A stretch of 59,825 nt of DNA from Candidatus Saccharimonadota bacterium (lineage in GTDB: Bacteria; Patescibacteriota; Saccharimonadia; Saccharimonadales; AQU-01). The position numbers and the translations under genes are program-made. The notes under the pieces were generated by a model. It saw only the letters and a program-made list of their open reading frames with translations, had not been told where the DNA came from and ran no database searches. Positions 1 through 59,825 of this stretch are shown in pieces (position 1 is the first letter of the stretch; each line of letters begins with the position of its first letter). Where the stretch lies: contig JAHBAU020000003.1 of NCBI GenBank assembly GCA_018499905.2, positions 1-59,825 of the forward strand, in the 5' to 3' direction.

Positions 1-1
1 A

Positions 2-157
2 ATTAATAAACTCGGCCAAAATATCTATACACCAACCTGGCTGGAGCTGAGTAAACTACATGAAGTGAATTTTGTTGCGAAAGTGCTCAAGGAGCCAATT
101 CTAGAAGGGGCTACGCATGGGTTTCCAGATGAGCCCATTGAAATAAGTGGTAGCTAA
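2..157 (+). CDS. C-terminal fragment of an unidentified protein
   Basis: An open frame enters from the left edge and ends at TAA 155-157, giving 51 residues with the end EPIEISGS. The composition is protein-like (LSKLHEVNFVAKVLKEPI), but no domain can be recognised from so short a tail. It reads in the same direction as the FKBP gene that follows 85 bp later, which has its own ribosome binding site. The real start lies outside the window. Confidence 0.5.
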   Translation: MNKLGQNIYTPTWLELSKLHEVNFVAKVLKEPILEGATHGFPDEPIEISGS

Positions 158-242
158 TTTTACGTCAATTTAGAGATGATCTTTGCGAGCGTCGCGTGGT
201 AAAATGGACTTCTTGAATCTAACAAGGAGGGAGCCATAAGGT

Positions 243-851
243 ATGGGGTCTTTTAAAGACTGGCGCAAGCGAATCATCGCAATTTCGGCAGCCGTTCTGT
301 TTTTGGCGACATCGGTTGGTTTTAGCCTGATGGTCATCTGGCAGATCAAGCGTGATAATGACCAGAACAAACAGCAGCAAGAATTACAGTCAGCACTCGA
401 CCAGGCGCAGACAGAAAACACCAATGCGTCTGAAGCAAATGAGGCGACAGAGTCAACAAATCAAACTAGCGAGGAGACTACAAAATTGGAAGGCACAAAA
501 CTTAGCGGATTTACACCCGTCGCATCGGTTACACAATTACAAATTACGGACACAGTTGCCGGTACTGGCGCAGAAGTGAAGGCTGGCGACACCATAACCG
601 CTCACTATACTGGCGCCCTGGCAAAGGATGGCACGATCTTCCAAAGTTCACTCGATACCGGCAACCCATTCACAAGCCCTTTGGCCAATCTCATTCAGGG
701 CTGGCAAACTGGCATCCCCGGCATGAAAGAAGGCGGTACTCGTCGTTTGGTTATCCCAGCCGCTCAAGCTTACGGTTCGACTGAACGTCCTGGCATTCCT
801 GCTAATTCTGATCTGGTTTTTGACATTCAACTGATCAAAATAGGCGAATAA
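243..851 (+). CDS. Membrane-anchored FKBP-type peptidyl-prolyl isomerase
   Basis: Catalyses cis-trans isomerisation of X-Pro bonds, here probably outside the cytoplasm. The 202-residue protein has a short basic N-terminus, one membrane segment at about residues 11-34, a Gln/Glu/Thr-rich linker to about residue 95, then a single FKBP domain. Typical FKBP stretches are visible: GDTITAHYTGAL, GWQTGIPGMKEGGTRRLVIP and IPANSDLVFDIQLI. AGGAGG at 225-230 lies 12 nt before the ATG, and a -10-like TAAAAT is at 200-205. The anchor plus linker suggests it folds secreted or surface proteins; that location is inferred from topology. Confidence 0.88.
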   Translation: MGSFKDWRKRIIAISAAVLFLATSVGFSLMVIWQIKRDNDQNKQQQELQSALDQAQTENTNASEANEATESTNQTSEETTKLEGTKLSGFTPVASVTQLQITDTVAGTGAEVKAGDTITAHYTGALAKDGTIFQSSLDTGNPFTSPLANLIQGWQTGIPGMKEGGTRRLVIPAAQAYGSTERPGIPANSDLVFDIQLIKIGE

Positions 852-880
852 ATAGGGTCTAAAGCACAACATATAGCGTC

Positions 881-910
881 TTGACGATTAGCATAAGCGC
901 TATATATAAT
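881..910 (+). promoter_or_regulatory. Sigma70-type promoter for the glutaredoxin gene
   Basis: TTGACG at 881-886 and TATAAT at 905-910 are separated by 18 bp. Transcription should start near 917, giving a leader of about 48 nt that carries the Shine-Dalgarno sequence AGGGGG just before the ATG at 965. This is one of the few genes here with both a classic promoter and a leader with a strong ribosome binding site. Confidence 0.65.
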
Positions 911-964
911 AAAAACTAAGCTTAAATAAGCAAAATCAAAAGCGATATCTTAAAGGGGGAAAAG

Positions 965-1213
965 ATGCCAAAGAATATTACTATCTTCACGACCAATACC
1001 TGCGCCTACTGCAGTATGGTGAAGCGTTGGTTGGGCGCTAAGGGTTACCAATACGAAGAGGTTAATCTTGACGAGCATCCCCATCGTCAACAAGAAGCGT
1101 TGGCAATTAGTGGCCAGTTGACTGTACCGATTACGGTGGTGACGAAGCATGATGATAGTCAGCAGGTGGTGGTAGGCTTTAATTTAGCCCAATTAGCTCC
1201 CGCTGTCGCTTAA
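965..1213 (+). CDS. Glutaredoxin/NrdH-like thiol-disulfide oxidoreductase
   Basis: A small cytosolic dithiol reductant of 82 residues with a thioredoxin fold. The redox motif is C13-A-Y-C16, followed by a helix and the cis-proline motif T53-V-P55, both diagnostic of the glutaredoxin/NrdH group. The gene lies just before thioredoxin reductase. NrdH-type proteins are commonly reduced by thioredoxin reductase, so the two probably form a redox pair. An NrdH role would imply delivering electrons to ribonucleotide reductase, but no nrd gene is in the window. The start is supported by an upstream AGGGGG. Confidence 0.85.
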   Translation: MPKNITIFTTNTCAYCSMVKRWLGAKGYQYEEVNLDEHPHRQQEALAISGQLTVPITVVTKHDDSQQVVVGFNLAQLAPAVA

Positions 1214-1234
1214 GCTCGATTCTAGAAAGCGCCC

Positions 1235-1311
1235 TTTGATCCAAAAATTCCGCTTCCGCACCAGCTGTACCTAAAGTACAGCTGGCTTACGGTTCTCATT
1301 TTTGAACCAAA
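1235..1311 (+). repeat. Composite inverted repeat between grx and trxB
   Basis: A perfect 10-bp hairpin (1261-1270 with 1276-1285, loop CTAAA) sits inside an outer imperfect inverted repeat: 1235-1248 pairs with 1298-1311, 12 of 14 positions matching. A second small hairpin (GGTTC/GAACC) overlaps the right arm. It may act as a terminator for the glutaredoxin gene, but it lacks a clean T-tract straight after the core stem. The layout resembles the larger element on the far side of trxB. Confidence 0.6.
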
Positions 1312-1406
1312 TTGCATCTTTCAGAATCAAGCCAACCTGGAATAAGGTCTTAGACAGGCTATGGTTTATACTAAGTAAGAAGAATTTAAGATCTGGAGTA
1401 GTGGAA

Positions 1407-2372
1407 ATGGCGGAGAAGGTTTGGGATGTGATTATGGTGGGTGCCGGGCCGGCGGCTTTGAGTGCGGCTATTTATACGACTCGCGAAGATTTGAAGACTT
1501 TGGTATTTGAAAAGGGTGCAGTTGGCGGTTTAGCGGCTGTTACGGATTGGATTGATAACTACCCAGGCTTTCCTAAAGGTGTGGCCGGACTAGAATTTGC
1601 CGATAGCCTCTGGGCTCAGGCGGAACGGTTTGGTACCGAGCTCGAGCTGGGTGAAGTAACCGAAATCGTAGATGAAGGCGCGCACAAGCGGCTCAAAACG
1701 ACCAGCGGCGATTTTGTCACCAAAACGGTTTTGATCGCCACTGGCAGTGATTACAAAAAAATCGGGGTACCAGGAGAGAAAGAGTTTTATGCTCACGGCG
1801 TGCACTACTGCGCCACCTGTGACGGTGCGTTTTACCGCGATAAGCGGCTGGTTGTCGTTGGTGGGGGTAACTCAGCCGTTCAAGAAGCGATGTTTTTAAC
1901 CAAATTTGCTTCACACATTGATTTACTGGTTCGCGGTGACAAGTTCCGAGCCTCTGATGTCTTGCAACACGAGCTCGAAAAGCACAAAGACAAGATCACG
2001 GTTCACTTTAACACCACGACCGACGAAATAGTTGGCGCGGATAACAAAGTCACCAAAGTGATTGGAACCGACAAATTAACTGGAAATAAGATTGAATTTG
2101 AAACCGACGGTGTCTTCGTGTTTGTTGGACTGAGCCCCAACTCTGCTTTTTTGAAGAATACCAAGATTGAGCTGGATGAAATTGGCTTCGTCAAAACGAA
2201 TCAGCACCTCGAAACATCTATGCCTGGTGTTTTTGCTGCTGGCGACATCCGCTCTGGAGCAACCATGCAGATTGCCAGTGCTGCTGGTGAAGGTGCCACG
2301 GCGGCCCTCATGATCCGCCAACACCTAGAAGGCCATACGCTTTCTCCCGAACCAAGCATGGTTTCTAACTAG
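1407..2372 (+). CDS. trxB: Thioredoxin reductase (NADPH)
   Basis: Transfers electrons from NADPH through FAD to thioredoxin or the neighbouring glutaredoxin-like protein. From ATG 1407 it is 321 residues, normal for the family. The FAD dinucleotide-binding motif GAGPAA is at 12-17, the redox-active C135-A-T-C138 lies in the NADPH domain, the second nucleotide motif GGGNSA is at 152-157, and the C-terminal FAD motif reads GVFAAGDIR. An in-frame ATG at 1302 would add 35 residues, but the domain starts right at 1407, so the shorter form is chosen. The gene is flanked on both sides by nested inverted repeats. Confidence 0.93.
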   Translation: MAEKVWDVIMVGAGPAALSAAIYTTREDLKTLVFEKGAVGGLAAVTDWIDNYPGFPKGVAGLEFADSLWAQAERFGTELELGEVTEIVDEGAHKRLKTTSGDFVTKTVLIATGSDYKKIGVPGEKEFYAHGVHYCATCDGAFYRDKRLVVVGGGNSAVQEAMFLTKFASHIDLLVRGDKFRASDVLQHELEKHKDKITVHFNTTTDEIVGADNKVTKVIGTDKLTGNKIEFETDGVFVFVGLSPNSAFLKNTKIELDEIGFVKTNQHLETSMPGVFAAGDIRSGATMQIASAAGEGATAALMIRQHLEGHTLSPEPSMVSN

Positions 2373-2379
2373 TACAAAC

Positions 2380-2524
2380 TTTTTTCGTATCAAGCCCAGC
2401 TTCTGTTGCTAATCGCTAGATGAAACTGAGGGTTGGGCCGGTATATGTATGTCGTAACTCCACATGTGGAGCTTACGACATACATATACCGGCGCGCACC
2501 TTGGTTGCAAATGATACGAAAAAA
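2380..2524 (+). repeat. Nested inverted-repeat element between convergent genes
   Basis: Outer arms of 13 bp (2380-2392, TTTTTTCGTATCA, with 2512-2524) enclose a much stronger inner palindrome. In it, 20 bp at 2438-2457 match 2473-2492 perfectly in inverted orientation, and the centre at 2458-2471 is a further 14-bp palindrome. The element fills the gap between convergent trxB and the minus-strand reductase, so a bidirectional terminator is the simplest reading: T-runs face both genes. The terminal-arm-plus-core design also resembles a small non-autonomous element, though no target-site duplication is obvious. Confidence 0.7.
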
Positions 2525-2548
2525 AACTTCTCGAAAGTTGTAACGTGT

Positions 2549-3235
2549 CTAAATGGGTTGATAGCCGGGGAAGAAATCGAGTACTAGGCGGTTGGCAGGG
2601 AACCCAGCCGTTTTTAATTGCTTTTCCAAATTTTCAACCATCGGTTCGGGCCCCGAGATATACAGGATGGTTTGGTCGTCTTGAATTGCATTTAAAATGT
2701 CGTGAGCCCGCAGATGCTGTGCATGTGCTTCATGACCAGTAATAAATAACGTTGGTTCAATACCAGCAGCGGCAAATACCTCGCGAAACACCTCGTCGGC
2801 GGCTTCCTTCAATGAATAGATCATCTGGACGTTACGTGACTCCTTGGTATCGGCCAGCCATTTGGCCATGCTGCGGTAGGGTGTAATCCCCATGCCGCCA
2901 GCGACAAAAAATAATGGCGACGAAGTGTCTTTTGGCAGTACGAAGTCGCCCATTGGTTCGGATATCTCGACCACGTCGTTCAGTTGCAGTTCATGAAGTG
3001 TACGCTTAAAACTGCTGCCTTGGTGGCTAAAACGCGTAGTTATGGCTAGCAGTTCCTCAGTTGGCGATGACGATAGCGTAAACCACCGCCTAGTTCCTCG
3101 GTCGTCAGCGTTGTCGTGCGGTAAGGTTATTTCTATGAACTGGCCGGCGATATACCGGAATCGTCGTTCGGGTTCGAACCAAAAGCTATAAACCTGCTCA
3201 TTTAATTTTTCGGTTCTGACAAGCGTTGCTTTCAC
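2549..3235 (-). CDS. Ferredoxin-NADP reductase-like FAD/NAD(P)-binding oxidoreductase
   Basis: A 228-residue flavoprotein of the ferredoxin-NADP+ reductase superfamily, without a fused iron-sulfur or membrane domain. The FAD-binding signature R50-WFTLSSSP is typical (RxYS/T class). The NAD(P)-binding glycine motif AGGMGITP is at 112-119, and LYISGPEPMVE forms the C-terminal nucleotide site. The electron partner is unknown; ferredoxin, flavodoxin or a redox protein from the adjacent thiol cluster are options. It overlaps the upstream glycerophosphodiesterase gene by 4 bp (ATGA), so the two are probably translationally coupled. Confidence 0.85.
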   Translation of the reverse strand: MKATLVRTEKLNEQVYSFWFEPERRFRYIAGQFIEITLPHDNADDRGTRRWFTLSSSPTEELLAITTRFSHQGSSFKRTLHELQLNDVVEISEPMGDFVLPKDTSSPLFFVAGGMGITPYRSMAKWLADTKESRNVQMIYSLKEAADEVFREVFAAAGIEPTLFITGHEAHAQHLRAHDILNAIQDDQTILYISGPEPMVENLEKQLKTAGFPANRLVLDFFPGYQPI

Positions 3236-3921
3236 TGTTTCTCTCCTTTGCTGGCTATAAACCGTTCCGGGTGATTAGTGCAAAGTTCGATGTTCGGATA
3301 CAAAAACGTCAAAAATCTGCCAAGCAGCCGATTATTAACCGTATAAGCCATGATTGTCAGCTTACTGCGACGACTTAAAAAATAGGTCATTGGATTAAGC
3401 ACCCAAAAGTTGAGCGTTACACCGGTTGAGCCAAGAGCTTTGGCAATAAAAAAGCCCTCAACAGGGTTGGTGTTGGCGCACGGATATATTTTCGTTTTGG
3501 GCCGGATGTGCTTAAGGGTGTTAAGTTCATGGTACTTAAACGATGAAATCTCGACGTTGGCGTGCGGATAACGATCTAGAATGTCGGCCACACGCTGGGC
3601 CATACCGTCATCCTTGATTTCGGCCACCAAGAGAGTACCGTCAGCTGCTTCTATTGCCTCGCTAAAGGTTGGAATCTGATGGCCTCCATGCAATTTAATC
3701 TGTCGCAGTTCTGCGAAATCAAGTTCGTTTAAGGGTCGGACATCATCCGATAGTCTTGCCAGGTTGGCATCATGAAATACGACAACCTGCATGTCTTTGG
3801 TCAGCCTTAGATCAATCTCCATGCCAGCCACCCCGGCTTGTTTGGCCGCTTCAATAGAAGCGATGGTGTTTTCTAGGGCGAGACCGGCGGCCCCGCGATG
3901 GCCGATGATTTTTGTTCGCAT
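3232..3921 (-). CDS. Glycerophosphodiester phosphodiesterase family protein
   Basis: Hydrolyses glycerophosphodiesters to glycerol-3-phosphate plus an alcohol. It is a 229-residue TIM-barrel enzyme with the family's catalytic set: H8-R9-G10, E17-N18-T19, E35-x-D37 and H50-D51, then the AEIKDD strand. No signal peptide is seen, so it is probably cytosolic. It could salvage lipid head groups taken from a host or medium, which would suit a lipid-dependent epibiont; that is inference. It is transcribed divergently from ppa, with only 49 bp between the two start codons. Confidence 0.88.
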   Translation of the reverse strand: MRTKIIGHRGAAGLALENTIASIEAAKQAGVAGMEIDLRLTKDMQVVVFHDANLARLSDDVRPLNELDFAELRQIKLHGGHQIPTFSEAIEAADGTLLVAEIKDDGMAQRVADILDRYPHANVEISSFKYHELNTLKHIRPKTKIYPCANTNPVEGFFIAKALGSTGVTLNFWVLNPMTYFLSRRSKLTIMAYTVNNRLLGRFLTFLYPNIELCTNHPERFIASKGEKQ

Positions 3922-3970
3922 ATCTGACCCTAGTGTACAATAATGTTGAAGAAGATAAACGGAGATAAAT

Positions 3971-4504
3971 ATGGGCTATCCATTCAACAAACTGCCATTT
4001 GGAAAAATTCAAGAGTTCGTAACAACAGTCATTGAAATCCCAAAGGGTTCAATGCTCAAAGTCGAATGGCGCCGCAAAGAAGAGTTTTTTGCGTTAGACC
4101 GCGTCGAGCCGGGTATTTTTGCCAAGCCGGTTAACTACGGCTTTATCCCGCAGACGCTTGATGAAGATGGTGATGAGCTCGATACGTTAGTAGTTACTGG
4201 CGAGCCTATGCCAATGGGGTTGGTTGTTGAAGAGTGTCGAGTAATTGGCATGGTAGATTTTGTTGATGACGGCGAAAACGACCACAAGGTCATTTTGGTG
4301 CCAATGGACGATCGTCATTACGGTGAAATCACGCACGTTGACGAGCTTGGTGAACAATGGAAGAAGCAAATTACCCACCACTTTACTCACTACAAAGATC
4401 TGAAGAAGGGTGGCACCGAAGTCCGCGGTATCGTTGGACCGGACGAGGCCTGGAAAGTCATCCAGGAGTGCTCCGACCGCGCCCAAGCCGACAAGTGGTG
4501 GTAA
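3971..4504 (+). CDS. ppa: Inorganic pyrophosphatase (family I)
   Basis: Hydrolyses pyrophosphate to orthophosphate and so drives biosynthesis. The 177-residue length is standard. IEIPKGSMLKVEW near residues 21-33, the metal-binding signature D66-G-D-E-L-D71 and the YKDL stretch near the C-terminus are diagnostic. A -10-like TACAAT at 3936-3941 and GGAG at 3961-3964 precede the ATG. The MFS transporter ATG follows the stop codon directly, so ppa, the transporter and the Nudix gene likely form one transcript. Confidence 0.96.
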   Translation: MGYPFNKLPFGKIQEFVTTVIEIPKGSMLKVEWRRKEEFFALDRVEPGIFAKPVNYGFIPQTLDEDGDELDTLVVTGEPMPMGLVVEECRVIGMVDFVDDGENDHKVILVPMDDRHYGEITHVDELGEQWKKQITHHFTHYKDLKKGGTEVRGIVGPDEAWKVIQECSDRAQADKWW

Positions 4505-5680
4505 ATGATGGCTCAGGCTACAAAGGGCGAGCAAGCTAAGGCTGTAGCTTTATACACCCTAAGCAAAGGGTTCTTGGCTTATTACTTTGTTTTACTGCCT
4601 CTGCTTTATGAGCGAGGCCTGATAACAACTAGACAGGTGGGCTATATCGGTGCTGGTTTCATAATGGCCCTAATTGCTGCTGCTTTTTTGGTCGCCAACA
4701 GGCTCCACAGCCTATCGACAAAATCATTGCTGAAGCGATCCTCATGGCTAGTGCTGGCTACCTCGATTGTTTTAGTTTGGACTGCTAGATCTGGTAATGT
4801 GCCTTTATTAGCAGCTTGCTATGCGCTCACTGGGCTATCGGTAGGGTTAAGCATTTCGGCGGTAAATGCTCTATTGGCTTCGTACACAACCAAGGGAAAT
4901 CGTTACGGGCTGTTGGCAAATCTATCGATGATCTCGAGTTTGTCCCGAATCGTATACCCAATCCTAGTAGCTGTAGTATTACTGGCTAGCGATAATTATT
5001 ATCTAACTTTTATTATCGGTGTATTACAAGCACTAGCCATACTACTTCTTAGTAGTAAAGTGTCAGTTTCCTCCAACTTGCATCTGGAATCTAGCGATAA
5101 CGAAGTTAAGGTGAAACTACTGACCAAACCTGGTTTTAGATACGTGTTGTCTTTAGAATTTTTAGATTCATTTGCGAGCGCACAACTGTTTGTTTTCTTG
5201 CCAATACTCTTTTTATCTAAGGGGTATAGTATATTGAACGGATTTGCCCTGCAGGCCAGCGTTTTCTTCGGATATGTTGTCGGAACGTTTATTTTAAGCA
5301 AGCTCTCCAAAAAATATTCCGGCTATCGGTCACTTATGATTGCAGAACTGGGCATGGTTATCACGATTTTAGCGTTGCTATACCTAAGAGGACTCGGCCT
5401 ATTATTATTTGTGACATTCCTGCTTGGTGGCTTTGCCAGGGGTACCTCGCCAATTCTAAAGGCCATGTCATTTGATAACCTCGAAGAGAGAGAGTACAAA
5501 AAAGGCGGGGCGATGCACGTTATTGCAGGCGATAGCGGTAACGCGGTCGCACAGCTGCTGTTTGGTCTGCTGATTGGCTGGTTTGGTGTTAAGTCGCCGT
5601 TCTTTGCTTCTGCTGTTGTTTGTATTTTCATCATTGTGTTGCTGATTAACCAAAGAAGAAGGGGCGCTATTCACGTATGA
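4505..5680 (+). CDS. Major facilitator superfamily transporter
   Basis: A 391-residue integral membrane protein with about ten to twelve hydrophobic segments over its whole length and an MFS-like two-half arrangement (a loop rich in charged residues, SSDNEVKVKLL, in the middle). The substrate cannot be predicted. Start ATG 4505 directly follows the ppa stop, followed by a second ATG at 4508. It overlaps the Nudix gene by 4 bp. Sitting between ppa and a Nudix hydrolase, it might move a nucleotide, nucleoside or phosphorylated metabolite, but this rests on context alone. Confidence 0.8.
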   Translation: MMAQATKGEQAKAVALYTLSKGFLAYYFVLLPLLYERGLITTRQVGYIGAGFIMALIAAAFLVANRLHSLSTKSLLKRSSWLVLATSIVLVWTARSGNVPLLAACYALTGLSVGLSISAVNALLASYTTKGNRYGLLANLSMISSLSRIVYPILVAVVLLASDNYYLTFIIGVLQALAILLLSSKVSVSSNLHLESSDNEVKVKLLTKPGFRYVLSLEFLDSFASAQLFVFLPILFLSKGYSILNGFALQASVFFGYVVGTFILSKLSKKYSGYRSLMIAELGMVITILALLYLRGLGLLLFVTFLLGGFARGTSPILKAMSFDNLEEREYKKGGAMHVIAGDSGNAVAQLLFGLLIGWFGVKSPFFASAVVCIFIIVLLINQRRRGAIHV

Positions 5681-6243
5681 GTTGGGATGCAAAATGGACT
5701 GGGAGAATGTGGGTGGCGCAGCAATCGGTTCAGGCGGACGGCCGTGTGTTTGAACGGGTGTTACGGGCGCCTGGTAGCCGGATTATCATTGTCAAAAATA
5801 ACAAATTACTATTGAGCCGAGAAAAGCGCGCTGAACTTGGTGGCGCAGTTGACTACCGCTTACCTGGCGGAAAGGTATTTGACACCAACCAGGCCTATCA
5901 GGAATTCATTGAGTCCGGAAAAGACATTGTTGCAGCCAGCCGTGAGTCAATAGCCAAAGAGGCTTTAGAAGAGGTCGGCGTAGTGGTTGACCCTGCAAAA
6001 CTGGAATACCTCGGCGTTGACATCTTGGGCGCTACTTGTGCCTGGGACTTGCACTATTGGTTGGCAACCGAGTCTGACGAACATTCGGAGGGTGCCCAGT
6101 ACCATGAGTCAGAAGCAGAAGAAATCGAAGGCTGTGAGTGGGTTACTTTTGAAGAGGCGAGAAACATCGCACTTGATGCTTCTAGGTTCTCTGAGAGCCG
6201 TTCTGCTGCGCAGCTGCTTAGATGGCTAGAACTTCATCATTAA
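5677..6243 (+). CDS. Nudix hydrolase with an insertion in the Nudix box
   Basis: Predicted to hydrolyse a nucleoside diphosphate linked to another group. Of 188 residues, the Nudix box begins with LPGGKVF and ends with KEALEEVGV, matching REUxEExGU with Lys in place of Arg. About 18 extra residues (DTNQAYQEFIESGKDIVA) separate the two halves, and the usual Glu seven residues before the REU motif is not in its normal place. EALEE keeps the metal-binding glutamates, so activity is plausible. It overlaps the transporter by ATGA. Confidence 0.8.
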   Translation: MSWDAKWTGRMWVAQQSVQADGRVFERVLRAPGSRIIIVKNNKLLLSREKRAELGGAVDYRLPGGKVFDTNQAYQEFIESGKDIVAASRESIAKEALEEVGVVVDPAKLEYLGVDILGATCAWDLHYWLATESDEHSEGAQYHESEAEEIEGCEWVTFEEARNIALDASRFSESRSAAQLLRWLELHH

Positions 6244-6253
6244 AGACCCAGAC

Positions 6254-6282
6254 TTGCCTAACACTGCTTACGCTTATACAAT
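6254..6282 (+). promoter_or_regulatory. Promoter of the gap carbon-metabolism cluster
   Basis: TTGCCT at 6254-6259 and TACAAT at 6277-6282 are spaced by 17 bp. The expected start near 6289 leaves a leader of about 30 nt with AGGGGT before the gap ATG. This is the only good promoter seen between the Nudix gene and fba, so it probably drives gap-rpiB-rpe-tkt-fba as one operon. Confidence 0.6.
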
Positions 6283-6319
6283 ACCTCTGAAAGTATAGAT
6301 AACTAAGCAGGGGTATTTC

Positions 6320-7348
6320 ATGAAGACTAAGGTGGCGATAAACGGATTCGGACGAATTGGTCGGAATGCTTTTAAGATTGCGTTTGACCGGTCCGATCTA
6401 GAGATTGTAGCTATTAATGATATTACCGATACCAAAACATTGGCATATCTGCTAAAGCACGATAGTAACTACGGTACCTACAAACATGATGTCGGGCATG
6501 ACGACACTGGCATTATCGTCAACGGCCAACACATTAAGGTCCTTGCCGAAAAAGATCCGGCCGCCTTGCCGTGGAAAGACCTTGGTGTCGATGTTGTTAT
6601 TGAATCTACTGGATTTTTTGTAAAACCAGAACTCGCCAAAGCTCACATCACGGCCGGAGCTAAAAAAGTTGTCTTGTCCGCGCCTGCTAAGGGTGAAGGT
6701 GCCACAACCATTGTGCTTGGGGTGAATGAGGACCAGCTGCCAGGCTCATCAGAAGTCATTAGTAACGCCTCTTGCACCACAAACTGTATTACTCCTGTAG
6801 CGGCAGTGATCGAGAGCGCTTTTGGGATTGAAAAAGCCATGATGACCACCGTCCATAGCTACACAGCCAGCCAGAAATTGCAGGATGCGCCAGCGAAAGA
6901 CTTGCGTGAAGGACGCAACGCGGCAGAAAACATAGTGCCAACAACCACAGGTGCCTCAATTGCCGCAGCTCAGGCGCTGCCGGCCTTACAAGGTATTTTT
7001 GGTGGCTTAAGCGTCCGTGTCCCAACCCCAGTAGTTTCTTTAAGTGATTTTGTCATTATTACCAAAAAACCGGTCACCGTCGAAGAGGTTAATGAAGCCT
7101 TTAAAAAGGCAGCCAAGGAGCCGTTTTATCAGGGTATTTTAGACGTCACTGAAGAGGAGTTGGTCAGTAGCGACTTTATCGGCAATAGTCATTCTGCCAT
7201 TGTAGACCTCAACCTAACTGCCGTCATTGGCGGCAATATGCTCAAAGTCGTCGCTTGGTACGATAATGAATGGGGCTACTCTAACCGACTGGTTGAAGTC
7301 GTCGCCGACACCGGTAAATTACTACAGCAGCAAGCAGGAGCGGCGTAA
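6320..7348 (+). CDS. gap: Glyceraldehyde-3-phosphate dehydrogenase
   Basis: Oxidises glyceraldehyde-3-phosphate with NAD(P)+ and phosphate to 1,3-bisphosphoglycerate. The 342-residue chain has the Rossmann motif GFGRIG at 9-14, the catalytic cysteine C152 in NASCTTNC, the following TTVHSYTASQ with the catalytic histidine, and the C-terminal WYDNEWGYSNRLV signature. All key residues are present. It is the first gene of the sugar cluster; its substrate is made by transketolase and aldolase encoded just downstream. Confidence 0.97.
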   Translation: MKTKVAINGFGRIGRNAFKIAFDRSDLEIVAINDITDTKTLAYLLKHDSNYGTYKHDVGHDDTGIIVNGQHIKVLAEKDPAALPWKDLGVDVVIESTGFFVKPELAKAHITAGAKKVVLSAPAKGEGATTIVLGVNEDQLPGSSEVISNASCTTNCITPVAAVIESAFGIEKAMMTTVHSYTASQKLQDAPAKDLREGRNAAENIVPTTTGASIAAAQALPALQGIFGGLSVRVPTPVVSLSDFVIITKKPVTVEEVNEAFKKAAKEPFYQGILDVTEEELVSSDFIGNSHSAIVDLNLTAVIGGNMLKVVAWYDNEWGYSNRLVEVVADTGKLLQQQAGAA

Positions 7349-7351
7349 TCA

Positions 7352-7798
7352 ATGAAAATATATATAGGTGCCGATCATCGAGGATTTGAATCCAAAGACC
7401 GTATTAAGGATTTCCTGACCCAGGCGAATTACTGGGTCAAAGACGTTGGCGATGATCGCATGGAGCCTGACGATGATTTTCCTCAATTCGCTGGGCGTTG
7501 TGCCAGTGAAGTTCTCGGCAGTGATGATCCGCATGCCCGCGGTATTCTTATTTGTGGGAGTGGTCAGGGCATGTGCATGGGGGCTAATCGGTTCAAGGGC
7601 ATTCGTGCAGTGCTAGCCCACGATAAAGAAGCAGCCCGCAGCTCGCGGACCGACGATGATAGCAATGTTATCTGTTTTCCAAACGACGTGGTTGAAAGGG
7701 GTGACTGGCAAGACATCCTGATGTCCTGGTTAGACACGCCATTTGCCGGAGCGCCACGCTATGCCAGGCGTATCAAACAACTTGATGATTTAGGGTAG
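7352..7798 (+). CDS. rpiB: Ribose-5-phosphate isomerase B (RpiB/LacAB family)
   Basis: Interconverts ribose-5-phosphate and ribulose-5-phosphate. The 148 residues start with YIGADHRGFESK, the RpiB hallmark, and carry ILICGSGQGMCMGANR with the active-site cysteine in the CGSGxG anion-binding loop. GIRAVLAHDKEAARSSRTDDDSNV is the second conserved block. It lies 3 bp after gap and 11 bp before rpe, consistent with the pentose phosphate function. A related hexose-6-phosphate isomerase role cannot be excluded from sequence alone. Confidence 0.9.
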   Translation: MKIYIGADHRGFESKDRIKDFLTQANYWVKDVGDDRMEPDDDFPQFAGRCASEVLGSDDPHARGILICGSGQGMCMGANRFKGIRAVLAHDKEAARSSRTDDDSNVICFPNDVVERGDWQDILMSWLDTPFAGAPRYARRIKQLDDLG

Positions 7799-7809
7799 GG
7801 CGCACATTC

Positions 7810-8448
7810 ATGGCAGCGATTGCCCCGACCGTTACCGCAACTGAGCCGCATGCCTATCGGGAACAGATGACTCGAGCTGCAGGTTTTGCCAAACGTATCC
7901 ATATTGATATTGCCGATGGCCAGTTGGCACCCGTCAAACTACTTCATCCGATCCATATGTGGCTGCCAGAAGGCATTGAGTGCGATGTGCACGTGATGTT
8001 TCAGCAGCCGTTGAGTATTGAACGCCGCTTGCTCGACCTCAAGCCAGACCTGGTTATTTTTCATAGCGAGGCTGATGGTGATTTTTATCGTTTGATACAA
8101 CCATACAAAAAGGCTGGCATTCGAGTCGGCCTGGCGCTCTTGCAGCAGACATCAGTAGAAACTATTGCGCCTGTTATTCAAGACCTTGATCATGTACTGA
8201 TCTTTAGCGGTGACCTAGGCCACCATGGCGGCCATGCAGACCTCGGGCTGCTCGACAAGGCAGCTGCTTTGCGAGCATTGAAACCGGATCTTGAACTTGG
8301 TTGGGACGGCGGCATTAACGATACCAACGCCCGGTCACTGCTTGACGGCGGCATCGATGTTTTAAACGTCGGTGGCTTCATTCAGCGGGCCACTAATCCT
8401 CAAGCTGCTTATGATAAACTAGAGTCGATACTAACCGCCGATCGATAG
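7810..8448 (+). CDS. rpe: Ribulose-phosphate 3-epimerase family protein
   Basis: Predicted to interconvert ribulose-5-phosphate and xylulose-5-phosphate. The 212-residue TIM barrel is divergent but keeps the metal-ligand pattern: HIDIADG (His and Asp), CDVHVM (His) and GWDGGI (Asp), with the phosphate-binding NVGGFI near the end. The usual N-terminal SxLSAD is replaced by APTVTA. Context between rpiB and transketolase supports the assignment. No clear Shine-Dalgarno precedes the ATG, so it may be translated by reinitiation from rpiB. Confidence 0.82.
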   Translation: MAAIAPTVTATEPHAYREQMTRAAGFAKRIHIDIADGQLAPVKLLHPIHMWLPEGIECDVHVMFQQPLSIERRLLDLKPDLVIFHSEADGDFYRLIQPYKKAGIRVGLALLQQTSVETIAPVIQDLDHVLIFSGDLGHHGGHADLGLLDKAAALRALKPDLELGWDGGINDTNARSLLDGGIDVLNVGGFIQRATNPQAAYDKLESILTADR

Positions 8449-8457
8449 AAGGTACTC

Positions 8458-9348
8458 TTGGCTACAGAAAAACTAACACTAGAAGCACTCGAGCTGAAGG
8501 CGAATGATATTCGTCAGGATATTATTCGAATGCTGGAACATGCTGGCAGCGGCCACAGTGCTGGCCCGCTTGGTCTGGCTGACATCTTTACGGCGCTCTA
8601 TTTTGATGTTTTGAAGCATGATCCCAAAAAGCCCGACTGGGATATGCGTGACCTCGTCATATTATCTAACGGTCATTGCGTACCGGTGCAATATGCGACC
8701 ATGGCCCACGCCGGCTATTTTGACAAAAAAGAACTGCTCACCTTAAGAAAATTTGGTTCCCGACTACAAGGTCATCCAGAACGAATCAAGCTGCCAGGTC
8801 TCGAGACAACTAGCGGCCCCTTAGGCTGCGGTCTCAGTCAAGCCGCTGGTATGGCTTTGGCGATGCGTATGGACCAAGTATTTCACCGCTGGATCTACGT
8901 CGTCATGGGCGACGGCGAGCAAGATGAGGGGAATGTCTGGGAAGCGGCCATGTTAGCTGCTAAGTACAAACTCAACAACATTATTGCCATTACCGACAGA
9001 AATAACATTCAAATCGATGGCCCCACCGAACAAGTGATGCCGCTGGAAGATCTTAAGGCAAAGTGGGAGTCTTTTGGCTGGCATGTGATGACGATTGACG
9101 GCAATAACATGGAAACGATCATCGACACCTTGGCTATGGCCCGGGCGATTGTTGATAAGCCGGTCATGATCATTGCCTATACCATCCCCGGTAAGGGCGT
9201 TGGCTACATGGAATACGACTATCACTGGCACGGTGCGCCTCCAGGCATACAGGATGTACCTGGCGATCCGCCAAAAGCCGATCAAGCTAAAATTGCCCTG
9301 CATGAACTCCGGACTCTCCGCGGCAAGATAAGGGGCGAACATGAATAA
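8458..9348 (+). CDS. Transketolase, N-terminal (thiamine-diphosphate-binding) subunit
   Basis: The N-terminal half of a split transketolase, 296 residues, starting at TTG 8458. It has the conserved GSGHSAGPLG region, GPLGCGLSQAAGMA, and the thiamine-diphosphate/Mg motif GDGEQDEG...AAMLAAKYKLNN. Together with the next gene it moves two-carbon units between sugar phosphates. It overlaps the C-terminal subunit gene by 8 bp, which implies coupled synthesis of the two subunits. Split transketolases are a known arrangement in archaea and several bacterial lineages. Confidence 0.93.
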   Translation: MATEKLTLEALELKANDIRQDIIRMLEHAGSGHSAGPLGLADIFTALYFDVLKHDPKKPDWDMRDLVILSNGHCVPVQYATMAHAGYFDKKELLTLRKFGSRLQGHPERIKLPGLETTSGPLGCGLSQAAGMALAMRMDQVFHRWIYVVMGDGEQDEGNVWEAAMLAAKYKLNNIIAITDRNNIQIDGPTEQVMPLEDLKAKWESFGWHVMTIDGNNMETIIDTLAMARAIVDKPVMIIAYTIPGKGVGYMEYDYHWHGAPPGIQDVPGDPPKADQAKIALHELRTLRGKIRGEHE

Positions 9349-10330
9349 GAATTTACTGCATTTAGCTAAGGATGTGACATCGGACAACGTGCTGAAAGAG
9401 CCAACTCGTAAAGGCTTTGGCCGCGGACTGTTGGAGGCCGGCAAGCGAGATGCAAACGTAGTTGCCGCCTGTGCCGATTTAACTGATTCAACACAGATAG
9501 GTTTGTTTGCCAAAGAGTTTCCCAGCCGCTTTATCCAGATTGGCATAGCCGAGCAAAACCTCGTCACGGTCGGTGCTGGCCTGGCTGCAATGGGTAAAAT
9601 TCCATTTGTAAGTAGTTACGCGGCGTTTAGTCCTGGCCGTAACTGGGAGCAAATACGCACAACTATCTGTCTCAACGAACGACCAGTTAGAATTGTCGGT
9701 TCGCATGCCGGACTTTATACCGGCGCTGATGGGGCCACACACCAAATGCTTGAGGACATCGCCCTCATGCGAGTTTTGCCGCATATGGTGGTTGTGGTGC
9801 CAGGCGATAGCCTAGAAGCCGAGCGTGCAACACTAGCTTTGGCCGCCGACTCACGGCCAGCGTATCTTCGACTGGCGCGCGAAGCTACTCCGGTGTTAAC
9901 GACCGAAAAAACACCGTTTGAAATCGGTAAGGCGTATGTGTACGAGCCCGGAGAAGACCTGACAATTATTAGCACAGGAACGATGACGTCTGTGGCGCTC
10001 AAGGCCGCCGAGCGATTATTCAAAGAAGGTATTTCAGCCGAGGTTATCCACGTCCCGACCATCAAACCACTCGACACCACCACCATTTTGCATAGTGTCG
10101 AGAAGACGAAAGCGGTGCTGACGATTGAAGAAGGCCAAATTGCTGGTGGGCTTGGTGGTGCGGTCGCCGAATTGTTAGGCGAAGAGCTGCCAGTACCCAT
10201 GAAGCGACTTGGTGTGCAGGATGTTTTTGGTCAGTCTGGTAAACCGGACGAACTACTTGAACATTACGGTCTGACCGATAAGCACCTTATGCTGGCTGCA
10301 ATTGAATTAATGACACGGAAGGGGAAGTAG
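9341..10330 (+). CDS. Transketolase, C-terminal (pyrimidine-binding) subunit
   Basis: The partner half of the split transketolase, 329 residues. FIQIGIAEQNLVTVGAGLA contains the catalytic glutamate that activates thiamine diphosphate, and GATHQMLEDIALMRVLP is the conserved substrate loop. The C-terminal transketolase domain starts near residue 190 (VYEPGEDLTIISTGTM). The ATG lies inside the end of the N-subunit gene, and the stop is followed at once by the aldolase ATG. It could in principle be a DXP-synthase-like half, but pairing with an N-subunit and the operon support transketolase. Confidence 0.92.
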   Translation: MNKNLLHLAKDVTSDNVLKEPTRKGFGRGLLEAGKRDANVVAACADLTDSTQIGLFAKEFPSRFIQIGIAEQNLVTVGAGLAAMGKIPFVSSYAAFSPGRNWEQIRTTICLNERPVRIVGSHAGLYTGADGATHQMLEDIALMRVLPHMVVVVPGDSLEAERATLALAADSRPAYLRLAREATPVLTTEKTPFEIGKAYVYEPGEDLTIISTGTMTSVALKAAERLFKEGISAEVIHVPTIKPLDTTTILHSVEKTKAVLTIEEGQIAGGLGGAVAELLGEELPVPMKRLGVQDVFGQSGKPDELLEHYGLTDKHLMLAAIELMTRKGK

Positions 10331-11296
10331 ATGGCTTTAACACTTGATGAGATGCGAGCGAACTGTGCAGCCGCCAGGGCAGCTATGCAACGCGCGCGCG
10401 ACAATCACTTCGCTTTCGGTGCCTTTAATTTAGACAACCAAGAAACGTTGATTGCGGTGGTACGTGCTGCTAAAGCCAAGAATGCACCGGTTATCGTCCA
10501 AGCCAGCAAGGGCGAAGTGGACGCAATGGGCCTCGACAATATCCGTGACCTCGTTGATAACTACAAACACGACATTGGTGTTGAAATGTACATTAACCTA
10601 GATCACTCGCCATCGGTCGAGGATGCGATTGCCGGTATTGAAGCCGGGTTTGAAATGATCCACATCGATATCTCTCAAGCCAATCACGAAGCCACAGAAG
10701 AAGAGATTGTCGACATGACCAAGCGTGTGGTGGAGGCCGCCAAAAAAACTGGCGCCATGGTTGAAAGCGAACCGCACTATTTTGGCGGCGGGTCGAATGT
10801 ATTTGATAAAGCCTTTGATTATGAAGAAGTCAAAAAAACCTTTTCAACTCCCGAAAGCGCCAGGCGCTTTGTCGACGCAACCGGCATTGATACCTTTGCC
10901 GCCGCCGTCGGCAACCTGCACGGCAGTTATCCTGTCCCCAAAATGCTCGATTTAAACTTACTCCAAGAGATTCGTTCGGCCATTGAGTGCAATATTAGCT
11001 TGCATGGCGGCAGCGGTACCCCTGGGCATTACTTTGTGGAGGCAGTCAAGATTGGGGTGACCAAAGTCAATATTAACTCTGACATGCGCAAAGCCTATCG
11101 CACAACCCTAGAAAAAGCCCTCAAGGATAACCCGACTGAATACGCTGTTGTGAAGCTTATGGACCAAGTCATCGCTGCTGTCCAAGCGGTTGTTGAGAGT
11201 AAGATTGATATGTTCAACGCCGCCGGCCAATCGTTAGCGAGTGGTGGGTCCAACATAGAGGAGCATCATGAAGCTAATCAAGAGGATTTCAATTAG
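10331..11296 (+). CDS. fba: Class II fructose-bisphosphate/tagatose-bisphosphate aldolase family
   Basis: A zinc-dependent aldolase that splits or forms ketose-1,6-bisphosphates. The 321 residues show NLDHSPS (zinc His after the catalytic-base region), HIDISQANHE, ESEPHYFGG, NLHGSYP (zinc His) and SLHGGSGTPG (zinc His and phosphate loop), the usual class II pattern. Fructose versus tagatose bisphosphate cannot be told from the sequence. The ATG directly follows the transketolase stop. The last residues (EEHHEANQEDFN) are an unusual charged tail. Confidence 0.9.
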   Translation: MALTLDEMRANCAAARAAMQRARDNHFAFGAFNLDNQETLIAVVRAAKAKNAPVIVQASKGEVDAMGLDNIRDLVDNYKHDIGVEMYINLDHSPSVEDAIAGIEAGFEMIHIDISQANHEATEEEIVDMTKRVVEAAKKTGAMVESEPHYFGGGSNVFDKAFDYEEVKKTFSTPESARRFVDATGIDTFAAAVGNLHGSYPVPKMLDLNLLQEIRSAIECNISLHGGSGTPGHYFVEAVKIGVTKVNINSDMRKAYRTTLEKALKDNPTEYAVVKLMDQVIAAVQAVVESKIDMFNAAGQSLASGGSNIEEHHEANQEDFN

Positions 11297-11360
11297 TTTG
11301 CTCAACCGGCAGTCTCTGTGGCACAATAATGCTAATGCATAAACAAAGGGTGGATTCAAA

Positions 11361-12374
11361 ATGAGCGCCGGTGATTCTCAGCTAGATGTTTTGGCAATCG
11401 GTGATGTCGTTATCGATGATTTTATTAAACTGCTAGATGACCGCGCCCAAACCTACGAAAACGAACAAGGCAAATGGCTGGCTATGCCGTTTGCAACCAA
11501 AATTCCCTTTGATCATTCAGAAGTTGTTCCCGGCGTCGGTAACGCCGCCAATGCGGCCGTAAGTTTCGCCAAATTGGGGTTAAAAAGTGGCCTGATCTCT
11601 AACATTGGTAGTGACGATCATGGACGATCAGTTATTGCTGCCCTCCACAAGAAAAAAGTTGATACCAGATTTATCCGCGTTCACCACAAAAAAGTCACCA
11701 ACTACCACTATGTGCTGTGGTACAAAGAAGAACGCACCATTCTGATTAAGCACGAAGAATATGATTACGATTGGCCAAAGTTTACGCCAAGTGATATCCC
11801 ACGCTGGGTTTACTTCAGTTCCATCAGTAAGAACGCGCTTGATCACTATCATGATATGGTGGCTGATTGGCTCAAGGATAATCCTTCTGTTAAGCTTGCG
11901 CTCCAGCCTGGCACGTTCCAGCTAGAAGCCGGTGCTGAACGGCTCAAAGAGCTGTACCAGCAAACCGAGGTGTTAGCCGTCAATCGAGAAGAAGCTGCTT
12001 ATATTTGCGGTGGTAACCGTGACGATATGCATGATTTGTTTAACCGACTGCACGGTCTTGGCCCTAAGACGGTTGTTATTACTGATGGTCCGGCCGGCGC
12101 ATTTGCTTCTGATGGCCAAAATCGTTTCCGCATGCCGCCATATCCAGATCCGGCGCCACCATTTGAACGTACTGGTGCCGGTGATTCGTTTGCAAGTTGC
12201 TTTGTAGCTGCTCTGGCCAAAGGTAACACCATCGAGGGAGCGTTACAGTGGGCACCGATTAATTCCATGAGTGTCGTCCAAAAAACCGGAGCCCAGGCTG
12301 GTCTACTGACCGAAGCTGAAATTGAAGATTTCTTAGAAAAAGCGCCTGAGTGGTATAAGCCCGAGCGAATCTAG
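11361..12374 (+). CDS. PfkB-family carbohydrate kinase
   Basis: A ribokinase-fold sugar or nucleoside kinase of 337 residues. It has the N-terminal GVGNAANAAVSFAKLG (PfkB signature 1) and the ATP-site motif RTGAGDSFASCFVAAL with the catalytic Asp (signature 2). The phosphate acceptor is unknown; fructose-6-phosphate, ribose or adenosine are all compatible. Position after fba makes a sugar phosphate substrate attractive, since no classical phosphofructokinase is in the window. The 64-bp gap and the AAAGGG before the ATG suggest it can be expressed separately. Confidence 0.85.
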   Translation: MSAGDSQLDVLAIGDVVIDDFIKLLDDRAQTYENEQGKWLAMPFATKIPFDHSEVVPGVGNAANAAVSFAKLGLKSGLISNIGSDDHGRSVIAALHKKKVDTRFIRVHHKKVTNYHYVLWYKEERTILIKHEEYDYDWPKFTPSDIPRWVYFSSISKNALDHYHDMVADWLKDNPSVKLALQPGTFQLEAGAERLKELYQQTEVLAVNREEAAYICGGNRDDMHDLFNRLHGLGPKTVVITDGPAGAFASDGQNRFRMPPYPDPAPPFERTGAGDSFASCFVAALAKGNTIEGALQWAPINSMSVVQKTGAQAGLLTEAEIEDFLEKAPEWYKPERI

Positions 12375-12444
12375 CTCGTTTACGCTCTGTGCCTCGTAAA
12401 AATCATAGCGCCTATAAGACGCTTGTGCTAATCTAAAGGACAGA

Positions 12445-13704
12445 ATGACGAGGTATTTAAGAGAGCTGTTGGCTGCTAAAGAGCCGGCCTTTAGCCAGGC
12501 TATTCACGAATTTGAGTCGGCAACCGGCAACAAAGGTGTTGATATTGGTTTAAGTACCGAGATTGAGCAACAAACACAGGCGATATTGCGACACCTTGGC
12601 CTTGATCAGCGTGACAGTACACCGCAAGAGGTTTACCATGCCTTGCAGGCCTTGACCAAAAAGCACGATGAGTTTATTCAAAATATCACCGGTCGGCCTA
12701 ACCTGGCTGATCCACAAGAGTTAGCTATGGTTTTGGGCGAGGTCTTCTACCATCTAGACACTGATCGTCAGGTTTGGGCGGTAAAACCCTCGGTTATGCG
12801 CCGCCTGCTCAAAGCCAACCCGCCACGAGTGGTTATGAAAAAGCTTGGTTACCGCTCGGCTGATTCCATGATTAAACGAGAAAGTGTCGCTGAACTACTC
12901 CTTGGCGCGCGGATGCTGGAATCTGCTGCCTGGATGACTCGATTACTCAAGTCGTACAAAAAACTTTCGTCAAGTGATTTTGAATCGAGGGCCATTCAGA
13001 TTGTGGCTATGCGGCCGGAGCGCTGGCAGGGTGTCGAGCAGCAGTTCATGCAGCAAAAGCACCACACCATCATGCACAGCAAAGAATTGGGCGCCATTGG
13101 CGTTCTGTCACTACAAGGCAAGATACGGGCTGGCAGTACTATCATGACGTATTTGCTGGCTTTTCATTATCTGAACGAGATCAAGAGCTACAGCTCATTC
13201 TTTAAGCTCAAGCAGGTAGATAGCGCCTTTGGGGAGCTGGTGTCTCGCACACTAATGCATGATCCGTCAGACGCTGCCGATGTATTAGGCCGACCGGTGC
13301 ACTGGAAGTCATTACGCCGCCATTTTGCCCGCCAGGGTGGTGGTGTACCCGAAGCTTTTCAGCCGCATGTCAGCGATGAAGATGTCGCCTGGACTGCTGC
13401 CGAGGATGCCTTGTATCGTTTAGAACCGGCACTGAAGTTCTGGCAGGGGCTAGAGTATGTGGGCTTAGATGCCGACCGCCCCGTGTCGTTTAACTTGCTG
13501 GATAATACGGTCAGTCTGGTGAACGGCGTGGAGTTTGGCCAGCAGGCGACCTCACACATGCAAGCCGCGCTTGGCAACGAGCTTTTGAGTCGCTATTTGT
13601 CCCATAAACAATTGTCCGATCATGTCATTCAACAACTGGAGCCGGCTGGCTCAGATCTAGCCGACCTATCATTTATAGAAGGAGGAATTATTGATGAATT
13701 ATAG
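12445..13704 (+). CDS. Conserved-looking hypothetical protein, 419 aa
   Basis: No family is recognised. The protein is soluble, without signal peptide or membrane segments, and appears largely helical. The first 130 residues form one charged region (up to about VVMKKLGYRSADSMIKRE), and a histidine/tryptophan-rich part follows (HWKSLRRHFARQGGGVPEAF). AAAGGA at 12434-12439 precedes the ATG. Its last 11 bp overlap the next gene, which points to coupled translation and a shared process with the LOG-family protein. Confidence 0.7.
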   Translation: MTRYLRELLAAKEPAFSQAIHEFESATGNKGVDIGLSTEIEQQTQAILRHLGLDQRDSTPQEVYHALQALTKKHDEFIQNITGRPNLADPQELAMVLGEVFYHLDTDRQVWAVKPSVMRRLLKANPPRVVMKKLGYRSADSMIKRESVAELLLGARMLESAAWMTRLLKSYKKLSSSDFESRAIQIVAMRPERWQGVEQQFMQQKHHTIMHSKELGAIGVLSLQGKIRAGSTIMTYLLAFHYLNEIKSYSSFFKLKQVDSAFGELVSRTLMHDPSDAADVLGRPVHWKSLRRHFARQGGGVPEAFQPHVSDEDVAWTAAEDALYRLEPALKFWQGLEYVGLDADRPVSFNLLDNTVSLVNGVEFGQQATSHMQAALGNELLSRYLSHKQLSDHVIQQLEPAGSDLADLSFIEGGIIDEL

Positions 13705-14302
13705 TATTTGCGTGTCCGGTGCGGCGGCTGGGAAAACAGTTGATGGTGCCAGGGACCTTGCCGAACGGGTCGGTGCTGCCATAGCTAAAAGCGGGCACAC
13801 CATTACCACTGGTGCAACGGTTGGTTTATCATTTTATGCAGCCAAGGCTGCTAAGGACGCCGGCGGAACCAGCATCGGTTTTTCGCCTGCCAACTCTTTA
13901 CGAGAGCACATGCACAAGTATCGCTTGCCAATTGGTGTCTATGATTTTGTGAACTTTACAGGAATGCAGTATGTTGGGCGGGACGTGCATTTAGTGCAGT
14001 CCAGCGACGCGGTGATTACTGTGGGGGGCCGGTTCGGCAGCCTGCATGAGTTTACAACCGCTTTTGAGATGGGCCGTCCGTGCGGCATTTTAGTCGGTAG
14101 CGGCGGCACCGCTGACCTTATTCCTGAGCTGTTAGAGCGCATTAAAGAACGACCAAAAGGTCACATCATCATTGATGAAAACCCCGAAAACCTTGTCAAA
14201 AAGGTTGTAGCTTTTCTCGACGAAGAATTTGCTGATATCGACACCGAAGATTACATCAACCAATGGTTCTTAAAAGCCTCAAAAGGTAGCCATACTGGCT
14301 AA
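13694..14302 (+). CDS. LOG/lysine-decarboxylase-like (SLOG superfamily) protein
   Basis: A Rossmann-like protein of the LOG superfamily, whose members bind nucleotides or cleave nucleotide-sugar bonds (cytokinin-activating LOG enzymes are examples). The opening YSICVSGAA, the glycine-rich TTGATVGLSFYAAKAAKDAGG and the signature VGGRFGSLHEFTTAFEMGR, corresponding to PGGxGTxxE, are visible. ATG 13694 is preferred over the TTG at 13691 because GGAGG at 13681-13685 is 8 nt upstream. The exact reaction is unknown; it is transcribed with the preceding 419-residue protein. Confidence 0.8.
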   Translation: MNYSICVSGAAAGKTVDGARDLAERVGAAIAKSGHTITTGATVGLSFYAAKAAKDAGGTSIGFSPANSLREHMHKYRLPIGVYDFVNFTGMQYVGRDVHLVQSSDAVITVGGRFGSLHEFTTAFEMGRPCGILVGSGGTADLIPELLERIKERPKGHIIIDENPENLVKKVVAFLDEEFADIDTEDYINQWFLKASKGSHTG

Positions 14303-14344
14303 AGTGTGGGTTAGGCGAGGCGAGAACTGCTACAATAGAACGTT

Positions 14345-16309
14345 ATGAGCAAGTTCGAACTAAAGAGCGACTACAAGCCAACTGGTGATCAACCGGCGGC
14401 TATTGAGGCCCTGACAAAGGGCTTGCAGGCTGGACAGAAAGAACAGGTGCTCCTGGGGGTGACCGGGTCGGGCAAAACCTTTACTATGGCCAACATTATC
14501 CAAAGAGTTAATCGGCCAACCCTAGTTCTCAGCCACAACAAAACCCTGGCAGCCCAGCTATACGGCGAATTCAAAAAATTCTTTCCTAATAACGCTGTGC
14601 ACTATTTTGTCAGCTACTTTGATTACTATCAGCCCGAAGCCTATATTCCGCGCAGCGATACTTATATTGAAAAAGATTCGCAGATCAATGAAGAGATTGA
14701 CCGTTTGCGCCACGCCGCGACCGATGCGCTACTCAGTCGTCGAGATGTGATTATTGTTGCCAGTGTCAGCTGTATTTATGGTATTGGTTCAGTTGAAGAT
14801 TATGACAGTATGGCAGTTGTCATCACTGCCGGCGAGCGCCGGGTACGCGATAAAATGCTCCGGCAGTTGACCGATATTCAATACACTCGTAATGACATTG
14901 ATTTTTCGCGCGGGACATTCCGGGTTAAGGGCGATGTGGTTGATATTTTCCCGGCCGGTGAAGAAGTCGCTTATAGAGTAGAGCTGTTCGGTGACGAGGT
15001 CGAGCGTATCACGCGCATTGACCCGCTGACTGGCGAAATTCTGGCGGACCTACCAAGTCTCAAGGTCTTCCCGAGCTCGCACTACGTCACACCAGAAGCC
15101 AAGCTCAAAGTTGCATTGGGGCAGATTCAGCAAGAGATGGAAGAGCGATTGGCGTATTTCAAGAAGAACAACTTGCTTCTAGAGGCGCAGCGGATTCAGC
15201 AGCGGACACAATTTGACCTGGAGATGCTGGAAGAAACCGGTTTTGTGAAGGGCATTGAAAACTACAGTCGGTATTTAACGAATCGTGAGCCAGGTGAGCA
15301 GCCGGCGACGCTGCTTGATTATTTCCCGGATGACTACCTGATGTTTATTGACGAATCGCATATGACGGTGCCGCAAATCCGCGGTATGTATAACGGCGAC
15401 CGGGCGCGTAAAGAGGTGCTCGTCGAACACGGGTTTCGGCTGCCCAGCGCCTTGGATAATCGCCCACTAACTTTTATAGAGTTTGAGAAACACGTCAATC
15501 AAACCATTTATGTCAGTGCAACGCCTGCCGAATATGAGCTGAGTCGCTCGCCGGAGCCAGTCCAGCAGGTCATTCGACCAACCGGGCTGATTGACCCACA
15601 TATTGACGTTCGGCCGGTCGACGGGCAAGTTGACGATCTTATTGCCGAAATCCGAAAAACGACCGCCAAGCGGCAGCGGGTGCTAGTGACAACTTTGACC
15701 AAGCGAATGTCCGAAGATCTGACCGATTATCTCAAAGACATCAATATTAAAGTTGCCTATCTACACAGTGATGTTGAAACGCTCGAACGGAGCGATATTC
15801 TGCGCGATCTGCGGCTGGGTACCTACGACGTATTGATTGGTATCAACCTCTTGAGAGAGGGTCTGGACTTGCCGGAAGTTAGCCTAGTTGCCATTCTCGA
15901 TGCCGACAAAGAAGGATTTTTACGAAGTGAACAAGCGTTGGTGCAGACTATCGGCCGGGCGGCGCGTCATCAAGAAGGCCGGGTGATTATGTATGCCGAC
16001 AATATTACTGGCGGTATGAAGCGAGCGATGGATGAGACGAATCGCCGCCGTGCTATTCAGGAGGCTTACAATAAAGAGCATGGCATCACGCCCCAGGGCA
16101 TCAGCAAGTCAATCGAGAAGGGCATGCGACCGGATTTGCCTGAAGAAGCCAAGCGTGCCAAATTGGACCTCAAGAAAATTCCAAAAGACGAATACAAGCA
16201 CCTCATTAAAGATTTAACTGCGCAAATGGATCTAGCAGCCGCCAATCTGCAATTTGAAACCGCCGCCGAACTAAGGGATATTATTTCCGATATTAAATCC
16301 AAGCTGTAA
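14345..16309 (+). CDS. uvrB: Excinuclease ABC subunit B
   Basis: The damage-verification helicase of nucleotide excision repair. The 654 residues include Walker A GVTGSGKT at 38-45, the beta-hairpin region [12 protein letters not shown], the DESH box near residue 336 ([12 protein letters not shown]), helicase motif VI (QTIGRAARH) and a C-terminal UVR domain that binds UvrC. An extended -10 (TGCTACAAT, hexamer 14331-14336) lies 8 nt before the ATG and there is no Shine-Dalgarno, so the mRNA is predicted leaderless. Confidence 0.97.
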
Positions 16310-16369
16310 GTAATCTCGTGAAATATATGACTTTTCACAGGGCGACAAAGTGCTTGGTATACTTGGGTT

Positions 16370-16780
16370 ATGATACATGCTTTGGTTGGGAGTCTACTAT
16401 TGGCTTGTGTGGGCATTGCTATTGAAGTGGTGCTGACTGGTTTGGTTCGCTTTAGAAAGAAGCATGATACTTCGCTTGAGGGCTATAGCTATATATGGAT
16501 GATTCCTATTTATGCTTTGTCTTGGCCAATCTTGAGTGTGCTGTACCCGCGACTTAGTACATTGAACATCATCTTGCGAGGCACGATGTACGTATTTATT
16601 CTTTTCGTCGTTGAGTACGCGGCAGGGTGGTTACTTAGAGGTGCTCTTGGTGAGTGTCCTTGGGAAAAGCAATATAAGGGCAAAAAATGGGCGGTGAATA
16701 GTTTGGTTCGACTAGATTATGCGCCGGGATGGCTGGTAGTGGCACTGGTATTTGAGCAGCTGTACCTTGCCTTAAGATAA
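16370..16780 (+). CDS. Small multi-pass membrane protein, CmpB/TMEM229-like
   Basis: A 136-residue protein with about four hydrophobic segments: near residues 3-25, 40-58, 66-86 and 114-134. The arrangement of a conserved EYAAGWLLRGALGECPWE followed by a C-terminal PGWLVVALVFEQ resembles the PF06541 (ABC_trans_CmpB/TMEM229-like) fold, whose function is unsettled. That match is from memory of the pattern and is tentative. TATACT at 16358-16363 sits 6 nt before the ATG, so it is predicted leaderless. It opens a patch of four ORFans between uvrB and gatC. Confidence 0.65.
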   Translation: MIHALVGSLLLACVGIAIEVVLTGLVRFRKKHDTSLEGYSYIWMIPIYALSWPILSVLYPRLSTLNIILRGTMYVFILFVVEYAAGWLLRGALGECPWEKQYKGKKWAVNSLVRLDYAPGWLVVALVFEQLYLALR

Positions 16781-16827
16781 AAGTGAGCTTAGATTGAAAA
16801 ATATATAGAAAATGCTATAATATATAT

Positions 16828-17457
16828 ATGAAGTTGAAACATGTGGCCGCTAGCGCTGCTGCGATACTGCCTTTGGCGGCTTGTGGCGGTGAGGCGGAGC
16901 CGGTTCAGCAGGATGGTGCTGTTGTGACGCGGCTGGAATGGGTGTCTTTTGCCCATGTCGAGCGCACAACAACGTATACCGAGTTTGGATACTGTGACCC
17001 AGAAGTTCTGTTTCCTGATGATGAAAACGACTCGAGCTATCGTGATGCCCAGTGCACTGTTCCCATTGGTGCATACGCTATACAGCTAGCTGAAGCCGGT
17101 GAGGGTGATACCTATATGTGGCAATACAATATTGACGAGCTTGAGGTGTTCGATGACTGTGCAAAAAATAGTCGAGATCTCAAGGTACATGACACCGACC
17201 AAGCAACTGATAGGGTTCCGGTAGAATTCTGCAGCGACTTTGCGGGTGCGCAAGAGTTGCCAGGAGCCAAAATTGTCTACGACGCCGTGAACTACTACAT
17301 AAACTTCTCACATACCGATGGCGATATTTTTGTCGGCGCTAGTCGAAGTCAATGGCAGAATATCCCAGTTGGGGGGCCGCTAGAAATTGTTATTACGGCT
17401 AATAATGATCTGGTGTGTTACGCTCCCCTTGGTTCGGGCGAGTGCCTTTATGACTGA
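16828..17457 (+). CDS. Cysteine-rich predicted lipoprotein
   Basis: The 209-residue product begins with a short signal peptide ending in the lipobox L-A-A-C19, so it should be lipidated and held on the outer face of the membrane. The mature part is acidic and has six more cysteines (56, 76, 111, 135, 197, 206), enough for three disulfides. No family is recognised. TTGAAA (16794-16799) and an extended -10 TGCTATAAT (hexamer 16816-16821) lie only 6 nt before the ATG, predicting a leaderless mRNA. Its end overlaps the convergent gene by 10 bp. Confidence 0.75.
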   Translation: MKLKHVAASAAAILPLAACGGEAEPVQQDGAVVTRLEWVSFAHVERTTTYTEFGYCDPEVLFPDDENDSSYRDAQCTVPIGAYAIQLAEAGEGDTYMWQYNIDELEVFDDCAKNSRDLKVHDTDQATDRVPVEFCSDFAGAQELPGAKIVYDAVNYYINFSHTDGDIFVGASRSQWQNIPVGGPLEIVITANNDLVCYAPLGSGECLYD

Positions 17458-17780
17458 CGTTTTTTGTCGATGACGTGGGCGGCGCCGACGGCGAGTAGTA
17501 CGGCTGCGCCAACAAAACCGCCGACAGTGGCAATTCTTTTGCCGTGCTTGTGTAAAAAGTTGAGTCCTGTTTCTGGGTCGTGCTCAACCCCATCCGCACT
17601 ATCTGGAGTAATCAAATGCCTGTTGCCCTCACTGTCGGTAAGGGGGTACACAAATCCACTGAGCGACGGATCTTGCAACTGGTTAGTTAAATGAGGCGCA
17701 AACATATGTGACCCGACACTTTCATGCGGCACCTCACCCCCCATGTATACATCACTAGCATCTGGTTCATTTTGGCGCAT
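17448..17780 (-). CDS. Hypothetical C-terminally membrane-anchored protein
   Basis: About 110 residues, hydrophilic for the first 80 or so, then one membrane segment (VGGFVGAAVLLAVGAAHVI) and a basic tail KKRQS. This matches a tail-anchored or type II-like topology. The first in-frame ATG (17792) overlaps a -10 box TATAAT at 17791-17796 on the minus strand and cannot be transcribed from it. The ATG at 17780 lies 10 nt after the box and is taken as the start, again leaderless. The function is unknown. It converges on and slightly overlaps the lipoprotein gene. Confidence 0.6.
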   Translation of the reverse strand: MRQNEPDASDVYMGGEVPHESVGSHMFAPHLTNQLQDPSLSGFVYPLTDSEGNRHLITPDSADGVEHDPETGLNFLHKHGKRIATVGGFVGAAVLLAVGAAHVIDKKRQS

Positions 17781-17854
17781 ACGTGAGTACATTATAGTGG
17801 AAAAATAATGGCTAAGAACTAGTTAAAAGGATCTGGGAAGCTTAGGCGGAAGAT

Positions 17855-18853
17855 TTAGAAAGCGGTTTTCGTGTAAACCCGAGTTTGCATCTCTACATCT
17901 TCATCTGGCGTCCCCATCATCCTGCTGTAATCATGATGATGAGGTTGATGGTGTGTAAATTCATTTAGCGGGACAAACCCGGCGGCCTCGGCAATCTCGG
18001 CAATGGCCGATGCTCCCAAGTTATTATCAGATGTGCGCACAAGACCACGAGTGACCAGAATCCCTCGAGTCTTGAGTAATGGAAAAGCATTTTCCAAGCC
18101 CAATTCGACATCCTGGCGAGACATATGTTGCTCATTTAGAAGCAGTACAACATCAGCGATATCAACGGGGGCATCATGGGAAATTTGTGTGTCAACCATC
18201 TCTCTTGTAGTGTTTGCTGCTCCATCTTCTCTACCAAGGTATAGTCCTCTATCTAAAGCCAATTGTTTAGCTCCTGGACCAAGTAGCCGGTCATACTCTT
18301 CAAGGGCTATCTGATTTGCAAAATGTGTTCTAAAAACTGGAATATAAGTAAATGGGTGCCGCCCTTGACGAACCATGGCGATTTGGTCATTAACTAGACT
18401 CCTGCTACTCAAGCAAGCTCCCAAATCAAGCACGTATTCCGGCTCACGACTGAAGGGTATGGGCTGGTTGTCGACAATAGCATACTCACTATGCAATTCA
18501 GCAACAGATGTACCTGGGAATCCTTCAAACGGGCTTCCTGCTTGTGTAAAGTACTCAGCTAAAAAGCTTTGGTAGGCATATGTTGGGACATTTCTGTCTG
18601 GACCTGTCTCCACTGCAGAAGCTAGCATTTTTTGAGCTAACTCACCGTCGCTATAATTTAAAGCTCCAAAAAGCCTAGCCTCATAATCGTCAACAAAAGG
18701 TTCATGAAACGTGGCTATGTCCCCGTCGGCTAAGCCAGCTATGGACCCGTGTAACAGGTGGCCAAGTAAAGGGTCATCTAGCCGTAAATCGCGTGGGACA
18801 CCTTCAACTCCCACAAAGTCCATTACCTCAGAAATGATTATCGGTTCAGCCAT
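17855..18853 (-). CDS. Methyltransferase-like hypothetical protein
   Basis: A soluble 332-residue protein with no certain family. Residues 140-152 (YVLDLGACLSSRS) resemble motif I of class I SAM-dependent methyltransferases. The later DIADVVLLLNEQHMS and AFPLLKTRGILVTRG resemble motifs IV and V. The glycine-rich loop is degenerate, so it may have lost catalysis. The C-terminus is His-rich (HHQPHHHDY). A minus-strand TATAAT at 18877-18882 lies about 23 nt before the ATG. It is transcribed divergently from gatC across a 189-bp AT-rich gap. Confidence 0.6.
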   Translation of the reverse strand: MAEPIIISEVMDFVGVEGVPRDLRLDDPLLGHLLHGSIAGLADGDIATFHEPFVDDYEARLFGALNYSDGELAQKMLASAVETGPDRNVPTYAYQSFLAEYFTQAGSPFEGFPGTSVAELHSEYAIVDNQPIPFSREPEYVLDLGACLSSRSLVNDQIAMVRQGRHPFTYIPVFRTHFANQIALEEYDRLLGPGAKQLALDRGLYLGREDGAANTTREMVDTQISHDAPVDIADVVLLLNEQHMSRQDVELGLENAFPLLKTRGILVTRGLVRTSDNNLGASAIAEIAEAAGFVPLNEFTHHQPHHHDYSRMMGTPDEDVEMQTRVYTKTAF

Positions 18854-19042
18854 AAAGGGTCTTTCTACAAAAATCTATTATACAACGAAATAAGCATATA
18901 ACAAATATATTAAAACAAAACGATTGTTTATTAAAATGTAATTTACGCTAGTTAAGCATAACTTCTATGACAACTTGTCAAGAAAGTCACAAAATTACTT
19001 CTACACGGGTGCGATTACTTCTGTTATACTAATGAATCAGAT

Positions 19043-19333
19043 ATGGCAAAACTTACACGCGAGGATGTCTTAAAATTGGCCAAATTGGCAAAGCTGGAGC
19101 TTACTCCGGAGGAGATTGACCGGCTTACCAAAGACCTGCCATCAATTTTGGCCTATGTGGAACAGCTTGGCGAAGTCGATACCACTGGCCTTGAACCAAC
19201 CTTACAAGTTACCGGGTTACAGAACGTTAAACGCCCTGATGAAGTTATTGATTATGGCTACCAGCCTGCTGATCTGCTCAAAAATTTGCCTGCGGAACTT
19301 GGCGGCCAAATCAGGACCAAGAGGATCCTATAA
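19043..19333 (+). CDS. gatC: Asp-tRNA(Asn)/Glu-tRNA(Gln) amidotransferase subunit C
   Basis: The small structural subunit of the GatCAB amidotransferase, 96 residues, the usual length. KLTREDVLKLAKLAKLELTPEE and the following helical and linker residues with LRPDE-like KRPDEVIDYG are typical. An extended -10 TGTTATACT (hexamer 19025-19030) is 12 nt before the ATG, giving a leader of only about 5 nt. The stop codon is adjacent to the gatA ATG. Its presence implies indirect charging of Asn and/or Gln tRNAs. Confidence 0.92.
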   Translation: MAKLTREDVLKLAKLAKLELTPEEIDRLTKDLPSILAYVEQLGEVDTTGLEPTLQVTGLQNVKRPDEVIDYGYQPADLLKNLPAELGGQIRTKRIL

Positions 19334-20764
19334 ATGAGTCAATGGCCCCTTATTGCGGAAATCGCTGCTGCGGTTACAAGCGGCAAAACGACTGCCGTTG
19401 AGCAGGTGGAAAAGGCGCTCAAGACAATTGCCGACCAAAAAGAATACGACGCTATCATTGCCACTACGGCTGATCGAGCTTTGGAGCGAGCCAAGACGAT
19501 TGATGCAAAAATCAAAAACGGCGAGGCTGTTGGACGCCTGGCTGGCGTACCGTTTATTGCAAAAGATAATTATTTGGTGTTTGGGGCCGAAACGACGGCC
19601 GCTTCGAATATTTTGCGTGGATTTAATGCTCCATATCAGTCTACAGTCATTAATCGGCTGGAGGCCGAAGGCGCGATTTGCGTTGCCAAAGCCAATCTTG
19701 ATGCCTTTGCGCACGGGGCCAGTACCGAAAACAGCGACTTTTTTGTGACCAAAAACCCTCATGATACGTCACGAGTGCCCGGTGGCTCTTCTGGCGGTTC
19801 GGCTGCTTCAGTCGTGCTCGATATGGCGCCATTCGCGCTCGGCAGCGACACGGGCGGTTCGATTCGCCAGCCAGCCAGTTTTGTGGGGTGCGTCGGGTAC
19901 AAGCCAACCTATGGTCTAACCTCGCGCAGCGGTGTTGTAGCCATGGCAAGCAGCACCGACACCATGGGTCCGCTCACGCGCAACGTCGCCGATGCAGCCG
20001 AAGTGCTTGATGTCTATGCCGGCCCAGACCCACTAGATAGCACTACAACGCCACGCCAAGCCGAGGGCTATAGCGTGACCGGCCAAAAAATGGACCTTCA
20101 AGGTGTAAAAGTCGGACTGATTAAGCAATACATGGGTGATGGCATTGATGAGGCGGTCAAAAAAGTCGTATTAGAAGCGGCCGACAAACTAAAAAGCCGC
20201 GGAGCGATTGTTGAAGAAGTTGACTTGCCAAGTTTGCCTCTCGCGCTTGCGGTGTATTACATCATCGTCCCGGCTGAAGTGAGTAGCAACTTGAGCCGCT
20301 ACGACGGCCAGCGCTATGGTTTTTCAGCCAAGGATGCGACCGATCTTGAATCGAGCTATGTGCAGTCGCGCAGCCAAGGTTTTGGTGTTGAAGCCAAGCG
20401 CCGAATTATGATTGGGACGTATGTATTAAGTAGTGGTTACTACGACGCCTACTACAAAAAGGCTCAGACGGTTCGTACCAAGCTAATTAACGAATTCGCT
20501 GAGGCTTTTCAAAAGTATCAGTATCTCATTGGTCCAGTGGCGCCGACACCAGCCTTTCAGATTGGTGAAAATGCCGACGACCCGCTAAAAATGTACTTGT
20601 CAGATATTATGACGGTTGCAGCCAATCTGGTCGGTGTCCCCTCTATAAGTCTGCCGGCTGGAACTGTAGGCAAGCTGCCTGTGGGGCTTCAAATAATGGC
20701 ACCAATGAATAAAGATCGAGAGCTGCTGCTCATGGCGCTGGCCGCTGAGGAGGTGTTGGCATGA
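19334..20764 (+). CDS. gatA: Asp-tRNA(Asn)/Glu-tRNA(Gln) amidotransferase subunit A
   Basis: The amidase subunit that frees ammonia from glutamine for transfer to mischarged tRNA. The 476 residues contain the amidase signature: catalytic lysine in PFIAKDNY, GGSSGGSAASVV and LGSDTGGSIRQPASFVG with the cis-Ser/Ser pair. Length and motifs are normal. It follows gatC directly and overlaps the next membrane-protein gene by 4 bp (ATGA). Confidence 0.96.
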   Translation: MSQWPLIAEIAAAVTSGKTTAVEQVEKALKTIADQKEYDAIIATTADRALERAKTIDAKIKNGEAVGRLAGVPFIAKDNYLVFGAETTAASNILRGFNAPYQSTVINRLEAEGAICVAKANLDAFAHGASTENSDFFVTKNPHDTSRVPGGSSGGSAASVVLDMAPFALGSDTGGSIRQPASFVGCVGYKPTYGLTSRSGVVAMASSTDTMGPLTRNVADAAEVLDVYAGPDPLDSTTTPRQAEGYSVTGQKMDLQGVKVGLIKQYMGDGIDEAVKKVVLEAADKLKSRGAIVEEVDLPSLPLALAVYYIIVPAEVSSNLSRYDGQRYGFSAKDATDLESSYVQSRSQGFGVEAKRRIMIGTYVLSSGYYDAYYKKAQTVRTKLINEFAEAFQKYQYLIGPVAPTPAFQIGENADDPLKMYLSDIMTVAANLVGVPSISLPAGTVGKLPVGLQIMAPMNKDRELLLMALAAEEVLA

Positions 20765-21165
20765 ACCTGCTGACGTTGATAGCGATCCTGCTGTTTGTCT
20801 TTGCTGGCTCTGTTTTAGCTATGCGATTCGTGTTTAAAAGGCGGGTGAATAAGCCAAAGTATAAAGCTCGCTGGCAAGAGCTGCAGAAATTTTTGGCCAG
20901 CCGTGAAACCTGGCCTTTGGCGGTCATAACGGCTGACAAATTGCTTGATGAAGCCCTCAAAAAACGCCGATTCAAGGGCAGGAGTATGGGCGAACGGCTG
21001 GTGTCGGCTCAGCGCACATTTAGTGACAATGACGGTGTCTGGTTTGCACATAATTTATCCAAAAAATTAGCCGACGAATCGGCTGTACGCTTGCGGCAGG
21101 TTGACGTAAAAAAATCATTGGTTGGCGTCCGTCAAGCGCTGCGTGACCTTGGAGTCCTCGAATGA
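20761..21165 (+). CDS. Single-pass membrane protein encoded between gatA and gatB
   Basis: The 134-residue product has an N-terminal membrane segment (LLTLIAILLFVFAGSVLAMRFVF), a basic stop-transfer and a cytosolic helical domain rich in Lys and Arg. No known family is recognised. It overlaps gatA by 4 bp and gatB by 4 bp, so translation is coupled to both. GatCAB is normally a soluble complex, so a membrane partner gene inside its operon is unusual. A role tethering the transamidosome or an unrelated function are both possible. Confidence 0.8.
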   Translation: MNLLTLIAILLFVFAGSVLAMRFVFKRRVNKPKYKARWQELQKFLASRETWPLAVITADKLLDEALKKRRFKGRSMGERLVSAQRTFSDNDGVWFAHNLSKKLADESAVRLRQVDVKKSLVGVRQALRDLGVLE

Positions 21166-22622
21166 GCGATTATATAGCCACTATTGGTATTGAGTGCCAT
21201 GTGCAGCTGAGTACTAAAACCAAACTGTTCGCAGGTGTGGCAAACGATGCGCGCGAAGCCGCACCAAATACCTTGGTCAGTCACATTTGCTTTGGATTGC
21301 CCGGTGCGTTGCCGGTTTTAAATGAGAAAGTTGTAGAGTACGCCAGCCGGATGGCTTTCGCTTTTGGCACTCGTCCACAAACCTATAGCTACTTTGAACG
21401 AAAGCATTATTTTTATCCAGACTTGCCCAAAGGCTACCAGATCACCCAGTTACAAAAACCAATTATTGTTGGCGGAGAAGTGGAAATTTCGGTCAATGGC
21501 CAAAAGCAGACGGTACGCTTAAATCGTGTCCAAATTGAAGAAGACGCCGGCAAAAATACTCACCCTGACAAAGCAGACTATAGCCTTGTCGATCTTAATC
21601 GGGCCGGTACACCGCTGCTTGAAATTGTTTCCGAGCCCGACATCACCAGCCCTGAAGCCGCCAAGGCCTATGCTAAAGAGCTGTACTTATTGGCGCGCTA
21701 CGCCGGCATCAGCGATGCGGATATGTATCATGGCAACATGCGCTTTGACCTGAACGTCTCGGTGTCTAACGATCCAAATGTGTTGGGAACTCGAACCGAA
21801 ACAAAGAACCTTAACTCGTTCCGGAGCATAGAAAAAGCCGCTGAATACGAAATTAAACGGCAGACCGAGCTGCTCAAAAAAGGGGAAAAGATTGTCCAGG
21901 AAACGCGCGGTTGGGATGAAGCCAAGCAAAAAACTGTGTCGCAGCGCTCCAAAGAAGAAGCCCACGATTATCGCTACATGCCCGATCCGGATTTGCCGCC
22001 AATTGTCTTAGACGAAGCCTTCATTACTCGTGTTGAAAAAGCCATGCCAACTATGCCCTCGCAGTGGCGGGCACATTTATTACAACTTGGTTTGGATGAA
22101 GCGCAGGTGAGTACCTTGCTTGACGCCGAGCTCGAGCACGAGGGCATCACCTATCTGATGCTTATAAAAGATGCTTTAAGCCAAGCTGAATACGCGAAAT
22201 TCATTGCTAATTTTGCCGTTAACACCGAAATACCGCTACGACGAGATGCTGAGACTGAGCCAGCCATACAGCCAAGTGATCGAGCTGCTTTGTATAGCGG
22301 CGTCTACGCCCTTATTCAGGCCGGTAAGCTCAGTTCGACCAACGCCAAAGCCTTGTTTACCGCAATACTGCAAGCCGCGTCATTACCATCTGACTTTGAG
22401 GCCTACGCCAAAGACAAGGGCCTAGTGCAGATGTCGGACGAGGGTGCGCTAGATAAAATAGTGGCCGAAGTCTTAGCCGAGAACGAAGCGGCAGCCCAAG
22501 ATGTGAAGAATGGTGAAATGAAAGCCATCGGCTTTTTGGTTGGACAAGTGATGAAAAAATCGGCTGGCCAGGCCAACCCAGGTGTTGCCACCCAACTTAT
22601 TAAAAAACAGCTCGGCGTATAA
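21162..22622 (+). CDS. gatB: Asp-tRNA(Asn)/Glu-tRNA(Gln) amidotransferase subunit B
   Basis: The kinase-like and tRNA-binding subunit that activates the tRNA-bound carboxylate. The 486 residues begin with the hallmark IGIECHVQLSTKTKLF, carry ERKHYFYPDLPKGYQITQ and NRAGTPLLEIVSEPD, and end with a YqeY/tail domain (NPGVATQLIKKQL). Length is typical. It overlaps the preceding TM gene by 4 bp. The TATAAT of the next gene's promoter lies across its stop codon. Confidence 0.96.
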   Translation: MSDYIATIGIECHVQLSTKTKLFAGVANDAREAAPNTLVSHICFGLPGALPVLNEKVVEYASRMAFAFGTRPQTYSYFERKHYFYPDLPKGYQITQLQKPIIVGGEVEISVNGQKQTVRLNRVQIEEDAGKNTHPDKADYSLVDLNRAGTPLLEIVSEPDITSPEAAKAYAKELYLLARYAGISDADMYHGNMRFDLNVSVSNDPNVLGTRTETKNLNSFRSIEKAAEYEIKRQTELLKKGEKIVQETRGWDEAKQKTVSQRSKEEAHDYRYMPDPDLPPIVLDEAFITRVEKAMPTMPSQWRAHLLQLGLDEAQVSTLLDAELEHEGITYLMLIKDALSQAEYAKFIANFAVNTEIPLRRDAETEPAIQPSDRAALYSGVYALIQAGKLSSTNAKALFTAILQAASLPSDFEAYAKDKGLVQMSDEGALDKIVAEVLAENEAAAQDVKNGEMKAIGFLVGQVMKKSAGQANPGVATQLIKKQLGV

Positions 22623-22632
22623 TTTCGAAAAT

Positions 22633-23379
22633 ATGACAACAAACATTGGTGAAGTCGAGGCACTATATATTACACCTCTTGATGGCGCGCCGGCAGCCAC
22701 CGTCGATGGTCAAGTACCTACCGTTTTAGAAATTGGAACCCACGGACTGGCTCGCTACGGAGTTGACTCGCGGGGCTATCAGGTTATGCGGTACCACGGA
22801 CCCAAGGATGGTTTTGAGCCGATTAGCCCAAGTTTGCTGGCACAAGTTGGGGTGGATATTCGGTACGAGCAAATGACGTTTACGCACCCATCCTGCGACA
22901 GTGTGTCAATGCCGATCGTACCAAGCCTTCAGCCATCAGTTCAGCCCGAAGTCACGGCATTCTTCGCCGGTATTGTTGGTGATGAGGTGCGACTGGTTGG
23001 GCCGCTCCATCATCATGGTAGGTACCATATTGCAGGCGAGATGCCTTCGCATGAATCAATCACTCGGCAAAATACGTTGCGGCTGGCTGTTACCGATGCT
23101 CCTGGTAGTATCCTTGTAGACAATTCCTTACCTCAACCAATTATACCTGGCGTGGATGTCGTGGTTACGGGTGATCGGGATGTATTCCTACCCGGCCAGA
23201 CTGTGACTATCCATCGACCTGGCGCAGAAACGCATTCAGACGTCACCGGCTGGGTAAGTGCCATACAAAACTTGGGTCTGGCTGACTGTGACTATCGCGT
23301 GGCAGATATAGAGTATCATCGAGATGCTGCTGGGCTGCGGGTCGCGGTAGGTAGCCAAGTGCTACTGAAGCAACCATAG
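22633..23379 (+). CDS. MOSC-like domain protein (tentative)
   Basis: A 248-residue soluble protein. The N-terminus VEALYITPLDGAPAATVD and the following VLEIGTHGLARYGVDSRGY resemble the start of MOSC domains (VexIyisPekGapmxxVxx, GxGIxGDRY), which handle sulfur or molybdenum cofactor chemistry. The rest is divergent, and the usual catalytic cysteine context is not clear (LADCDYRV is a candidate). TATAAT at 22618-22623 is 9 nt before ATG 22633. An upstream in-frame ATG (22582) lies inside gatB and upstream of that box, so it is rejected as the start. Confidence 0.55.
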   Translation: MTTNIGEVEALYITPLDGAPAATVDGQVPTVLEIGTHGLARYGVDSRGYQVMRYHGPKDGFEPISPSLLAQVGVDIRYEQMTFTHPSCDSVSMPIVPSLQPSVQPEVTAFFAGIVGDEVRLVGPLHHHGRYHIAGEMPSHESITRQNTLRLAVTDAPGSILVDNSLPQPIIPGVDVVVTGDRDVFLPGQTVTIHRPGAETHSDVTGWVSAIQNLGLADCDYRVADIEYHRDAAGLRVAVGSQVLLKQP

Positions 23380-23422
23380 TCCTAGATGTCACCTGCTGCC
23401 TATCCGTGTTAAAATTTAGTTT

Positions 23423-24322
23423 ATGAAACCAGTACGAAAAGCGGTCATTGCGGCGGCCGGATTTGGAACACGTTTTTTGCCGCAAACCAAAGCCATGCCC
23501 AAGGAAATGTTGCCGTTGGTTGATAAACCGGTAATTCAGTATGTAGTCGAAGAGCTCGTTTCGGTCGGTGTCGAAGATATCATAATCGTCACCGGTATTG
23601 GAAAGCGGAGTATTGAAGACCATTTTGACCGCCCGCCGGCAGACCTCATTGCCAACCTCAAAGCTGGCGGACCAAGCAAAGAGCCTTTATTGCAGGAAAT
23701 TCGTGCCATCGCCGATATGGCAAACTTTATTTACGTGCGGCAAAAAGGTCCATATGGTAATGGAACGCCGTTGTTAAACGCCGAGCATTTGATTGGCGAT
23801 GAGCCATTTTTCTTTACCTGGAGCGATGATTTCTTTGTGTCCCAGCCGGCACGTTTTCAGCAAATGCTCGATGCCTATAACGAATATGGCTGTTCTATTT
23901 TGAGTGCCATGAAAGCAACAAGTGATGAGGATTACGATAGATATGGTTTTGCAGCGGGGCATGAGCTAAGGCCAGGTGTCATTGAAGTGAATGATATCGT
24001 TGAAAAGCCTGGCAAAGAACAAGCTCCGTCGGACCTGGCAAATGTCAGTGGCTTTCTGCTAACACCCGACATCTTTAGCTACTTACGACAAACCGTAGAA
24101 ACATTGGAACCCGGTAAGGAAATATATACTAATGACGCGATAAAAAAGATGTTAGTCGACGGGCACAAAGTGATTGCGCTCGAGATTGCCAACGGCAAGT
24201 ACTATGACGCGGGCAATAAGTTAGAATATTTAAAAACTGTTGTTGATATTGCTTTATCGCATGAAGATGTCAAAGACGAATTTCGGGAATATCTGCGTCA
24301 GGTTATCGGCCGCTCATCATAA
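23423..24322 (+). CDS. galU: UTP-glucose-1-phosphate uridylyltransferase
   Basis: Makes UDP-glucose from UTP and glucose-1-phosphate for envelope glycans. The 299 residues begin with AVIAAAGFGTRFLP and TKAMPKEMLPLVDKPVIQY, the nucleotidyltransferase signature. GNGTPLLNAEHLIGDEPFFFTWSDD and VEKPGKEQAPSDLANVSGFLL are characteristic of GalU. An extended -10-like TGTTAAAAT (hexamer 23410-23415) is 7 nt before the ATG, predicting a leaderless mRNA. Confidence 0.93.
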   Translation: MKPVRKAVIAAAGFGTRFLPQTKAMPKEMLPLVDKPVIQYVVEELVSVGVEDIIIVTGIGKRSIEDHFDRPPADLIANLKAGGPSKEPLLQEIRAIADMANFIYVRQKGPYGNGTPLLNAEHLIGDEPFFFTWSDDFFVSQPARFQQMLDAYNEYGCSILSAMKATSDEDYDRYGFAAGHELRPGVIEVNDIVEKPGKEQAPSDLANVSGFLLTPDIFSYLRQTVETLEPGKEIYTNDAIKKMLVDGHKVIALEIANGKYYDAGNKLEYLKTVVDIALSHEDVKDEFREYLRQVIGRSS

Positions 24323-24340
24323 GGTGTATACTATACGTAT

Positions 24341-24601
24341 ATGAACACAGAAGAGCGAATCCTCGTTATATTTTTATCGGTCGCATTGGCAATATTCCTG
24401 ACATTGGCTATTGCCGTCATGGTGCTGACATTGCAGATTTTGAACAAAGTCAAACGCATCAGTGACAAAGCTGAAGATCTAGCCGATAAAGCTGAGGCCG
24501 TGGGTGAATTCTTTCAAAAAACGGCAGGTCCTGCCAGTTTGGCAAAATCGCTAACCAAAATGTTTAAAATGTATAGTAAGCATCAAAAGAATAAGGAATA
24601 A
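24341..24601 (+). CDS. Small membrane-anchored hypothetical protein
   Basis: The 86 residues comprise an N-terminal membrane helix (ILVIFLSVALAIFLTLAIAVMVLTLQIL) and a short helical cytosolic part (VKRISDKAEDLADKAEAVGEFF), ending in a Lys-rich tail. The pattern resembles DUF948/YtxH-type membrane-linked helical proteins. TATACT at 24327-24332 lies 8 nt before the ATG (leaderless). The next gene, 6 bp downstream, encodes a YtxH-like protein, so the two probably act together at the membrane. Confidence 0.7.
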   Translation: MNTEERILVIFLSVALAIFLTLAIAVMVLTLQILNKVKRISDKAEDLADKAEAVGEFFQKTAGPASLAKSLTKMFKMYSKHQKNKE

Positions 24602-24607
24602 ACGACA

Positions 24608-25066
24608 ATGAGGAAAAGTACCGAACGATTAGCTGTGGGCGCAACGATTGCAGCAGCCGTTGGCTATGTTGCCGGCATCCTTACAGCACCAAAAAGCGGC
24701 AAAGAAACCAGAGCCGAAATTCAACGAAATGCATCCAAGGCCCGTACCGAAGCCGAGCATCAGCTTAAGAGTTTGCATAGCGAACTTAACAACTTGATTA
24801 ATGATGGCAAAGATCAGGCCAACAAAGCAAACACTAAAGTCAAAAAAGAATTAGCAGAAGTCTTGGCCAAGGCGCATATTGCCAAAGACAAGGCCCGCGA
24901 AATGCTGTCAGCCATTCATGAAGGCGACGCTGAAGACCGCGACTTGCAAAAGGCTATAACTGAAGTGAATAAGGCCATCAAGCACCTGAAGAAGTATCTT
25001 AACAATCCAACAGCTGAAAAGCCTGAAGCCAGTAAAGCCACCAAAAAACCAGCCGACAAAAAGTAA
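24608..25066 (+). CDS. YtxH-domain protein
   Basis: A 152-residue protein with an N-terminal hydrophobic glycine-rich segment (VGATIAAAVGYVAGILTAPKSGKETRAEI), which is the YtxH signature, then a long Ala/Lys/Glu-rich helical and probably coiled-coil region and a lysine-rich C-terminus. YtxH proteins are membrane-associated and often stress-linked, but their function is not known. It is co-transcribed with the preceding small membrane protein. Confidence 0.75.
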   Translation: MRKSTERLAVGATIAAAVGYVAGILTAPKSGKETRAEIQRNASKARTEAEHQLKSLHSELNNLINDGKDQANKANTKVKKELAEVLAKAHIAKDKAREMLSAIHEGDAEDRDLQKAITEVNKAIKHLKKYLNNPTAEKPEASKATKKPADKK

Positions 25067-25114
25067 AATAAAATCGACCTGCGGCAAGCAAATCAGTTAG
25101 AATAGAAGCTTGAA

Positions 25115-25162
25115 ATGGAGGGTAGACAACCGGTCTTTTTAGTATGGGCGCAAAACAGCTAA
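25115..25162 (+). CDS. Possible 15-codon upstream ORF overlapping the dnaE start
   Basis: ATG 25115 opens MEGRQPVFLVWAQNS and stops at 25162, running across the dnaE ATG (25144) in another frame. A -10-like TAGAAT (25098-25103) is 11 nt before it. dnaE has no Shine-Dalgarno at the right distance, so the small ORF could deliver ribosomes to dnaE. This is a weak candidate based only on layout. Confidence 0.25.
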   Translation: MEGRQPVFLVWAQNS

Positions 25163-28100
25163 AAAACAGTGATTACGTACATCTGCATAATCACACGCAG
25201 TACAGTTTGCTGGATGGTCTAACCAAAATTCCGGCCCTGATGGACGCCGTCAAAGAAATGGGCATGGAAGCTGTGGCAATTACCGATCATGGCACCATGT
25301 CAGGGGTCATTGAGTTTTATAAAACGGCGACAGAAAGTGACGTCAAACCCATAATCGGCATGGAAACCTATGTTGCGCCACGCGGACATCAAGATAAAGA
25401 CCCGGGCAAAGACAAGACACCTTTCCACTTAACGCTGTTGGCCATGGACAATGATGGGTATCGCAATTTAATGCGCCTCAGCACCATTGCCAATCTAGAA
25501 GGGTTTTATTATAAGCCACGCATTGACCATGAGTTACTGGAAAGACATCATCAAGGGTTGATTGTCCTGAGTGGCTGTATTGGCGGTGAAGTTGGCGATG
25601 CGCTGCGCCAAGGACAGGATGAGAAAGCAAAAGACATTGCCAGCTGGTATAAAAGCGTGTTTGGCAATCGGTATTATCTGGAAATTCAGGATCATGGTCA
25701 TCCGGAGCATCCGAGCAAATGGGCAGAGCAAGAACGCGTTAACGCCCTCATAATGGCTTTGGCAGCCGAGCTTGCAATTCCGGTTGTGGTGACGTGTGAT
25801 GCACACTATTTGCGGCACAGTGACCAAGAGGCCCACGAAATCTTGCTCTGTGTGCAAACTGGTTCTTTCTTAAATGATGAAAAACGGATGTCTTTGAGAG
25901 ACTTCGAGTTGCATGTCACTGACCCGCAAGAAATTGTGAAGCGTTGGGGCAAAGATCACCCAGAAGTCATTACCAACACCAGAGCGATTGCCGATCGCTG
26001 CAATGTGAGTATCGAGCTGGGAAACATCTTGATTCCAAAGTTTCCGGTTCCAGACAAAATGACTGAGAAAACCTATCTGCACGAAAAAGTCTATCGCGGC
26101 CTGGCGATGCGCTATGGCGGCGTAAAAGATGCTGCAGCCGAAAAGATGACAACCAAACAGGCGATGGCAGCGCTGCCAAAGCATGTGCAAGAACGCGCGG
26201 CATACGAGCTGCAAGTTATTGATGACATGGGCTTTAACGGCTATTTTTTGATCATTTCTGATTTTGTGAACTGGGGAAAAGATCAGGGGATAATTTTTGG
26301 CCCCGGGCGAGGCAGTGCCGCCGGTTCGATCATCGCCTATGCCCTTAAGATCACCGAACTCGATCCACTGTTATATGAGCTGCTGTTTGAACGATTTTTG
26401 AATCCAGACCGTATTTCTATGCCGGATATCGATATCGACATCCAAGATACACGCCGGGACGAAGTGATTCAGTATTGCGTGCAAAAATATGGCACGAGCC
26501 GAGTGGCAAACATTGTGACCTTTGGCAAAATGGCCGCCCGCAACGCCGTGCGCGATGTGGCTCGCGTGTTGCAGGTACCCTATGGTGATGCCGACCGCAT
26601 GGCAAAAATGATACCACCTCCCGTGCAAGGCCGTCACATACCGCTCAAAGTGTCTTTACAAGAGAATGCCGAACTAAAGGCCGAATACGAGGGCAATCCA
26701 GTTGCCAAGCGAGTGTTTGACCTAGCTACACAAGTTGAAGGTACGATTCGTTCGCACGGCGTACATGCCGCCGGCGTGGTGATTGCGCCGACGGATATTG
26801 TCGAGTATGCCCCGTTGGAAATGGCCCAAAAAGGCGTGGTGGCAACTCAGTATTCTATGGGACCAGTGGAAGAGCTCGGTCTTCTTAAAATGGACTTTCT
26901 TGGGCTTTCAAACCTCACAATTATCAAAAACGCGCTACGTATTATCAAAAAAGTTTACAAACAAGATATCGACATAAATGCTATTCGTTTGGACGATCCT
27001 AAAACATACGAACTGCTGGCTCGCGGTGATACAACGGGTGTTTTTCAGTTGGAATCCTCGGGCATGAAACGGTACTTAAAAGAACTAAAACCAACGGAAT
27101 TCAGTGACATTATTGCCATGTGTGCGCTATATCGACCAGGTCCGCTTGGTGCTGGCCTGACCGACTCCTTTGTGAAGCGAAAAAATGGTGAAGAAGAGGT
27201 GCGCTATGATCACCCGCTGACTGAAAATGCACTGAAATCAACTTACGGCGTCATTGTCTATCAGGAGCAGGTGATGCAGATGAGTAAAGAGATGTGCGGC
27301 TTTACCGGCGGTGAAGCTGACACGCTCCGCAAAGCAATTGGTAAGAAAAAGCGCGACGTCATGGACAAAATGGGTAAGCAGTTCATCCAGGGAGCTGTCA
27401 ATAACGGGGTGCCCAAGCAAGTAGTCGAAAAAATCTGGAACGATATCTTAGGTTTTGCCGACTATGCCTTTAATAAATCGCACTCGGCCTGTTACGGGCT
27501 CATTGCATATCAGACGGCTTACCTCAAGGCGCATTATCCCACAGCCTTCATGGCTGCCTTGATGACTAGCGACTACGATAACATTGATCGCTTGGCAATC
27601 GAGATCAGTGAGTGTAAGCACATGGGCATCGAAGTATTGTCGCCCGATGTCAATCAGTCATTTGTAGAGTTTGCCGTCGTGCCTGGCTTTGAGCCCTCGG
27701 GCGGGCAGATTCGTTTTGGTATGAATGCTATAAAAAACGTTGGAACGGGGGCTGTTGAAGAGATCTTACGAGCCCGTGCCGAAAACGGTCGGTTCGAAAC
27801 CCTGGAAGAGTTCTTAGCAACGGTCAATCCGCGAATCGTAAACCGCAAGGCCATGGAAAGTTTGATAAAATCTGGCGCCTTTGATCGGTATGAAACACGA
27901 CATACCTTGCTTGAGAATTTAGATGTCATTATGGCGTTTGCTGCACGGTTACATAAGCAGGGTATCGAAGGACAGATCAACCTGTTTGGCGAGGAAGAGA
28001 TGGAGCTCGCCAATGCTCGCCCAACTTTGAATTTACTGAGTGATGTGTCTCTGCACAATGAGCGAGAACTGGTTGTTTGGGAGCGTGAACTTTTGGGTAT

Positions 28101-28767
28101 TTATCTTTCGCAACATCCACTAGAATCCTTCGCAGCTATCTTGAGCGATTTGGCGACACCTATCACAGAAGTTTTAAAAACGCCTGAAGGCAAAACGGTA
28201 CAAGTTGGCGGGTTAGTGACAGATATTCGCCAGATTCTTACCAAAAATGGCCAAAAAATGGCCTTCGTTAAACTGGCCGATGACGAAGCCGAACTTGAGC
28301 TCCTCTTGTTTCCCAACTCCTTTGCCCAGACCGAACACCTATGGGAAAAAGATAAGGTCGTCATTGTAAAAGGTAAGATTAATACGAAGGGCCGCGACGG
28401 AAATCCCAGTGATGAAGTGAAGCTGATGGTTAATGAGGGTCGGGAAATCAGTCTGGCAGAGGCTAAGAATTATCGACCAAAACAGAAGCGCGGCAAGAAA
28501 GCAGCGGCGACCGCTGCGCCACCTGCTCCAGCAATTGCGCAAAAGCCAAAGCTATACCTGAGACTTCCGAGTAGTGAAGACCAGCAACTCCTCATGTCAT
28601 TGAAGCATGTCATTGACCAGTATCCTGGCGATACTGATGTTGTTCTCGTGGTTGGAGCTGGTCAGGCACGGCAAGCCATTAAGCTACCTCTGCGAGCTGA
28701 CACGGCTGCAGATTTATTGAAGCAGTTAAGCGAGCTTGTTGGGGCAGAAAACGTCAAACTCCACTAA
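25144..28767 (+). CDS. dnaE: DNA polymerase III subunit alpha
   Basis: The replicative polymerase, 1207 residues. The N-terminal PHP domain starts with HLHNHTQYSLLDG (H13, H15, H17) and ITDHGTMSG. The catalytic block PDIDIDIQDTRRDEVI near residue 430 has Ile where most DnaE proteins have Phe but keeps the aspartates. GPGRGSAAGS, the helix-hairpin-helix region (EEFLATVNPRIVNRKAMESLIKSGAFD) and a C-terminal OB-fold (VQVGGLVTDIRQILTKNGQKMAF) follow. An Ala/Pro/Lys linker near residue 1120 leads to a short tail domain. It is transcribed alone. Confidence 0.97.
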   Translation: MGAKQLKNSDYVHLHNHTQYSLLDGLTKIPALMDAVKEMGMEAVAITDHGTMSGVIEFYKTATESDVKPIIGMETYVAPRGHQDKDPGKDKTPFHLTLLAMDNDGYRNLMRLSTIANLEGFYYKPRIDHELLERHHQGLIVLSGCIGGEVGDALRQGQDEKAKDIASWYKSVFGNRYYLEIQDHGHPEHPSKWAEQERVNALIMALAAELAIPVVVTCDAHYLRHSDQEAHEILLCVQTGSFLNDEKRMSLRDFELHVTDPQEIVKRWGKDHPEVITNTRAIADRCNVSIELGNILIPKFPVPDKMTEKTYLHEKVYRGLAMRYGGVKDAAAEKMTTKQAMAALPKHVQERAAYELQVIDDMGFNGYFLIISDFVNWGKDQGIIFGPGRGSAAGSIIAYALKITELDPLLYELLFERFLNPDRISMPDIDIDIQDTRRDEVIQYCVQKYGTSRVANIVTFGKMAARNAVRDVARVLQVPYGDADRMAKMIPPPVQGRHIPLKVSLQENAELKAEYEGNPVAKRVFDLATQVEGTIRSHGVHAAGVVIAPTDIVEYAPLEMAQKGVVATQYSMGPVEELGLLKMDFLGLSNLTIIKNALRIIKKVYKQDIDINAIRLDDPKTYELLARGDTTGVFQLESSGMKRYLKELKPTEFSDIIAMCALYRPGPLGAGLTDSFVKRKNGEEEVRYDHPLTENALKSTYGVIVYQEQVMQMSKEMCGFTGGEADTLRKAIGKKKRDVMDKMGKQFIQGAVNNGVPKQVVEKIWNDILGFADYAFNKSHSACYGLIAYQTAYLKAHYPTAFMAALMTSDYDNIDRLAIEISECKHMGIEVLSPDVNQSFVEFAVVPGFEPSGGQIRFGMNAIKNVGTGAVEEILRARAENGRFETLEEFLATVNPRIVNRKAMESLIKSGAFDRYETRHTLLENLDVIMAFAARLHKQGIEGQINLFGEEEMELANARPTLNLLSDVSLHNERELVVWERELLGIYLSQHPLESFAAILSDLATPITEVLKTPEGKTVQVGGLVTDIRQILTKNGQKMAFVKLADDEAELELLLFPNSFAQTEHLWEKDKVVIVKGKINTKGRDGNPSDEVKLMVNEGREISLAEAKNYRPKQKRGKKAAATAAPPAPAIAQKPKLYLRLPSSEDQQLLMSLKHVIDQYPGDTDVVLVVGAGQARQAIKLPLRADTAADLLKQLSELVGAENVKLH

Positions 28768-28796
28768 TTGTTGTTGATTAGTTTCTTGCGCGTCGC

Positions 28797-29837
28797 TTAC
28801 AGAACGTAACCGGCGGTTTGGGAAATCATGACACAGAGGCCAATCAGGCTAATGACAGTGACATCAAACAGCATGTGATGCAGCACGTAGCGCTCGCCTT
28901 TGACCAGCCACTTGCGTATTGCGAATGCGTGCTTGAGGGCAAGCGACAACAGACTGGCGATAATCAAACCGCTAGCCACACCGCTCAACCACGCTAACTG
29001 GCCTCGGGTTATGGTAGCTAAACGCGAGATTGCCACCGGTTCTGGCTCAGTCGTAATTGGTGCATCTGTGGTGATTGGGGTTGCGACAGGTTCAGCGACA
29101 GTCTCGGTAGGTTGTTCTGTCGGTTGTTCAACAGCACTCTCTGGTGCTGGCACAGGAGCCGGTACGGGTGTCGGCGTAGGTTGTTTATTCGTTGATTGTA
29201 CGACGGGTTGTGGCGAGGGTGTCGGTGCTGGCGCTGCACTGGCGCTGGCTACAGTTGGCTGGCCATACATGGCGACCACGACTGTTTCGGGTCCGGTTCC
29301 TTGGTAATCACTAGAATTGGCGTACCCAAAGCCGACATCGGTATAGTCGCCAAGCAACATATTCTCGCGGTGGCTCGGGCTGTTCATCCAGCCAGTTACA
29401 GTGTCAGCACTAGTCAAGAAGCCGTAGGCTAAGTTTTCACCAGCCTTCTTATAATCATATCCAGTACTATCGATAAAGACCCAAGGTGGATTACCTTCAG
29501 GGGTGTTATGCGACCAATAGTCCCTAGCAACCATATCGTCAGCCTTGGCTTGCGCTGCTTGATTAAGGGAAGAATTTAGGCTGAGATTGCCGACGCTATT
29601 GGCTGCCCGCTGCTGATTCGTAGCGTCTAATAGTCCACTTCGGCTGAGACTGGTGGCATAGGCTAAGACACCGCGTTGTGCTAGTGGCCTACTAAACAGC
29701 CCAATTACCAATCCCAGGGACACGATTAATAGGAGCGGCATATAGGGCCAATAAACTTTTAAGAAGTCTTTGGTCGGGTTTTGGTGTTTGCCGTGTCGTT
29801 TTTTATTTGCGGCGGTACTTTGTCTATGTGCAGCCAT
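28797..29837 (-). CDS. Envelope protein with CAP/SCP domain, Pro-rich linker and three TM segments
   Basis: 346 residues: a basic cytosolic N-terminus, a membrane segment near 31-49, then an extracytoplasmic CAP (SCP/PR-1-like) domain at about 70-195. The CAP cavity residues are visible in DYWSHNTPEG, AGENLAYG and WMNSPSHRENML. A Pro/Thr/Glu-rich linker (about 200-270) follows, then two C-terminal membrane helices. The function of bacterial CAP domains is mostly unknown (cell-wall or lipid binding proposed). The two-ended anchoring would loop the CAP domain out of the membrane. It converges with dnaE. Confidence 0.85.
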   Translation of the reverse strand: MAAHRQSTAANKKRHGKHQNPTKDFLKVYWPYMPLLLIVSLGLVIGLFSRPLAQRGVLAYATSLSRSGLLDATNQQRAANSVGNLSLNSSLNQAAQAKADDMVARDYWSHNTPEGNPPWVFIDSTGYDYKKAGENLAYGFLTSADTVTGWMNSPSHRENMLLGDYTDVGFGYANSSDYQGTGPETVVVAMYGQPTVASASAAPAPTPSPQPVVQSTNKQPTPTPVPAPVPAPESAVEQPTEQPTETVAEPVATPITTDAPITTEPEPVAISRLATITRGQLAWLSGVASGLIIASLLSLALKHAFAIRKWLVKGERYVLHHMLFDVTVISLIGLCVMISQTAGYVL

Positions 29838-29917
29838 ATTCGAATGAGTGTAGTATACCAGATAGTTGCACGGTCGTATAAAATCAAACGGTACAATAGT
29901 TTCAGGAGTTTTTATTC

Positions 29918-30427
29918 ATGCCCCTAGTGCCAAAAGTCACACTCGTCGTTATTGCCCATAATATCCGCAGCAGTCACAATATTGGCTCACTTTTTCGAAC
30001 GGCTGAAGCTCTAGGAGCATCTAAGTTGTATTTAACCGGTTTTACACCCTACCCAAAGAGTGTTCACGACACGCGGCTGCCTCATGTTGCAACAAAAACG
30101 CATAAGGACATTGCTAAAACAGCCTTGGGCGCTGAGCATTTATTAAAATGGCAACAAACCAGTGATATCACACAACTTATTAAGCGGCTTAAAAGACGCA
30201 ACTATAAAATAGTGGCTTTGGAGCAAGCGCCGAACAGTGTCGACCTTCGCGACTGTGCGCTGCTCGGACGGGTAGCTCTGGTTCTAGGCAATGAACCGTC
30301 AGGCATTGACGCTGAGACCCTCAGATTGTGTGACATTGCCGTTGAAATTCCAATGAAAGGCGACAAAGAGTCTTTAAATGTTGTGCAAGCAGCCGCCATC
30401 GCTATGTATCACTTTGGTTACCTTTAG
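29918..30427 (+). CDS. SpoU/TrmH-family RNA 2'-O-methyltransferase
   Basis: A 169-residue SPOUT enzyme predicted to 2'-O-methylate rRNA or tRNA ribose. Motif 1 HNIRSSHNIGSLFRTAEALGA, motif 2 LVLGNEPSGID and motif 3 IPMKGDKESLNVVQAAAIAMYHF are all present, including the conserved Arg, Glu and Asn. The target nucleotide is unknown. A -10-like TACAAT (29892-29897) and AGGAG about 10 nt before the ATG support the start. Confidence 0.9.
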   Translation: MPLVPKVTLVVIAHNIRSSHNIGSLFRTAEALGASKLYLTGFTPYPKSVHDTRLPHVATKTHKDIAKTALGAEHLLKWQQTSDITQLIKRLKRRNYKIVALEQAPNSVDLRDCALLGRVALVLGNEPSGIDAETLRLCDIAVEIPMKGDKESLNVVQAAAIAMYHFGYL

Positions 30428-30469
30428 CCGTATACCGCTGGCTCGCTGACTGTTATAATACTTATGCTT

Positions 30470-32071
30470 ATGGCACAAAATGTCCGACTTGCCGATGAAC
30501 AATCTACCGCGCGCCGCGCGCGTATTCTAGGCATGGTATATGTGGACACTTCCAATATGACCAACATCCAGCTGTTCAAGGGAGTCATGTCCGTCGCTGA
30601 GCTTTATCAGTACAAAGTGATACCGCTGTATGCTGATGAGCACACGATCAATTTCGGTGTTACCACCACCACTTCACAGCAAACGATGGCACAACTGAAA
30701 AATCGTTTCCAAGATCAGCGCGTAAGTTACGCGTTGATATCGGACAGCGGTTTTCGTGAGATTATGCGCATGTATGATCCGCCGCAAAAAGTCGTCTACC
30801 ATGACATCGAAATTGCCTCGGCTGGCAGCCAGGAACTGGTGCAAAAAGTATCACAGATTCTTGAACAAATCCGGGCAGATGACATGTTGGCTTATTTGGT
30901 CCAGCAGGCTCACAAACTTGGTGCCAGTGATATTCACTATGAAACTCAATCCAAATTTGTCCGCATCCGACTGCGCATTGATGGAGTTCTCCATGCTGTG
31001 GCGCACGTTTCGTTTGAAAAAGCCCATGTGTTGATATCGGCTATTGCCAGTGCCGCCAATGTCTCAACCTCAGCGAATGAACCGCAACAAGGGCATATCT
31101 CTCAAGTTACCAAGATGGCCGACGGTTCTGAAGTCAAGGTAAACTTGCGTGTCGAAACTGTTCCGGCAATTAACGGCATGGATATAGTGATGCGCTTGTT
31201 CAACATGGACCAAAGCATGTACACGCTTGACCGACTTGGCCTATCAGCTGATGAGCGACAGGTGCTGGAAGCAATTATTAGCAAGCCATCCGGGTTAGTG
31301 ATGGCTGTTGGTCCTACCGGTTCAGGTAAAACGACGACCTTATATTCAGTCCTAAATAGTCTCAACAACGAAGAACGAAAAATCATAACTATTGAAGATC
31401 CTGTCGAGTATCAGTTCGAAGGCATTACCCAGATTCCTGTGCCAAATACGGTTACCACCCATGGTAGTTTTGCCCAGGAGCTGCGTGCAGTTTTGCGACT
31501 TGACCCAGATATTGTGATGGTTGGCGAAATTCGAGATAACGATACAGCCAAGACGGCGTTGCAGGCAGCGCTCACCGGGCATCTGGTGTTATCGACTTTT
31601 CACGCCAGCTCCGCCTCGGCAGCTATCACCCGGCTAATGGATATGGTAGCGGAGAATCCGCTATTCCTGTCAGCAATTCGACTAGTTATGGCACAGCGCT
31701 TGGTTCGGCGCCTCGATGATGCAACCAAGCAAGCCTATACGCCCGACGAGGGAACGCTTGAAGTTATTAGGCGGGTTATTGAGACATTGCCAGCTAATGT
31801 TCCCAGGCCTAAGCTTGAAGGCTTGCAACTCTATAGCCCCGGTAAATCAGATGATAACCCTTATGGCTTCCGTGGCCAGCTGGCTTTGAGAGAGCAGTTT
31901 TTGCTCCATGGCCCAGTACTTGAACTATTGCAGACCGGTAAGGAGTTTACGGCTGAACAGATCGAGAAGGCGGCGATTCAAAGTGGCATGACCACGATGC
32001 TGCAAAATGGCATCCTAAAAGCCATAGCCGGTGAAACGACCCTGACAGAAGTTTTCAGAGTAGTCGGTTAG
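30470..32071 (+). CDS. Type IV pilus/type II secretion-type assembly ATPase (GspE/PilB family)
   Basis: Predicted to power pilus extension. It has a divergent N-terminal domain, then Walker A GPTGSGKT near residue 281, the Asp box IEDPVEYQFEGITQIPV, Walker B LRLDPDIVMVGEIRD and the His box LSTFHASSA. No cysteine zinc motif is seen. No other pilus gene is in the window. The first ATG (30464) is 4 nt after the extended -10 TGTTATAAT (hexamer 30454-30459). ATG 30470, 10 nt after it, fits the local leaderless rule and is chosen (534 residues). Confidence 0.9.
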   Translation: MAQNVRLADEQSTARRARILGMVYVDTSNMTNIQLFKGVMSVAELYQYKVIPLYADEHTINFGVTTTTSQQTMAQLKNRFQDQRVSYALISDSGFREIMRMYDPPQKVVYHDIEIASAGSQELVQKVSQILEQIRADDMLAYLVQQAHKLGASDIHYETQSKFVRIRLRIDGVLHAVAHVSFEKAHVLISAIASAANVSTSANEPQQGHISQVTKMADGSEVKVNLRVETVPAINGMDIVMRLFNMDQSMYTLDRLGLSADERQVLEAIISKPSGLVMAVGPTGSGKTTTLYSVLNSLNNEERKIITIEDPVEYQFEGITQIPVPNTVTTHGSFAQELRAVLRLDPDIVMVGEIRDNDTAKTALQAALTGHLVLSTFHASSASAAITRLMDMVAENPLFLSAIRLVMAQRLVRRLDDATKQAYTPDEGTLEVIRRVIETLPANVPRPKLEGLQLYSPGKSDDNPYGFRGQLALREQFLLHGPVLELLQTGKEFTAEQIEKAAIQSGMTTMLQNGILKAIAGETTLTEVFRVVG

Positions 32072-32094
32072 TTGAGCATGCACTTATAGGGGTG

Positions 32095-32130
32095 TTGTCA
32101 GATAAGCCTAAGTATGCTAAAGTACTTTAG
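32095..32130 (+). promoter_or_regulatory. rplS promoter with a palindrome over the -10 box
   Basis: TTGTCA (32095-32100), a 17-bp spacer and TAAAGT (32118-32123). A perfect 14-bp palindrome CTAAAGTACTTTAG (32117-32130) covers the -10 and the region towards the start point. It may be an operator or an RNA hairpin at the 5' end of the rplS leader. No binding protein can be named. Confidence 0.45.
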
Positions 32131-32176
32131 AAGTAAATTCTCTGAAACGAACAAGAGAAGAGGAAAATAAGCAGTT

Positions 32177-32704
32177 ATGAATGTGTTGAAGGCTGTCGAA
32201 GCAAAGTATCAGAAAACCGCTGTTGTTGATGTCCGTTCTGGCGACACTGTTAAAGTGCACCAAAAAATCCGTGAAGGTAACAAAGAGCGTGTGCAGATTT
32301 TTGAAGGTTTAGTTATTCGTGTCGGTCGTAAGGCCAGTCTGACAAACACCATTACTGTACGCAAAATTGCTAGCGGTGTCGGTGTTGAAAAGACTTACTT
32401 ACTTCACAGCCCGAACGTCCTCAAAGTTGAAGTCACCAAACGCAGCAAAGTTCGCCGCAATTATCTGACCTACATGCGGGCCCTGACCGGCAAGAACGCT
32501 CGTCTGAGCGGTGTCGCCTTTGACAAAAGCATCAATGACATTCACGATACTGCCGCCGAAGCCGAAGAAGAAAAGCTTAAGGAAGAAACTGAAAAAGCCG
32601 CGCAGGCTGAAGCCGATGCCAAGGCTAGAGAAGCTGCTGAGTTAGAAGCTAAGGCTGCTGCCGCTCTTGCTGCTCGCGGCAAAGAAGCTTCTGAAGAAGA
32701 ATAG
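32177..32704 (+). CDS. rplS: 50S ribosomal protein L19 with acidic/Ala-rich C-terminal extension
   Basis: A component of the large subunit at the 30S interface. Residues 1 to about 112 are a normal L19 (SGDTVKVHQKIREGNKERVQIFEGLVI, KTYLLHSPNVLKVEV, AKLYYLR-like VRRNYLTYMRALTGKNARL). About 60 extra residues follow, a charged helical tail of Glu, Ala and Lys (EEEKLKEETEKAAQAEADAK and on). Typical L19 is about 115 residues. The downstream order rplS-rnhB-yraN is a conserved bacterial arrangement. Confidence 0.95.
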   Translation: MNVLKAVEAKYQKTAVVDVRSGDTVKVHQKIREGNKERVQIFEGLVIRVGRKASLTNTITVRKIASGVGVEKTYLLHSPNVLKVEVTKRSKVRRNYLTYMRALTGKNARLSGVAFDKSINDIHDTAAEAEEEKLKEETEKAAQAEADAKAREAAELEAKAAAALAARGKEASEEE

Positions 32705-32726
32705 TCTGAATTCTGTATGACAAGAT

Positions 32727-32762
32727 GCCGTCAGCTGCTCGTCAGCCGGCGGTATTTTTATT
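32727..32762 (+). terminator. Intrinsic terminator after rplS
   Basis: A stem of GCCG...CGGC and GCTG...CAGC with a three-base bulge (TCA) and loop CTCGT is followed by GGTATTTTTATT. The T-rich tail ends at the rnhB start. Some read-through to rnhB is likely given the lack of another strong promoter. Confidence 0.6.
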
Positions 32763-33341
32763 ATGATAAGGCGCATGATAGGGATTGATGAGGTTGGTCG
32801 AGGCGCCTGGGCGGGGCCTTTGCTGGTTGTAGCTTACCGTCAGACGGGGGAAATGCCTAGTGGTATTGGCGACTCAAAGAAGATTATCAAAAAGCGCCGC
32901 GAGTCATTAGCACACGAGCTGGAGTTATGTGGCGATCGTGGATTTGGCTGGGTCGAAGCGCAAGAAATTGACGCAGTTGGACTGACCGCAGCCATGCACT
33001 TGGCTGTGGCGCGAGCTCTAGCAGGCATTACTGCGTTAAGCGACGAAAAGATCATAATTGACGGCCACATAAATTATTGTCCCAAACAGTTTATAAACGT
33101 TATGACTGTCATCAAGGCCGATGGGAGCGTGCCGGCAGTTGGTGCTGCCAGTATTGTGGCCAAAGTTGCCCGGGATGCTCATCTTCAAAAACTGGCCGCC
33201 TTGTATCCGCAGTATGGTTTTGATCGCCATGTAGGCTATGGCACCAAACGCCACCAAGATGCCTTGCAGTTGTACGGCATCACACCTGAGCACCGACAGT
33301 CATATAAACCGGTTCGCAAATGTCTTAATCAACCACTATGA
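32763..33341 (+). CDS. rnhB: Ribonuclease HII
   Basis: Removes RNA from RNA-DNA hybrids and misincorporated ribonucleotides. The 192-residue protein shows the catalytic GIDEVGRGAWAGPLLV (D9, E10), a further acid in IIDGHINY and the conserved VAKVARDAHLQ and GYGTKRHQDAL. The inner ATG 32775 is an alternative: it would start at MIGIDEVGRG like many homologues and lies 7 nt after a TATGAT. The 3' end overlaps yraN by 4 bp. Confidence 0.95.
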   Translation: MIRRMIGIDEVGRGAWAGPLLVVAYRQTGEMPSGIGDSKKIIKKRRESLAHELELCGDRGFGWVEAQEIDAVGLTAAMHLAVARALAGITALSDEKIIIDGHINYCPKQFINVMTVIKADGSVPAVGAASIVAKVARDAHLQKLAALYPQYGFDRHVGYGTKRHQDALQLYGITPEHRQSYKPVRKCLNQPL

Positions 33342-33682
33342 CGACAAACTATGCACATGGACATATTGCCGAGCAATATGCTGCGGCACATCTTAAGCAA
33401 CTTGGTTACAAAATTATCGAGATAAACTGGAAAACCCGCTACTGCGAAATTGATATTGTTGCCGAAAAGAGTAGCTGTATCTACTTTGTCGAAGTCAAAT
33501 ACCGTCAAACAGCAGCTCAGGGCTTTGGCCTTGATTACATTACTCCAAAAAAGCTCAAGCAAATGACCTTCGCAGCTGAGTTTTGGGTTCAAGATCACAA
33601 TTGGAAATCTGACTATTACCTAGCAGCAATAGAAGTATATGGCGATCACAACCTGGTTAGTGAGTTAGTAATAATCGAATAA
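33338..33682 (+). CDS. YraN/UPF0102-family endonuclease-like protein
   Basis: 114 residues with the PD-(D/E)xK-type core of the YraN family: HGHIAEQYAAAHLKQLGYKIIEINW, then CEIDIVAEKSSCIYFVEVKYR (Glu, Asp and E-x-K). The biochemical role is unsettled. The rplS-rnhB-yraN order is widespread in bacteria and supports the identity. Translation is coupled to rnhB through an ATGA overlap. Confidence 0.88.
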   Translation: MTTNYAHGHIAEQYAAAHLKQLGYKIIEINWKTRYCEIDIVAEKSSCIYFVEVKYRQTAAQGFGLDYITPKKLKQMTFAAEFWVQDHNWKSDYYLAAIEVYGDHNLVSELVIIE

Positions 33683-33699
33683 AATGATATAATATAGTA

Positions 33700-34194
33700 A
33701 TGTCCGATCTGCCCATTAGAATTAGTGAGCTTCTTCCAGCATTTGAGCGTAGCACCTATGATTCTTTATTGCCCCGCGCAACAGTGTTATGTGGCGAAGA
33801 GCTTGATGCATTTAGAAGAGCTACAGCAAGTACTCGAGTGTGCACGGCTATAGCTCCGCTCGGAATGGCATTTTTACAAAAAGAAGGTTATCAGGTAATA
33901 AGCGAATGGCACATTCCTAATCACCCGCTTACCCAAGGTGGTCGGCTCGGCCACATGTTTATTTCTGAGCTTGGAGACCCGAACAGAAGACGGCTCGGTG
34001 AACATGATGTGGTGATTGATCCGACATACCTACAATTTGCACACGCGGACGCTAGGACTCATGACCTACCAAGTGTGTTCGTAGGACCAAGAGGTGAAAT
34101 TATGCAAATGATGTCCGACCCAGATTTCTCGATTAACCCTGTCGCTGCTCAATTTTATACAGAAGACACCTGGGTTCCGGCAAAATCCTTCTAG
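33700..34194 (+). CDS. ORFan with possible papain/transglutaminase-like Cys-His-Asp triad
   Basis: 164 residues, soluble, no recognised family. C48 (RVCTAIA), H85 (GHMFISE) and D107 (VVIDPTYLQF) occur in the order and spacing of papain-like or transglutaminase folds. VIDPTYxQF in particular is a frequent sequence around the Asp in such proteins. This is an inference from motifs. An extended -10 TGATATAAT (hexamer 33688-33693) is 6 nt before the ATG, so it is a self-standing, leaderless unit. It converges with and overlaps the aminopeptidase gene by 4 bp. Confidence 0.65.
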   Translation: MSDLPIRISELLPAFERSTYDSLLPRATVLCGEELDAFRRATASTRVCTAIAPLGMAFLQKEGYQVISEWHIPNHPLTQGGRLGHMFISELGDPNRRRLGEHDVVIDPTYLQFAHADARTHDLPSVFVGPRGEIMQMMSDPDFSINPVAAQFYTEDTWVPAKSF

Positions 34195-36806
34195 TTATTC
34201 TGGGCGAAAAAGGTCTTCACTTCTTTTTGGTCGCGTTGTTTCCAGGCGGTTTGCCAGTCGATCATTTCTAGTCCCTGGTTGTATGAACGTTCCATGGCTG
34301 GCGACATGCGTGGGCCGAAGAAGGCTTCGAAGTCTTCACGGAATTTAGGCGAATGGAAGGTACGCGCGGCGTAAATAGGCATTCTATAAAAGCTTAGGTC
34401 GTTGCCAAGATTCTCGTGCAGCCATTCCCAGTTTTCTTTGAGCCATTCCCAAGTTGCCGTGCGAGCATGGCGATTTAAGAAGCTGTAAGCAACCCAATAG
34501 GCAACATCTTGTAAACGAACAGTATCGCTGGTGATTTGTGCCAGCGCCTGGCTGATGATGGCCGGATCTTTGAAGCTAGTGATGGCGGCGGCTAAAGTTG
34601 TTCGTTCCTCGCTTGACGATGACTCATTGTGAAGCCGAAGTAATTTATCAAATTCTGCTTGGCCACCCTGACGAGCAACTGTACCGTATACCGTGCCGCG
34701 CAAGTCAGGGTCAATATCAAGTCCGCGGCGAACGTTCTTGCGTGACGGATTAGATTTCAAGTGCGGGGCAATATCTTCACTGTGTTCAATTGTGCTAAAC
34801 AGATCCCAGCATTTTTTGACAATTGTTGGTTCGTCAGCCGATGAAGACATGCCGAGAATAATCGGCCGCAATAAACGGTCAAAGTGCGATTCTGGTGATT
34901 TGCGGTCCCAGCCAAGTCGTTTGAGTTGTTTGGCGGTAAGCTTTAAAATAAACGGCTTCATGGCTTCACGCAGCTGTTCGTCGCCCATCACCATCCGGAT
35001 TGAACCAATTATACCGCTGATGTTATCCCAAACGGCGTAGTCATCTTCTTCGGCAAAGTTCTCGAGAAAATGCAAGGTGTCGGCGGTGTCGGCCATGCCG
35101 GCTTTGGAGGCCTCAATCAGATCGCCCAAAATACCCAGTCGGTCGGTGGCGCTTAAGTGGCCTTTCTTAACCAGTTGGCCCAACCGGGCAGTGTGTGAGC
35201 TGTTGTAGGCAACTCGATAAAAGCCGCCGTGATTACGGTTGAGTTTGAAGTCGTGGTGGTCGGCAAGCTCGTAGGTGGCTGTGGCCGCTTCAAACAGATG
35301 CGGCACAGTGCTTGATTTTGCTTGTAACGGTATTGGCCAGACTAGCGGCTCGGAAACTTTATGATGCGGGTTGGTATAGAAACGTTGTTGGCTCAGCTCG
35401 ACCTTGCCGTCGTCGACTATGGCTTTGACGATTGGAAAACCTGGCTGGCTGGTCCAGGCGGCCATAAAGGCACGCACCGGTTTTTCGGAAGCTTCTTCAA
35501 ATGCTGCCCATAGATCTTCTGTATCGGTATTGCCCCACATATGCTTGGTAAGGTAATACTGCAGTCCAGTCCGGAAAGCTTCAGGGCCAAGGTAGCTATA
35601 GAGCATATGAATGATACTAGCGCCCTTGCTGTAGCTAATGGCGTCAAAGATGGTGCGGATCTCATCAGGGTGGTCAACACGAACTTCTACCGGGTGGGTA
35701 TGCTCAAGCGCGTCCAATTTTAAGGCTTGTTGCTGCTCGTCAATAATAAACTGCGTCCACATTTTCCACTTCGGGAATAGTTCATCGACAGCCAAATATT
35801 CAATCCAGCTGGCAAAGCCTTCGTTAAGCCACAGGTCGGTCCACCAGCGCATGGTCACCAAGTTGCCAAACCACTGATGCGCCAGTTCATGGGCGACAAC
35901 CATTGCCACATACTGTTTGCTCGACAAACTGGTGTTCTGTTCATCGACAAACAGCGCATGTTCTCTAAATGTAATACAGCCCCAGTTTTCCATAGCTCCC
36001 GAGGCAAAGTCTGGCAGTGCTAACAAATCGCATTTTTCTAACGGATAATCGATGCCAAAATAATCGTTATAGTATTCCAAACAGCGAACGGCTACCTCTA
36101 GTGCAAACTTGGTATGCTCAACATTGTCTGGCGTAGCATAGGTACGTACAACGACACCTTGCTTGGTCTTCGCTTCTAGATAGCGTAGATCACCAACAAC
36201 AAAAGCTACAAGATACGTCGACATAACCGGTGTTTTGCCAAAATATGTCCGTTGCAAGTCACCTTCGGGTTTTGTGGTTTCAGCTGGCGTGTTCGACACG
36301 ACAGTATGATCGGGCCGAGCAGCAATGGATAGTTTGAATGTGGCTTTGGCTTCAGGCTCGTCAATACACGGGAAGGCTTCGCGGGCATGGTGACTTTCAA
36401 ATTGTGTGGCAATCAGCTGCTTGGCTTCGCCGTCGTGCGTGAAGTTGCAGGGGTAGACGCCCTCCATCTGCCTGGTAATTTTGCCGCTGTACTCCATGAC
36501 AATGTCGTACTTGCCGGCGGGTAGCATGGCTTCGGTGTGGAGGCGAACTTCATTAAACGAGGCATGCTGATTAATGCGGGTCACCGGGATTTCACTGTCG
36601 CCGTGCTTATCGTGTCGCACCAGTTGTGCTTTAGTGACTTTGAGACCCTTTTGATGAAACGTCAGTCGATTGGTTGGACGGCCGACTTTGCGCCCAGTAA
36701 TACGGACAACGCCAGTGAAGGTCATAGCTTCCTGGTCAAGCGTGATGTCAACGTCGTAGTGTGCTGTTTGAAACAGCTCAAACAGTCGCTTTACTTTTTT
36801 GCTCAT
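34191..36806 (-). CDS. M1-family zinc aminopeptidase (aminopeptidase N-like)
   Basis: Removes N-terminal residues from peptides. 871 residues without signal peptide, so probably cytosolic. GAMENWG near residue 270 is the exopeptidase motif. HELAH, then 18 residues, then E (in LNEGFAS) is the complete HExxH-x18-E zinc site near residues 300-323. The C-terminal half is the helical ERAP-like domain. Its peptide products could feed an amino-acid-dependent organism. GAAGGA lies just before the ATG. It is divergent from nusA. Confidence 0.95.
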   Translation of the reverse strand: MSKKVKRLFELFQTAHYDVDITLDQEAMTFTGVVRITGRKVGRPTNRLTFHQKGLKVTKAQLVRHDKHGDSEIPVTRINQHASFNEVRLHTEAMLPAGKYDIVMEYSGKITRQMEGVYPCNFTHDGEAKQLIATQFESHHAREAFPCIDEPEAKATFKLSIAARPDHTVVSNTPAETTKPEGDLQRTYFGKTPVMSTYLVAFVVGDLRYLEAKTKQGVVVRTYATPDNVEHTKFALEVAVRCLEYYNDYFGIDYPLEKCDLLALPDFASGAMENWGCITFREHALFVDEQNTSLSSKQYVAMVVAHELAHQWFGNLVTMRWWTDLWLNEGFASWIEYLAVDELFPKWKMWTQFIIDEQQQALKLDALEHTHPVEVRVDHPDEIRTIFDAISYSKGASIIHMLYSYLGPEAFRTGLQYYLTKHMWGNTDTEDLWAAFEEASEKPVRAFMAAWTSQPGFPIVKAIVDDGKVELSQQRFYTNPHHKVSEPLVWPIPLQAKSSTVPHLFEAATATYELADHHDFKLNRNHGGFYRVAYNSSHTARLGQLVKKGHLSATDRLGILGDLIEASKAGMADTADTLHFLENFAEEDDYAVWDNISGIIGSIRMVMGDEQLREAMKPFILKLTAKQLKRLGWDRKSPESHFDRLLRPIILGMSSSADEPTIVKKCWDLFSTIEHSEDIAPHLKSNPSRKNVRRGLDIDPDLRGTVYGTVARQGGQAEFDKLLRLHNESSSSEERTTLAAAITSFKDPAIISQALAQITSDTVRLQDVAYWVAYSFLNRHARTATWEWLKENWEWLHENLGNDLSFYRMPIYAARTFHSPKFREDFEAFFGPRMSPAMERSYNQGLEMIDWQTAWKQRDQKEVKTFFAQNN

Positions 36807-36840
36807 TCCTTCTAGTTTACCATATATTTACTTCTTAAAA

Positions 36841-36869
36841 TTGACTTATGTTGTAATACGCGGTACAAT
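36841..36869 (+). promoter_or_regulatory. nusA promoter
   Basis: TTGACT (36841-36846), a 17-bp spacer and TACAAT (36864-36869) make one of the best promoters in the window. The start is expected near 36876. GTACAA/TTGTAC (36863-36868 and 36875-36880) is an inverted repeat overlapping the -10 and start point, a possible operator. Confidence 0.7.
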
Positions 36870-36881
36870 TGTTGTTGTACG

Positions 36882-36909
36882 AATCCGGCCACTTGAGGTC
36901 GGATTTTTT
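36882..36909 (+). terminator. Leader terminator (attenuator candidate) in front of nusA
   Basis: A 9-bp stem (36882-36890 with 36897-36905, one G-U pair) with loop ACTTGA is followed directly by a T-run (36904-36909). It begins about 6 nt after the predicted transcription start and no plus-strand gene ends upstream, so it can only act on the nusA transcript itself. A six-codon ORF (MKSLTK, 36911-36931) and the AGGAG of nusA follow. Confidence 0.6.
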
Positions 36910-36944
36910 CATGAAAAGCCTAACAAAATGAGGAGAAAATACTA

Positions 36945-38105
36945 ATGGAACTTGATATGAAACAGCTGCTGGTAGCCGTTCGGGCAATCGCAGAAGAAAA
37001 GAACTTACCAGAAGAGACCGTTCAGGAAATTGTTGAGCAGGCTTTGGCTGCTGCCTACCGCCGTGACTATGGCGACCGTGAGCAAGAAGTTCGCGTGACG
37101 ATGAACATGAACAGTGGTGTGGTTGATGCCTATGTCAGCAAGGAAATTGTCGACACTGTCACCGATGAACGTTTTGAAATCAGCGTCAATGACGCACAAG
37201 TTATTCGCAAAAATGCCAAGGCTGGTGAAACAGTAGAGATTCACGAAAAGGTTGAAGACTTCGGTCGCGTCGCAGCGCAAACTGCAAAACAAGTTATCTT
37301 GCAACGCCTCCGTGAAGCCGAGCGAGAAATTATCTTAACTGAATACGAAGACAAAATTGGCACGATTATCAATGGGATCGTCAGCCGAGTAGAAGGCAAC
37401 ATTGTCCGAGTTGAGTTGGGTAAAGCTCAAGGTATTATGCCGCGCAGTGAGCAAATCCAAGGCGAGCGGTACTACCCAGGCCAGCGTATCAAAGTCTTCT
37501 TAAAAGATGTGGAGCGCGGTTTCCGCGGCCCGCAGCTGGTTGTCAGCCGTGGCAACAAAGACTTTATTGAATGGCTGTTCCGCGCCGAAGTGCCCGAGAT
37601 GGAGAACGGCGCCGTTGAGATCAAGGACATTGCCCGCGAAGCTGGTGTCCGCAGCAAAATTGCTGTTAACAGTACCGTTCCTGGTGTTGACCCAGTTGGT
37701 ACATTTGTCGGTGGCCATGGTACCCGCGTGAATGCTGTCATGAGCGAAGTCGGTGAACAAGAGAAAATTGACATTGTCGTCTGGGATAAAGATCCAAAGG
37801 TCTACATCACCAATGCGCTGAGCCCGACTCGTGTCACAAAGGTAACGCTTGATGAAGCCAACAAAAAGGCTGTCGTGCAGGTTCCAGAAGACCAGTTGAG
37901 CATTGCAATTGGTAAAAGCGGCCAAAACGTCCGCCTGAGCAGCAAGCTGACTGGGTATGACATTGATATTGTTTCTGACACTGATGCTGGCAGCAAGCCA
38001 CAGCCAGCAGCCGAAACCACGGTTAACAAACCAGCACCACGGCTCAAGAAGAAGGAACAGCTGGAAAGCTCGCTCCTCGAAGCCATCGAAGAACACGGGG
38101 AATAA
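36945..38105 (+). CDS. nusA: Transcription termination/antitermination factor NusA
   Basis: Binds RNA polymerase and nascent RNA and modulates pausing and termination. The 386 residues have the N-terminal polymerase-binding domain, an S1 domain (GTIINGIVSRVEGNIVRVELGKAQG) and two KH domains (VNAVMSEVGEQEKIDIVVW; QVPEDQLSIAIGKSGQNVRLSSKLTG). There are no C-terminal acidic repeats. The usual rimP-nusA-infB neighbours are missing. AGGAG at 36931-36935, 9 nt before the ATG, sets the start. Confidence 0.95.
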   Translation: MELDMKQLLVAVRAIAEEKNLPEETVQEIVEQALAAAYRRDYGDREQEVRVTMNMNSGVVDAYVSKEIVDTVTDERFEISVNDAQVIRKNAKAGETVEIHEKVEDFGRVAAQTAKQVILQRLREAEREIILTEYEDKIGTIINGIVSRVEGNIVRVELGKAQGIMPRSEQIQGERYYPGQRIKVFLKDVERGFRGPQLVVSRGNKDFIEWLFRAEVPEMENGAVEIKDIAREAGVRSKIAVNSTVPGVDPVGTFVGGHGTRVNAVMSEVGEQEKIDIVVWDKDPKVYITNALSPTRVTKVTLDEANKKAVVQVPEDQLSIAIGKSGQNVRLSSKLTGYDIDIVSDTDAGSKPQPAAETTVNKPAPRLKKKEQLESSLLEAIEEHGE

Positions 38106-38111
38106 ACTCGC

Positions 38112-38660
38112 ATGCCGAGACCTGAAGACTGGGAAAAGTTGGTTTCTGAAGGGTCAATTACTGCCGCATTAGGTGATATCAACCAATACGAAGATCTTAT
38201 AGTTAGGCATCTTGTCCCTGAAGAAAGATTGCCAATGCTTCACAATGCGCCATTTTCAATTACTCCGCTTGATAGTTTAATTTACCCAAAAGGCTTCAAT
38301 GGTACCATTGGAGCAGTTACCATAGAATACGCGAGAACTAATGCGGACGAATTGCCTTCAATTGGTCATCTGCCAGCAAAAATCGATGCAGTTGAGGAGG
38401 TACATATTTCTGCTCAATGTATGGTGACAGGTTACGGGGATGTAGGTACAGCAAATCTTGATGCCTGGTATGTACTAGCGTCAAATGGCTCATGGAGTGA
38501 TCCTGTTAGTTTTCCTCTCAAGCGCAAATCTATAGCAGCGTACTGGAGCGAAGGTTCAACTTACCCGGATATCATGGCTGAAGTTCGTCACGCCCCAGGT
38601 GTTGCAGGAGTGGGGAAGCAAAGAAATAACGTCGCAAGAGACATTCGGGTCCTCTACTGA
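38112..38660 (+). CDS. ORFan following nusA
   Basis: 182 residues, soluble, no recognised family and no clear catalytic motif. It has a helical N-terminus (PEDWEKLVSEGSITAALGDINQYEDL) and a beta-rich remainder. The ATG is 6 bp after the nusA stop, and no promoter of its own is seen, so it probably rides on the nusA transcript. Its composition is less Ala/Gly-rich than that of the housekeeping neighbours. Confidence 0.6.
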   Translation: MPRPEDWEKLVSEGSITAALGDINQYEDLIVRHLVPEERLPMLHNAPFSITPLDSLIYPKGFNGTIGAVTIEYARTNADELPSIGHLPAKIDAVEEVHISAQCMVTGYGDVGTANLDAWYVLASNGSWSDPVSFPLKRKSIAAYWSEGSTYPDIMAEVRHAPGVAGVGKQRNNVARDIRVLY

Positions 38661-38733
38661 CCTAACCTAATAGAGAATTCTAGATGTAAGGGTTACTAGA
38701 GTTAGTAAGTTAGAAAGAAGATATCGTGATTAA

Positions 38734-38770
38734 TTAGCACTCTTGACACCCGAGTGCCAACTGCTACAAT
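38734..38770 (+). promoter_or_regulatory. CIRCE operator and promoter of clpC
   Basis: TTAGCACTC-N9-GAGTGCCAA at 38734-38760 matches the HrcA-binding CIRCE consensus (TTAGCACTC-N9-GAGTGCTAA) with one mismatch. The spacer contains a perfect -35 TTGACA (38743-38748). An extended -10 TGCTACAAT (hexamer 38765-38770) follows after 16 bp. HrcA bound here would block RNA polymerase directly. Confidence 0.92.
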
Positions 38771-38776
38771 AGGTGT

Positions 38777-41254
38777 ATGTCGCCAGACTCACAAGATTTT
38801 CAAGACTTTATGAATCATCTCACGGAAAATGCCCGTGAGAGCATTAAACACGCAGGAGCTATTGCCCAAGGGTTTGGCAGCGCCTATGTAGGCACCGAAC
38901 ATCTGCTGCTTGGTGTGCTGGCTCAGGATACTTCCATTGGTGCCAAGATGCTTGAGGAAGCTGGTGTAACTCTCGACAAGGCCCGATTGGCCTTGAATCT
39001 TACGCCGCACACTGTTGTGATTGGTATGGGCGCCCGTGGCCTAAGCGAAACCGCCAAACTCACACTCAAGATGGCCTATGACGTGGCGCAGGATTTCTCG
39101 CAGGAATTCTGTGGAACCGAGCATATTTTATACAGTATTTTAAGCCAAAAAAACGCTCGGGCGACTGAACTTCTCAAAAATATGAATGTTAACGTTGATC
39201 AGTTGGTCGATCAGCTAGAGCAGTTTTTGAACCGGCAACAATTTGAAGACAATGACCGGGTGGGTACACGTACTCGCTCGCGTGGTAATAAGCGCAAAAG
39301 CGCGCTCGATTTCTTTGGAACTGATTTGACGGCGCAAGCACGGTCTAACAAGCTTGACCCTGTAGTTGGCCGTGATAATCAGATCAAACGAGTGATTACC
39401 ATTTTGAATCGAAGGACCAAAAACAACCCAGTATTGATTGGCGAGCCAGGCGTTGGTAAGACGGCTATTGTTGAAGGTCTAGCCCAACGGATTGTGAATG
39501 AAGAAGTGCCTGATTCCTTACTAGACAAGCGAATTGTCATGTTGGATCTGGCGGGCATGATTGCCGGTACCAAATATCGTGGCGAATTTGAAGAACGACT
39601 CAAAAAAGTCATGGCCGAACTAGAAGGCGATAAGCAGACCATAGTCTTCATCGATGAGCTGCACCTGATTGTCGGTGCCGGAGCCGCAGAAGGCGCCATG
39701 GACGCCGGCAATATTTTGAAGCCAGCACTGGCAAGAGGCAAGATCCAGGTTATTGGTGCCACCACGACTGCCGAATACACCAAACACGTTGAAAAAGACG
39801 CGGCTTTAGAACGCCGTTTCCAGCCGATTCAGGTACCCGAAACAACGCCGCCAGAGACGCTGGCAATTCTTAAGGGACTTCGGCGTCATTATGAGAGTTT
39901 TCACGGGGTTAAAATCAGCGATGAAGTACTAGAGGACACTGTTGCCTTGGCCAAACGCTACATCAATGACCGATTTATGCCCGATAAGGCGATTGATCTG
40001 CTTGACGAGACTGCGGCGCATTTACGGGTTGATCGCGGAAAAACACCACCAGAAGTACGCAAGCTGCAAAAAGAGCTGAAGCTGGCTAACGTTCGCATTG
40101 AAGAAGCTGTTGACGCTGAAGATTATGAAAAGGCGGCCCAGGCCAAGACCCGTGCTAGTCAGATCCATGAACAATTGAAAAAGCTGCAAGAGGGCAACAA
40201 GACAAAGAACAGCCTAACCATGACTAGCGAAGATATTGCTGATGTAGTGGCGCGCATGACTGGTGTGCCGGTCACGAAAGTCATCCGCTCCGAGGCAAAA
40301 TATCTCCTTAACCTTGAGAAGAATTTAAGCCGACACGTGATCGGCCAAGATGAAGCAGTTGCTGCGGTAGCTAAAGCAATTCGCCGCAACCGTATGGGCA
40401 TCAGCAGTGGACAAAGGCCAATTGGGTCATTCATTTTTCTTGGCCCAACCGGCGTTGGTAAGACGGAACTTGCACGGGTTCTGGCCAAAGAATTCTTTGG
40501 CAGTAGTGAGGCGTTGGTAAAAATCGACATGAGTGAATTTGGCGAACACCATACCACCTCTCGGCTAGTTGGTGCCCCCGCAGGCTATGTTGGCTACGAT
40601 GATGGTGGTCAGCTGACAGATAAGATTCGCCGACAGCCATATAGCGTGGTGCTGTTTGACGAAATTGAAAAAGCTCACCCAGAAGTATTTAATATGCTGT
40701 TGCAGATTTTGGAAGACGGCGTCTTAACAGATGCGAAAGGTCGCAAAATTGACTTTACCAACACGGTGGTCATTATGACTAGTAACATAGGCGCTGCTAA
40801 GCTGCAAAAAGAGGCTGCATTCGGCTTCCAAGCTCACAGCAATACAGACTACAATGATCTTGACAAACTGCATTCACAAAACCGCGACAAAGTTGAAGAT
40901 GAGCTGAAGAAAATGATGCGCCCAGAACTACTCAACCGAATCGACAAAGTCCTCGTGTTCCGCGCTTTGACGAAAAAGGATGTCTTGAAGATCTTGGATC
41001 TGCAAATCAATGAGCTCAAAGACAGACTGCAAAAACATGGTATTGGCCTTGTGGTCAGCCCAGCTGCCAAAAATCATTTACTAGAAACAGGCTATGATTC
41101 GCATAACGGCGTCCGTCCGATGCGCCGGCTGCTACAAGACACTATAGAAGATCACGTTGCCATGGAGCTGCTCGAGAACAACTATGCCAAAGGTGATATT
41201 GTGCAAGTTGGAACAAAAGGCAAGTCACTCAATTACTCTTCGGCCAAAGAATAA
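38777..41254 (+). CDS. clpC: ATP-dependent Clp protease ATPase subunit ClpC
   Basis: An AAA+ unfoldase of 825 residues that feeds substrates to ClpP. An N-terminal double Clp repeat (residues 1 to about 150), Walker A1 GEPGVGKT at 222-229, a UVR-like middle segment near residues 435-470 (EEAVDAEDYEKAAQAKTRASQIHEQ), and Walker A2 GPTGVGKT near 557 identify ClpC rather than ClpB. EAAFGFQ near residue 680 may be the ClpP-docking loop. The ATG is 6 nt after the -10, so the mRNA should start at the A of the ATG. Confidence 0.94.
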   Translation: MSPDSQDFQDFMNHLTENARESIKHAGAIAQGFGSAYVGTEHLLLGVLAQDTSIGAKMLEEAGVTLDKARLALNLTPHTVVIGMGARGLSETAKLTLKMAYDVAQDFSQEFCGTEHILYSILSQKNARATELLKNMNVNVDQLVDQLEQFLNRQQFEDNDRVGTRTRSRGNKRKSALDFFGTDLTAQARSNKLDPVVGRDNQIKRVITILNRRTKNNPVLIGEPGVGKTAIVEGLAQRIVNEEVPDSLLDKRIVMLDLAGMIAGTKYRGEFEERLKKVMAELEGDKQTIVFIDELHLIVGAGAAEGAMDAGNILKPALARGKIQVIGATTTAEYTKHVEKDAALERRFQPIQVPETTPPETLAILKGLRRHYESFHGVKISDEVLEDTVALAKRYINDRFMPDKAIDLLDETAAHLRVDRGKTPPEVRKLQKELKLANVRIEEAVDAEDYEKAAQAKTRASQIHEQLKKLQEGNKTKNSLTMTSEDIADVVARMTGVPVTKVIRSEAKYLLNLEKNLSRHVIGQDEAVAAVAKAIRRNRMGISSGQRPIGSFIFLGPTGVGKTELARVLAKEFFGSSEALVKIDMSEFGEHHTTSRLVGAPAGYVGYDDGGQLTDKIRRQPYSVVLFDEIEKAHPEVFNMLLQILEDGVLTDAKGRKIDFTNTVVIMTSNIGAAKLQKEAAFGFQAHSNTDYNDLDKLHSQNRDKVEDELKKMMRPELLNRIDKVLVFRALTKKDVLKILDLQINELKDRLQKHGIGLVVSPAAKNHLLETGYDSHNGVRPMRRLLQDTIEDHVAMELLENNYAKGDIVQVGTKGKSLNYSSAKE

Positions 41255-41280
41255 TTCATCTTTCTGTCACTTAGATTTCC

Positions 41281-41415
41281 GAGTCTTAAAACCCTCTAGC
41301 GGCCGGGGTCCTGTCAGTCGGTCTACCCCTAAAATTTTTTGTAGGAACAAAAATATTTTTGGGGTTACCCCACCGACTGCCACCCCATAATTTTTTTATG
41401 GAGTTTTTAAGACTC
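41281..41415 (+). repeat. Nested inverted-repeat element after clpC
   Basis: The element is bounded by perfect 11-bp inverted arms (GAGTCTTAAAA 41281-41291, complement at 41405-41415). Inside, CAGTCGGT pairs with ACCGACTG, and CCCCTAAAATTTTT pairs imperfectly with AAAAATATTTTTGGGG. Two more small hairpins are present: GGGGTTACCCC and CCATAA/TTATGG. It probably ends clpC transcription, but is far larger and more ordered than a simple terminator. Confidence 0.65.
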
Positions 41416-41451
41416 AGGCTTAAATCTCTTGTATACTCTACGGTATAGGCT

Positions 41452-42420
41452 ATGAGGTTTATACGTAAGTATTTTGCGACGATTACCGCTTTGTTACTTT
41501 TGGCGGTTACCGGTTGGGCTTGGCTCAACCGGCTGGCTATCTATGACTGGTTTCGCTTGCGCGATTACACCCCGCCGGCCGTAATAGTTCAACTGGCAAC
41601 CGACACCACCATGAAGGATTCGGCACGTAATTTATTCTATGTGCAGCATCCGAGTATAGAAGGTAAAACGACCTTTAATGAGCACTGTCCGCGCGGTGAG
41701 CAGACCATCGTACTCGGCTGCTATGTCTCAAAAGTCGGTATCTATATCTATGATGTGACCGATGCGCGGTTAGAGGGAATTGAGCAAGTGACGGCCGCCC
41801 ACGAGCTGCTACATGCCGCCTATGAGCGGCTTAGCAAAGCCAATAAGGATAAAATTGGGGCGAGCCTGAAGGCGACGTACCAAACACTGGGCAACGCGCG
41901 CATCACGGAAACCATCGAGCAGTACCAAGTCGCTGGCGCAGATATTACCAACGAACTGCACTCCATACTCGCAACCGAGGTCCGCAATTTACCGCCCGAA
42001 CTTGAGACGTATTACCAGCGCTACTTTACCGACCGCAGTGCGATTGTCGGCTTTTCAGAACAGTACGAACAGGCCTTTGTGGCGCTCAAAAATCAGGTTG
42101 AGGCATACGACCAAGAACTCGAAGCCTTAAAAGCACAAATTGATGCCAATGAACAAAATCTCACCGCGCAAGGGGCCGCCATTGAGGCTGATAGAGCTCG
42201 TTTAGACTCGCTGCTGGCCGCCAACCAAGTCGGAGCCTATAATGCGGCCATTCCGGCCTTTAATGCTAAGGTGCGGGCTTACAATGCGTTAGTTAATCAA
42301 ACAAAAGACCTCATTAATCAATATAACGCCAAACTGGAAGCCAGGAACGCACTGGCACTGGAAGAGCAGGCACTATTTAAAGCTATCGACAGTCGCTTAA
42401 GTACCGAGGAAACGCAGTAA
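41452..42420 (+). CDS. Membrane-anchored HExxH protein with coiled coil (putative metalloprotease)
   Basis: 322 residues: N-terminal membrane segment (about 8-28), then an extracytoplasmic domain with H117-E-L-L-H121 in VTAAHELLHAAYERL, the gluzincin-type zinc motif. E168 in TNELHS is a candidate third ligand. A long heptad-like helical region follows (residues 205-315). No family is recognised with certainty. The promoter is a TATACT at 41432-41437, and no Shine-Dalgarno is seen. Its stop overlaps the radA start by one base (TAATGG), so it is likely co-expressed with radA. Confidence 0.72.
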   Translation: MRFIRKYFATITALLLLAVTGWAWLNRLAIYDWFRLRDYTPPAVIVQLATDTTMKDSARNLFYVQHPSIEGKTTFNEHCPRGEQTIVLGCYVSKVGIYIYDVTDARLEGIEQVTAAHELLHAAYERLSKANKDKIGASLKATYQTLGNARITETIEQYQVAGADITNELHSILATEVRNLPPELETYYQRYFTDRSAIVGFSEQYEQAFVALKNQVEAYDQELEALKAQIDANEQNLTAQGAAIEADRARLDSLLAANQVGAYNAAIPAFNAKVRAYNALVNQTKDLINQYNAKLEARNALALEEQALFKAIDSRLSTEETQ

Positions 42421-43766
42421 TGGCCAAAGCCAAAAACCTTTATGTCTGCAGCAATTGTGGCAACCAAACTGGTACGTGGGCCGGGCGTTGTCAGGCCTGC
42501 GGTGAATGGAACACACTCGTTGAGCAAGTTGTGGCGGCTGCGCCAGGCACTGGATCGTCTCGAGGTGGTCGTAAAATTGAAGCGCAAGGCGTAGCGGTGG
42601 TTGCCAAGGTTGATAAAGCCTCGCGTTTTGCGGTAGACGGCGCGGACATTGACACGGTGCTGGGCGGCGGGATTGTTGCCGGCAGCGTCATTTTGATTGC
42701 CGGACAGCCAGGGATTGGCAAAAGCACCTTATTATTACAGCTGGCCGATCTGGTCTCACGTCGTCAGTCTGTCCTCTATGTCAGCGGCGAAGAATCGGCG
42801 CATCAAGTGGGTCTACGTGCCCAACGACTTGGTGTGTCCGGCGCCTCATTTGATGTGGCGATGAGTTCTGATGCAGATGATATTGCGGCGACGATTGCCG
42901 CTGGGCAGCACGGGCTGGTGATTGTGGACTCTATCCAGGCGATTGCAACGTCATTGGTCGCTTCGGCAGCAGGGTCGGTGGCTCAAATCTCAAACTGCGC
43001 GCAACTGTTGATTAACGCCGCCAAAAAGACTAACACAGCTTTAGTTATTGTCGGCCACGTCACAAAAGAAGGTTCCATAGCTGGCCCGAAGGTGCTGGAG
43101 CATGTGGTTGATGTCGTGCTGCAACTTGAAGGTGATCGATACGGCGGTTTTAAGCTTCTGAGAGCGGTCAAGAATCGCTTTGGCTCTACCAACGAAACTG
43201 GCATCTTTGAGATGACCGATAAAGGCTTGGGTGCCGTCAAAAACCCGTCGGCGGCGCTGCTCGAAGAACGGCAGGTCAGTGATGGTTCTATTGTCCTGGC
43301 CACAATGGAAGGGACAAGGCCACTATTGGTTGAAGTGCAAGCGCTGGTGAACAAAAGTAACTTTGGCTATCCAAAACGAACTGCCAGCGGCATTGATTTG
43401 AACCGAGTGAATTTATTAGTAGCTGTGCTTGAAAAGCGTACCAAGCTGCAATTGGCTGAAGCGGATATTTACATCAATATTGTCGGTGGCATGAAAATTA
43501 CTGAACCTGCGGCTGATTTGGCAGTTTGTATGGCAATCGCTTCAGCTGCCAAGGGTATGGTACTTAAGAAAGATTTGGTGGTGTATGGCGAGATCGGTTT
43601 GAGTGGGGAAGTCCGCCATGTGCCATTTGCCGAAAAACGGCTAGCAGAAGCTCTCAGGATGGGTTTTGAGGGCTCTATTGGCCCAGGACAACGCGGTAAG
43701 AAGCAGCCACAAGGGCTATATTCTGTCAAAGATGTGCGCTCAGCTCTTAACCAATTCTTAAGTTAA
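42420..43766 (+). CDS. radA: DNA repair protein RadA (Sms)
   Basis: A RecA-like motor for branch migration in recombination. 448 residues: zinc finger with C10-x2-C13 and C24-x2-C27, Walker A GQPGIGKST near residue 95, the RadA-specific KNRFGS motif near residue 250, and a C-terminal Lon-protease-like domain (GMKITEPAADLAVCMAIASAAKG). All typical features are present. The start overlaps the stop of the HExxH gene. Confidence 0.95.
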   Translation: MAKAKNLYVCSNCGNQTGTWAGRCQACGEWNTLVEQVVAAAPGTGSSRGGRKIEAQGVAVVAKVDKASRFAVDGADIDTVLGGGIVAGSVILIAGQPGIGKSTLLLQLADLVSRRQSVLYVSGEESAHQVGLRAQRLGVSGASFDVAMSSDADDIAATIAAGQHGLVIVDSIQAIATSLVASAAGSVAQISNCAQLLINAAKKTNTALVIVGHVTKEGSIAGPKVLEHVVDVVLQLEGDRYGGFKLLRAVKNRFGSTNETGIFEMTDKGLGAVKNPSAALLEERQVSDGSIVLATMEGTRPLLVEVQALVNKSNFGYPKRTASGIDLNRVNLLVAVLEKRTKLQLAEADIYINIVGGMKITEPAADLAVCMAIASAAKGMVLKKDLVVYGEIGLSGEVRHVPFAEKRLAEALRMGFEGSIGPGQRGKKQPQGLYSVKDVRSALNQFLS

Positions 43767-43768
43767 AT

Positions 43769-46747
43769 CTAAAAGTTCGCGGTATTGGACTGGGTGCTGC
43801 CGGCTTGGACATAAGCTTTGCGGTTTGCGCCGGCTACGACACGCGTATTGCCACTGATGAAGTTTGCGCAGGTATATGCTGCGTTATTGGCGGACGTGCA
43901 GAGCTGATAGGCTGTCGCTGGTTGATCGTTCCAGGTGAATCTAAAAGTATTGCCGCTGACGTTTGTAACTTGCAGCGTGATGCTGTCATCTTCAGTCGTC
44001 ACACTATTTGGAGATTGGCCATCATACAAAACGCTATCTACAACTTCTGCGGTTATCACGGTGCCATCAGGCTGTCCAGAAGCGTCAAACGAGACGCTTT
44101 GGCCATCAGTATCAACATTGACCGAACCAATAACGCCACCATTGGCAATGAAGTTGACGACACCCTTGATTGTTTCACTTGATAGCGGGTGCGTCCCTTT
44201 GTAAACGGTTGTGGAAACCACGCCGCTACCAGAAATATCTAGACTATCTAATGATGGGCGGACATCTTCGCATTTATGTACATCGTCTTTTTCACTAGTA
44301 TTAACTGCCGAACCACCGGCAATGGAATCTACCGAGAAAGCACTGGCATCGGCGTCATTAATCTCTTTTTTTGCTCGAGAAGGCGTACAATCTGTTGCAA
44401 GTTTGTTGGATACCGTATCGATGGTGCGTTTTTGCCCGTTGGTACTGATCTTACTCTCAAACCATTCAGGAAAAAGATCATTAGCAGGGCTAGGCTCAAC
44501 CGAGCCAATCCCAACGTGGCTGCGGACAACATAGGCTGGTAACGTTTTTATCGTGTCGGGTTTTGCTCGGTCTTTTGGCGGCAGATCTTTATGAGCGCCT
44601 TGCATCCAGCCCTGCCAAATTGGCTGCGTCATGCCTTCCATGGTACCTCGCATGGCGGTCCGTCGCGTGTGATGACCAACCCAAACTCCGGCGGCGTACT
44701 TGGCCGAAAAGCCCATCATCCAACCATCCTTTGCATCATTGGTGGTACCGGTTTTCATACCAAATGTCCAAGTGCCTTGTCCATTGTTATAGCGATGCGG
44801 TTTGCGGCCGGCAGGGAAGTAGCTGGCGTTCGGGTCAGCCAGCATGTCACCAACAATGTATGCAGCATCGTCGCGGATAACTTGCTCGCCTTCACTGGGC
44901 TTCCACTCGTCAATGGTCTTTCCGCTGGCGTCGGTAATCTTCAGAATATAGGTTTGTGGGATGTTCAGGCCATTTCTTGCCAAGGTACCATAGCCGTGTA
45001 CGTGCTCATCAACGTGTAGGTAAGCGCCGTCACCGATGGCAGAGGAAGCGTAGCAGGGCCCCTCTTTGGTCAGCTCTTCGTCGTAGAAACAACGATAGCC
45101 AGTGCTAATTGAACCATTGCGTGGATCCATTAATTTCTCGGCGATCTCGATTGTCTTGTCAACTCCAGCGATCATCATGGCCTTTACAGCCGGTACGTTT
45201 CGTGAACCCCCAAGTGCATACCGCAGCGTTAGCGGTCCAGGGTAGCGAAAGTCATAGTTATGCAAACAATTTCCGCCGTTTTTTGGTAAAGCTTTGTTGG
45301 TACACGGGTAGCCTTCGATTGGCTCTTGCACGTCGTACAGTACCGAACCGGCGCCTACATTGTTGCTGTTTTCCATTAATGAAACATAGTCGTACGGTTT
45401 GAAGCTTGAACCTGGCGGTAAGTTGGTCTGGGCGTAATTTATTTGTCCAAATTCCGCGTTGCTAAAATCTGCTCCACCAACCAGCGCCACCACCTGGCCG
45501 GTTTCTACATCTTCAGCGACAAAGGCTGCTGAGTCACCCCCTTGGCGCCGAATCTGATCGAGACCTTTGGTCACTTGTTCTTCCGCAAGGGTTTGGAGGT
45601 TGAGGTCGAGAGTAGTGGTGATGGACCAGCCGCCTCGCTTAAAGGTTTCAGAGGTTTTGGTATCTTCAAACTGCTTTTTAGCAGCTAGCACAAACCAAGG
45701 GGCTTTAATGCCAACATATTTAGATTGCCGAGGCTTGACAGTAGCTAAGACGTCAACCGCTTTGGCGCCGTCGCGCTGTTCTTTGGTAATCATACCTTGC
45801 TGCTCCATCTGGTCGAGAATGTAGTGCTGTCGGCCAATAAAGGCTTCTTTGTCGAAATCAGCGCTATATGGCGAATAATATGTCGGTGACTTAGGGATAG
45901 TAGCCAACATGGCCGCTTCTTCAAGAGTTAAATCTTTCGCAGCCTTTTGGAAGTAATCTCGAGCGGCAGCCTCCACACCGTACTCAATACCACCATAGGG
46001 GGCAGTGTTCAGATAGCCAACTAAAATTTGCTGTTTGGTATAAGTACGCTCGAGCTCAACCGACAGGATGAGTTCCTTTACTTTTCTTGTGTAACTGCGA
46101 TCTCTTGTCCAATCTTGGGTCAGCTTCACCAACTGTTGGGTAATTGTGGAGCCACCTTGCGTGCTGCCATTCCCAAAGTAGTTATTAAACCCGGCGCGCA
46201 TAATGCCGCGAATATCAAAACCGCCGTGTTTAAAGAAATCTTTATCTTCAATAGCAATGGTGGCATCTTTAATAAACTGGGAAATATTCTCATCTTCTAC
46301 TGGTATGCGTTTAACCGCGTCGTAATCTTCCCATAACAGCGTCGCACCGGTTCGGTCGTAATACCGGACGCTCCCCCCAATGTTATTGCCAGAGATGTCC
46401 TTGAGGTTTGGCAAGTCTTTGCGGAAATAGGCCAATGCGCCGACAATCAATAAGGCACCGGCCACGAGACCAAGACCCGTTAGCTTCAGGGCCATGATGA
46501 GACCATCGCGGCTAAACCAATATTTATACAGGCGCTTCGGATGTAAGCGATATAAGATTCGCTTGATGCGTGTTTTGGGCATACCTGCCAGACGCTGGGC
46601 CTTGCGTTGCTGTTTGGCGCTGCGACGAGCCAGCCACTTCTGTGACAGGCCACGATGAATCTTCACCACCTTACCGCTGCGGGTGACGTACTTGTTCTTA
46701 GTAACTTTACTCCGGCTGCGTCCAGCTGGTGGTTTATTCAGTTTCAT
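43769..46747 (-). CDS. Bifunctional penicillin-binding protein 1A (glycosyltransferase/transpeptidase)
   Basis: Polymerises and cross-links peptidoglycan. 992 residues: a strongly basic cytosolic tail of about 80 residues, a membrane segment at about 84-107, then a GT51 domain with catalytic E167 in EDKDFFKHGG and GGSTITQQLVK. The transpeptidase domain has S447-x-x-K450 (GSSFKPY), S515-R-N517 and K665-T-G667. A long C-terminal part (about 760-992) contains beta-rich Fn3-like sequence. Two in-cluster cysteine pairs are present. It suggests a real cell wall. It is convergent with radA. Confidence 0.95.
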   Translation of the reverse strand: MKLNKPPAGRSRSKVTKNKYVTRSGKVVKIHRGLSQKWLARRSAKQQRKAQRLAGMPKTRIKRILYRLHPKRLYKYWFSRDGLIMALKLTGLGLVAGALLIVGALAYFRKDLPNLKDISGNNIGGSVRYYDRTGATLLWEDYDAVKRIPVEDENISQFIKDATIAIEDKDFFKHGGFDIRGIMRAGFNNYFGNGSTQGGSTITQQLVKLTQDWTRDRSYTRKVKELILSVELERTYTKQQILVGYLNTAPYGGIEYGVEAAARDYFQKAAKDLTLEEAAMLATIPKSPTYYSPYSADFDKEAFIGRQHYILDQMEQQGMITKEQRDGAKAVDVLATVKPRQSKYVGIKAPWFVLAAKKQFEDTKTSETFKRGGWSITTTLDLNLQTLAEEQVTKGLDQIRRQGGDSAAFVAEDVETGQVVALVGGADFSNAEFGQINYAQTNLPPGSSFKPYDYVSLMENSNNVGAGSVLYDVQEPIEGYPCTNKALPKNGGNCLHNYDFRYPGPLTLRYALGGSRNVPAVKAMMIAGVDKTIEIAEKLMDPRNGSISTGYRCFYDEELTKEGPCYASSAIGDGAYLHVDEHVHGYGTLARNGLNIPQTYILKITDASGKTIDEWKPSEGEQVIRDDAAYIVGDMLADPNASYFPAGRKPHRYNNGQGTWTFGMKTGTTNDAKDGWMMGFSAKYAAGVWVGHHTRRTAMRGTMEGMTQPIWQGWMQGAHKDLPPKDRAKPDTIKTLPAYVVRSHVGIGSVEPSPANDLFPEWFESKISTNGQKRTIDTVSNKLATDCTPSRAKKEINDADASAFSVDSIAGGSAVNTSEKDDVHKCEDVRPSLDSLDISGSGVVSTTVYKGTHPLSSETIKGVVNFIANGGVIGSVNVDTDGQSVSFDASGQPDGTVITAEVVDSVLYDGQSPNSVTTEDDSITLQVTNVSGNTFRFTWNDQPATAYQLCTSANNAAYTCANFISGNTRVVAGANRKAYVQAGSTQSNTANF

Positions 46748-46892
46748 TGAATGGTCGTTGTTTCCAATACGTCATTAATCATACGCATATTCATATAGTA
46801 GTATAGCAAAAAACTGGCTTTTCAAGTGCTTAAAAGTAACTACGAAGCGTCTATTTTTGGCGTGTAGCCCTAAACCGATTAGAATATGATTC

Positions 46893-47003
46893 ATGAGTAC
46901 ACTATCTGAAGACCTCCAGTGGCGCGAATATATTAAGGATTGTATGTCGACAATCAGCATTCTAAAGCTACAGAGCCTTTCACAAGCAATGTTGTACTCA
47001 TAA
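46893..47003 (+). CDS. Leaderless mini-ORF, 36 codons, with tyrosyl-tRNA synthetase-like N-terminus
   Basis: ATG 46893 follows a -10-like TAGAAT (46880-46885) by 7 nt, as in the leaderless genes here. The first residues MSTLSEDLQWREYIKD resemble the N-terminus of bacterial TyrRS (LxEDLxWRGxI), then similarity stops and the frame closes at 47003. It may be a remnant of a tyrS copy, a real small peptide or chance. The rest of the 346-bp gap between the PBP gene and the methyltransferase holds a hairpin (AGTCTTTCAAAGACT, about 47018-47032) and a TACAAT at about 47043. Confidence 0.35.
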   Translation: MSTLSEDLQWREYIKDCMSTISILKLQSLSQAMLYS

Positions 47004-47093
47004 AGACGTGGCAAGTCTTTCAAAGACTCGGCACTTATTGAGCTACAATAGAGCTTGCATAAAGACACTAACTGACAATATATAAGGAAGACC

Positions 47094-47894
47094 ATGCCCA
47101 AAAAATCAGACGTTCGTTCAAAAACCGCAAAAGGCCGCAAAGCCGATCAATATAACGACCCATCACACAACTACCTACATTACTGGAATGGTCGCGATTA
47201 CGAACATATGAGTGAAGTCGTTGCCATTCGACGGTTGCTTAAAGGGCGTCGCTTTAAGCATGCTGTTGATATTGGCGGCGGCTACGGTCGACTGAGTATT
47301 ACTTTAGGTGAATTCGCTGATAAGGTGACGCTTGCTGAGCCCTCGCAGCAGCAGCTAGATATTGCCAAAGGATTTTTAAAAGATCACCCTCACATTGAGC
47401 AAAAACTCGTCCAAGCGGGTGACATGCCTTTCAAAGACGGCAGTGTTGATTTATTTGCGATGATTCGTGTCATGCACCATCTGCCTGATCCTACCGCCGA
47501 ATTTAAGGAACTGAGTCGGGCGCTCAGTGACGATGGCTGGCTCATTTTAGAAGTTGCCAACTACGCGCACGGACGAAATCGTGTTAAACACCTTTTAAAG
47601 GGTAAAAAGCTGCCAGTTGACCCGGTTGATATTCGCTCTGCAGCCAACAAGCGCGATGATGAGATCCCGTTTGTGAACCATAATCCCAAGACCGTTATCA
47701 AGCAACTGGCTCATGCTGGACTCAAGGTTGAGAAAGTCCTGTCAGTTTCCAACTTACGTTCTCCGGGGCTGAAGAAAATGGTGCCGCGTGGCCTAATGCT
47801 GAGCGTAGAACGAGTTATGCAGCCAACACTCGCCAAAACCTATTTTGGACCAAGCGTATTCTTGCTGGTACGCAAAGTAAAACCCAGCGCCTGA
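47094..47894 (+). CDS. Class I SAM-dependent methyltransferase
   Basis: 266 residues. AVDIGGGYGRLSITLGEFA is motif I, VTLAEPSQQQLDIAKG motif II, and MPFKDGSVDLFAMIRVMHHLPDP motif IV of a Methyltransf_11-type enzyme. The C-terminus is basic (LVRKVKPSA). The substrate is unknown. The start is set by AAGGAAG about 7 nt before the ATG; the likely promoter (TACAAT at about 47043-47048) gives a leader of some 40 nt. It is not obviously linked to recG. Confidence 0.88.
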   Translation: MPKKSDVRSKTAKGRKADQYNDPSHNYLHYWNGRDYEHMSEVVAIRRLLKGRRFKHAVDIGGGYGRLSITLGEFADKVTLAEPSQQQLDIAKGFLKDHPHIEQKLVQAGDMPFKDGSVDLFAMIRVMHHLPDPTAEFKELSRALSDDGWLILEVANYAHGRNRVKHLLKGKKLPVDPVDIRSAANKRDDEIPFVNHNPKTVIKQLAHAGLKVEKVLSVSNLRSPGLKKMVPRGLMLSVERVMQPTLAKTYFGPSVFLLVRKVKPSA

Positions 47895-47935
47895 AAACCG
47901 ACAGCAAGCTCAGGCAGGCTGCTACAATACTCCTT

Positions 47936-49972
47936 ATGTCAGCATCCCCGTCACTAGAGGCGCTAAAAGGCGTTGGTTCAGAGGTTGCCAAGAAGCTTGA
48001 GGCAGCTGGTATCCGCTCGGCCGAAGATCTATATAGCTACTATCCAAGGAAGTATGACGACTATTCACACGTGGTCAGTATTGCCGAGCTACGGCCAGGA
48101 CCGGTGAGTATTAAAGCCCAGATTAAGCAAGCCAAAGGCCGATATCTGCGGCGGGGTCTGCATATTACTGAGGCTATTGCCAGTGACAGTAGCGGCAGTG
48201 TCCGACTCATCTGGTTTAATCAGCCATATCGAGCGGCCGCTATCAAAAGCGGTGCCGACTATTTTATATCGGGGCTGTTCGAGTTGGGCAAAGGCCGCCT
48301 ATCAATCAATAATCCGTCTATGGAGCTGGTGAGTGACTTTCCGGTGAGCACCGCGCGTGTGGTGCCGGTATATCGGGAAGCAAAAGGGCTGAAGTCGAAT
48401 CAAGTTCGCCGCCTCATCCGTGATAATCTGCCGCCAGCCGATGCCCTGGAAGAGACATTGCCAAAATGGCTGGTGCAGCAAGAAGGGCTTATGAGTTTTG
48501 GCGCCGCCGTCAAAGAAATGCACTTCCCGTCGTCAGCAGACAACCTAGAGGCTGCTCGCAGAAGGCTTGGACTTGAAGAGGTGTTTGCTTTGAGTTTGGC
48601 TAGTTTGATGAATAAGTATGCTATAGCCGATGACCTTGCTATAGCCATACCGTTTGACGAGCAGTTGGCCAAACAGTTTGTCAGCTCCTTACCATTTCGT
48701 TTAACCGATGCCCAGCGCAAAGTTGTTTGGCAAATATATAAAGACATGGCCAATACTCGGCCGATGAACCGCTTAGTGGAGGGCGATGTGGGGTCAGGCA
48801 AGACTGTTGTGGCTACCATGGCGGCGTTGATGGCGTTAAAACAAGGCTTTCAAGTTGCATTTATGGCGCCGACTGAACTTTTGGCCAGGCAGCATGCCGA
48901 AACGGTTTATAAGATGCTGGATAGTGTTGGGTACCATCAGCGCGTGGGTCTATTGATTGGTAGCCTGTCGGCAAAACAAAAGCAGGACATGCATGCGCGG
49001 GTAGAGAGCGGCGAAGTAGGACTATTGATTGGGACACATGCTCTGATTGAGGAAAAAGTGGCAATGCAACAGCTAGGCCTGGTTATTGTTGATGAACAAC
49101 ATCGGTTTGGCGTTGAGCAGCGAAAGAAACTACTCAAGAAAGCTGGCCACCAGGTCCACGTCATTAGTATGAGTGCGACCCCAATACCACGTAGCCTTGC
49201 GCTGACGCTCTATGGAGAGCTCGATATATCGGTCATTGACACCAAGCCAGCCGGTCGGCAGTCGATTATTACCAAAATTGTAGCTCCGGGTGCTCGAGCC
49301 CAGCTCTATCGACAACTCGACACAGTATTGGAGGCTGGTCGCCAGATGTTTGTGGTCACACCGCTAATTGAAGAATCAGTCGCCCGACTCGGTGCTCGCT
49401 CGGCGACGGCCGTACATAAAGAAATGCAAGCGGTCTTTCCAAAAAGAAGGGTTGGTCTTCTGCATGGTCGTCTGAGTGGGGATGATAAGACTAGCATTAT
49501 GGCTGATTTTGTGGCGAAGCGTCTGGATATTCTGGTATCGACTACAGTCATTGAAGTCGGTGTGGACGTCCCCAATGCCAGCATTATGTTATTAGAAGAT
49601 GCTGATCGATTTGGCCTCGCGCAAATCCACCAGCTGCGTGGCCGTGTTGGCAGAGGTGAACATCAAGGCCACTGCTATCTTATTCCCAGCGATTCAGGCC
49701 CACCCCCCAAACGATTACTCGCTCTAGAAAGCTCGTCAGATGGATTTGCCTTGGCGGAACTTGACCTCAAACTCCGTGGACCCGGTGCAATTTATGGCCA
49801 TGCGCAACACGGCGCTCTCGATTTACGCGTCGCCCGGCTTGATGATAAGCAGCTCATTCTGTCGGCGCGGCGGGCAGCCGACGAGTTTATCAAAAAGCGC
49901 GAATCTTTGCTAAACTATCCACGGCTCCGCATGAAAGTCCAAGCCCTACGAGCCGTCACCAATCTAAACTAG
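47936..49972 (+). CDS. recG: ATP-dependent DNA helicase RecG
   Basis: Remodels stalled replication forks and Holliday junctions. 678 residues: wedge/OB domain in the first 200 (LRPGPVSIKAQIKQAKGRYL), Walker A EGDVGSGKT near 285, DEQH box (IVDEQHRFG), and motif VI QLRGRVGRGEHQG. The C-terminal FALAELDLKLRGPGAIYG is RecG-specific. An extended -10 TGCTACAAT (hexamer 47923-47928) lies 7 nt before the ATG (leaderless). Confidence 0.96.
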   Translation: MSASPSLEALKGVGSEVAKKLEAAGIRSAEDLYSYYPRKYDDYSHVVSIAELRPGPVSIKAQIKQAKGRYLRRGLHITEAIASDSSGSVRLIWFNQPYRAAAIKSGADYFISGLFELGKGRLSINNPSMELVSDFPVSTARVVPVYREAKGLKSNQVRRLIRDNLPPADALEETLPKWLVQQEGLMSFGAAVKEMHFPSSADNLEAARRRLGLEEVFALSLASLMNKYAIADDLAIAIPFDEQLAKQFVSSLPFRLTDAQRKVVWQIYKDMANTRPMNRLVEGDVGSGKTVVATMAALMALKQGFQVAFMAPTELLARQHAETVYKMLDSVGYHQRVGLLIGSLSAKQKQDMHARVESGEVGLLIGTHALIEEKVAMQQLGLVIVDEQHRFGVEQRKKLLKKAGHQVHVISMSATPIPRSLALTLYGELDISVIDTKPAGRQSIITKIVAPGARAQLYRQLDTVLEAGRQMFVVTPLIEESVARLGARSATAVHKEMQAVFPKRRVGLLHGRLSGDDKTSIMADFVAKRLDILVSTTVIEVGVDVPNASIMLLEDADRFGLAQIHQLRGRVGRGEHQGHCYLIPSDSGPPPKRLLALESSSDGFALAELDLKLRGPGAIYGHAQHGALDLRVARLDDKQLILSARRAADEFIKKRESLLNYPRLRMKVQALRAVTNLN

Positions 49973-49979
49973 GTCATTT

Positions 49980-50813
49980 ATGTATTCTGGAATGTATCTT
50001 ACTAAACATACGGGGAAAATTCTTGGTGCTCACCAGAAGATTGACCGCATTGCCCGCAAACAGCTGGCCAATTTACTGCCAGACGATGTATTCCCTAAGT
50101 CTCGAGATATCGTCCGCTTTGAAGGCATGAAAGGACCGGATAGCATTAAGGTAAAAAGTCCCGCCAAAAATGAACCCTGGCATTATTTCAAACCGTTTGA
50201 TGATTCGGATGAGAAAATTCTGCCAATTATTACCGAACATTACGAACTGCTTGTATCTCATCTTAAAAAAGCCAACAAAGAACGGGCAGCCTTTGAAGCA
50301 GCCTGGTTAGCGCACGCACTGGTTGATGGTTTAACACCGGCGCATCAATATCCCTTGGAAGAAAAGATGAGCGAACTGCGCGGCGGTGCTGGTCTGGAGT
50401 CTCGAACAACCTACAAAGACAAGCTGATTATGCCGGGTAATTCAGTGCGTGAGAAAATGGCCAATAACTGGAAGATGTGGGGTGCTAAGGGTTTGTTTAA
50501 TGCGCACATTATGTTCGAGATGGGCGTGGCAATGCTTATCTTACCGCTGAAGTTTGGCGATGTGTCACTTGAAAAAGACTTTTTAGAAAAGGCCAAAAAA
50601 CTTGGGGTAGTTGGTTTGTTTGAACAAATTGCCAAAGAAGTCGGGGCTTTAGAAATGTATGACACCTATCTCAAGCGGGGCTGGACATCAAAGTTGGCCA
50701 TTCAGGTGCGCAATAAACTCATGCCCCAGCTAGTCACTATGGTGACGGCGGCGTGGTACTTGGCCGCTCAAGAAGCCGGACTGGCTGAACCAATGAAACA
50801 AGTAACAGCATGA
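49980..50813 (+). CDS. Phospholipase C/S1-P1 nuclease-like helical protein (tentative)
   Basis: 277 residues, no signal peptide. WHYF (W67, H68) and the motif H112-A-L-V-D116...P-A-H122 inside AWLAHALVDGLTPAHQYP match the zinc-ligand pattern (HxxxD...H) of zinc-dependent phospholipase C and S1/P1 nuclease folds. The rest is helical. The match is inferred from the pattern; substrate and activity are unknown. The inner ATG 49992 is an alternative start. It lies 7 bp after recG and overlaps rsmD by 4 bp, so it sits in a DNA/RNA metabolism operon. Confidence 0.65.
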   Translation: MYSGMYLTKHTGKILGAHQKIDRIARKQLANLLPDDVFPKSRDIVRFEGMKGPDSIKVKSPAKNEPWHYFKPFDDSDEKILPIITEHYELLVSHLKKANKERAAFEAAWLAHALVDGLTPAHQYPLEEKMSELRGGAGLESRTTYKDKLIMPGNSVREKMANNWKMWGAKGLFNAHIMFEMGVAMLILPLKFGDVSLEKDFLEKAKKLGVVGLFEQIAKEVGALEMYDTYLKRGWTSKLAIQVRNKLMPQLVTMVTAAWYLAAQEAGLAEPMKQVTA

Positions 50814-51343
50814 GAGTTATTGCCGGTTCGTTAGGTGGCCGGGTCTTTCAAGCACCAAAAGGCCACAAAACACACCCAATGGGTGACCGCATTAAGGGAG
50901 GGCTATTTAATGCTTTAGGGGATATCAGTGGATTATCAGTGCTGGACGCTTTTGGCGGCAGTGGCGCGCTCGCAATCGAAGCTATTAGCCGGGGCGCGGC
51001 ATCAGCAACCGTCTTGGAGCCTGATCGCCAGGCGAAACAAACAATTGATGAAAATATTGCTCAGTTAGGGATTGGTGCAGCCATAAAAGCGACAAAAGCT
51101 ACGGCCGGTTCCTGGTCTGATACTAACCAAGCAAAACTCTTTGACATTGTCATCTGCGATCCGCCGTATGACGACCTGCAGCTTGGAACGCTGCAAAAGC
51201 TGGTACACCATGTTCGGTCAGGCGGAATAATGGTCATCTCCTGGCCTGGTAAAATGATTCCAGCTGAGCTAGTTGGCATGACACAGGCCAAGAATTTAAC
51301 TTACGGCGATGCCCAACTGGTGTTTTACAAAAAACTCAGCTAG
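50810..51343 (+). CDS. rsmD: 16S rRNA (guanine(966)-N2)-methyltransferase RsmD
   Basis: Methylates G966 (E. coli numbering) of 16S rRNA. 177 residues with MRVIAGSLGGRVFQAPKG at the start, motif I LDAFGGSGALAIEAISRGA and the catalytic DPPY in IVICDPPYDDL. Length and motifs are normal. The ATGA overlap couples it to the preceding gene. A predicted extended -10 (TGTTACATT) for the tRNA lies just after its stop. Confidence 0.93.
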   Translation: MRVIAGSLGGRVFQAPKGHKTHPMGDRIKGGLFNALGDISGLSVLDAFGGSGALAIEAISRGAASATVLEPDRQAKQTIDENIAQLGIGAAIKATKATAGSWSDTNQAKLFDIVICDPPYDDLQLGTLQKLVHHVRSGGIMVISWPGKMIPAELVGMTQAKNLTYGDAQLVFYKKLS

Positions 51344-51369
51344 AATGATCGCTGTTACATTGCTACCCT

Positions 51370-51454
51370 GCGCGGGTGGCGAAATTGGTAGACGCACTAG
51401 CCTTAGGAGCTAGCGGGGCAACCCATGAAGGTTCAAGTCCTTTCCCGCGCACCA
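51370..51454 (+). tRNA. tRNA-Leu (anticodon UAG)
   Basis: 85 nt with encoded CCA. The 7-bp acceptor stem GCGCGGG pairs with CCCGCGC (51444-51450). The anticodon arm CTAGC-CTTAGGA-GCTAG gives anticodon TAG, which reads CUN leucine codons. The long variable arm (class II tRNA) and the T-loop TTCAAGT are present. TACATT at 51356-51361, preceded by TG, is 8 nt upstream, so transcription may begin at the mature 5' end. Confidence 0.96.
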
Positions 51455-51491
51455 AAACAACTAAGCGACCTATGGGTCGTTTTGTTGTTTT
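51455..51491 (+). terminator. Terminator after tRNA-Leu
   Basis: The inner stem CGACC/GGTCG (loop TATG) is continued by outer arms AAAACAAC/GTTGTTTT; the outer left arm begins at 51454, the last base of the tRNA. The right arm supplies a T-rich tail. Confidence 0.8.
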
Positions 51492-51494
51492 GTA

Positions 51495-51623
51495 GCCGGA
51501 GGACTTGAACCGGAGGCGATGACACCTTTTGGTGTCTGAGTTTTCCGCGCTTGGCCGCCTTGCCGTTGGCGTTCACGCCAACGTTTGGCAGGCGCATGAT
51601 AACGCAAGTCCTTTCCCGCGCAC
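51495..51623. other. tRNA debris: inverted T-arm fragment and direct repeat of the tRNA-Leu 3' end
   Basis: CAAGTCCTTTCCCGCGCAC (19 bp) at 51605-51623 repeats the end of tRNA-Leu (51434-51452) exactly. Between them, the minus strand carries GGTTCAAGTCCT (same T-arm sequence as the tRNA), a variable-arm-like hairpin GACACC-AAAA-GGTGTC, and further upstream a strong GTTGGCG/CGCCAAC hairpin. No complete tRNA can be folded on the minus strand. The block looks like remains of tRNA genes or of integrations into the tRNA 3' end. The rest of the gap to 51719 is AT-rich with a TATAAT at 51697-51702. Confidence 0.6.
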
Positions 51624-51719
51624 TATACCAAAAACCTTCGGAACCCATCCTAAGCAACAACGCGTCCCAAAGCATAGACAAAACAAAAATAAAGTATATA
51701 ATATATATGGAAGATTTTT

Positions 51720-51935
51720 ATGCTTAATAATGAAGTAAAAGCCAGTCATATAGTAGTTGTTGATTCACTTGGTGCTGTTGCTGGTGCATTGGTTGGTATG
51801 GTTGCTGATGTTCTGTTGCCGGGTAGCACACAAGAATATCCAATCCCAAATACTCCAAGAGAGCTAATCGCCACATTCTTGGGTGCTATTGCTGGTGCAG
51901 TAATAACGCACAAAAATGTAGCTCGTAATCTCTAG
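51720..51935 (+). CDS. Small membrane protein, 71 aa
   Basis: Two hydrophobic glycine-rich segments (IVVVDSLGAVAGALVGMVADVLL and ELIATFLGAIAGAVIT) are separated by a short polar loop. No family is recognised; glycine spacing is reminiscent of pore- or zipper-type small membrane proteins. TATAAT (51697-51702) and GGAAG (51709-51713) precede the ATG. It follows the tRNA debris directly and may be part of a decayed acquired segment. Confidence 0.55.
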   Translation: MLNNEVKASHIVVVDSLGAVAGALVGMVADVLLPGSTQEYPIPNTPRELIATFLGAIAGAVITHKNVARNL

Positions 51936-52019
51936 CGCTAAACCAACTTGCCGATATCTAGTTAGAATTGTTTTGTTTTGGCTTGTGTCAAAAATTGTTA
52001 AATCGTATATTGATTGATT

Positions 52020-52685
52020 ATGGGAAGAGCGAGCTTACCTGAAGCACGATGGATAGATGTAGATGTGGCGGCTGTATTTCCCAAGATCCGTGAAGGTGTA
52101 CCTGTAGGATATGGTAATGATTACGAAGACTTAGTTCCTCATATGTTTCTTGACTACGATTTCGCAGAAGGTCCTCAAGCGGCACTACTGAGCGGCTGCA
52201 AGCCGTTCATAGAAGGTGTCGTGCATGATTTCCAAGAGCAGATGGGGTGTGATGCTGATGGAATTCGCAAACTAGGCATCCACCATTTAGAGCCAGGTAC
52301 AGACTATAATTCGCAAACTTGGCACCGAGATCGGCTATTTCCTGGAGAGGTTTTGTATGTTGCCGTGGATGGGCAGCCAACAGAGGCTGCACACGGCCCT
52401 GACAGGTTTTGGTTTAACAAGCTCCCTTACGCTGTTCCGATTAATGGTCCGACGAATTATTTAGTATCTCATGGTTACTTAGAAGTTGTTTCGGGAGCCG
52501 CAGATCAAGCAATAGCCATGACCTCGGGAGTCGTTCACCGAGCCGGGGGTATGGATGAAGGATCGCGCGTTGTTATATCAGCTTCAGTACACAATCGTGC
52601 ATACGCTCGAGAGGAACTCATGAATTCAATTTGGGATGGTCGCGAACTCAGACGAAAAGTGCGTCACGATCCATACGGCATCTAA
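52020..52685 (+). CDS. ORFan resembling a 2-oxoglutarate/Fe(II) dioxygenase fold
   Basis: 221 residues. W101-H102-R103-D104 supplies an HxD pair, and H173 with R183 (SGVVHRAGGMDEGSRVVISASV) completes the H-x-D...H...R pattern of double-stranded beta-helix dioxygenases that bind iron and 2-oxoglutarate. This is inference from the motif order. TATATT (52006-52011) with TTGTGT 17 bp upstream lies 8 nt before ATG 52020, so the TTG at 52014 is rejected as the start. Confidence 0.65.
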   Translation: MGRASLPEARWIDVDVAAVFPKIREGVPVGYGNDYEDLVPHMFLDYDFAEGPQAALLSGCKPFIEGVVHDFQEQMGCDADGIRKLGIHHLEPGTDYNSQTWHRDRLFPGEVLYVAVDGQPTEAAHGPDRFWFNKLPYAVPINGPTNYLVSHGYLEVVSGAADQAIAMTSGVVHRAGGMDEGSRVVISASVHNRAYAREELMNSIWDGRELRRKVRHDPYGI

Positions 52686-52728
52686 AAAGTGACGTACGCA
52701 AGGGCGAGAGCGTGCTAGAATTATGTGC

Positions 52729-52962
52729 ATGAAACCAAATAGGGTCGAGTTCGAGCCGCCGCTACCGCCTTCCGAAGACTGGGGCGCGTTCGTTGCGGAA
52801 GTCAGCAGTCTACCTATGCCGACAGATGCTGAACTAGACCAACTTCCGGCATTTGTTGGGCAAGCAAGAGACCTATTTCCGGAAGGAGTAGAATTGCACC
52901 TTGCCAAGCAGCGTCCTCCATATGACGGTACGCCCCTAGTGCATACGCGAATTCTTTCCTGA
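52729..52962 (+). CDS. Hypothetical protein, 77 aa
   Basis: An acidic, proline-rich small soluble protein (EFEPPLPPSEDWGAF, FPEGVELHLAKQRPPYDG) without recognised family. An extended -10 TGCTAGAAT (hexamer 52716-52721) is 7 nt before ATG 52729. An in-frame ATG at 52723 is only 1 nt after the box and is rejected. It ends one base before the convergent membrane-protein gene. Confidence 0.5.
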   Translation: MKPNRVEFEPPLPPSEDWGAFVAEVSSLPMPTDAELDQLPAFVGQARDLFPEGVELHLAKQRPPYDGTPLVHTRILS

Positions 52963-52963
52963 A

Positions 52964-53659
52964 CTACTTCGCAGCCTTCGCAAGTTTCTTTAGTTCAAAG
53001 TAGCGCAAAGGAGCAGCAACTGAATACAGGGCTGCCAGCACAAAGCTGATACCCCAGCCGATAATGCCAAAGCTACCGATGATGGAGATCAAAATAGTGA
53101 CGCCTATAACACCCCAAATGCTTCCCCAGCGACCTCTTGAAATACGCTCGGAATCCTTCATTGCTTCCCCTATGCTTAGATCTTTATCGATCATGGCAAA
53201 AGGTGAAAGGAAATAACGGCTGATAACGATCACGCCGGGAACGATCAGCAAGACTAAGCCAACAACAGAGAGTACGCCGACTACAATGCCAAGTCCCAAA
53301 AGCCGCCACGCGTATTTTTTGGTGTCTTGCCAGACCTCACCTAAAGTGGGGGTCTTGCCATGAGCTACCTTAAACTCAAGTACAATCATCATAATCGCCA
53401 CAATCACATATAAGATTGCAAACAATATAGACAAGGAAATCGCGGCACCAAGCAATGGGCCGACTTTGAAGGTGCCATTGGTCCACATTACCCCATTTTG
53501 ACGATCCTCTTGATTATTTGATAGGCTCAAAAGCCCCAAAACAAAAGGTAGTGCGTATAGAATTGCGAAAGTGTTGAGGTTGGCCTTGACTAAGTCAGCA
53601 CTCTTATTAAACAGACTAAAAGCACTTTCCGGCTGATGGTCCGATGCTTGGTTACTCAT
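52964..53659 (-). CDS. Multi-pass membrane protein, 231 aa
   Basis: About five or six hydrophobic segments with a polar N-terminus; RGRWGSIWGVIGVTILISIIGSF and similar stretches resemble glycerophosphoryl-diester-phosphodiesterase membrane-domain or DUF975-type proteins. No function can be given. The frame extends upstream to 53767, but AAGGAGT about 10 nt before the ATG at 53659 fixes the start. It is divergent from hisS. Confidence 0.75.
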   Translation of the reverse strand: MSNQASDHQPESAFSLFNKSADLVKANLNTFAILYALPFVLGLLSLSNNQEDRQNGVMWTNGTFKVGPLLGAAISLSILFAILYVIVAIMMIVLEFKVAHGKTPTLGEVWQDTKKYAWRLLGLGIVVGVLSVVGLVLLIVPGVIVISRYFLSPFAMIDKDLSIGEAMKDSERISRGRWGSIWGVIGVTILISIIGSFGIIGWGISFVLAALYSVAAPLRYFELKKLAKAAK

Positions 53660-53760
53660 AGACAAGAAACTCCTTCGTAAGTTATTTGGTCGAATTATGC
53701 GCTTAGTTTGACTGCGTTTCAATGCCATCCTGTATAATGACCCCTGAAGGACATTATCAA

Positions 53761-55068
53761 ATGACACTACAAACCCAACCCTACAAGGGTTCTCGAGATT
53801 TTTATCCAGAAGATAAGCGGCTGCAAAAGTATATTTTTAAGACAATGCGCTCTGCGGTTGAGATCTTTGGGTACGAAGAATACGACGCACCAATTTTAGA
53901 ATCACTAGATCTTTATAAAGCCAAAACCGGCCAAGAAATAGTCAACGAACAAACCTATGCCTTTGTTGATCGGGGCGGTCGTGAAGTGGCAATTCGTCCC
54001 GAAATGACACCTTCAGTTAGTAGAATGGTGGCGGCTCGTCGCCAGGAATTAAGCTACCCGTTGCGTTGGTATAGTCTCCCTAATCTTTGGCGCTACGAAC
54101 GTCCTCAACGCGGCCGTCTGCGGGAACACTGGCAGCTGAATGTCGACATTTTTGGGGTTGCCGGATTGCAGGCCGAGCACGAAATTATTCTTGTGGCCGA
54201 CCAAGTTATGCGAGCTTTTGGCGCGAAACGCCATATGTACACCATTAAACTCAATAGCCGACGCTTGATGGACATGATTTTTAGTGAATACTTGCAAGTA
54301 AGTCAGGTCCAGAGTCAGTCACTGGCTAAGCTTATCGACCGTATGCACAAAATGGAGCACTCAGAATTCGTGGCTGATCTAGATGCGCTATGCACTCCTT
54401 CGCAGCGCGAATCTGGCATGAGTGATCGGCTCATGGCGTTACTTAAGACCACAACTCTCGAGGAGCTCCCACCAGAAATACAACAGCACGACGCTTGCGT
54501 GACTTTGACCAAGTTACTGAAGCTTCTTAAGTCATCAGAAATAACCAACGCTGTGTTTGATATTACTGTTATGCGTGGGTTTGACTACTATACCGATGTC
54601 GTTTTTGAGGTTTTTGATACTCACCCTGACAATAATCGTTCGATGTTCGGTGGTGGGCGCTACGATGGCCTGGTTGGTCTTTTCGGCGTCGACCCTGTGC
54701 CAACAGTCGGTTTTGGCATGGGCGACGTGACGCTTGCCAATTTCTTGGATGTACATGGGCTTATGCCTAATCTGAAAGTTGAGTCAGATATGTATGTTGT
54801 GCTGGTCGGCGATGTATACGATAAGGCTCAAAAACTATTAGCCGAGCTTCGTCAGATGGGGCTGAAGCTGGCAGTTGATTGTTCCGGTAAAAAGCCAGGT
54901 GATCAGATTAAGACTGCTGTCAAAAAGGGTATTAGCTACGTGCTGATTGTTGGTGACCGCGAACTGGCTGAAGACCACTACACAATCAAGAATTTAGTGT
55001 CAGGCGAAGAAGAGCATCATAGTCTGCAGCGGATTGTCAGCATCGTCAAAGATTACCGAAAAAAGTAA
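53761..55068 (+). CDS. hisS: Histidyl-tRNA synthetase
   Basis: Charges tRNA-His. From ATG 53761 it has 435 residues: motif 1 region KGSRDFYPEDKRL, motif 2 WRYERPQRGRLREHWQ, the HisA motif RGFDYYTDVVFE near residue 270, motif 3 GGGRYDGLV...VGFGMG, and a C-terminal anticodon domain. TATAAT at 53733-53738 and AAGGA at 53747-53751 precede the ATG, so the longer frame from 53722 is not used: that ATG lies upstream of the -10. Confidence 0.95.
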   Translation: MTLQTQPYKGSRDFYPEDKRLQKYIFKTMRSAVEIFGYEEYDAPILESLDLYKAKTGQEIVNEQTYAFVDRGGREVAIRPEMTPSVSRMVAARRQELSYPLRWYSLPNLWRYERPQRGRLREHWQLNVDIFGVAGLQAEHEIILVADQVMRAFGAKRHMYTIKLNSRRLMDMIFSEYLQVSQVQSQSLAKLIDRMHKMEHSEFVADLDALCTPSQRESGMSDRLMALLKTTTLEELPPEIQQHDACVTLTKLLKLLKSSEITNAVFDITVMRGFDYYTDVVFEVFDTHPDNNRSMFGGGRYDGLVGLFGVDPVPTVGFGMGDVTLANFLDVHGLMPNLKVESDMYVVLVGDVYDKAQKLLAELRQMGLKLAVDCSGKKPGDQIKTAVKKGISYVLIVGDRELAEDHYTIKNLVSGEEEHHSLQRIVSIVKDYRKK

Positions 55069-55071
55069 CTT

Positions 55072-55512
55072 ATGACAGCGTCTAACCATGTAGTCACCGG
55101 CGCGCTGATTGTCACTATTGTGCACAATCCGGTGCTCGGGCTGACCTTAGCGCTTCTTTCTCATCCATTTCTTGATATGGTGCCGCATTTTGGCGTGGAG
55201 CCGACTCGGATGATGGCTTTTTTGCCTGGGTTCTTGGCCGACGTTGCGATTGCTCTGAGCGTGCTCATAGCGCTAATAATCGTCCGGCCGGACCAATACA
55301 TATTACTCATAGCTGGCGGTATTGCCGCGGCCAGCACTGATCTGTTAAATATCCCGGAATTTATTGATGCGCTTCGGCATAGGCCCCATCACAAAGGACC
55401 GATCCGGCGGTTTCTGTCTTGGATTCAATGGTCGCAGACCGTACCAGGCCTTATTGTGGAATTTGTGTGGTTCTTTTCAGTTGGCTCACTCCTGCTTGGT
55501 CGGCTCTCTTAA
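55072..55512 (+). CDS. Integral membrane protein, YdjM/DUF457-like (tentative)
   Basis: 146 residues, about four hydrophobic segments. The N-terminal HVVTGALIV and the SHPFLDMVPHFG motif (His, Asp, His) recall the membrane-bound metal-dependent hydrolase (YdjM/DUF457) family. RHRPHHKGPIRR is a basic, His-rich loop. The start is 3 bp after the hisS stop, so the two genes are co-transcribed. Confidence 0.65.
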   Translation: MTASNHVVTGALIVTIVHNPVLGLTLALLSHPFLDMVPHFGVEPTRMMAFLPGFLADVAIALSVLIALIIVRPDQYILLIAGGIAAASTDLLNIPEFIDALRHRPHHKGPIRRFLSWIQWSQTVPGLIVEFVWFFSVGSLLLGRLS

Positions 55513-55564
55513 AAAATCTAACAGGGGTCTAGCGTAAATCCTCAAGAGATGGTAGGGTAATGGG

Positions 55565-56878
55565 ATGCAAGTAACACGAAACAACGTATCACCCACCGAA
55601 GTCAATCTAAGCATCACGGCAGATGCAAAAGAGCTGCAGCCTATCAAAGATGCTGTCGTCAAGCGGTTGGGTCGTGATTTGAAGCTACCTGGCTTCCGCC
55701 CAGGTAAAGCTCCCGAACATTTATTAGAAAAGAATATCAACCCTGCTAATTTAGAAAATGAATTTTTGCAACTAGCTGTCAGTCACTTTTATGAGCAAGC
55801 GGCTACCAAAGAACTCATACGCCCTATTGGCACACCCAAAGTTAGTCTCAAGAAATTCGTTCCTTACACTACTCTCGAATTTGACATTACTATTGCAGTT
55901 ATCGGTCAGGTGACGCTCGGTGATTACAAAAAGATCAAGAAGGCAAAACCGCAAGCCAGTGTGACCGCCGAAGATGTCAATGGTGTTTTGGCCTCCTTGG
56001 CGCGTCGAGCAGCCGAAAAAGTGTCGGTAGATCGAGCGGCTAAAAACAGTGATGAAGTGTTAATCGACTTTGCCGGTGTTGATAGCAAAGGCGAACCAAT
56101 TAATGGTGCGGCTGCCAAGGACTACCCGCTGGTACTTGGTAGCGATAGCTTTATTCCTGGTTTTGAAGAACAGATCGTTGGCATGAAGCCAGGTGAGCAC
56201 AAAAGCTTTCCAATCAGTTTTCCAAAAGACTACCAAGTGGCTGCATTAGCCGGCAAGAAAGCAACATTTACTGTTGATCTAAAAACTGTCAATGAACTGA
56301 TTGAACCAAAGATTGACGATAGTTTTGCGCCCAAGGTCAGTCCGCTCAAGACGCTCAAGGAGCTCAAAGAAGACATTAAACAGCAGCTGTTGTACGAAGC
56401 CCAGACCAACATTAATAGACAGTACGAGAACGAGATCCTCAAAGATATTGCCGACAAGTCAAAAGTTGCAATTCCAAAAGAGCTTGTTGACGAACAGATT
56501 ACCCGCAACGAAGAGGGCGAACGGCAAAACCTGCTGTACCGTGGCCAAACATGGCAAGAGCACCTCGCTGAAGAGGGTGTAACAGAAGAAGAACACCGGG
56601 AGCGTCAGCGCCCAACCGCCGAAGAAACAGTTAAAGTGAGCTTGGTGCTGAGTGAGATCGCTCGTGCAGAAGGGGTGATGGTGACGCCCGAAGAGCTTGA
56701 AGTGCGCATTACGCTACTCAAAGGTCAATACACCGATCAGAAAATGCGCGATGAACTAGATAAGCCAGAAAATCGCCAAGAAATCTCCGCCCGTTTGCAT
56801 GCCGAAAAGACCATTGAAAAGATCTTAAGCTACGTGACGCAAACCAAACCAGCAGCTAAGCCCAAAGCCAAGAAATAA
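55565..56878 (+). CDS. tig: Trigger factor
   Basis: The ribosome-associated chaperone and prolyl isomerase. 437 residues: N-terminal ribosome-binding domain with the signature GFRPGKAP (residues 44-51), a central FKBP-type domain (VLIDFAGVDSKGEPINGAAAKDYPL...FEEQIVGMKPGEHK), and the helical C-terminal chaperone arms. Ends in a Lys-rich tail. It lies just upstream of clpP, the usual bacterial order tig-clpP(-clpX). Confidence 0.94.
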   Translation: MQVTRNNVSPTEVNLSITADAKELQPIKDAVVKRLGRDLKLPGFRPGKAPEHLLEKNINPANLENEFLQLAVSHFYEQAATKELIRPIGTPKVSLKKFVPYTTLEFDITIAVIGQVTLGDYKKIKKAKPQASVTAEDVNGVLASLARRAAEKVSVDRAAKNSDEVLIDFAGVDSKGEPINGAAAKDYPLVLGSDSFIPGFEEQIVGMKPGEHKSFPISFPKDYQVAALAGKKATFTVDLKTVNELIEPKIDDSFAPKVSPLKTLKELKEDIKQQLLYEAQTNINRQYENEILKDIADKSKVAIPKELVDEQITRNEEGERQNLLYRGQTWQEHLAEEGVTEEEHRERQRPTAEETVKVSLVLSEIARAEGVMVTPEELEVRITLLKGQYTDQKMRDELDKPENRQEISARLHAEKTIEKILSYVTQTKPAAKPKAKK

Positions 56879-56883
56879 TGAAA

Positions 56884-56925
56884 TTAGCACTCATGCTTGA
56901 CGAGTGCTAATTGTGACGGTACACT
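56884..56925 (+). promoter_or_regulatory. CIRCE operator and promoter of clpP
   Basis: TTAGCACTC-N9-GAGTGCTAA (56884-56910) is a perfect CIRCE. -35 TTGACG (56897-56902) starts in the spacer, and -10 TACACT is at 56920-56925, 17 bp away. The organisation copies that of clpC, so HrcA should repress both. Confidence 0.94.
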
Positions 56926-56932
56926 GGGTTGT

Positions 56933-57541
56933 ATGAACAAACCAACCAATCTACTCATCCCAACCGTCATTGAATCAGAAGGCCGCATGGAGCGAGCCTA
57001 CGATATTTACAGCCGTCTGTTAAAAGACCGCATTATCTTCTTGGGTGAAGACGTAAACGAGCACACTGCTAACCTTATCGTGGCTCAGTTACTATTTTTG
57101 GATAATGAACAGCCTGGACGTGATATCTATTTATATATCAATAGCCCGGGTGGCGTCGTTTATGATGCTTTGGCGATTTATGACACCATGCAGTACATCA
57201 AAAGTGACGTGCAAACTGTTGGTATCGGTGTCCAAGCCAGTGCCGCCGCATTCTTATTGTCTAGCGGCACCAAGGGTAAGCGAGTTATTTTGCCGAACGC
57301 CACTGTTATGATTCATCAGCCTTCAAGCGGAACGCGTGGTAAGGTGACCGATATGGAAATCGACCTCAAAGAGTCACTGCGTATTAAACAGCGTTTGAAC
57401 GAAATTATGGCTAAGAATACCGGACAGACCGTTAAGAAGATCCAAGAAGATATGGAACGAGACTACTGGATGCCAGCAGAAGACGCGTTGAAGTACGGCA
57501 TTGTTGATAAAGTTATCGACTCCATTAAGAAGCTAAGCTAA
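56933..57541 (+). CDS. clpP: ATP-dependent Clp protease proteolytic subunit
   Basis: A serine protease that forms the Clp proteolytic barrel with ClpC. 202 residues with catalytic S103 (GVQASAAAF), H128 (MIHQPSSG) and D177 ([11 protein letters not shown]). ATG 56933 is 7 nt after the -10, predicting a leaderless mRNA. A frame extension to TTG 56897 would start inside the -35 box and is excluded. clpX is not in the window. Confidence 0.97.
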
Positions 57542-57586
57542 CCGATAGTTGGCGTTTAATAGGAAAAATGCTATAATATTTAAATT

Positions 57587-58219
57587 ATGGCTAAATATTA
57601 CACAGGTGGTGGCATAGAAGGGTATGAAGGGTTTGAAACGTTGCGTGGGCTGCAGCCACTAACGCGTGCGTTCGACCTTGCAACAGCACGTTTAAGGGAT
57701 AGCGATATTCTGGTCGATGCACCATTTGCTGCCCACAACTATGGCAGTCCATTACGGGCCTACCGTCGGATAAAGTATATTTCTGGTCTTGTAGAAGAGA
57801 ATGAAATGCGTGCATCAGTTTTGCTACATGACGAAAGAGCTGTTGGGGTTGGCAGTGCTGTCCCGGCAGATTTTCCTGGCACTTTTGATGAACTTAGGGA
57901 TGCAGGTATAAGACCAGAATTACCGATGACAGCTGTTGAAATTGACTACTGGCATGCAGACTTAGCACCAGCTCAGCGAAGTGTTTTTGACGCACGGACT
58001 ACTCGAACGCTTATTTCGCAATCCTTAGGACTGGTGGGAGCGCGAGGCGGCGATATGGTGCTTGCATGGCAAGCCGTGCCAACGGTCAATGTGAGTGAAC
58101 AAGAGGCCTGTCTGGCTAACGGAATGGTACCAGTGGGTGAGCCTGGCAATATTGCAATAGGTGACGGGGTAGATCTCGTTCGGCAAGTATACGCTAAACC
58201 AGCCGCTATACTTGGTTGA
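57587..58219 (+). CDS. ORFan, 210 aa, possibly acetyltransferase-like
   Basis: Soluble protein of unknown family. A central strand RAVGVGSAVPAD, EIDYWHADL and the C-terminal NVSEQEACLANGMVPVGEPG loosely recall GNAT acyltransferases (ageing-strand and A-x-N-G-x-x-x-x-G patterns), but this is weak. TTGGCG (57549-57554) and extended -10 TGCTATAAT (hexamer 57572-57577) with 17-bp spacing lie 9 nt before the ATG. It is a single-gene unit between clpP and rpoB. Confidence 0.6.
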   Translation: MAKYYTGGGIEGYEGFETLRGLQPLTRAFDLATARLRDSDILVDAPFAAHNYGSPLRAYRRIKYISGLVEENEMRASVLLHDERAVGVGSAVPADFPGTFDELRDAGIRPELPMTAVEIDYWHADLAPAQRSVFDARTTRTLISQSLGLVGARGGDMVLAWQAVPTVNVSEQEACLANGMVPVGEPGNIAIGDGVDLVRQVYAKPAAILG

Positions 58220-58534
58220 TTTATCGAAACCACGTACTTGACTCCTGACTCCTGACTCTATACACTACCATGTAAGAAGTAGTGTAAGTCCTGCTTTGCT
58301 ATGGCCGATAAAACGACCAGATTTAGCAACAAAATGCACGGCGCTTAGTCATCTTCACCACTAAAACCATCAATTTTTATAACAACAAACGTCACGATTT
58401 AAAGCATTTTGGCCTTCGTTAAAGGTCTGCTTTGGTTAGGGCGAGTACGCGCGATATAACAATCTAAAGCCGACTATAGCAATGTACTGCTCCGGAACGG
58501 TACATAGAGCGGCGGATAGGGGTACTAGGCACAC
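58220..58534 (+). promoter_or_regulatory. 315-bp rpoB upstream region
   Basis: It holds a short tandem repeat (GACTCCT, 2.7 copies, 58240-58258), a perfect 8-bp hairpin (TACTAC-type arms 58261-58268 and 58279-58286), a possible promoter TTGGTT (58432-58437)-17 bp-TATAAC (58455-58460), and in the resulting leader an inverted repeat ATGTAC...GTACAT (58482-58505) around TCCGGA. No convincing ORF is seen. A TACTAG at 58523-58528, 6 nt before the ATG, could be a second, leaderless start. Confidence 0.5.
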
Positions 58535-59825
58535 ATGGCGAAAACCGCTTCAAAGCCAGCAAAAACCAAAAGAGTTTTTTATACGCAAGGAGACGATGTT
58601 CTTTCCTTGCCAAATCTCGTCGATCACCAGAATAAATCATTCCAGTGGTTTGTCGAAGAAGGTTTAGGCGAATTACTTGCCGAAATCAGCCCGATTGATG
58701 ACTATACGGGCACCAAGCTTACCTTATCGTTTAAGGATTATCGTTTTGAAGATCCAAAGACGACCGAGGCTGAAGCTCGCGAAAACAACATCAGCTACGA
58801 GGCGCCATTGAAGGCGACAGTCGTCCTGACGAACAAGGTCACTGGTGAAATCAAAGAACAAGAGATTTATCTGGGTGATTACCCGTGGATGACCGAACGC
58901 GGCACCTTTGTAATTAATGGCGCCGAGCGCGTTGTTGTTAGTCAGTTGATCCGTTCAGCTGGCGTTTTCTTTACGGCCGACAATCATGGCAGCCACACAC
59001 TCTACGGTGCCAAGGTTATTCCTGGCCGTGGTGCGTGGTTGGAGTTTGAAACGTCTGCCGCAGGCGCAATCTACGTGAAGATTGACCGCAAGCGCAAAAT
59101 TCCGGTAACGACATTGCTGCGTGCTTTGGGTATTAGCGACAATCAGATGAAGAATGATCTCTTCAAGCATGTCGACCAAGGTAGCACAAACTACATCGAA
59201 GCGACTCTAGACAAAGATCCAGCCCGCAGTAGTGGTGAGTCGCTGATTGAAGTGTATCGACGGTTACGCCCAGGTGACTTGGCGACGGTAGATAACGCTC
59301 GCAGCTTACTCGAAAACATGTTCTATAACTTCAAGCGCTTCGATTTTAGCCGCGTTGGCCGATACAAGATTAACAAGCGACTCAATCTTGACGTGCCCAA
59401 TACGCTTGAAAACCGCGTTATGCGGCCTGAAGACTTGATTGCTATTATTGCTGAAATTATTCGTTTGAATGCCACACAAGAGCCAGCCGATGACATCGAT
59501 AGCTTGGCGAACCGACGCGTGAAGTTGGTTGGTGAGCTCGTTCAGCGCCAGTTCCGGATTGGGTTGTTGCGCATGGAGCGAAACACCAAAGACCGCATGA
59601 GCATGAGCGAGATCGAGACCGTTACCCCCGGTCAATTGATCAATGCTCGTCCGGTTGTGGCTGCTGTTCGTGAATTCTTTGCCAGCTCGCAGTTGTCACA
59701 GTTCATGGACCAGATCAACCCACTGTCTGAGCTCGCTCACAAGCGCCCCTTAAGCTCAATGGGTCCTGGTGGTTTGAGTCGTGAGCGTGCTGGTTTTGAA
59801 GTTCGAGACGCACACGCCACTCACT
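58535..59825 (+). CDS. rpoB: DNA-directed RNA polymerase subunit beta (5' part)
   Basis: The frame opens at ATG 58535 (MAKTASKPAKTKRVFYTQGD) and is still open at the window edge, giving about 430 residues. VDHQNKSFQWFVEEGL, the YLGDYPWMTERGTFVINGAERVVVSQLIRS block and the FAKFDLGRVGRYK-like RFDFSRVGRYKINKRL are beta-subunit hallmarks. The last residues SQFMDQINPLSELAHKRPLSSMG are the rifampicin-pocket cluster, with the usual Ser, Asp, His and Arg. rplJ/rplL, often upstream, are not here. Confidence 0.96.
   Translation, partial: MAKTASKPAKTKRVFYTQGDDVLSLPNLVDHQNKSFQWFVEEGLGELLAEISPIDDYTGTKLTLSFKDYRFEDPKTTEAEARENNISYEAPLKATVVLTNKVTGEIKEQEIYLGDYPWMTERGTFVINGAERVVVSQLIRSAGVFFTADNHGSHTLYGAKVIPGRGAWLEFETSAAGAIYVKIDRKRKIPVTTLLRALGISDNQMKNDLFKHVDQGSTNYIEATLDKDPARSSGESLIEVYRRLRPGDLATVDNARSLLENMFYNFKRFDFSRVGRYKINKRLNLDVPNTLENRVMRPEDLIAIIAEIIRLNATQEPADDIDSLANRRVKLVGELVQRQFRIGLLRMERNTKDRMSMSEIETVTPGQLINARPVVAAVREFFASSQLSQFMDQINPLSELAHKRPLSSMGPGGLSRERAGFEVRDAHATH

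Follow-up and report, generated by a model that had tools for sequence, protein, structure and literature searches.

Does a -10 box only a few nucleotides ahead of an ATG mark genes whose mRNAs begin at the start codon itself, and how far does such an arrangement reach across a genome? The question is raised by a window of 59,825 nucleotides, the entire length of one contig of a draft genome (1,089,139 bases in 48 contigs, 91% complete), in which a preliminary description made from the sequence had listed 16 such boxes and had read them as a genome-wide-looking rule. Because the RecG protein encoded in the window is closest to proteins of Candidatus Saccharibacteria genomes (best matches at about 57–65% identity), the organism can be placed in or near this lineage (TM7, Patescibacteria). 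Elsewhere in the draft, a 3-kb contig (C48) carries a match to the Rfam family IsrR, the antisense RNA of isiA (806-983, 95 bits), and is possibly a contaminating cyanobacterial contig.

When every coordinate was checked, all 16 listed boxes were present, each with an open ATG 6–10 nt downstream, and 9 or 10 of them, where about ten had been claimed, bear the TGn extension (table 1). The box of the M1 aminopeptidase gene is an additional clear case that the list had lacked. At the box of the T2SSE-type ATPase the more distant of two ATG codons (30470) is likely the true start, since the nearer one (30464) lies just 4 nt from the box, and the frame behind the box at 46880 may not be a gene. Three of the ATG codons (22633, 52020 and that of clpP at 56933) sit within longer open reading frames started by GTG or TTG.

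Table 1. Candidate -10 boxes and CIRCE operators in the window (1-based positions; spacer, nucleotides between box and ATG).
Gene	Element	Position (strand)	Spacer and start codon	Remarks
uvrB	-10 TACAAT with TGC extension	14331..14336 (+)	8, ATG 14345	UvrB Pfam
136-aa gene	extended -10 TGGTATACT	16358..16363 (+)	6, ATG 16370	PF06541
209-aa gene	extended -10 TGCTATAAT	16816..16821 (+)	6, ATG 16828	without Pfam family
110-aa gene	-10 TATAAT	17791..17796 (-)	10, ATG 17780	without Pfam family
248-aa gene	-10 TATAAT	22618..22623 (+)	9, ATG 22633	without Pfam family
galU-like nucleotidyl transferase	extended -10 TGTTAAAAT	23410..23415 (+)	7, ATG 23423	
86-aa gene	-10 TATACT	24327..24332 (+)	8, ATG 24341	without Pfam family
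T2SSE-type ATPase	extended -10 TGTTATAAT	30454..30459 (+)	4, ATG 30464; 10, ATG 30470	
164-aa gene	extended -10 TGATATAAT	33688..33693 (+)	6, ATG 33700	without Pfam family
M1 aminopeptidase	extended -10 TGGTAAACT	36814..36819 (-)	7, ATG 36806	
clpC	CIRCE (HrcA operator)	38734..38760 (+)		1 mismatch; contains TTGACA -35 at 38743-38748
clpC	extended -10 TGCTACAAT	38765..38770 (+)	6, ATG 38777	16 bp from -35
doubtful 36-aa ORF	TAGAAT	46880..46885 (+)	7, ATG 46893	
recG	extended -10 TGCTACAAT	47923..47928 (+)	7, ATG 47936	
221-aa gene	-10 TATATT	52006..52011 (+)	8, ATG 52020	without Pfam family
77-aa gene	extended -10 TGCTAGAAT	52716..52721 (+)	7, ATG 52729	
clpP	CIRCE	56884..56910 (+)		exact; contains TTGACG -35 at 56897-56902
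clpP	-10 TACACT	56920..56925 (+)	7, ATG 56933	17 bp from -35
210-aa gene	extended -10 TGCTATAAT	57572..57577 (+)	9, ATG 57587	without Pfam family

The preliminary description had proposed looking for a positional peak of -10 boxes upstream of first-in-operon genes against shuffled sequence, and when this was done genome-wide (1.0865 Mb of the draft) the peak was clear. Gene calls in the fragmented draft (1029 genes) drew on hexamer coding potential together with a prior for start codons, leaving the upstream sequence unused. Among 602 first-in-operon ATG genes (divergent neighbor or an upstream gap of at least 25 nt), strong -10 boxes occur 1, 2, 4, 4, 3 and 1 times at spacers 0–5 and 51, 39, 30, 25 and 19 times at spacers 6–10, tailing off by spacer 12 towards a background near 5.5 boxes at each position. 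The extended form TGnTAnnnT at spacers 5–10 is found 35 times where the upstream neighbor is divergent (3.1 in dinucleotide shuffles, z 19) and 34 times behind a same-strand gap of at least 60 nt (2.9 in shuffles, z 18.8), compared with 3 times before operon-internal genes (1.8 in shuffles). In a stricter set of first genes (divergent or gap of at least 60 nt only; 486 ATG and 84 GTG/TTG genes), a box precedes 144 of the 486 ATG genes (30%) and 13 of 252 operon-internal ATG genes (5%); control windows hold 22 and 42 boxes, leaving roughly 100–120 above background. The rule thus applies to about 25–30% of first-in-operon ATG genes and not to the genome as a whole, and in roughly one in four to one in three first-in-operon genes the promoter is so placed that the mRNA should start at or next to the AUG.

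The arrangement is selective with respect to both the start codon and the Shine-Dalgarno (SD) sequence. Only 4 of the 84 GTG/TTG genes have a box (Fisher p 1.3e-7 against the ATG genes), such that AUG is enriched next to the box while GUG and UUG stay at background. An SD-like motif 4–11 nt upstream of the start occurs in 42% of operon-internal ATG genes and in 22% of first genes, bearing out the earlier remark that genes with a classic leader coexist with box genes. Box genes had also been described as lacking an SD sequence, and indeed box and SD-like motif occur together in just 4 of the 144 (p 3e-13), an exclusion that is partly forced because the two compete for the same bases. By strict definitions 241 of the 486 first genes have neither element. 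A 16S rRNA gene, sought for a check of the anti-SD sequence, was not found in the draft genome.

One underlying assumption of these counts is that the annotated starts are the true ones. If the real start were instead a downstream in-frame codon preceded by an SD sequence, the mRNAs would have ordinary leaders, and gene calls made from coding potential only in a fragmented draft leave such errors conceivable; we nevertheless regard this explanation as very unlikely. Downstream starts with an SD sequence are found in 16 of 190 box genes (8%), 16 of 128 SD genes (12%) and 27 of 284 remaining genes (10%), showing no excess among box genes, and relatives of UvrB share the N-terminus that adjoins the box, which leaves little room for a start further downstream. 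The association also appears when gene calls are dispensed with altogether: genome-wide, the 173–174 occurrences of TGnTAnAAT are followed by an open ATG at spacers 5, 6, 7, 8, 9 and 10 in 0, 17, 13, 11, 5 and 5 cases, that is, 51 at spacers 6–10, where more distant spacers would lead one to expect 6.3. Across the whole draft genome GTG and TTG are not enriched downstream of TGnTAnAAT, and the reversed-motif and ATTATA controls are flat.

A second possibility is that the A/T-rich box acts in translation, for instance as an A/U stretch bound by ribosomal protein S1, and that the mRNA itself starts further upstream. For other phyla there has been discussion of AT-rich upstream elements as possible binding sites of S1 (PMC5397173), and the genome encodes a protein with multiple S1 domains, but the anatomy of the motif is that of a promoter and makes this reading highly improbable. 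Alignment of 129 boxes gives the consensus TnTGnTATAAT, with frequencies of 0.55 for T at -5, 0.51 for T at -3 and 0.59 for G at -2; about 39% of the boxes carry the complete TGn, and a weak TTG lies 17 bp upstream (-35 score of at least 4 of 6 in 30–38%, against 21% for all boxes), a -35 being dispensable at extended -10 promoters. Transcription from sigma-70 promoters usually starts at the 7th nucleotide after the -10 box. A spacer of 6 places the A of the ATG at exactly this nucleotide, so the minimum spacing equals the distance from -10 to +1, and in 41 of 51 spacer-6 genes (80%) this A follows a T or C. Spacers 0–5 would be missing because the transcript would then begin inside or beyond the start codon; an edge at spacer 6 is predicted by a leaderless system and not by a translational enhancer. 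Additionally, the box is nearly absent from operon-internal genes.

The promoters of clpC and clpP also speak against an S1 signal. Their -35 hexamers lie inside CIRCE elements, for which the chance expectation is 0.01, at spacings to the -10 box, as read from the sequence, of 16 bp for TTGACA (clpC) and 17 bp for TTGACG (clpP); being at the correct distance, these boxes belong to regulated promoters, and for both genes we predict control of the HrcA type acting on a promoter without a leader. The operator, TTAGCACTC-N9-GAGTGCTAA, is the same as at known CIRCE/HrcA heat-shock promoters, whereas its placement is different: here the whole operator is upstream of the -10 and includes the -35, and there is no leader in which it could sit.

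We therefore consider it very probable that these boxes are promoters of the housekeeping sigma factor whose transcripts start at the start codon or only a few bases away from it, which would give SD-less, leaderless or near-leaderless mRNAs for about 25–30% of first-in-operon ATG genes, while SD sequences are used inside operons. The basis of this reading in the sequence is the promoter-like motif, its spacing, the restriction to AUG, the near-exclusion of SD sequences and the conservation at uvrB and recG; leaderlessness itself (the position of the RNA 5′ ends) and the 70S mechanism are what we infer from it. RNA polymerase carrying the housekeeping sigma factor would initiate at the A of the ATG or a few bases upstream of it, such that transcription and translation would begin at nearly one and the same nucleotide. 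The ribosome would then initiate on a 5′-terminal or near-terminal AUG without an SD sequence, presumably as a 70S particle, a mode known from leaderless mRNAs elsewhere (PMC9031893), and genes within operons would initiate via their SD sequences. The original proposal that the mRNA starts at or next to the ATG thus agrees with the box spacing, with a qualification: spacers 6–7 predict strictly leaderless mRNAs, whereas spacers 8–10 would leave leaders of about 1–4 nt, making part of the box set near-leaderless only.

A further suggestion concerns the cause of leaderless usage and leaves the leaderless reading itself intact, namely that it is driven by the organism having lost initiation factor IF3. 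Leaderless translation can be inhibited where IF3 is high (PMC9031893) and no IF3_C match was found in this draft genome, yet 38 of 41 genomes in a sample of relatives that share the grammar have IF3, which refutes its loss as the cause for the order and makes the idea extremely unlikely overall. Given this distribution and a draft that is 91% complete, the gap here is probably missing sequence; IF3 is also missing in two relatives (G008 and G022), probably through assembly gaps. Chance, or the AT-rich composition of intergenic DNA combined with a loose pattern (TAnnnT alone is just 1.3-fold above background), has next to no prospect of accounting for the boxes and is refuted by the shuffles (z 17–19 for strong and extended boxes) and the sharp edge at spacer 6, with flat reversed-motif and ATTATA controls and no signal before GTG/TTG or in operons.

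The box-to-ATG unit of our preferred (near-)leaderless promoters is conserved, by sequence comparison, across Saccharibacteria at uvrB and recG. A box lies 6–10 nt before uvrB in 22 of 25 genomes of the same order (typically TGnTACAAT plus 6 nt, with variable flanking bases) and in 6 of 24 genomes from other classes of Patescibacteria; the corresponding figures for recG are 19 of 27 Saccharibacteria, 9 of 14 other Patescibacteria and 3 of 33 other bacteria, with 0–2 in control windows for the two genes. In a small set of orthologue pairs within the order, box status is weakly conserved (0.35 vs 0.17, Fisher p 0.14); this pooled comparison points in the right direction but is not significant, and box sites would therefore turn over at many genes.

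Beyond single loci, the TGnTAnAAT histogram recurs at spacers 6–10 in relatives (25 vs 2.0 expected; 400 kb from 20 genomes of the same family or order) and in other Patescibacteria (22 vs 2.2; 400 kb from 20 genomes, one of the same class and the rest from elsewhere in the phylum). Escherichia coli K-12 (200 kb) gives 0 vs 0.2; it has few such boxes (9 TGnTAnAAT), so that its value as a control is carried by looser box classes, none of which peaks at 6–10 above background. Deinococcus deserti plasmid 2 (150 kb) is a weak positive control, with 3 strong TAnnnT boxes vs 0.3 at spacers 6–10, small counts in the expected direction; a Rhodococcus plasmid was discarded as a positive control, having too few boxes at 66% GC, and the exact TATAAT pattern gives zero counts in two GC-rich plasmids.

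Comparing TATAATN{6,8}ATG with its reversed control, which is coarse given that base composition varies among genomes, yields 49/18 in this genome, 59/9 in the sole sampled genome of the same class but a different order, and 46–78 vs 24–36 in named Saccharibacteria genomes. Other Patescibacteria are clearly raised in several cases (e.g., 87/28, 115/46, 118/46), whereas some are flat (82/92, 104/135, 42/65), and the ratio is near 1–1.5 for the Firmicutes among the named genomes. The signature is hence uneven across Patescibacteria, with families in which it is strong and families in which it is flat, so that a tree could be used to trace where it was gained or lost. Two Armatimonadota genomes, encountered through their recG loci, are strongly raised (112 vs 15 and 55 vs 12), which suggests leaderless usage in that phylum too.

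The grammar itself, though an uncommon route to translation, is already known (Zheng et al. 2011, PMC3160421); what is added here is the lineage and the AUG-only usage. In that survey, TA-led leaderless genes were found in 207 of 953 bacterial genomes, their share of genes being about 20% for Actinobacteria and 40% for Deinococcus-Thermus, with TANNNT located some 12 bp ahead of the start, a TG extension in low-GC genomes, a mixture with SD genes and a leaderless state deduced, as here, from the position of the -10 box. The present genome displays the same TANNNT peak, SD-poor box genes, concentration at first-in-operon positions and AUG next to the box, together with the TGn upstream of TATAAT of sigma-A extended -10 promoters, whereas the groups with leaderless genes in the survey omit TM7/Patescibacteria. 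PMC9581028 cites work with GeneMarkS-2 in which 21.6% of bacterial species were predicted to have leaderless transcription. Mycobacterial leaderless mRNAs (Shell et al. 2015, PMC4633059) likewise start at the start codon, lack an SD sequence and make up a substantial share of transcripts; however, mycobacteria accept both ATG and GTG, the latter being at background here, and their starts were mapped experimentally whereas ours are predicted from sequence. Leaderless genes are also common in Deinococcus deserti (PMC9031893), which differs in its high GC content and in the reported share (up to 60% of genes, compared with about 25–30% of first genes here). No published report of leaderless genes in Saccharibacteria, Patescibacteria or CPR was found in a search that excluded most subscription papers and all preprints, the matches examined being entries in reference lists or a comment about YchF.

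As a tentative proposal, which we hold to be possible but somewhat short of probable, AUG-only leaderless initiation may be ancient and widespread in many Patescibacteria lineages, selected at genes such as uvrB and recG, and an old trait shared with Armatimonadota, Actinobacteria and Deinococcota. The lineage would be added to the bacteria rich in leaderless genes, a point of relevance to the question of whether this mode of initiation is ancestral. If annotation of Patescibacteria uses SD-centered start models, at least a quarter of first genes would have to be given a leaderless one instead. For cultured Saccharibacteria, the box-to-ATG rule offers a simple promoter design and a prediction, open to testing, of how translation begins on their reduced ribosomes.

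Follow-up and report, generated by a model that had tools for sequence, protein, structure and literature searches.

A small structured-RNA insertion beside tRNA-Leu(UAG) in a Saccharimonadota genome, probably one copy of a protein-less element family that lands in tRNA-gene loops

The window, meaning the whole analysed stretch of 59,825 nucleotides, belongs to a Candidatus Saccharimonadota genome of 1.09 Mb in 48 contigs (GenBank assembly GCA_018499905.2, contig JAHBAU020000003.1), and the named relatives of this lineage that carry the element family described here are Saccharibacteria. The features at issue (Table 1) begin with an intact tRNA-Leu(UAG) gene whose 3'-end sequence, CAAGTCCTTTCCCGCGCAC, recurs exactly 171 nt further on, start to start, as an earlier reading made from the sequence alone had stated; the repeat extends to 27 nt at 89%, and by our own calculation (about 6e4 position pairs in 350 bp multiplied by 4^-19) the chance of a 19-nt repeat is about 1e-7. 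The second copy comprises the T-loop from nt 56 onward, the T-stem and the 3' strand of the acceptor, and has lost the CCA. The tRNA-like fragments that the sequence-only reading had noticed between the repeats are real, and include a 12-nt segment, here called the guide, that is perfectly complementary to the T-arm and spans the insertion point. Overlooked in that reading were the terminator-like palindrome, which has 18-nt arms, a 4-nt loop and a T-rich 3' arm and lies in a region (51455-51499) that folds with z = -4.0 in RNA fold statistics, the folded core of about 100 nt, and the recurrence of the unit throughout the genome. Scanning the window with Rfam 15 (gathering score or E < 1) returned the tRNA itself as the sole match. 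Three small ORFs lie outside the repeats, between the element and hisS (51720-52962), with no above-cut-off Pfam match and none in PHROGs; the 71-aa ORF shows a below-cut-off resemblance to glycine-zipper proteins, and the other two are without a Pfam family.

Table 1. Features of the tRNA-Leu(UAG) locus, in window coordinates.
Feature	Coordinates	Strand	Basis
Intact tRNA-Leu(UAG), encoded CCA	51370..51454	+	ARAGORN; Rfam RF00005, 58.2 bits
19-nt repeat, copy 1 (within the tRNA, from the 3' part of the T-loop to the end of the acceptor)	51434..51452	+	exact repeat
Terminator-like palindrome between tRNA and element	51453..51492	+	inverted repeat; equivalents after tRNAs in relatives
Guide, AGGACTTGAACC	51500..51511	+	12-nt perfect reverse complement of own-tRNA T-arm (51430-51441)
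E-b core (GG flank, hp2, GAGTTTTCC..GCTTGGCC motif, hp3, 3' flank AAGTCC)	51515..51611	+	covariance model R2
hp2 stem-loop, GACACC-TTTT-GGTGTC	51521..51536	+	hp2 covariation in the E-b set
E-b signature motif, GAGTTTTCCGCGCTTGGCC	51538..51556	+	pattern with up to 1 mismatch
hp3 stem-loop, CGTTGGCG-TTCA-CGCCAACG	51564..51583	+	minimum-energy fold
19-nt repeat, copy 2 (3' flank of the insertion)	51605..51623	+	exact repeat; equivalent 3' flanks in relatives

When the tRNA and its downstream DNA were searched against 119 genomes of the same order, matches extended beyond the tRNA in several other families. At these loci, downstream of tRNA-Leu genes of different anticodons, the palindrome, an antisense T-loop (GACTTGAACC) and hairpins are followed by a copy of the tRNA 3' end, and some of the loci are tandem. 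Six copies of the form here called E-a, aligned by sequence alone, made up the seed of model R1, in which three hairpins (hp2, hp3 and hp4) carry compensatory changes in 19 of 32 pairs. The element (E) in its E-a form is a structured RNA of about 100 nt. Across 105 distinct copies, whose alignment to R1 is biased towards the model structure and which show the same as the sequence-only seed, standard pairs occupy 96.4% of pair cells, both-sided changes are found in 29 of the 32 pairs, 581 compensatory cells compare with 128 +/- 8 after shuffling, and covariation scores 0.545, versus 0.164 for shuffled and at most 0.097 for slid controls. Because G·U outnumbers A·C by 186 to 29 among pairs read on the tRNA-sense strand, an RNA of that strand is the most likely object of selection. 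Comparative analysis thus demonstrates that the E-a stems covary with G·U on this strand, so that the element, by this evidence, acts as an RNA. Three loci (L157, L158 and L037) carry a longer form of E whose middle domain is enlarged (CCGGAAGCCCGG .. GAGCTGAGGCGGGGTCGC).

Model R1 gave no match in the window at E <= 1. The signature GAGTTTTCCNNGCTTGGCC, allowing at most one mismatch, occurs at 18 sites in 11 of the 119 genomes (a reversed control pattern occurs once), nearly all of them, wherever the contig extends over the surroundings, in the tRNA-downstream layout; in 14 sequences of this second form, E-b, hp2 covaries with a score of 0.761 versus 0.237 +/- 0.044 in shuffles, and a hairpin at the hp3 position is kept among relatives while its sequence is not. 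A second covariance model, R2, was built from 11 E-b copies of other genomes only, with all own-genome sequence excluded. It detects the window copy at E = 4.1e-9 when the window is scanned, where the second-best match has 0.87, and at 7e-8 when the genome is scanned, so that on sequence grounds the window copy is a member of subfamily E-b. The same model finds two further E-b copies in the own genome, and the window element lies downstream of and on the same strand as its tRNA, with a guide complementary to the T-arm. The window copy is diverged, with R1 missing it, only GG kept in its 5' flank and the CCA lost, and the region 51493-51623 folds as well on the minus strand (z = -3.9) as on the plus strand (z = -3.8); it may therefore be a decaying copy. 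E-a and E-b, which have in common a GG-YGA start, the place of hp2, the guide and the target, are likely to be homologous, a judgement that rests on shared hp2, layout and target rather than on a joint alignment.

Within 300 nt of a tRNA lie 88 of the 105 distinct E-a copies, where 2.6% would be expected from G036, a complete single-contig relative of 909,550 bp in which 13 of 35 tRNA genes have an E-a match at this distance; 87 of the 88 share the strand of the neighbouring tRNA, the adjoining tRNAs represent 16 isotypes, and the other 17 copies have no detected tRNA within that range. Alignment of the flanks of 84 copies to the neighbouring tRNA placed the insertion point in the T-loop for 71 and in the D-arm region for 11, and almost every T-loop insertion follows nt 53 exactly and replaces nt 54-55; the flanks mostly match the tRNA at 6-8 of 8 nt, and at two loci (L208 and L199) the anticodon arm is interrupted. 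Typically E interrupts a partial extra tRNA copy, which is mostly incomplete and belongs to the unit in nearly all copies examined, and next to it is an intact tRNA of that kind. Downstream of the intact tRNA the order is terminator, guide, T-stem fragment, E and a 3' flank that often reaches the CCA, often with a second terminator, and upstream of it the order is the 5' part of the tRNA, E, a 3' flank of 7-11 nt, the guide and the intact tRNA. The guide thus lies 5' of E in tRNA-downstream copies and 3' of E in tRNA-upstream copies, and from this anatomy we infer that a single fold underlies both layouts, each a circular permutation of the other. In both, the guide complements the target in its uninterrupted form: the mean exact complement is 8.1 nt for the own target, as against 5.5 nt when other isotypes are used and 5.0 nt when the spacers are shuffled (p ~ 1e-12), and the own tRNA is matched better than other isotypes in 76 of 84 copies, with at least 9 exact nt in 35 of the 84 guides and shorter or imperfect complements in the remainder.

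Several further observations were made at these loci and in related genomes. The sole E-a copy antisense to its neighbouring tRNA lies beside a tRNA-Phe (L217, 7381-7482, in a locus given in reverse-complement orientation). At L218 and L173, Rfam and ARAGORN recognised nothing in the DNA that E-a interrupts, and rRNA, tmRNA or RNase P were accordingly set aside as targets there. A third, different insertion type, E-c, occurs at L187, L210, L215 and L226 and downstream of tRNA-Phe, tRNA-Asp and tRNA-Glu of G036, enters the T-loop further 3' (GGTTCG^..^ATCCC) and ends in GGAGGAGCGA..GCGATAT. In three relatives (L024 in G001, L029 in G028 and L032 in G075) the tRNA-Leu fragments that follow tRNA-Leu(UAG), the locus of the window copy, have about 40 nt inserted in their T-loop. 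In the own genome a repeat, GACGCTTCGCTCGTGACTACATAAATGTCCAYCRGGGCATTTAT, precedes the copied T-arms after tRNA-Arg(CCT) and tRNA-Pro(CGG) (L035 and L158). In the complete genome (G036:C1) ARAGORN finds neither tRNA-Ile(GAT) nor tRNA-Ala(UGC), and one of its tRNA-Leu predictions, at 837931-838481, includes a 454-nt intron.

On the anatomy of the family, the 19-bp window repeat is read as the tRNA-derived 3' flank of an insertion, and the window probably holds (at a rough probability of 0.8) one E-b copy of an element family of Saccharibacteria whose members are small structured RNAs, encode no protein and land in loops of tRNA gene copies. Matches to R1 occur in 64 of the 119 genomes of the order, with 0-33 copies per genome and 11 in the window's own genome, and are absent at E <= 0.01 from the other 55; a phylum-wide sample yielded E-a in 8 of 287 genomes, all of the same order. 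The exact E-a pattern, sought in 84,980 GTDB species genomes, was met on 48 contigs, nearly all from Saccharibacteria or unnamed MAGs, with one match in a MAG labelled Parcubacteria, a label that may be wrong. At the rsmD/tRNA-Leu(UAG)/hisS locus, where the sequence-only reading had suggested comparing relatives for insertions bounded by the repeat, and had held that a repeat at the same spacing in all of them would point to a structural role, no such uniform spacing is seen: the 3'-end repeat is present in 7 of 25 loci at several spacings, and the site is empty in G111, G091 and G071, with hisS 20, 22 and 74 nt downstream. One locus (L224) has elements that are 98.9% identical in the D-loop and T-loop of copies of a single tRNA-Glu; the nearest relative of a copy lies in the same genome in 26 cases versus 2.4 expected; two elements share one pseudo-tRNA at L208; and in the own genome (G000:C42:15725-15893, L158) one E-a element is nested in the stem of hp4 of a second element, whose opposite stem strand acts there as the target complement. 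As read from their sequences, these copies demonstrate recent dispersal within genomes. Such data bear on the best surviving alternative, an unlikely one, in which E is a non-mobile family of functional small RNAs, host regulatory or structural molecules that use tRNA neighbourhoods for expression and processing and spread slowly by duplication or gene conversion between tRNA loci. Such a gene family would accord with the strong selection on structure seen on the tRNA-sense strand, with recurrent terminators, with the intact tRNA beside most copies and with the lack of any mobility enzyme that tracks E. However, the many genomes without E-a, the variable copy number, the nesting in other copies, the pairing of two in one pseudo-tRNA and the near-identical copies at different target points are typical of a spreading element.

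E could also be a degenerate family of self-splicing introns, group I- or II-like or of some unknown kind, that enters tRNA loops by reverse splicing with the guide serving as an internal guide or exon-binding sequence. The exact sense-orientation insertion into exposed RNA loops, the twintron-like nesting and the pairing of the guide to both flanks would suit it, yet the Rfam scans of the loci yielded no matching family and no intron family, nt 54-55 of the T-loop are replaced rather than kept, and because the interrupted tRNA copies are mostly incomplete, splicing would not yield a tRNA. Reverse transcriptase (RVT_1) occurs in only 20 of the 119 genomes, unrelated to E, and is absent from the E-rich G079, G072, G076, G099, G084, G068 and G007. 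An intron origin is therefore rather improbable, and spread driven by reverse transcriptase in the current genomes was rejected on the same rarity and absences. Virus-borne spread was likewise rejected, as 2.9 million viral contigs contain no E-a and the one E-b motif match among them is a chance match inside an open frame.

The sequence-only reading had taken the repeat as a possible attL/attR scar of an integrase-borne element at the tRNA-Leu 3' end that was later excised or collapsed. Bordering T-loop sequence is classic for an integrase target, and what stands of that proposal is an insertion at the tRNA 3' end, bordered by a direct repeat of that end and present or absent among relatives; the attribution to the remnant of a larger, excised or collapsed integrase element does not stand. 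The supposed remnant is itself a conserved unit of 150-190 bp (171 bp in the window) that encodes a folded, covarying RNA, adjoins 16 isotypes and reaches 33 copies per genome. An integrase search in E-bearing genomes, suggested by the same reading, showed that gene number does not follow copies: nearly all genomes have one XerD-like recombinase whatever their E copy number, the E-rich G079, G072, G076, G099 and G007 have a single one just as genomes without E do, and that of the own genome lies on another contig than the window. No protein gene recurs near E, the ORFs around 57 loci being ordinary neighbours or frames across tRNA/E repeats. In family copies the second T-loop is interrupted by E and does not form an intact att core. 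On the interrupted core, the recombinase counts and the lack of a linked gene, an att scar was rejected as the main explanation, and with the absence of E-a from viral contigs it is very improbable. If the tRNA had been duplicated in tandem and the second tRNA-Leu copy had decayed to its 3' end, this would account for the tRNA-derived second repeat and for the partial tRNA copy in nearly all units examined, but such a history leaves unexplained both the covariation and the conserved core between guide and 3' flank, common to unrelated tRNAs, and is thereby refuted as a full explanation and the least probable of all.

The favoured reading, a structured-RNA family inserted in tRNA loops, allows the outline of a possible mechanism. 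The element would be transcribed like a small tRNA-flanked RNA gene, from the pseudo-tRNA or from its own promoter, and would end at a terminator beyond the 3' flank; pairing among the guide and the two flanks would make the element project as a multi-helix junction. Because no recombinase, reverse transcriptase or neighbouring gene tracks E, the candidate routes by which new copies may enter a tRNA loop are recombination through T-arm homology or a trans factor that works with an intermediate of RNA or single-stranded DNA, and local duplication would then restore a working tRNA after insertion. More tentatively, and at somewhat less than even odds, E could represent a new class of RNA-based mobile element, in which a small protein-less structured RNA uses a guide complementary to its target to recognise and enter exposed loops of tRNA transcripts or genes, and becomes fixed along with a tRNA copy that has been repaired. 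Neither Rfam 15 nor the open-access literature searched describes such elements, and within that range the family is previously undescribed. If these readings are correct, a bacterial order of tiny genomes carries an unnoticed class of structured-RNA elements that invades the loops of its own tRNA genes, which would offer a test case for protein-less or trans-mobilised RNA elements and would show how tRNA genes remain functional under invasion; a covariance model would be ready for annotating many genomes in which such regions at present resemble tRNA pseudogenes or scars left by phages.

Among known systems, the integrase att sites of prophages and integrative elements at tRNA 3' ends resemble E in their T-loop/acceptor target, in the bordering repeat of the tRNA end and in keeping an intact tRNA. 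However, E is without an integrase, is a unit of about 170 bp with a conserved RNA fold, adjoins many tRNAs per genome, has an interrupted target core, and also uses D-arm and anticodon sites. Rickettsia palindromic elements and REP-, ERIC- or MITE-type repeats are, as E is, short, protein-less, interspersed, palindromic and foldable; neither exact tRNA-loop insertion with a target-complementary cis guide nor the E fold is known for them. Introns have been reported in tRNAs of CPR bacteria, including cultured Saccharibacteria (PMC8694215), and are like E in being insertions in tRNA genes. They are annotated as introns of single tRNAs, whereas E occupies extra, mostly incomplete tRNA copies and has no intron-model match. 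Insertions in the rRNA genes of Saccharibacteria, 64 of 66 of them no longer than 250 bp and without intron or homing-endonuclease features, have also been described (PMC11270868), in a paper whose main text makes no mention of tRNA. These differ from E in residing in rRNA rather than tRNA; they belong to the same lineage, are likewise short, protein-less and placed in structured-RNA genes, and a relationship with E is possible.
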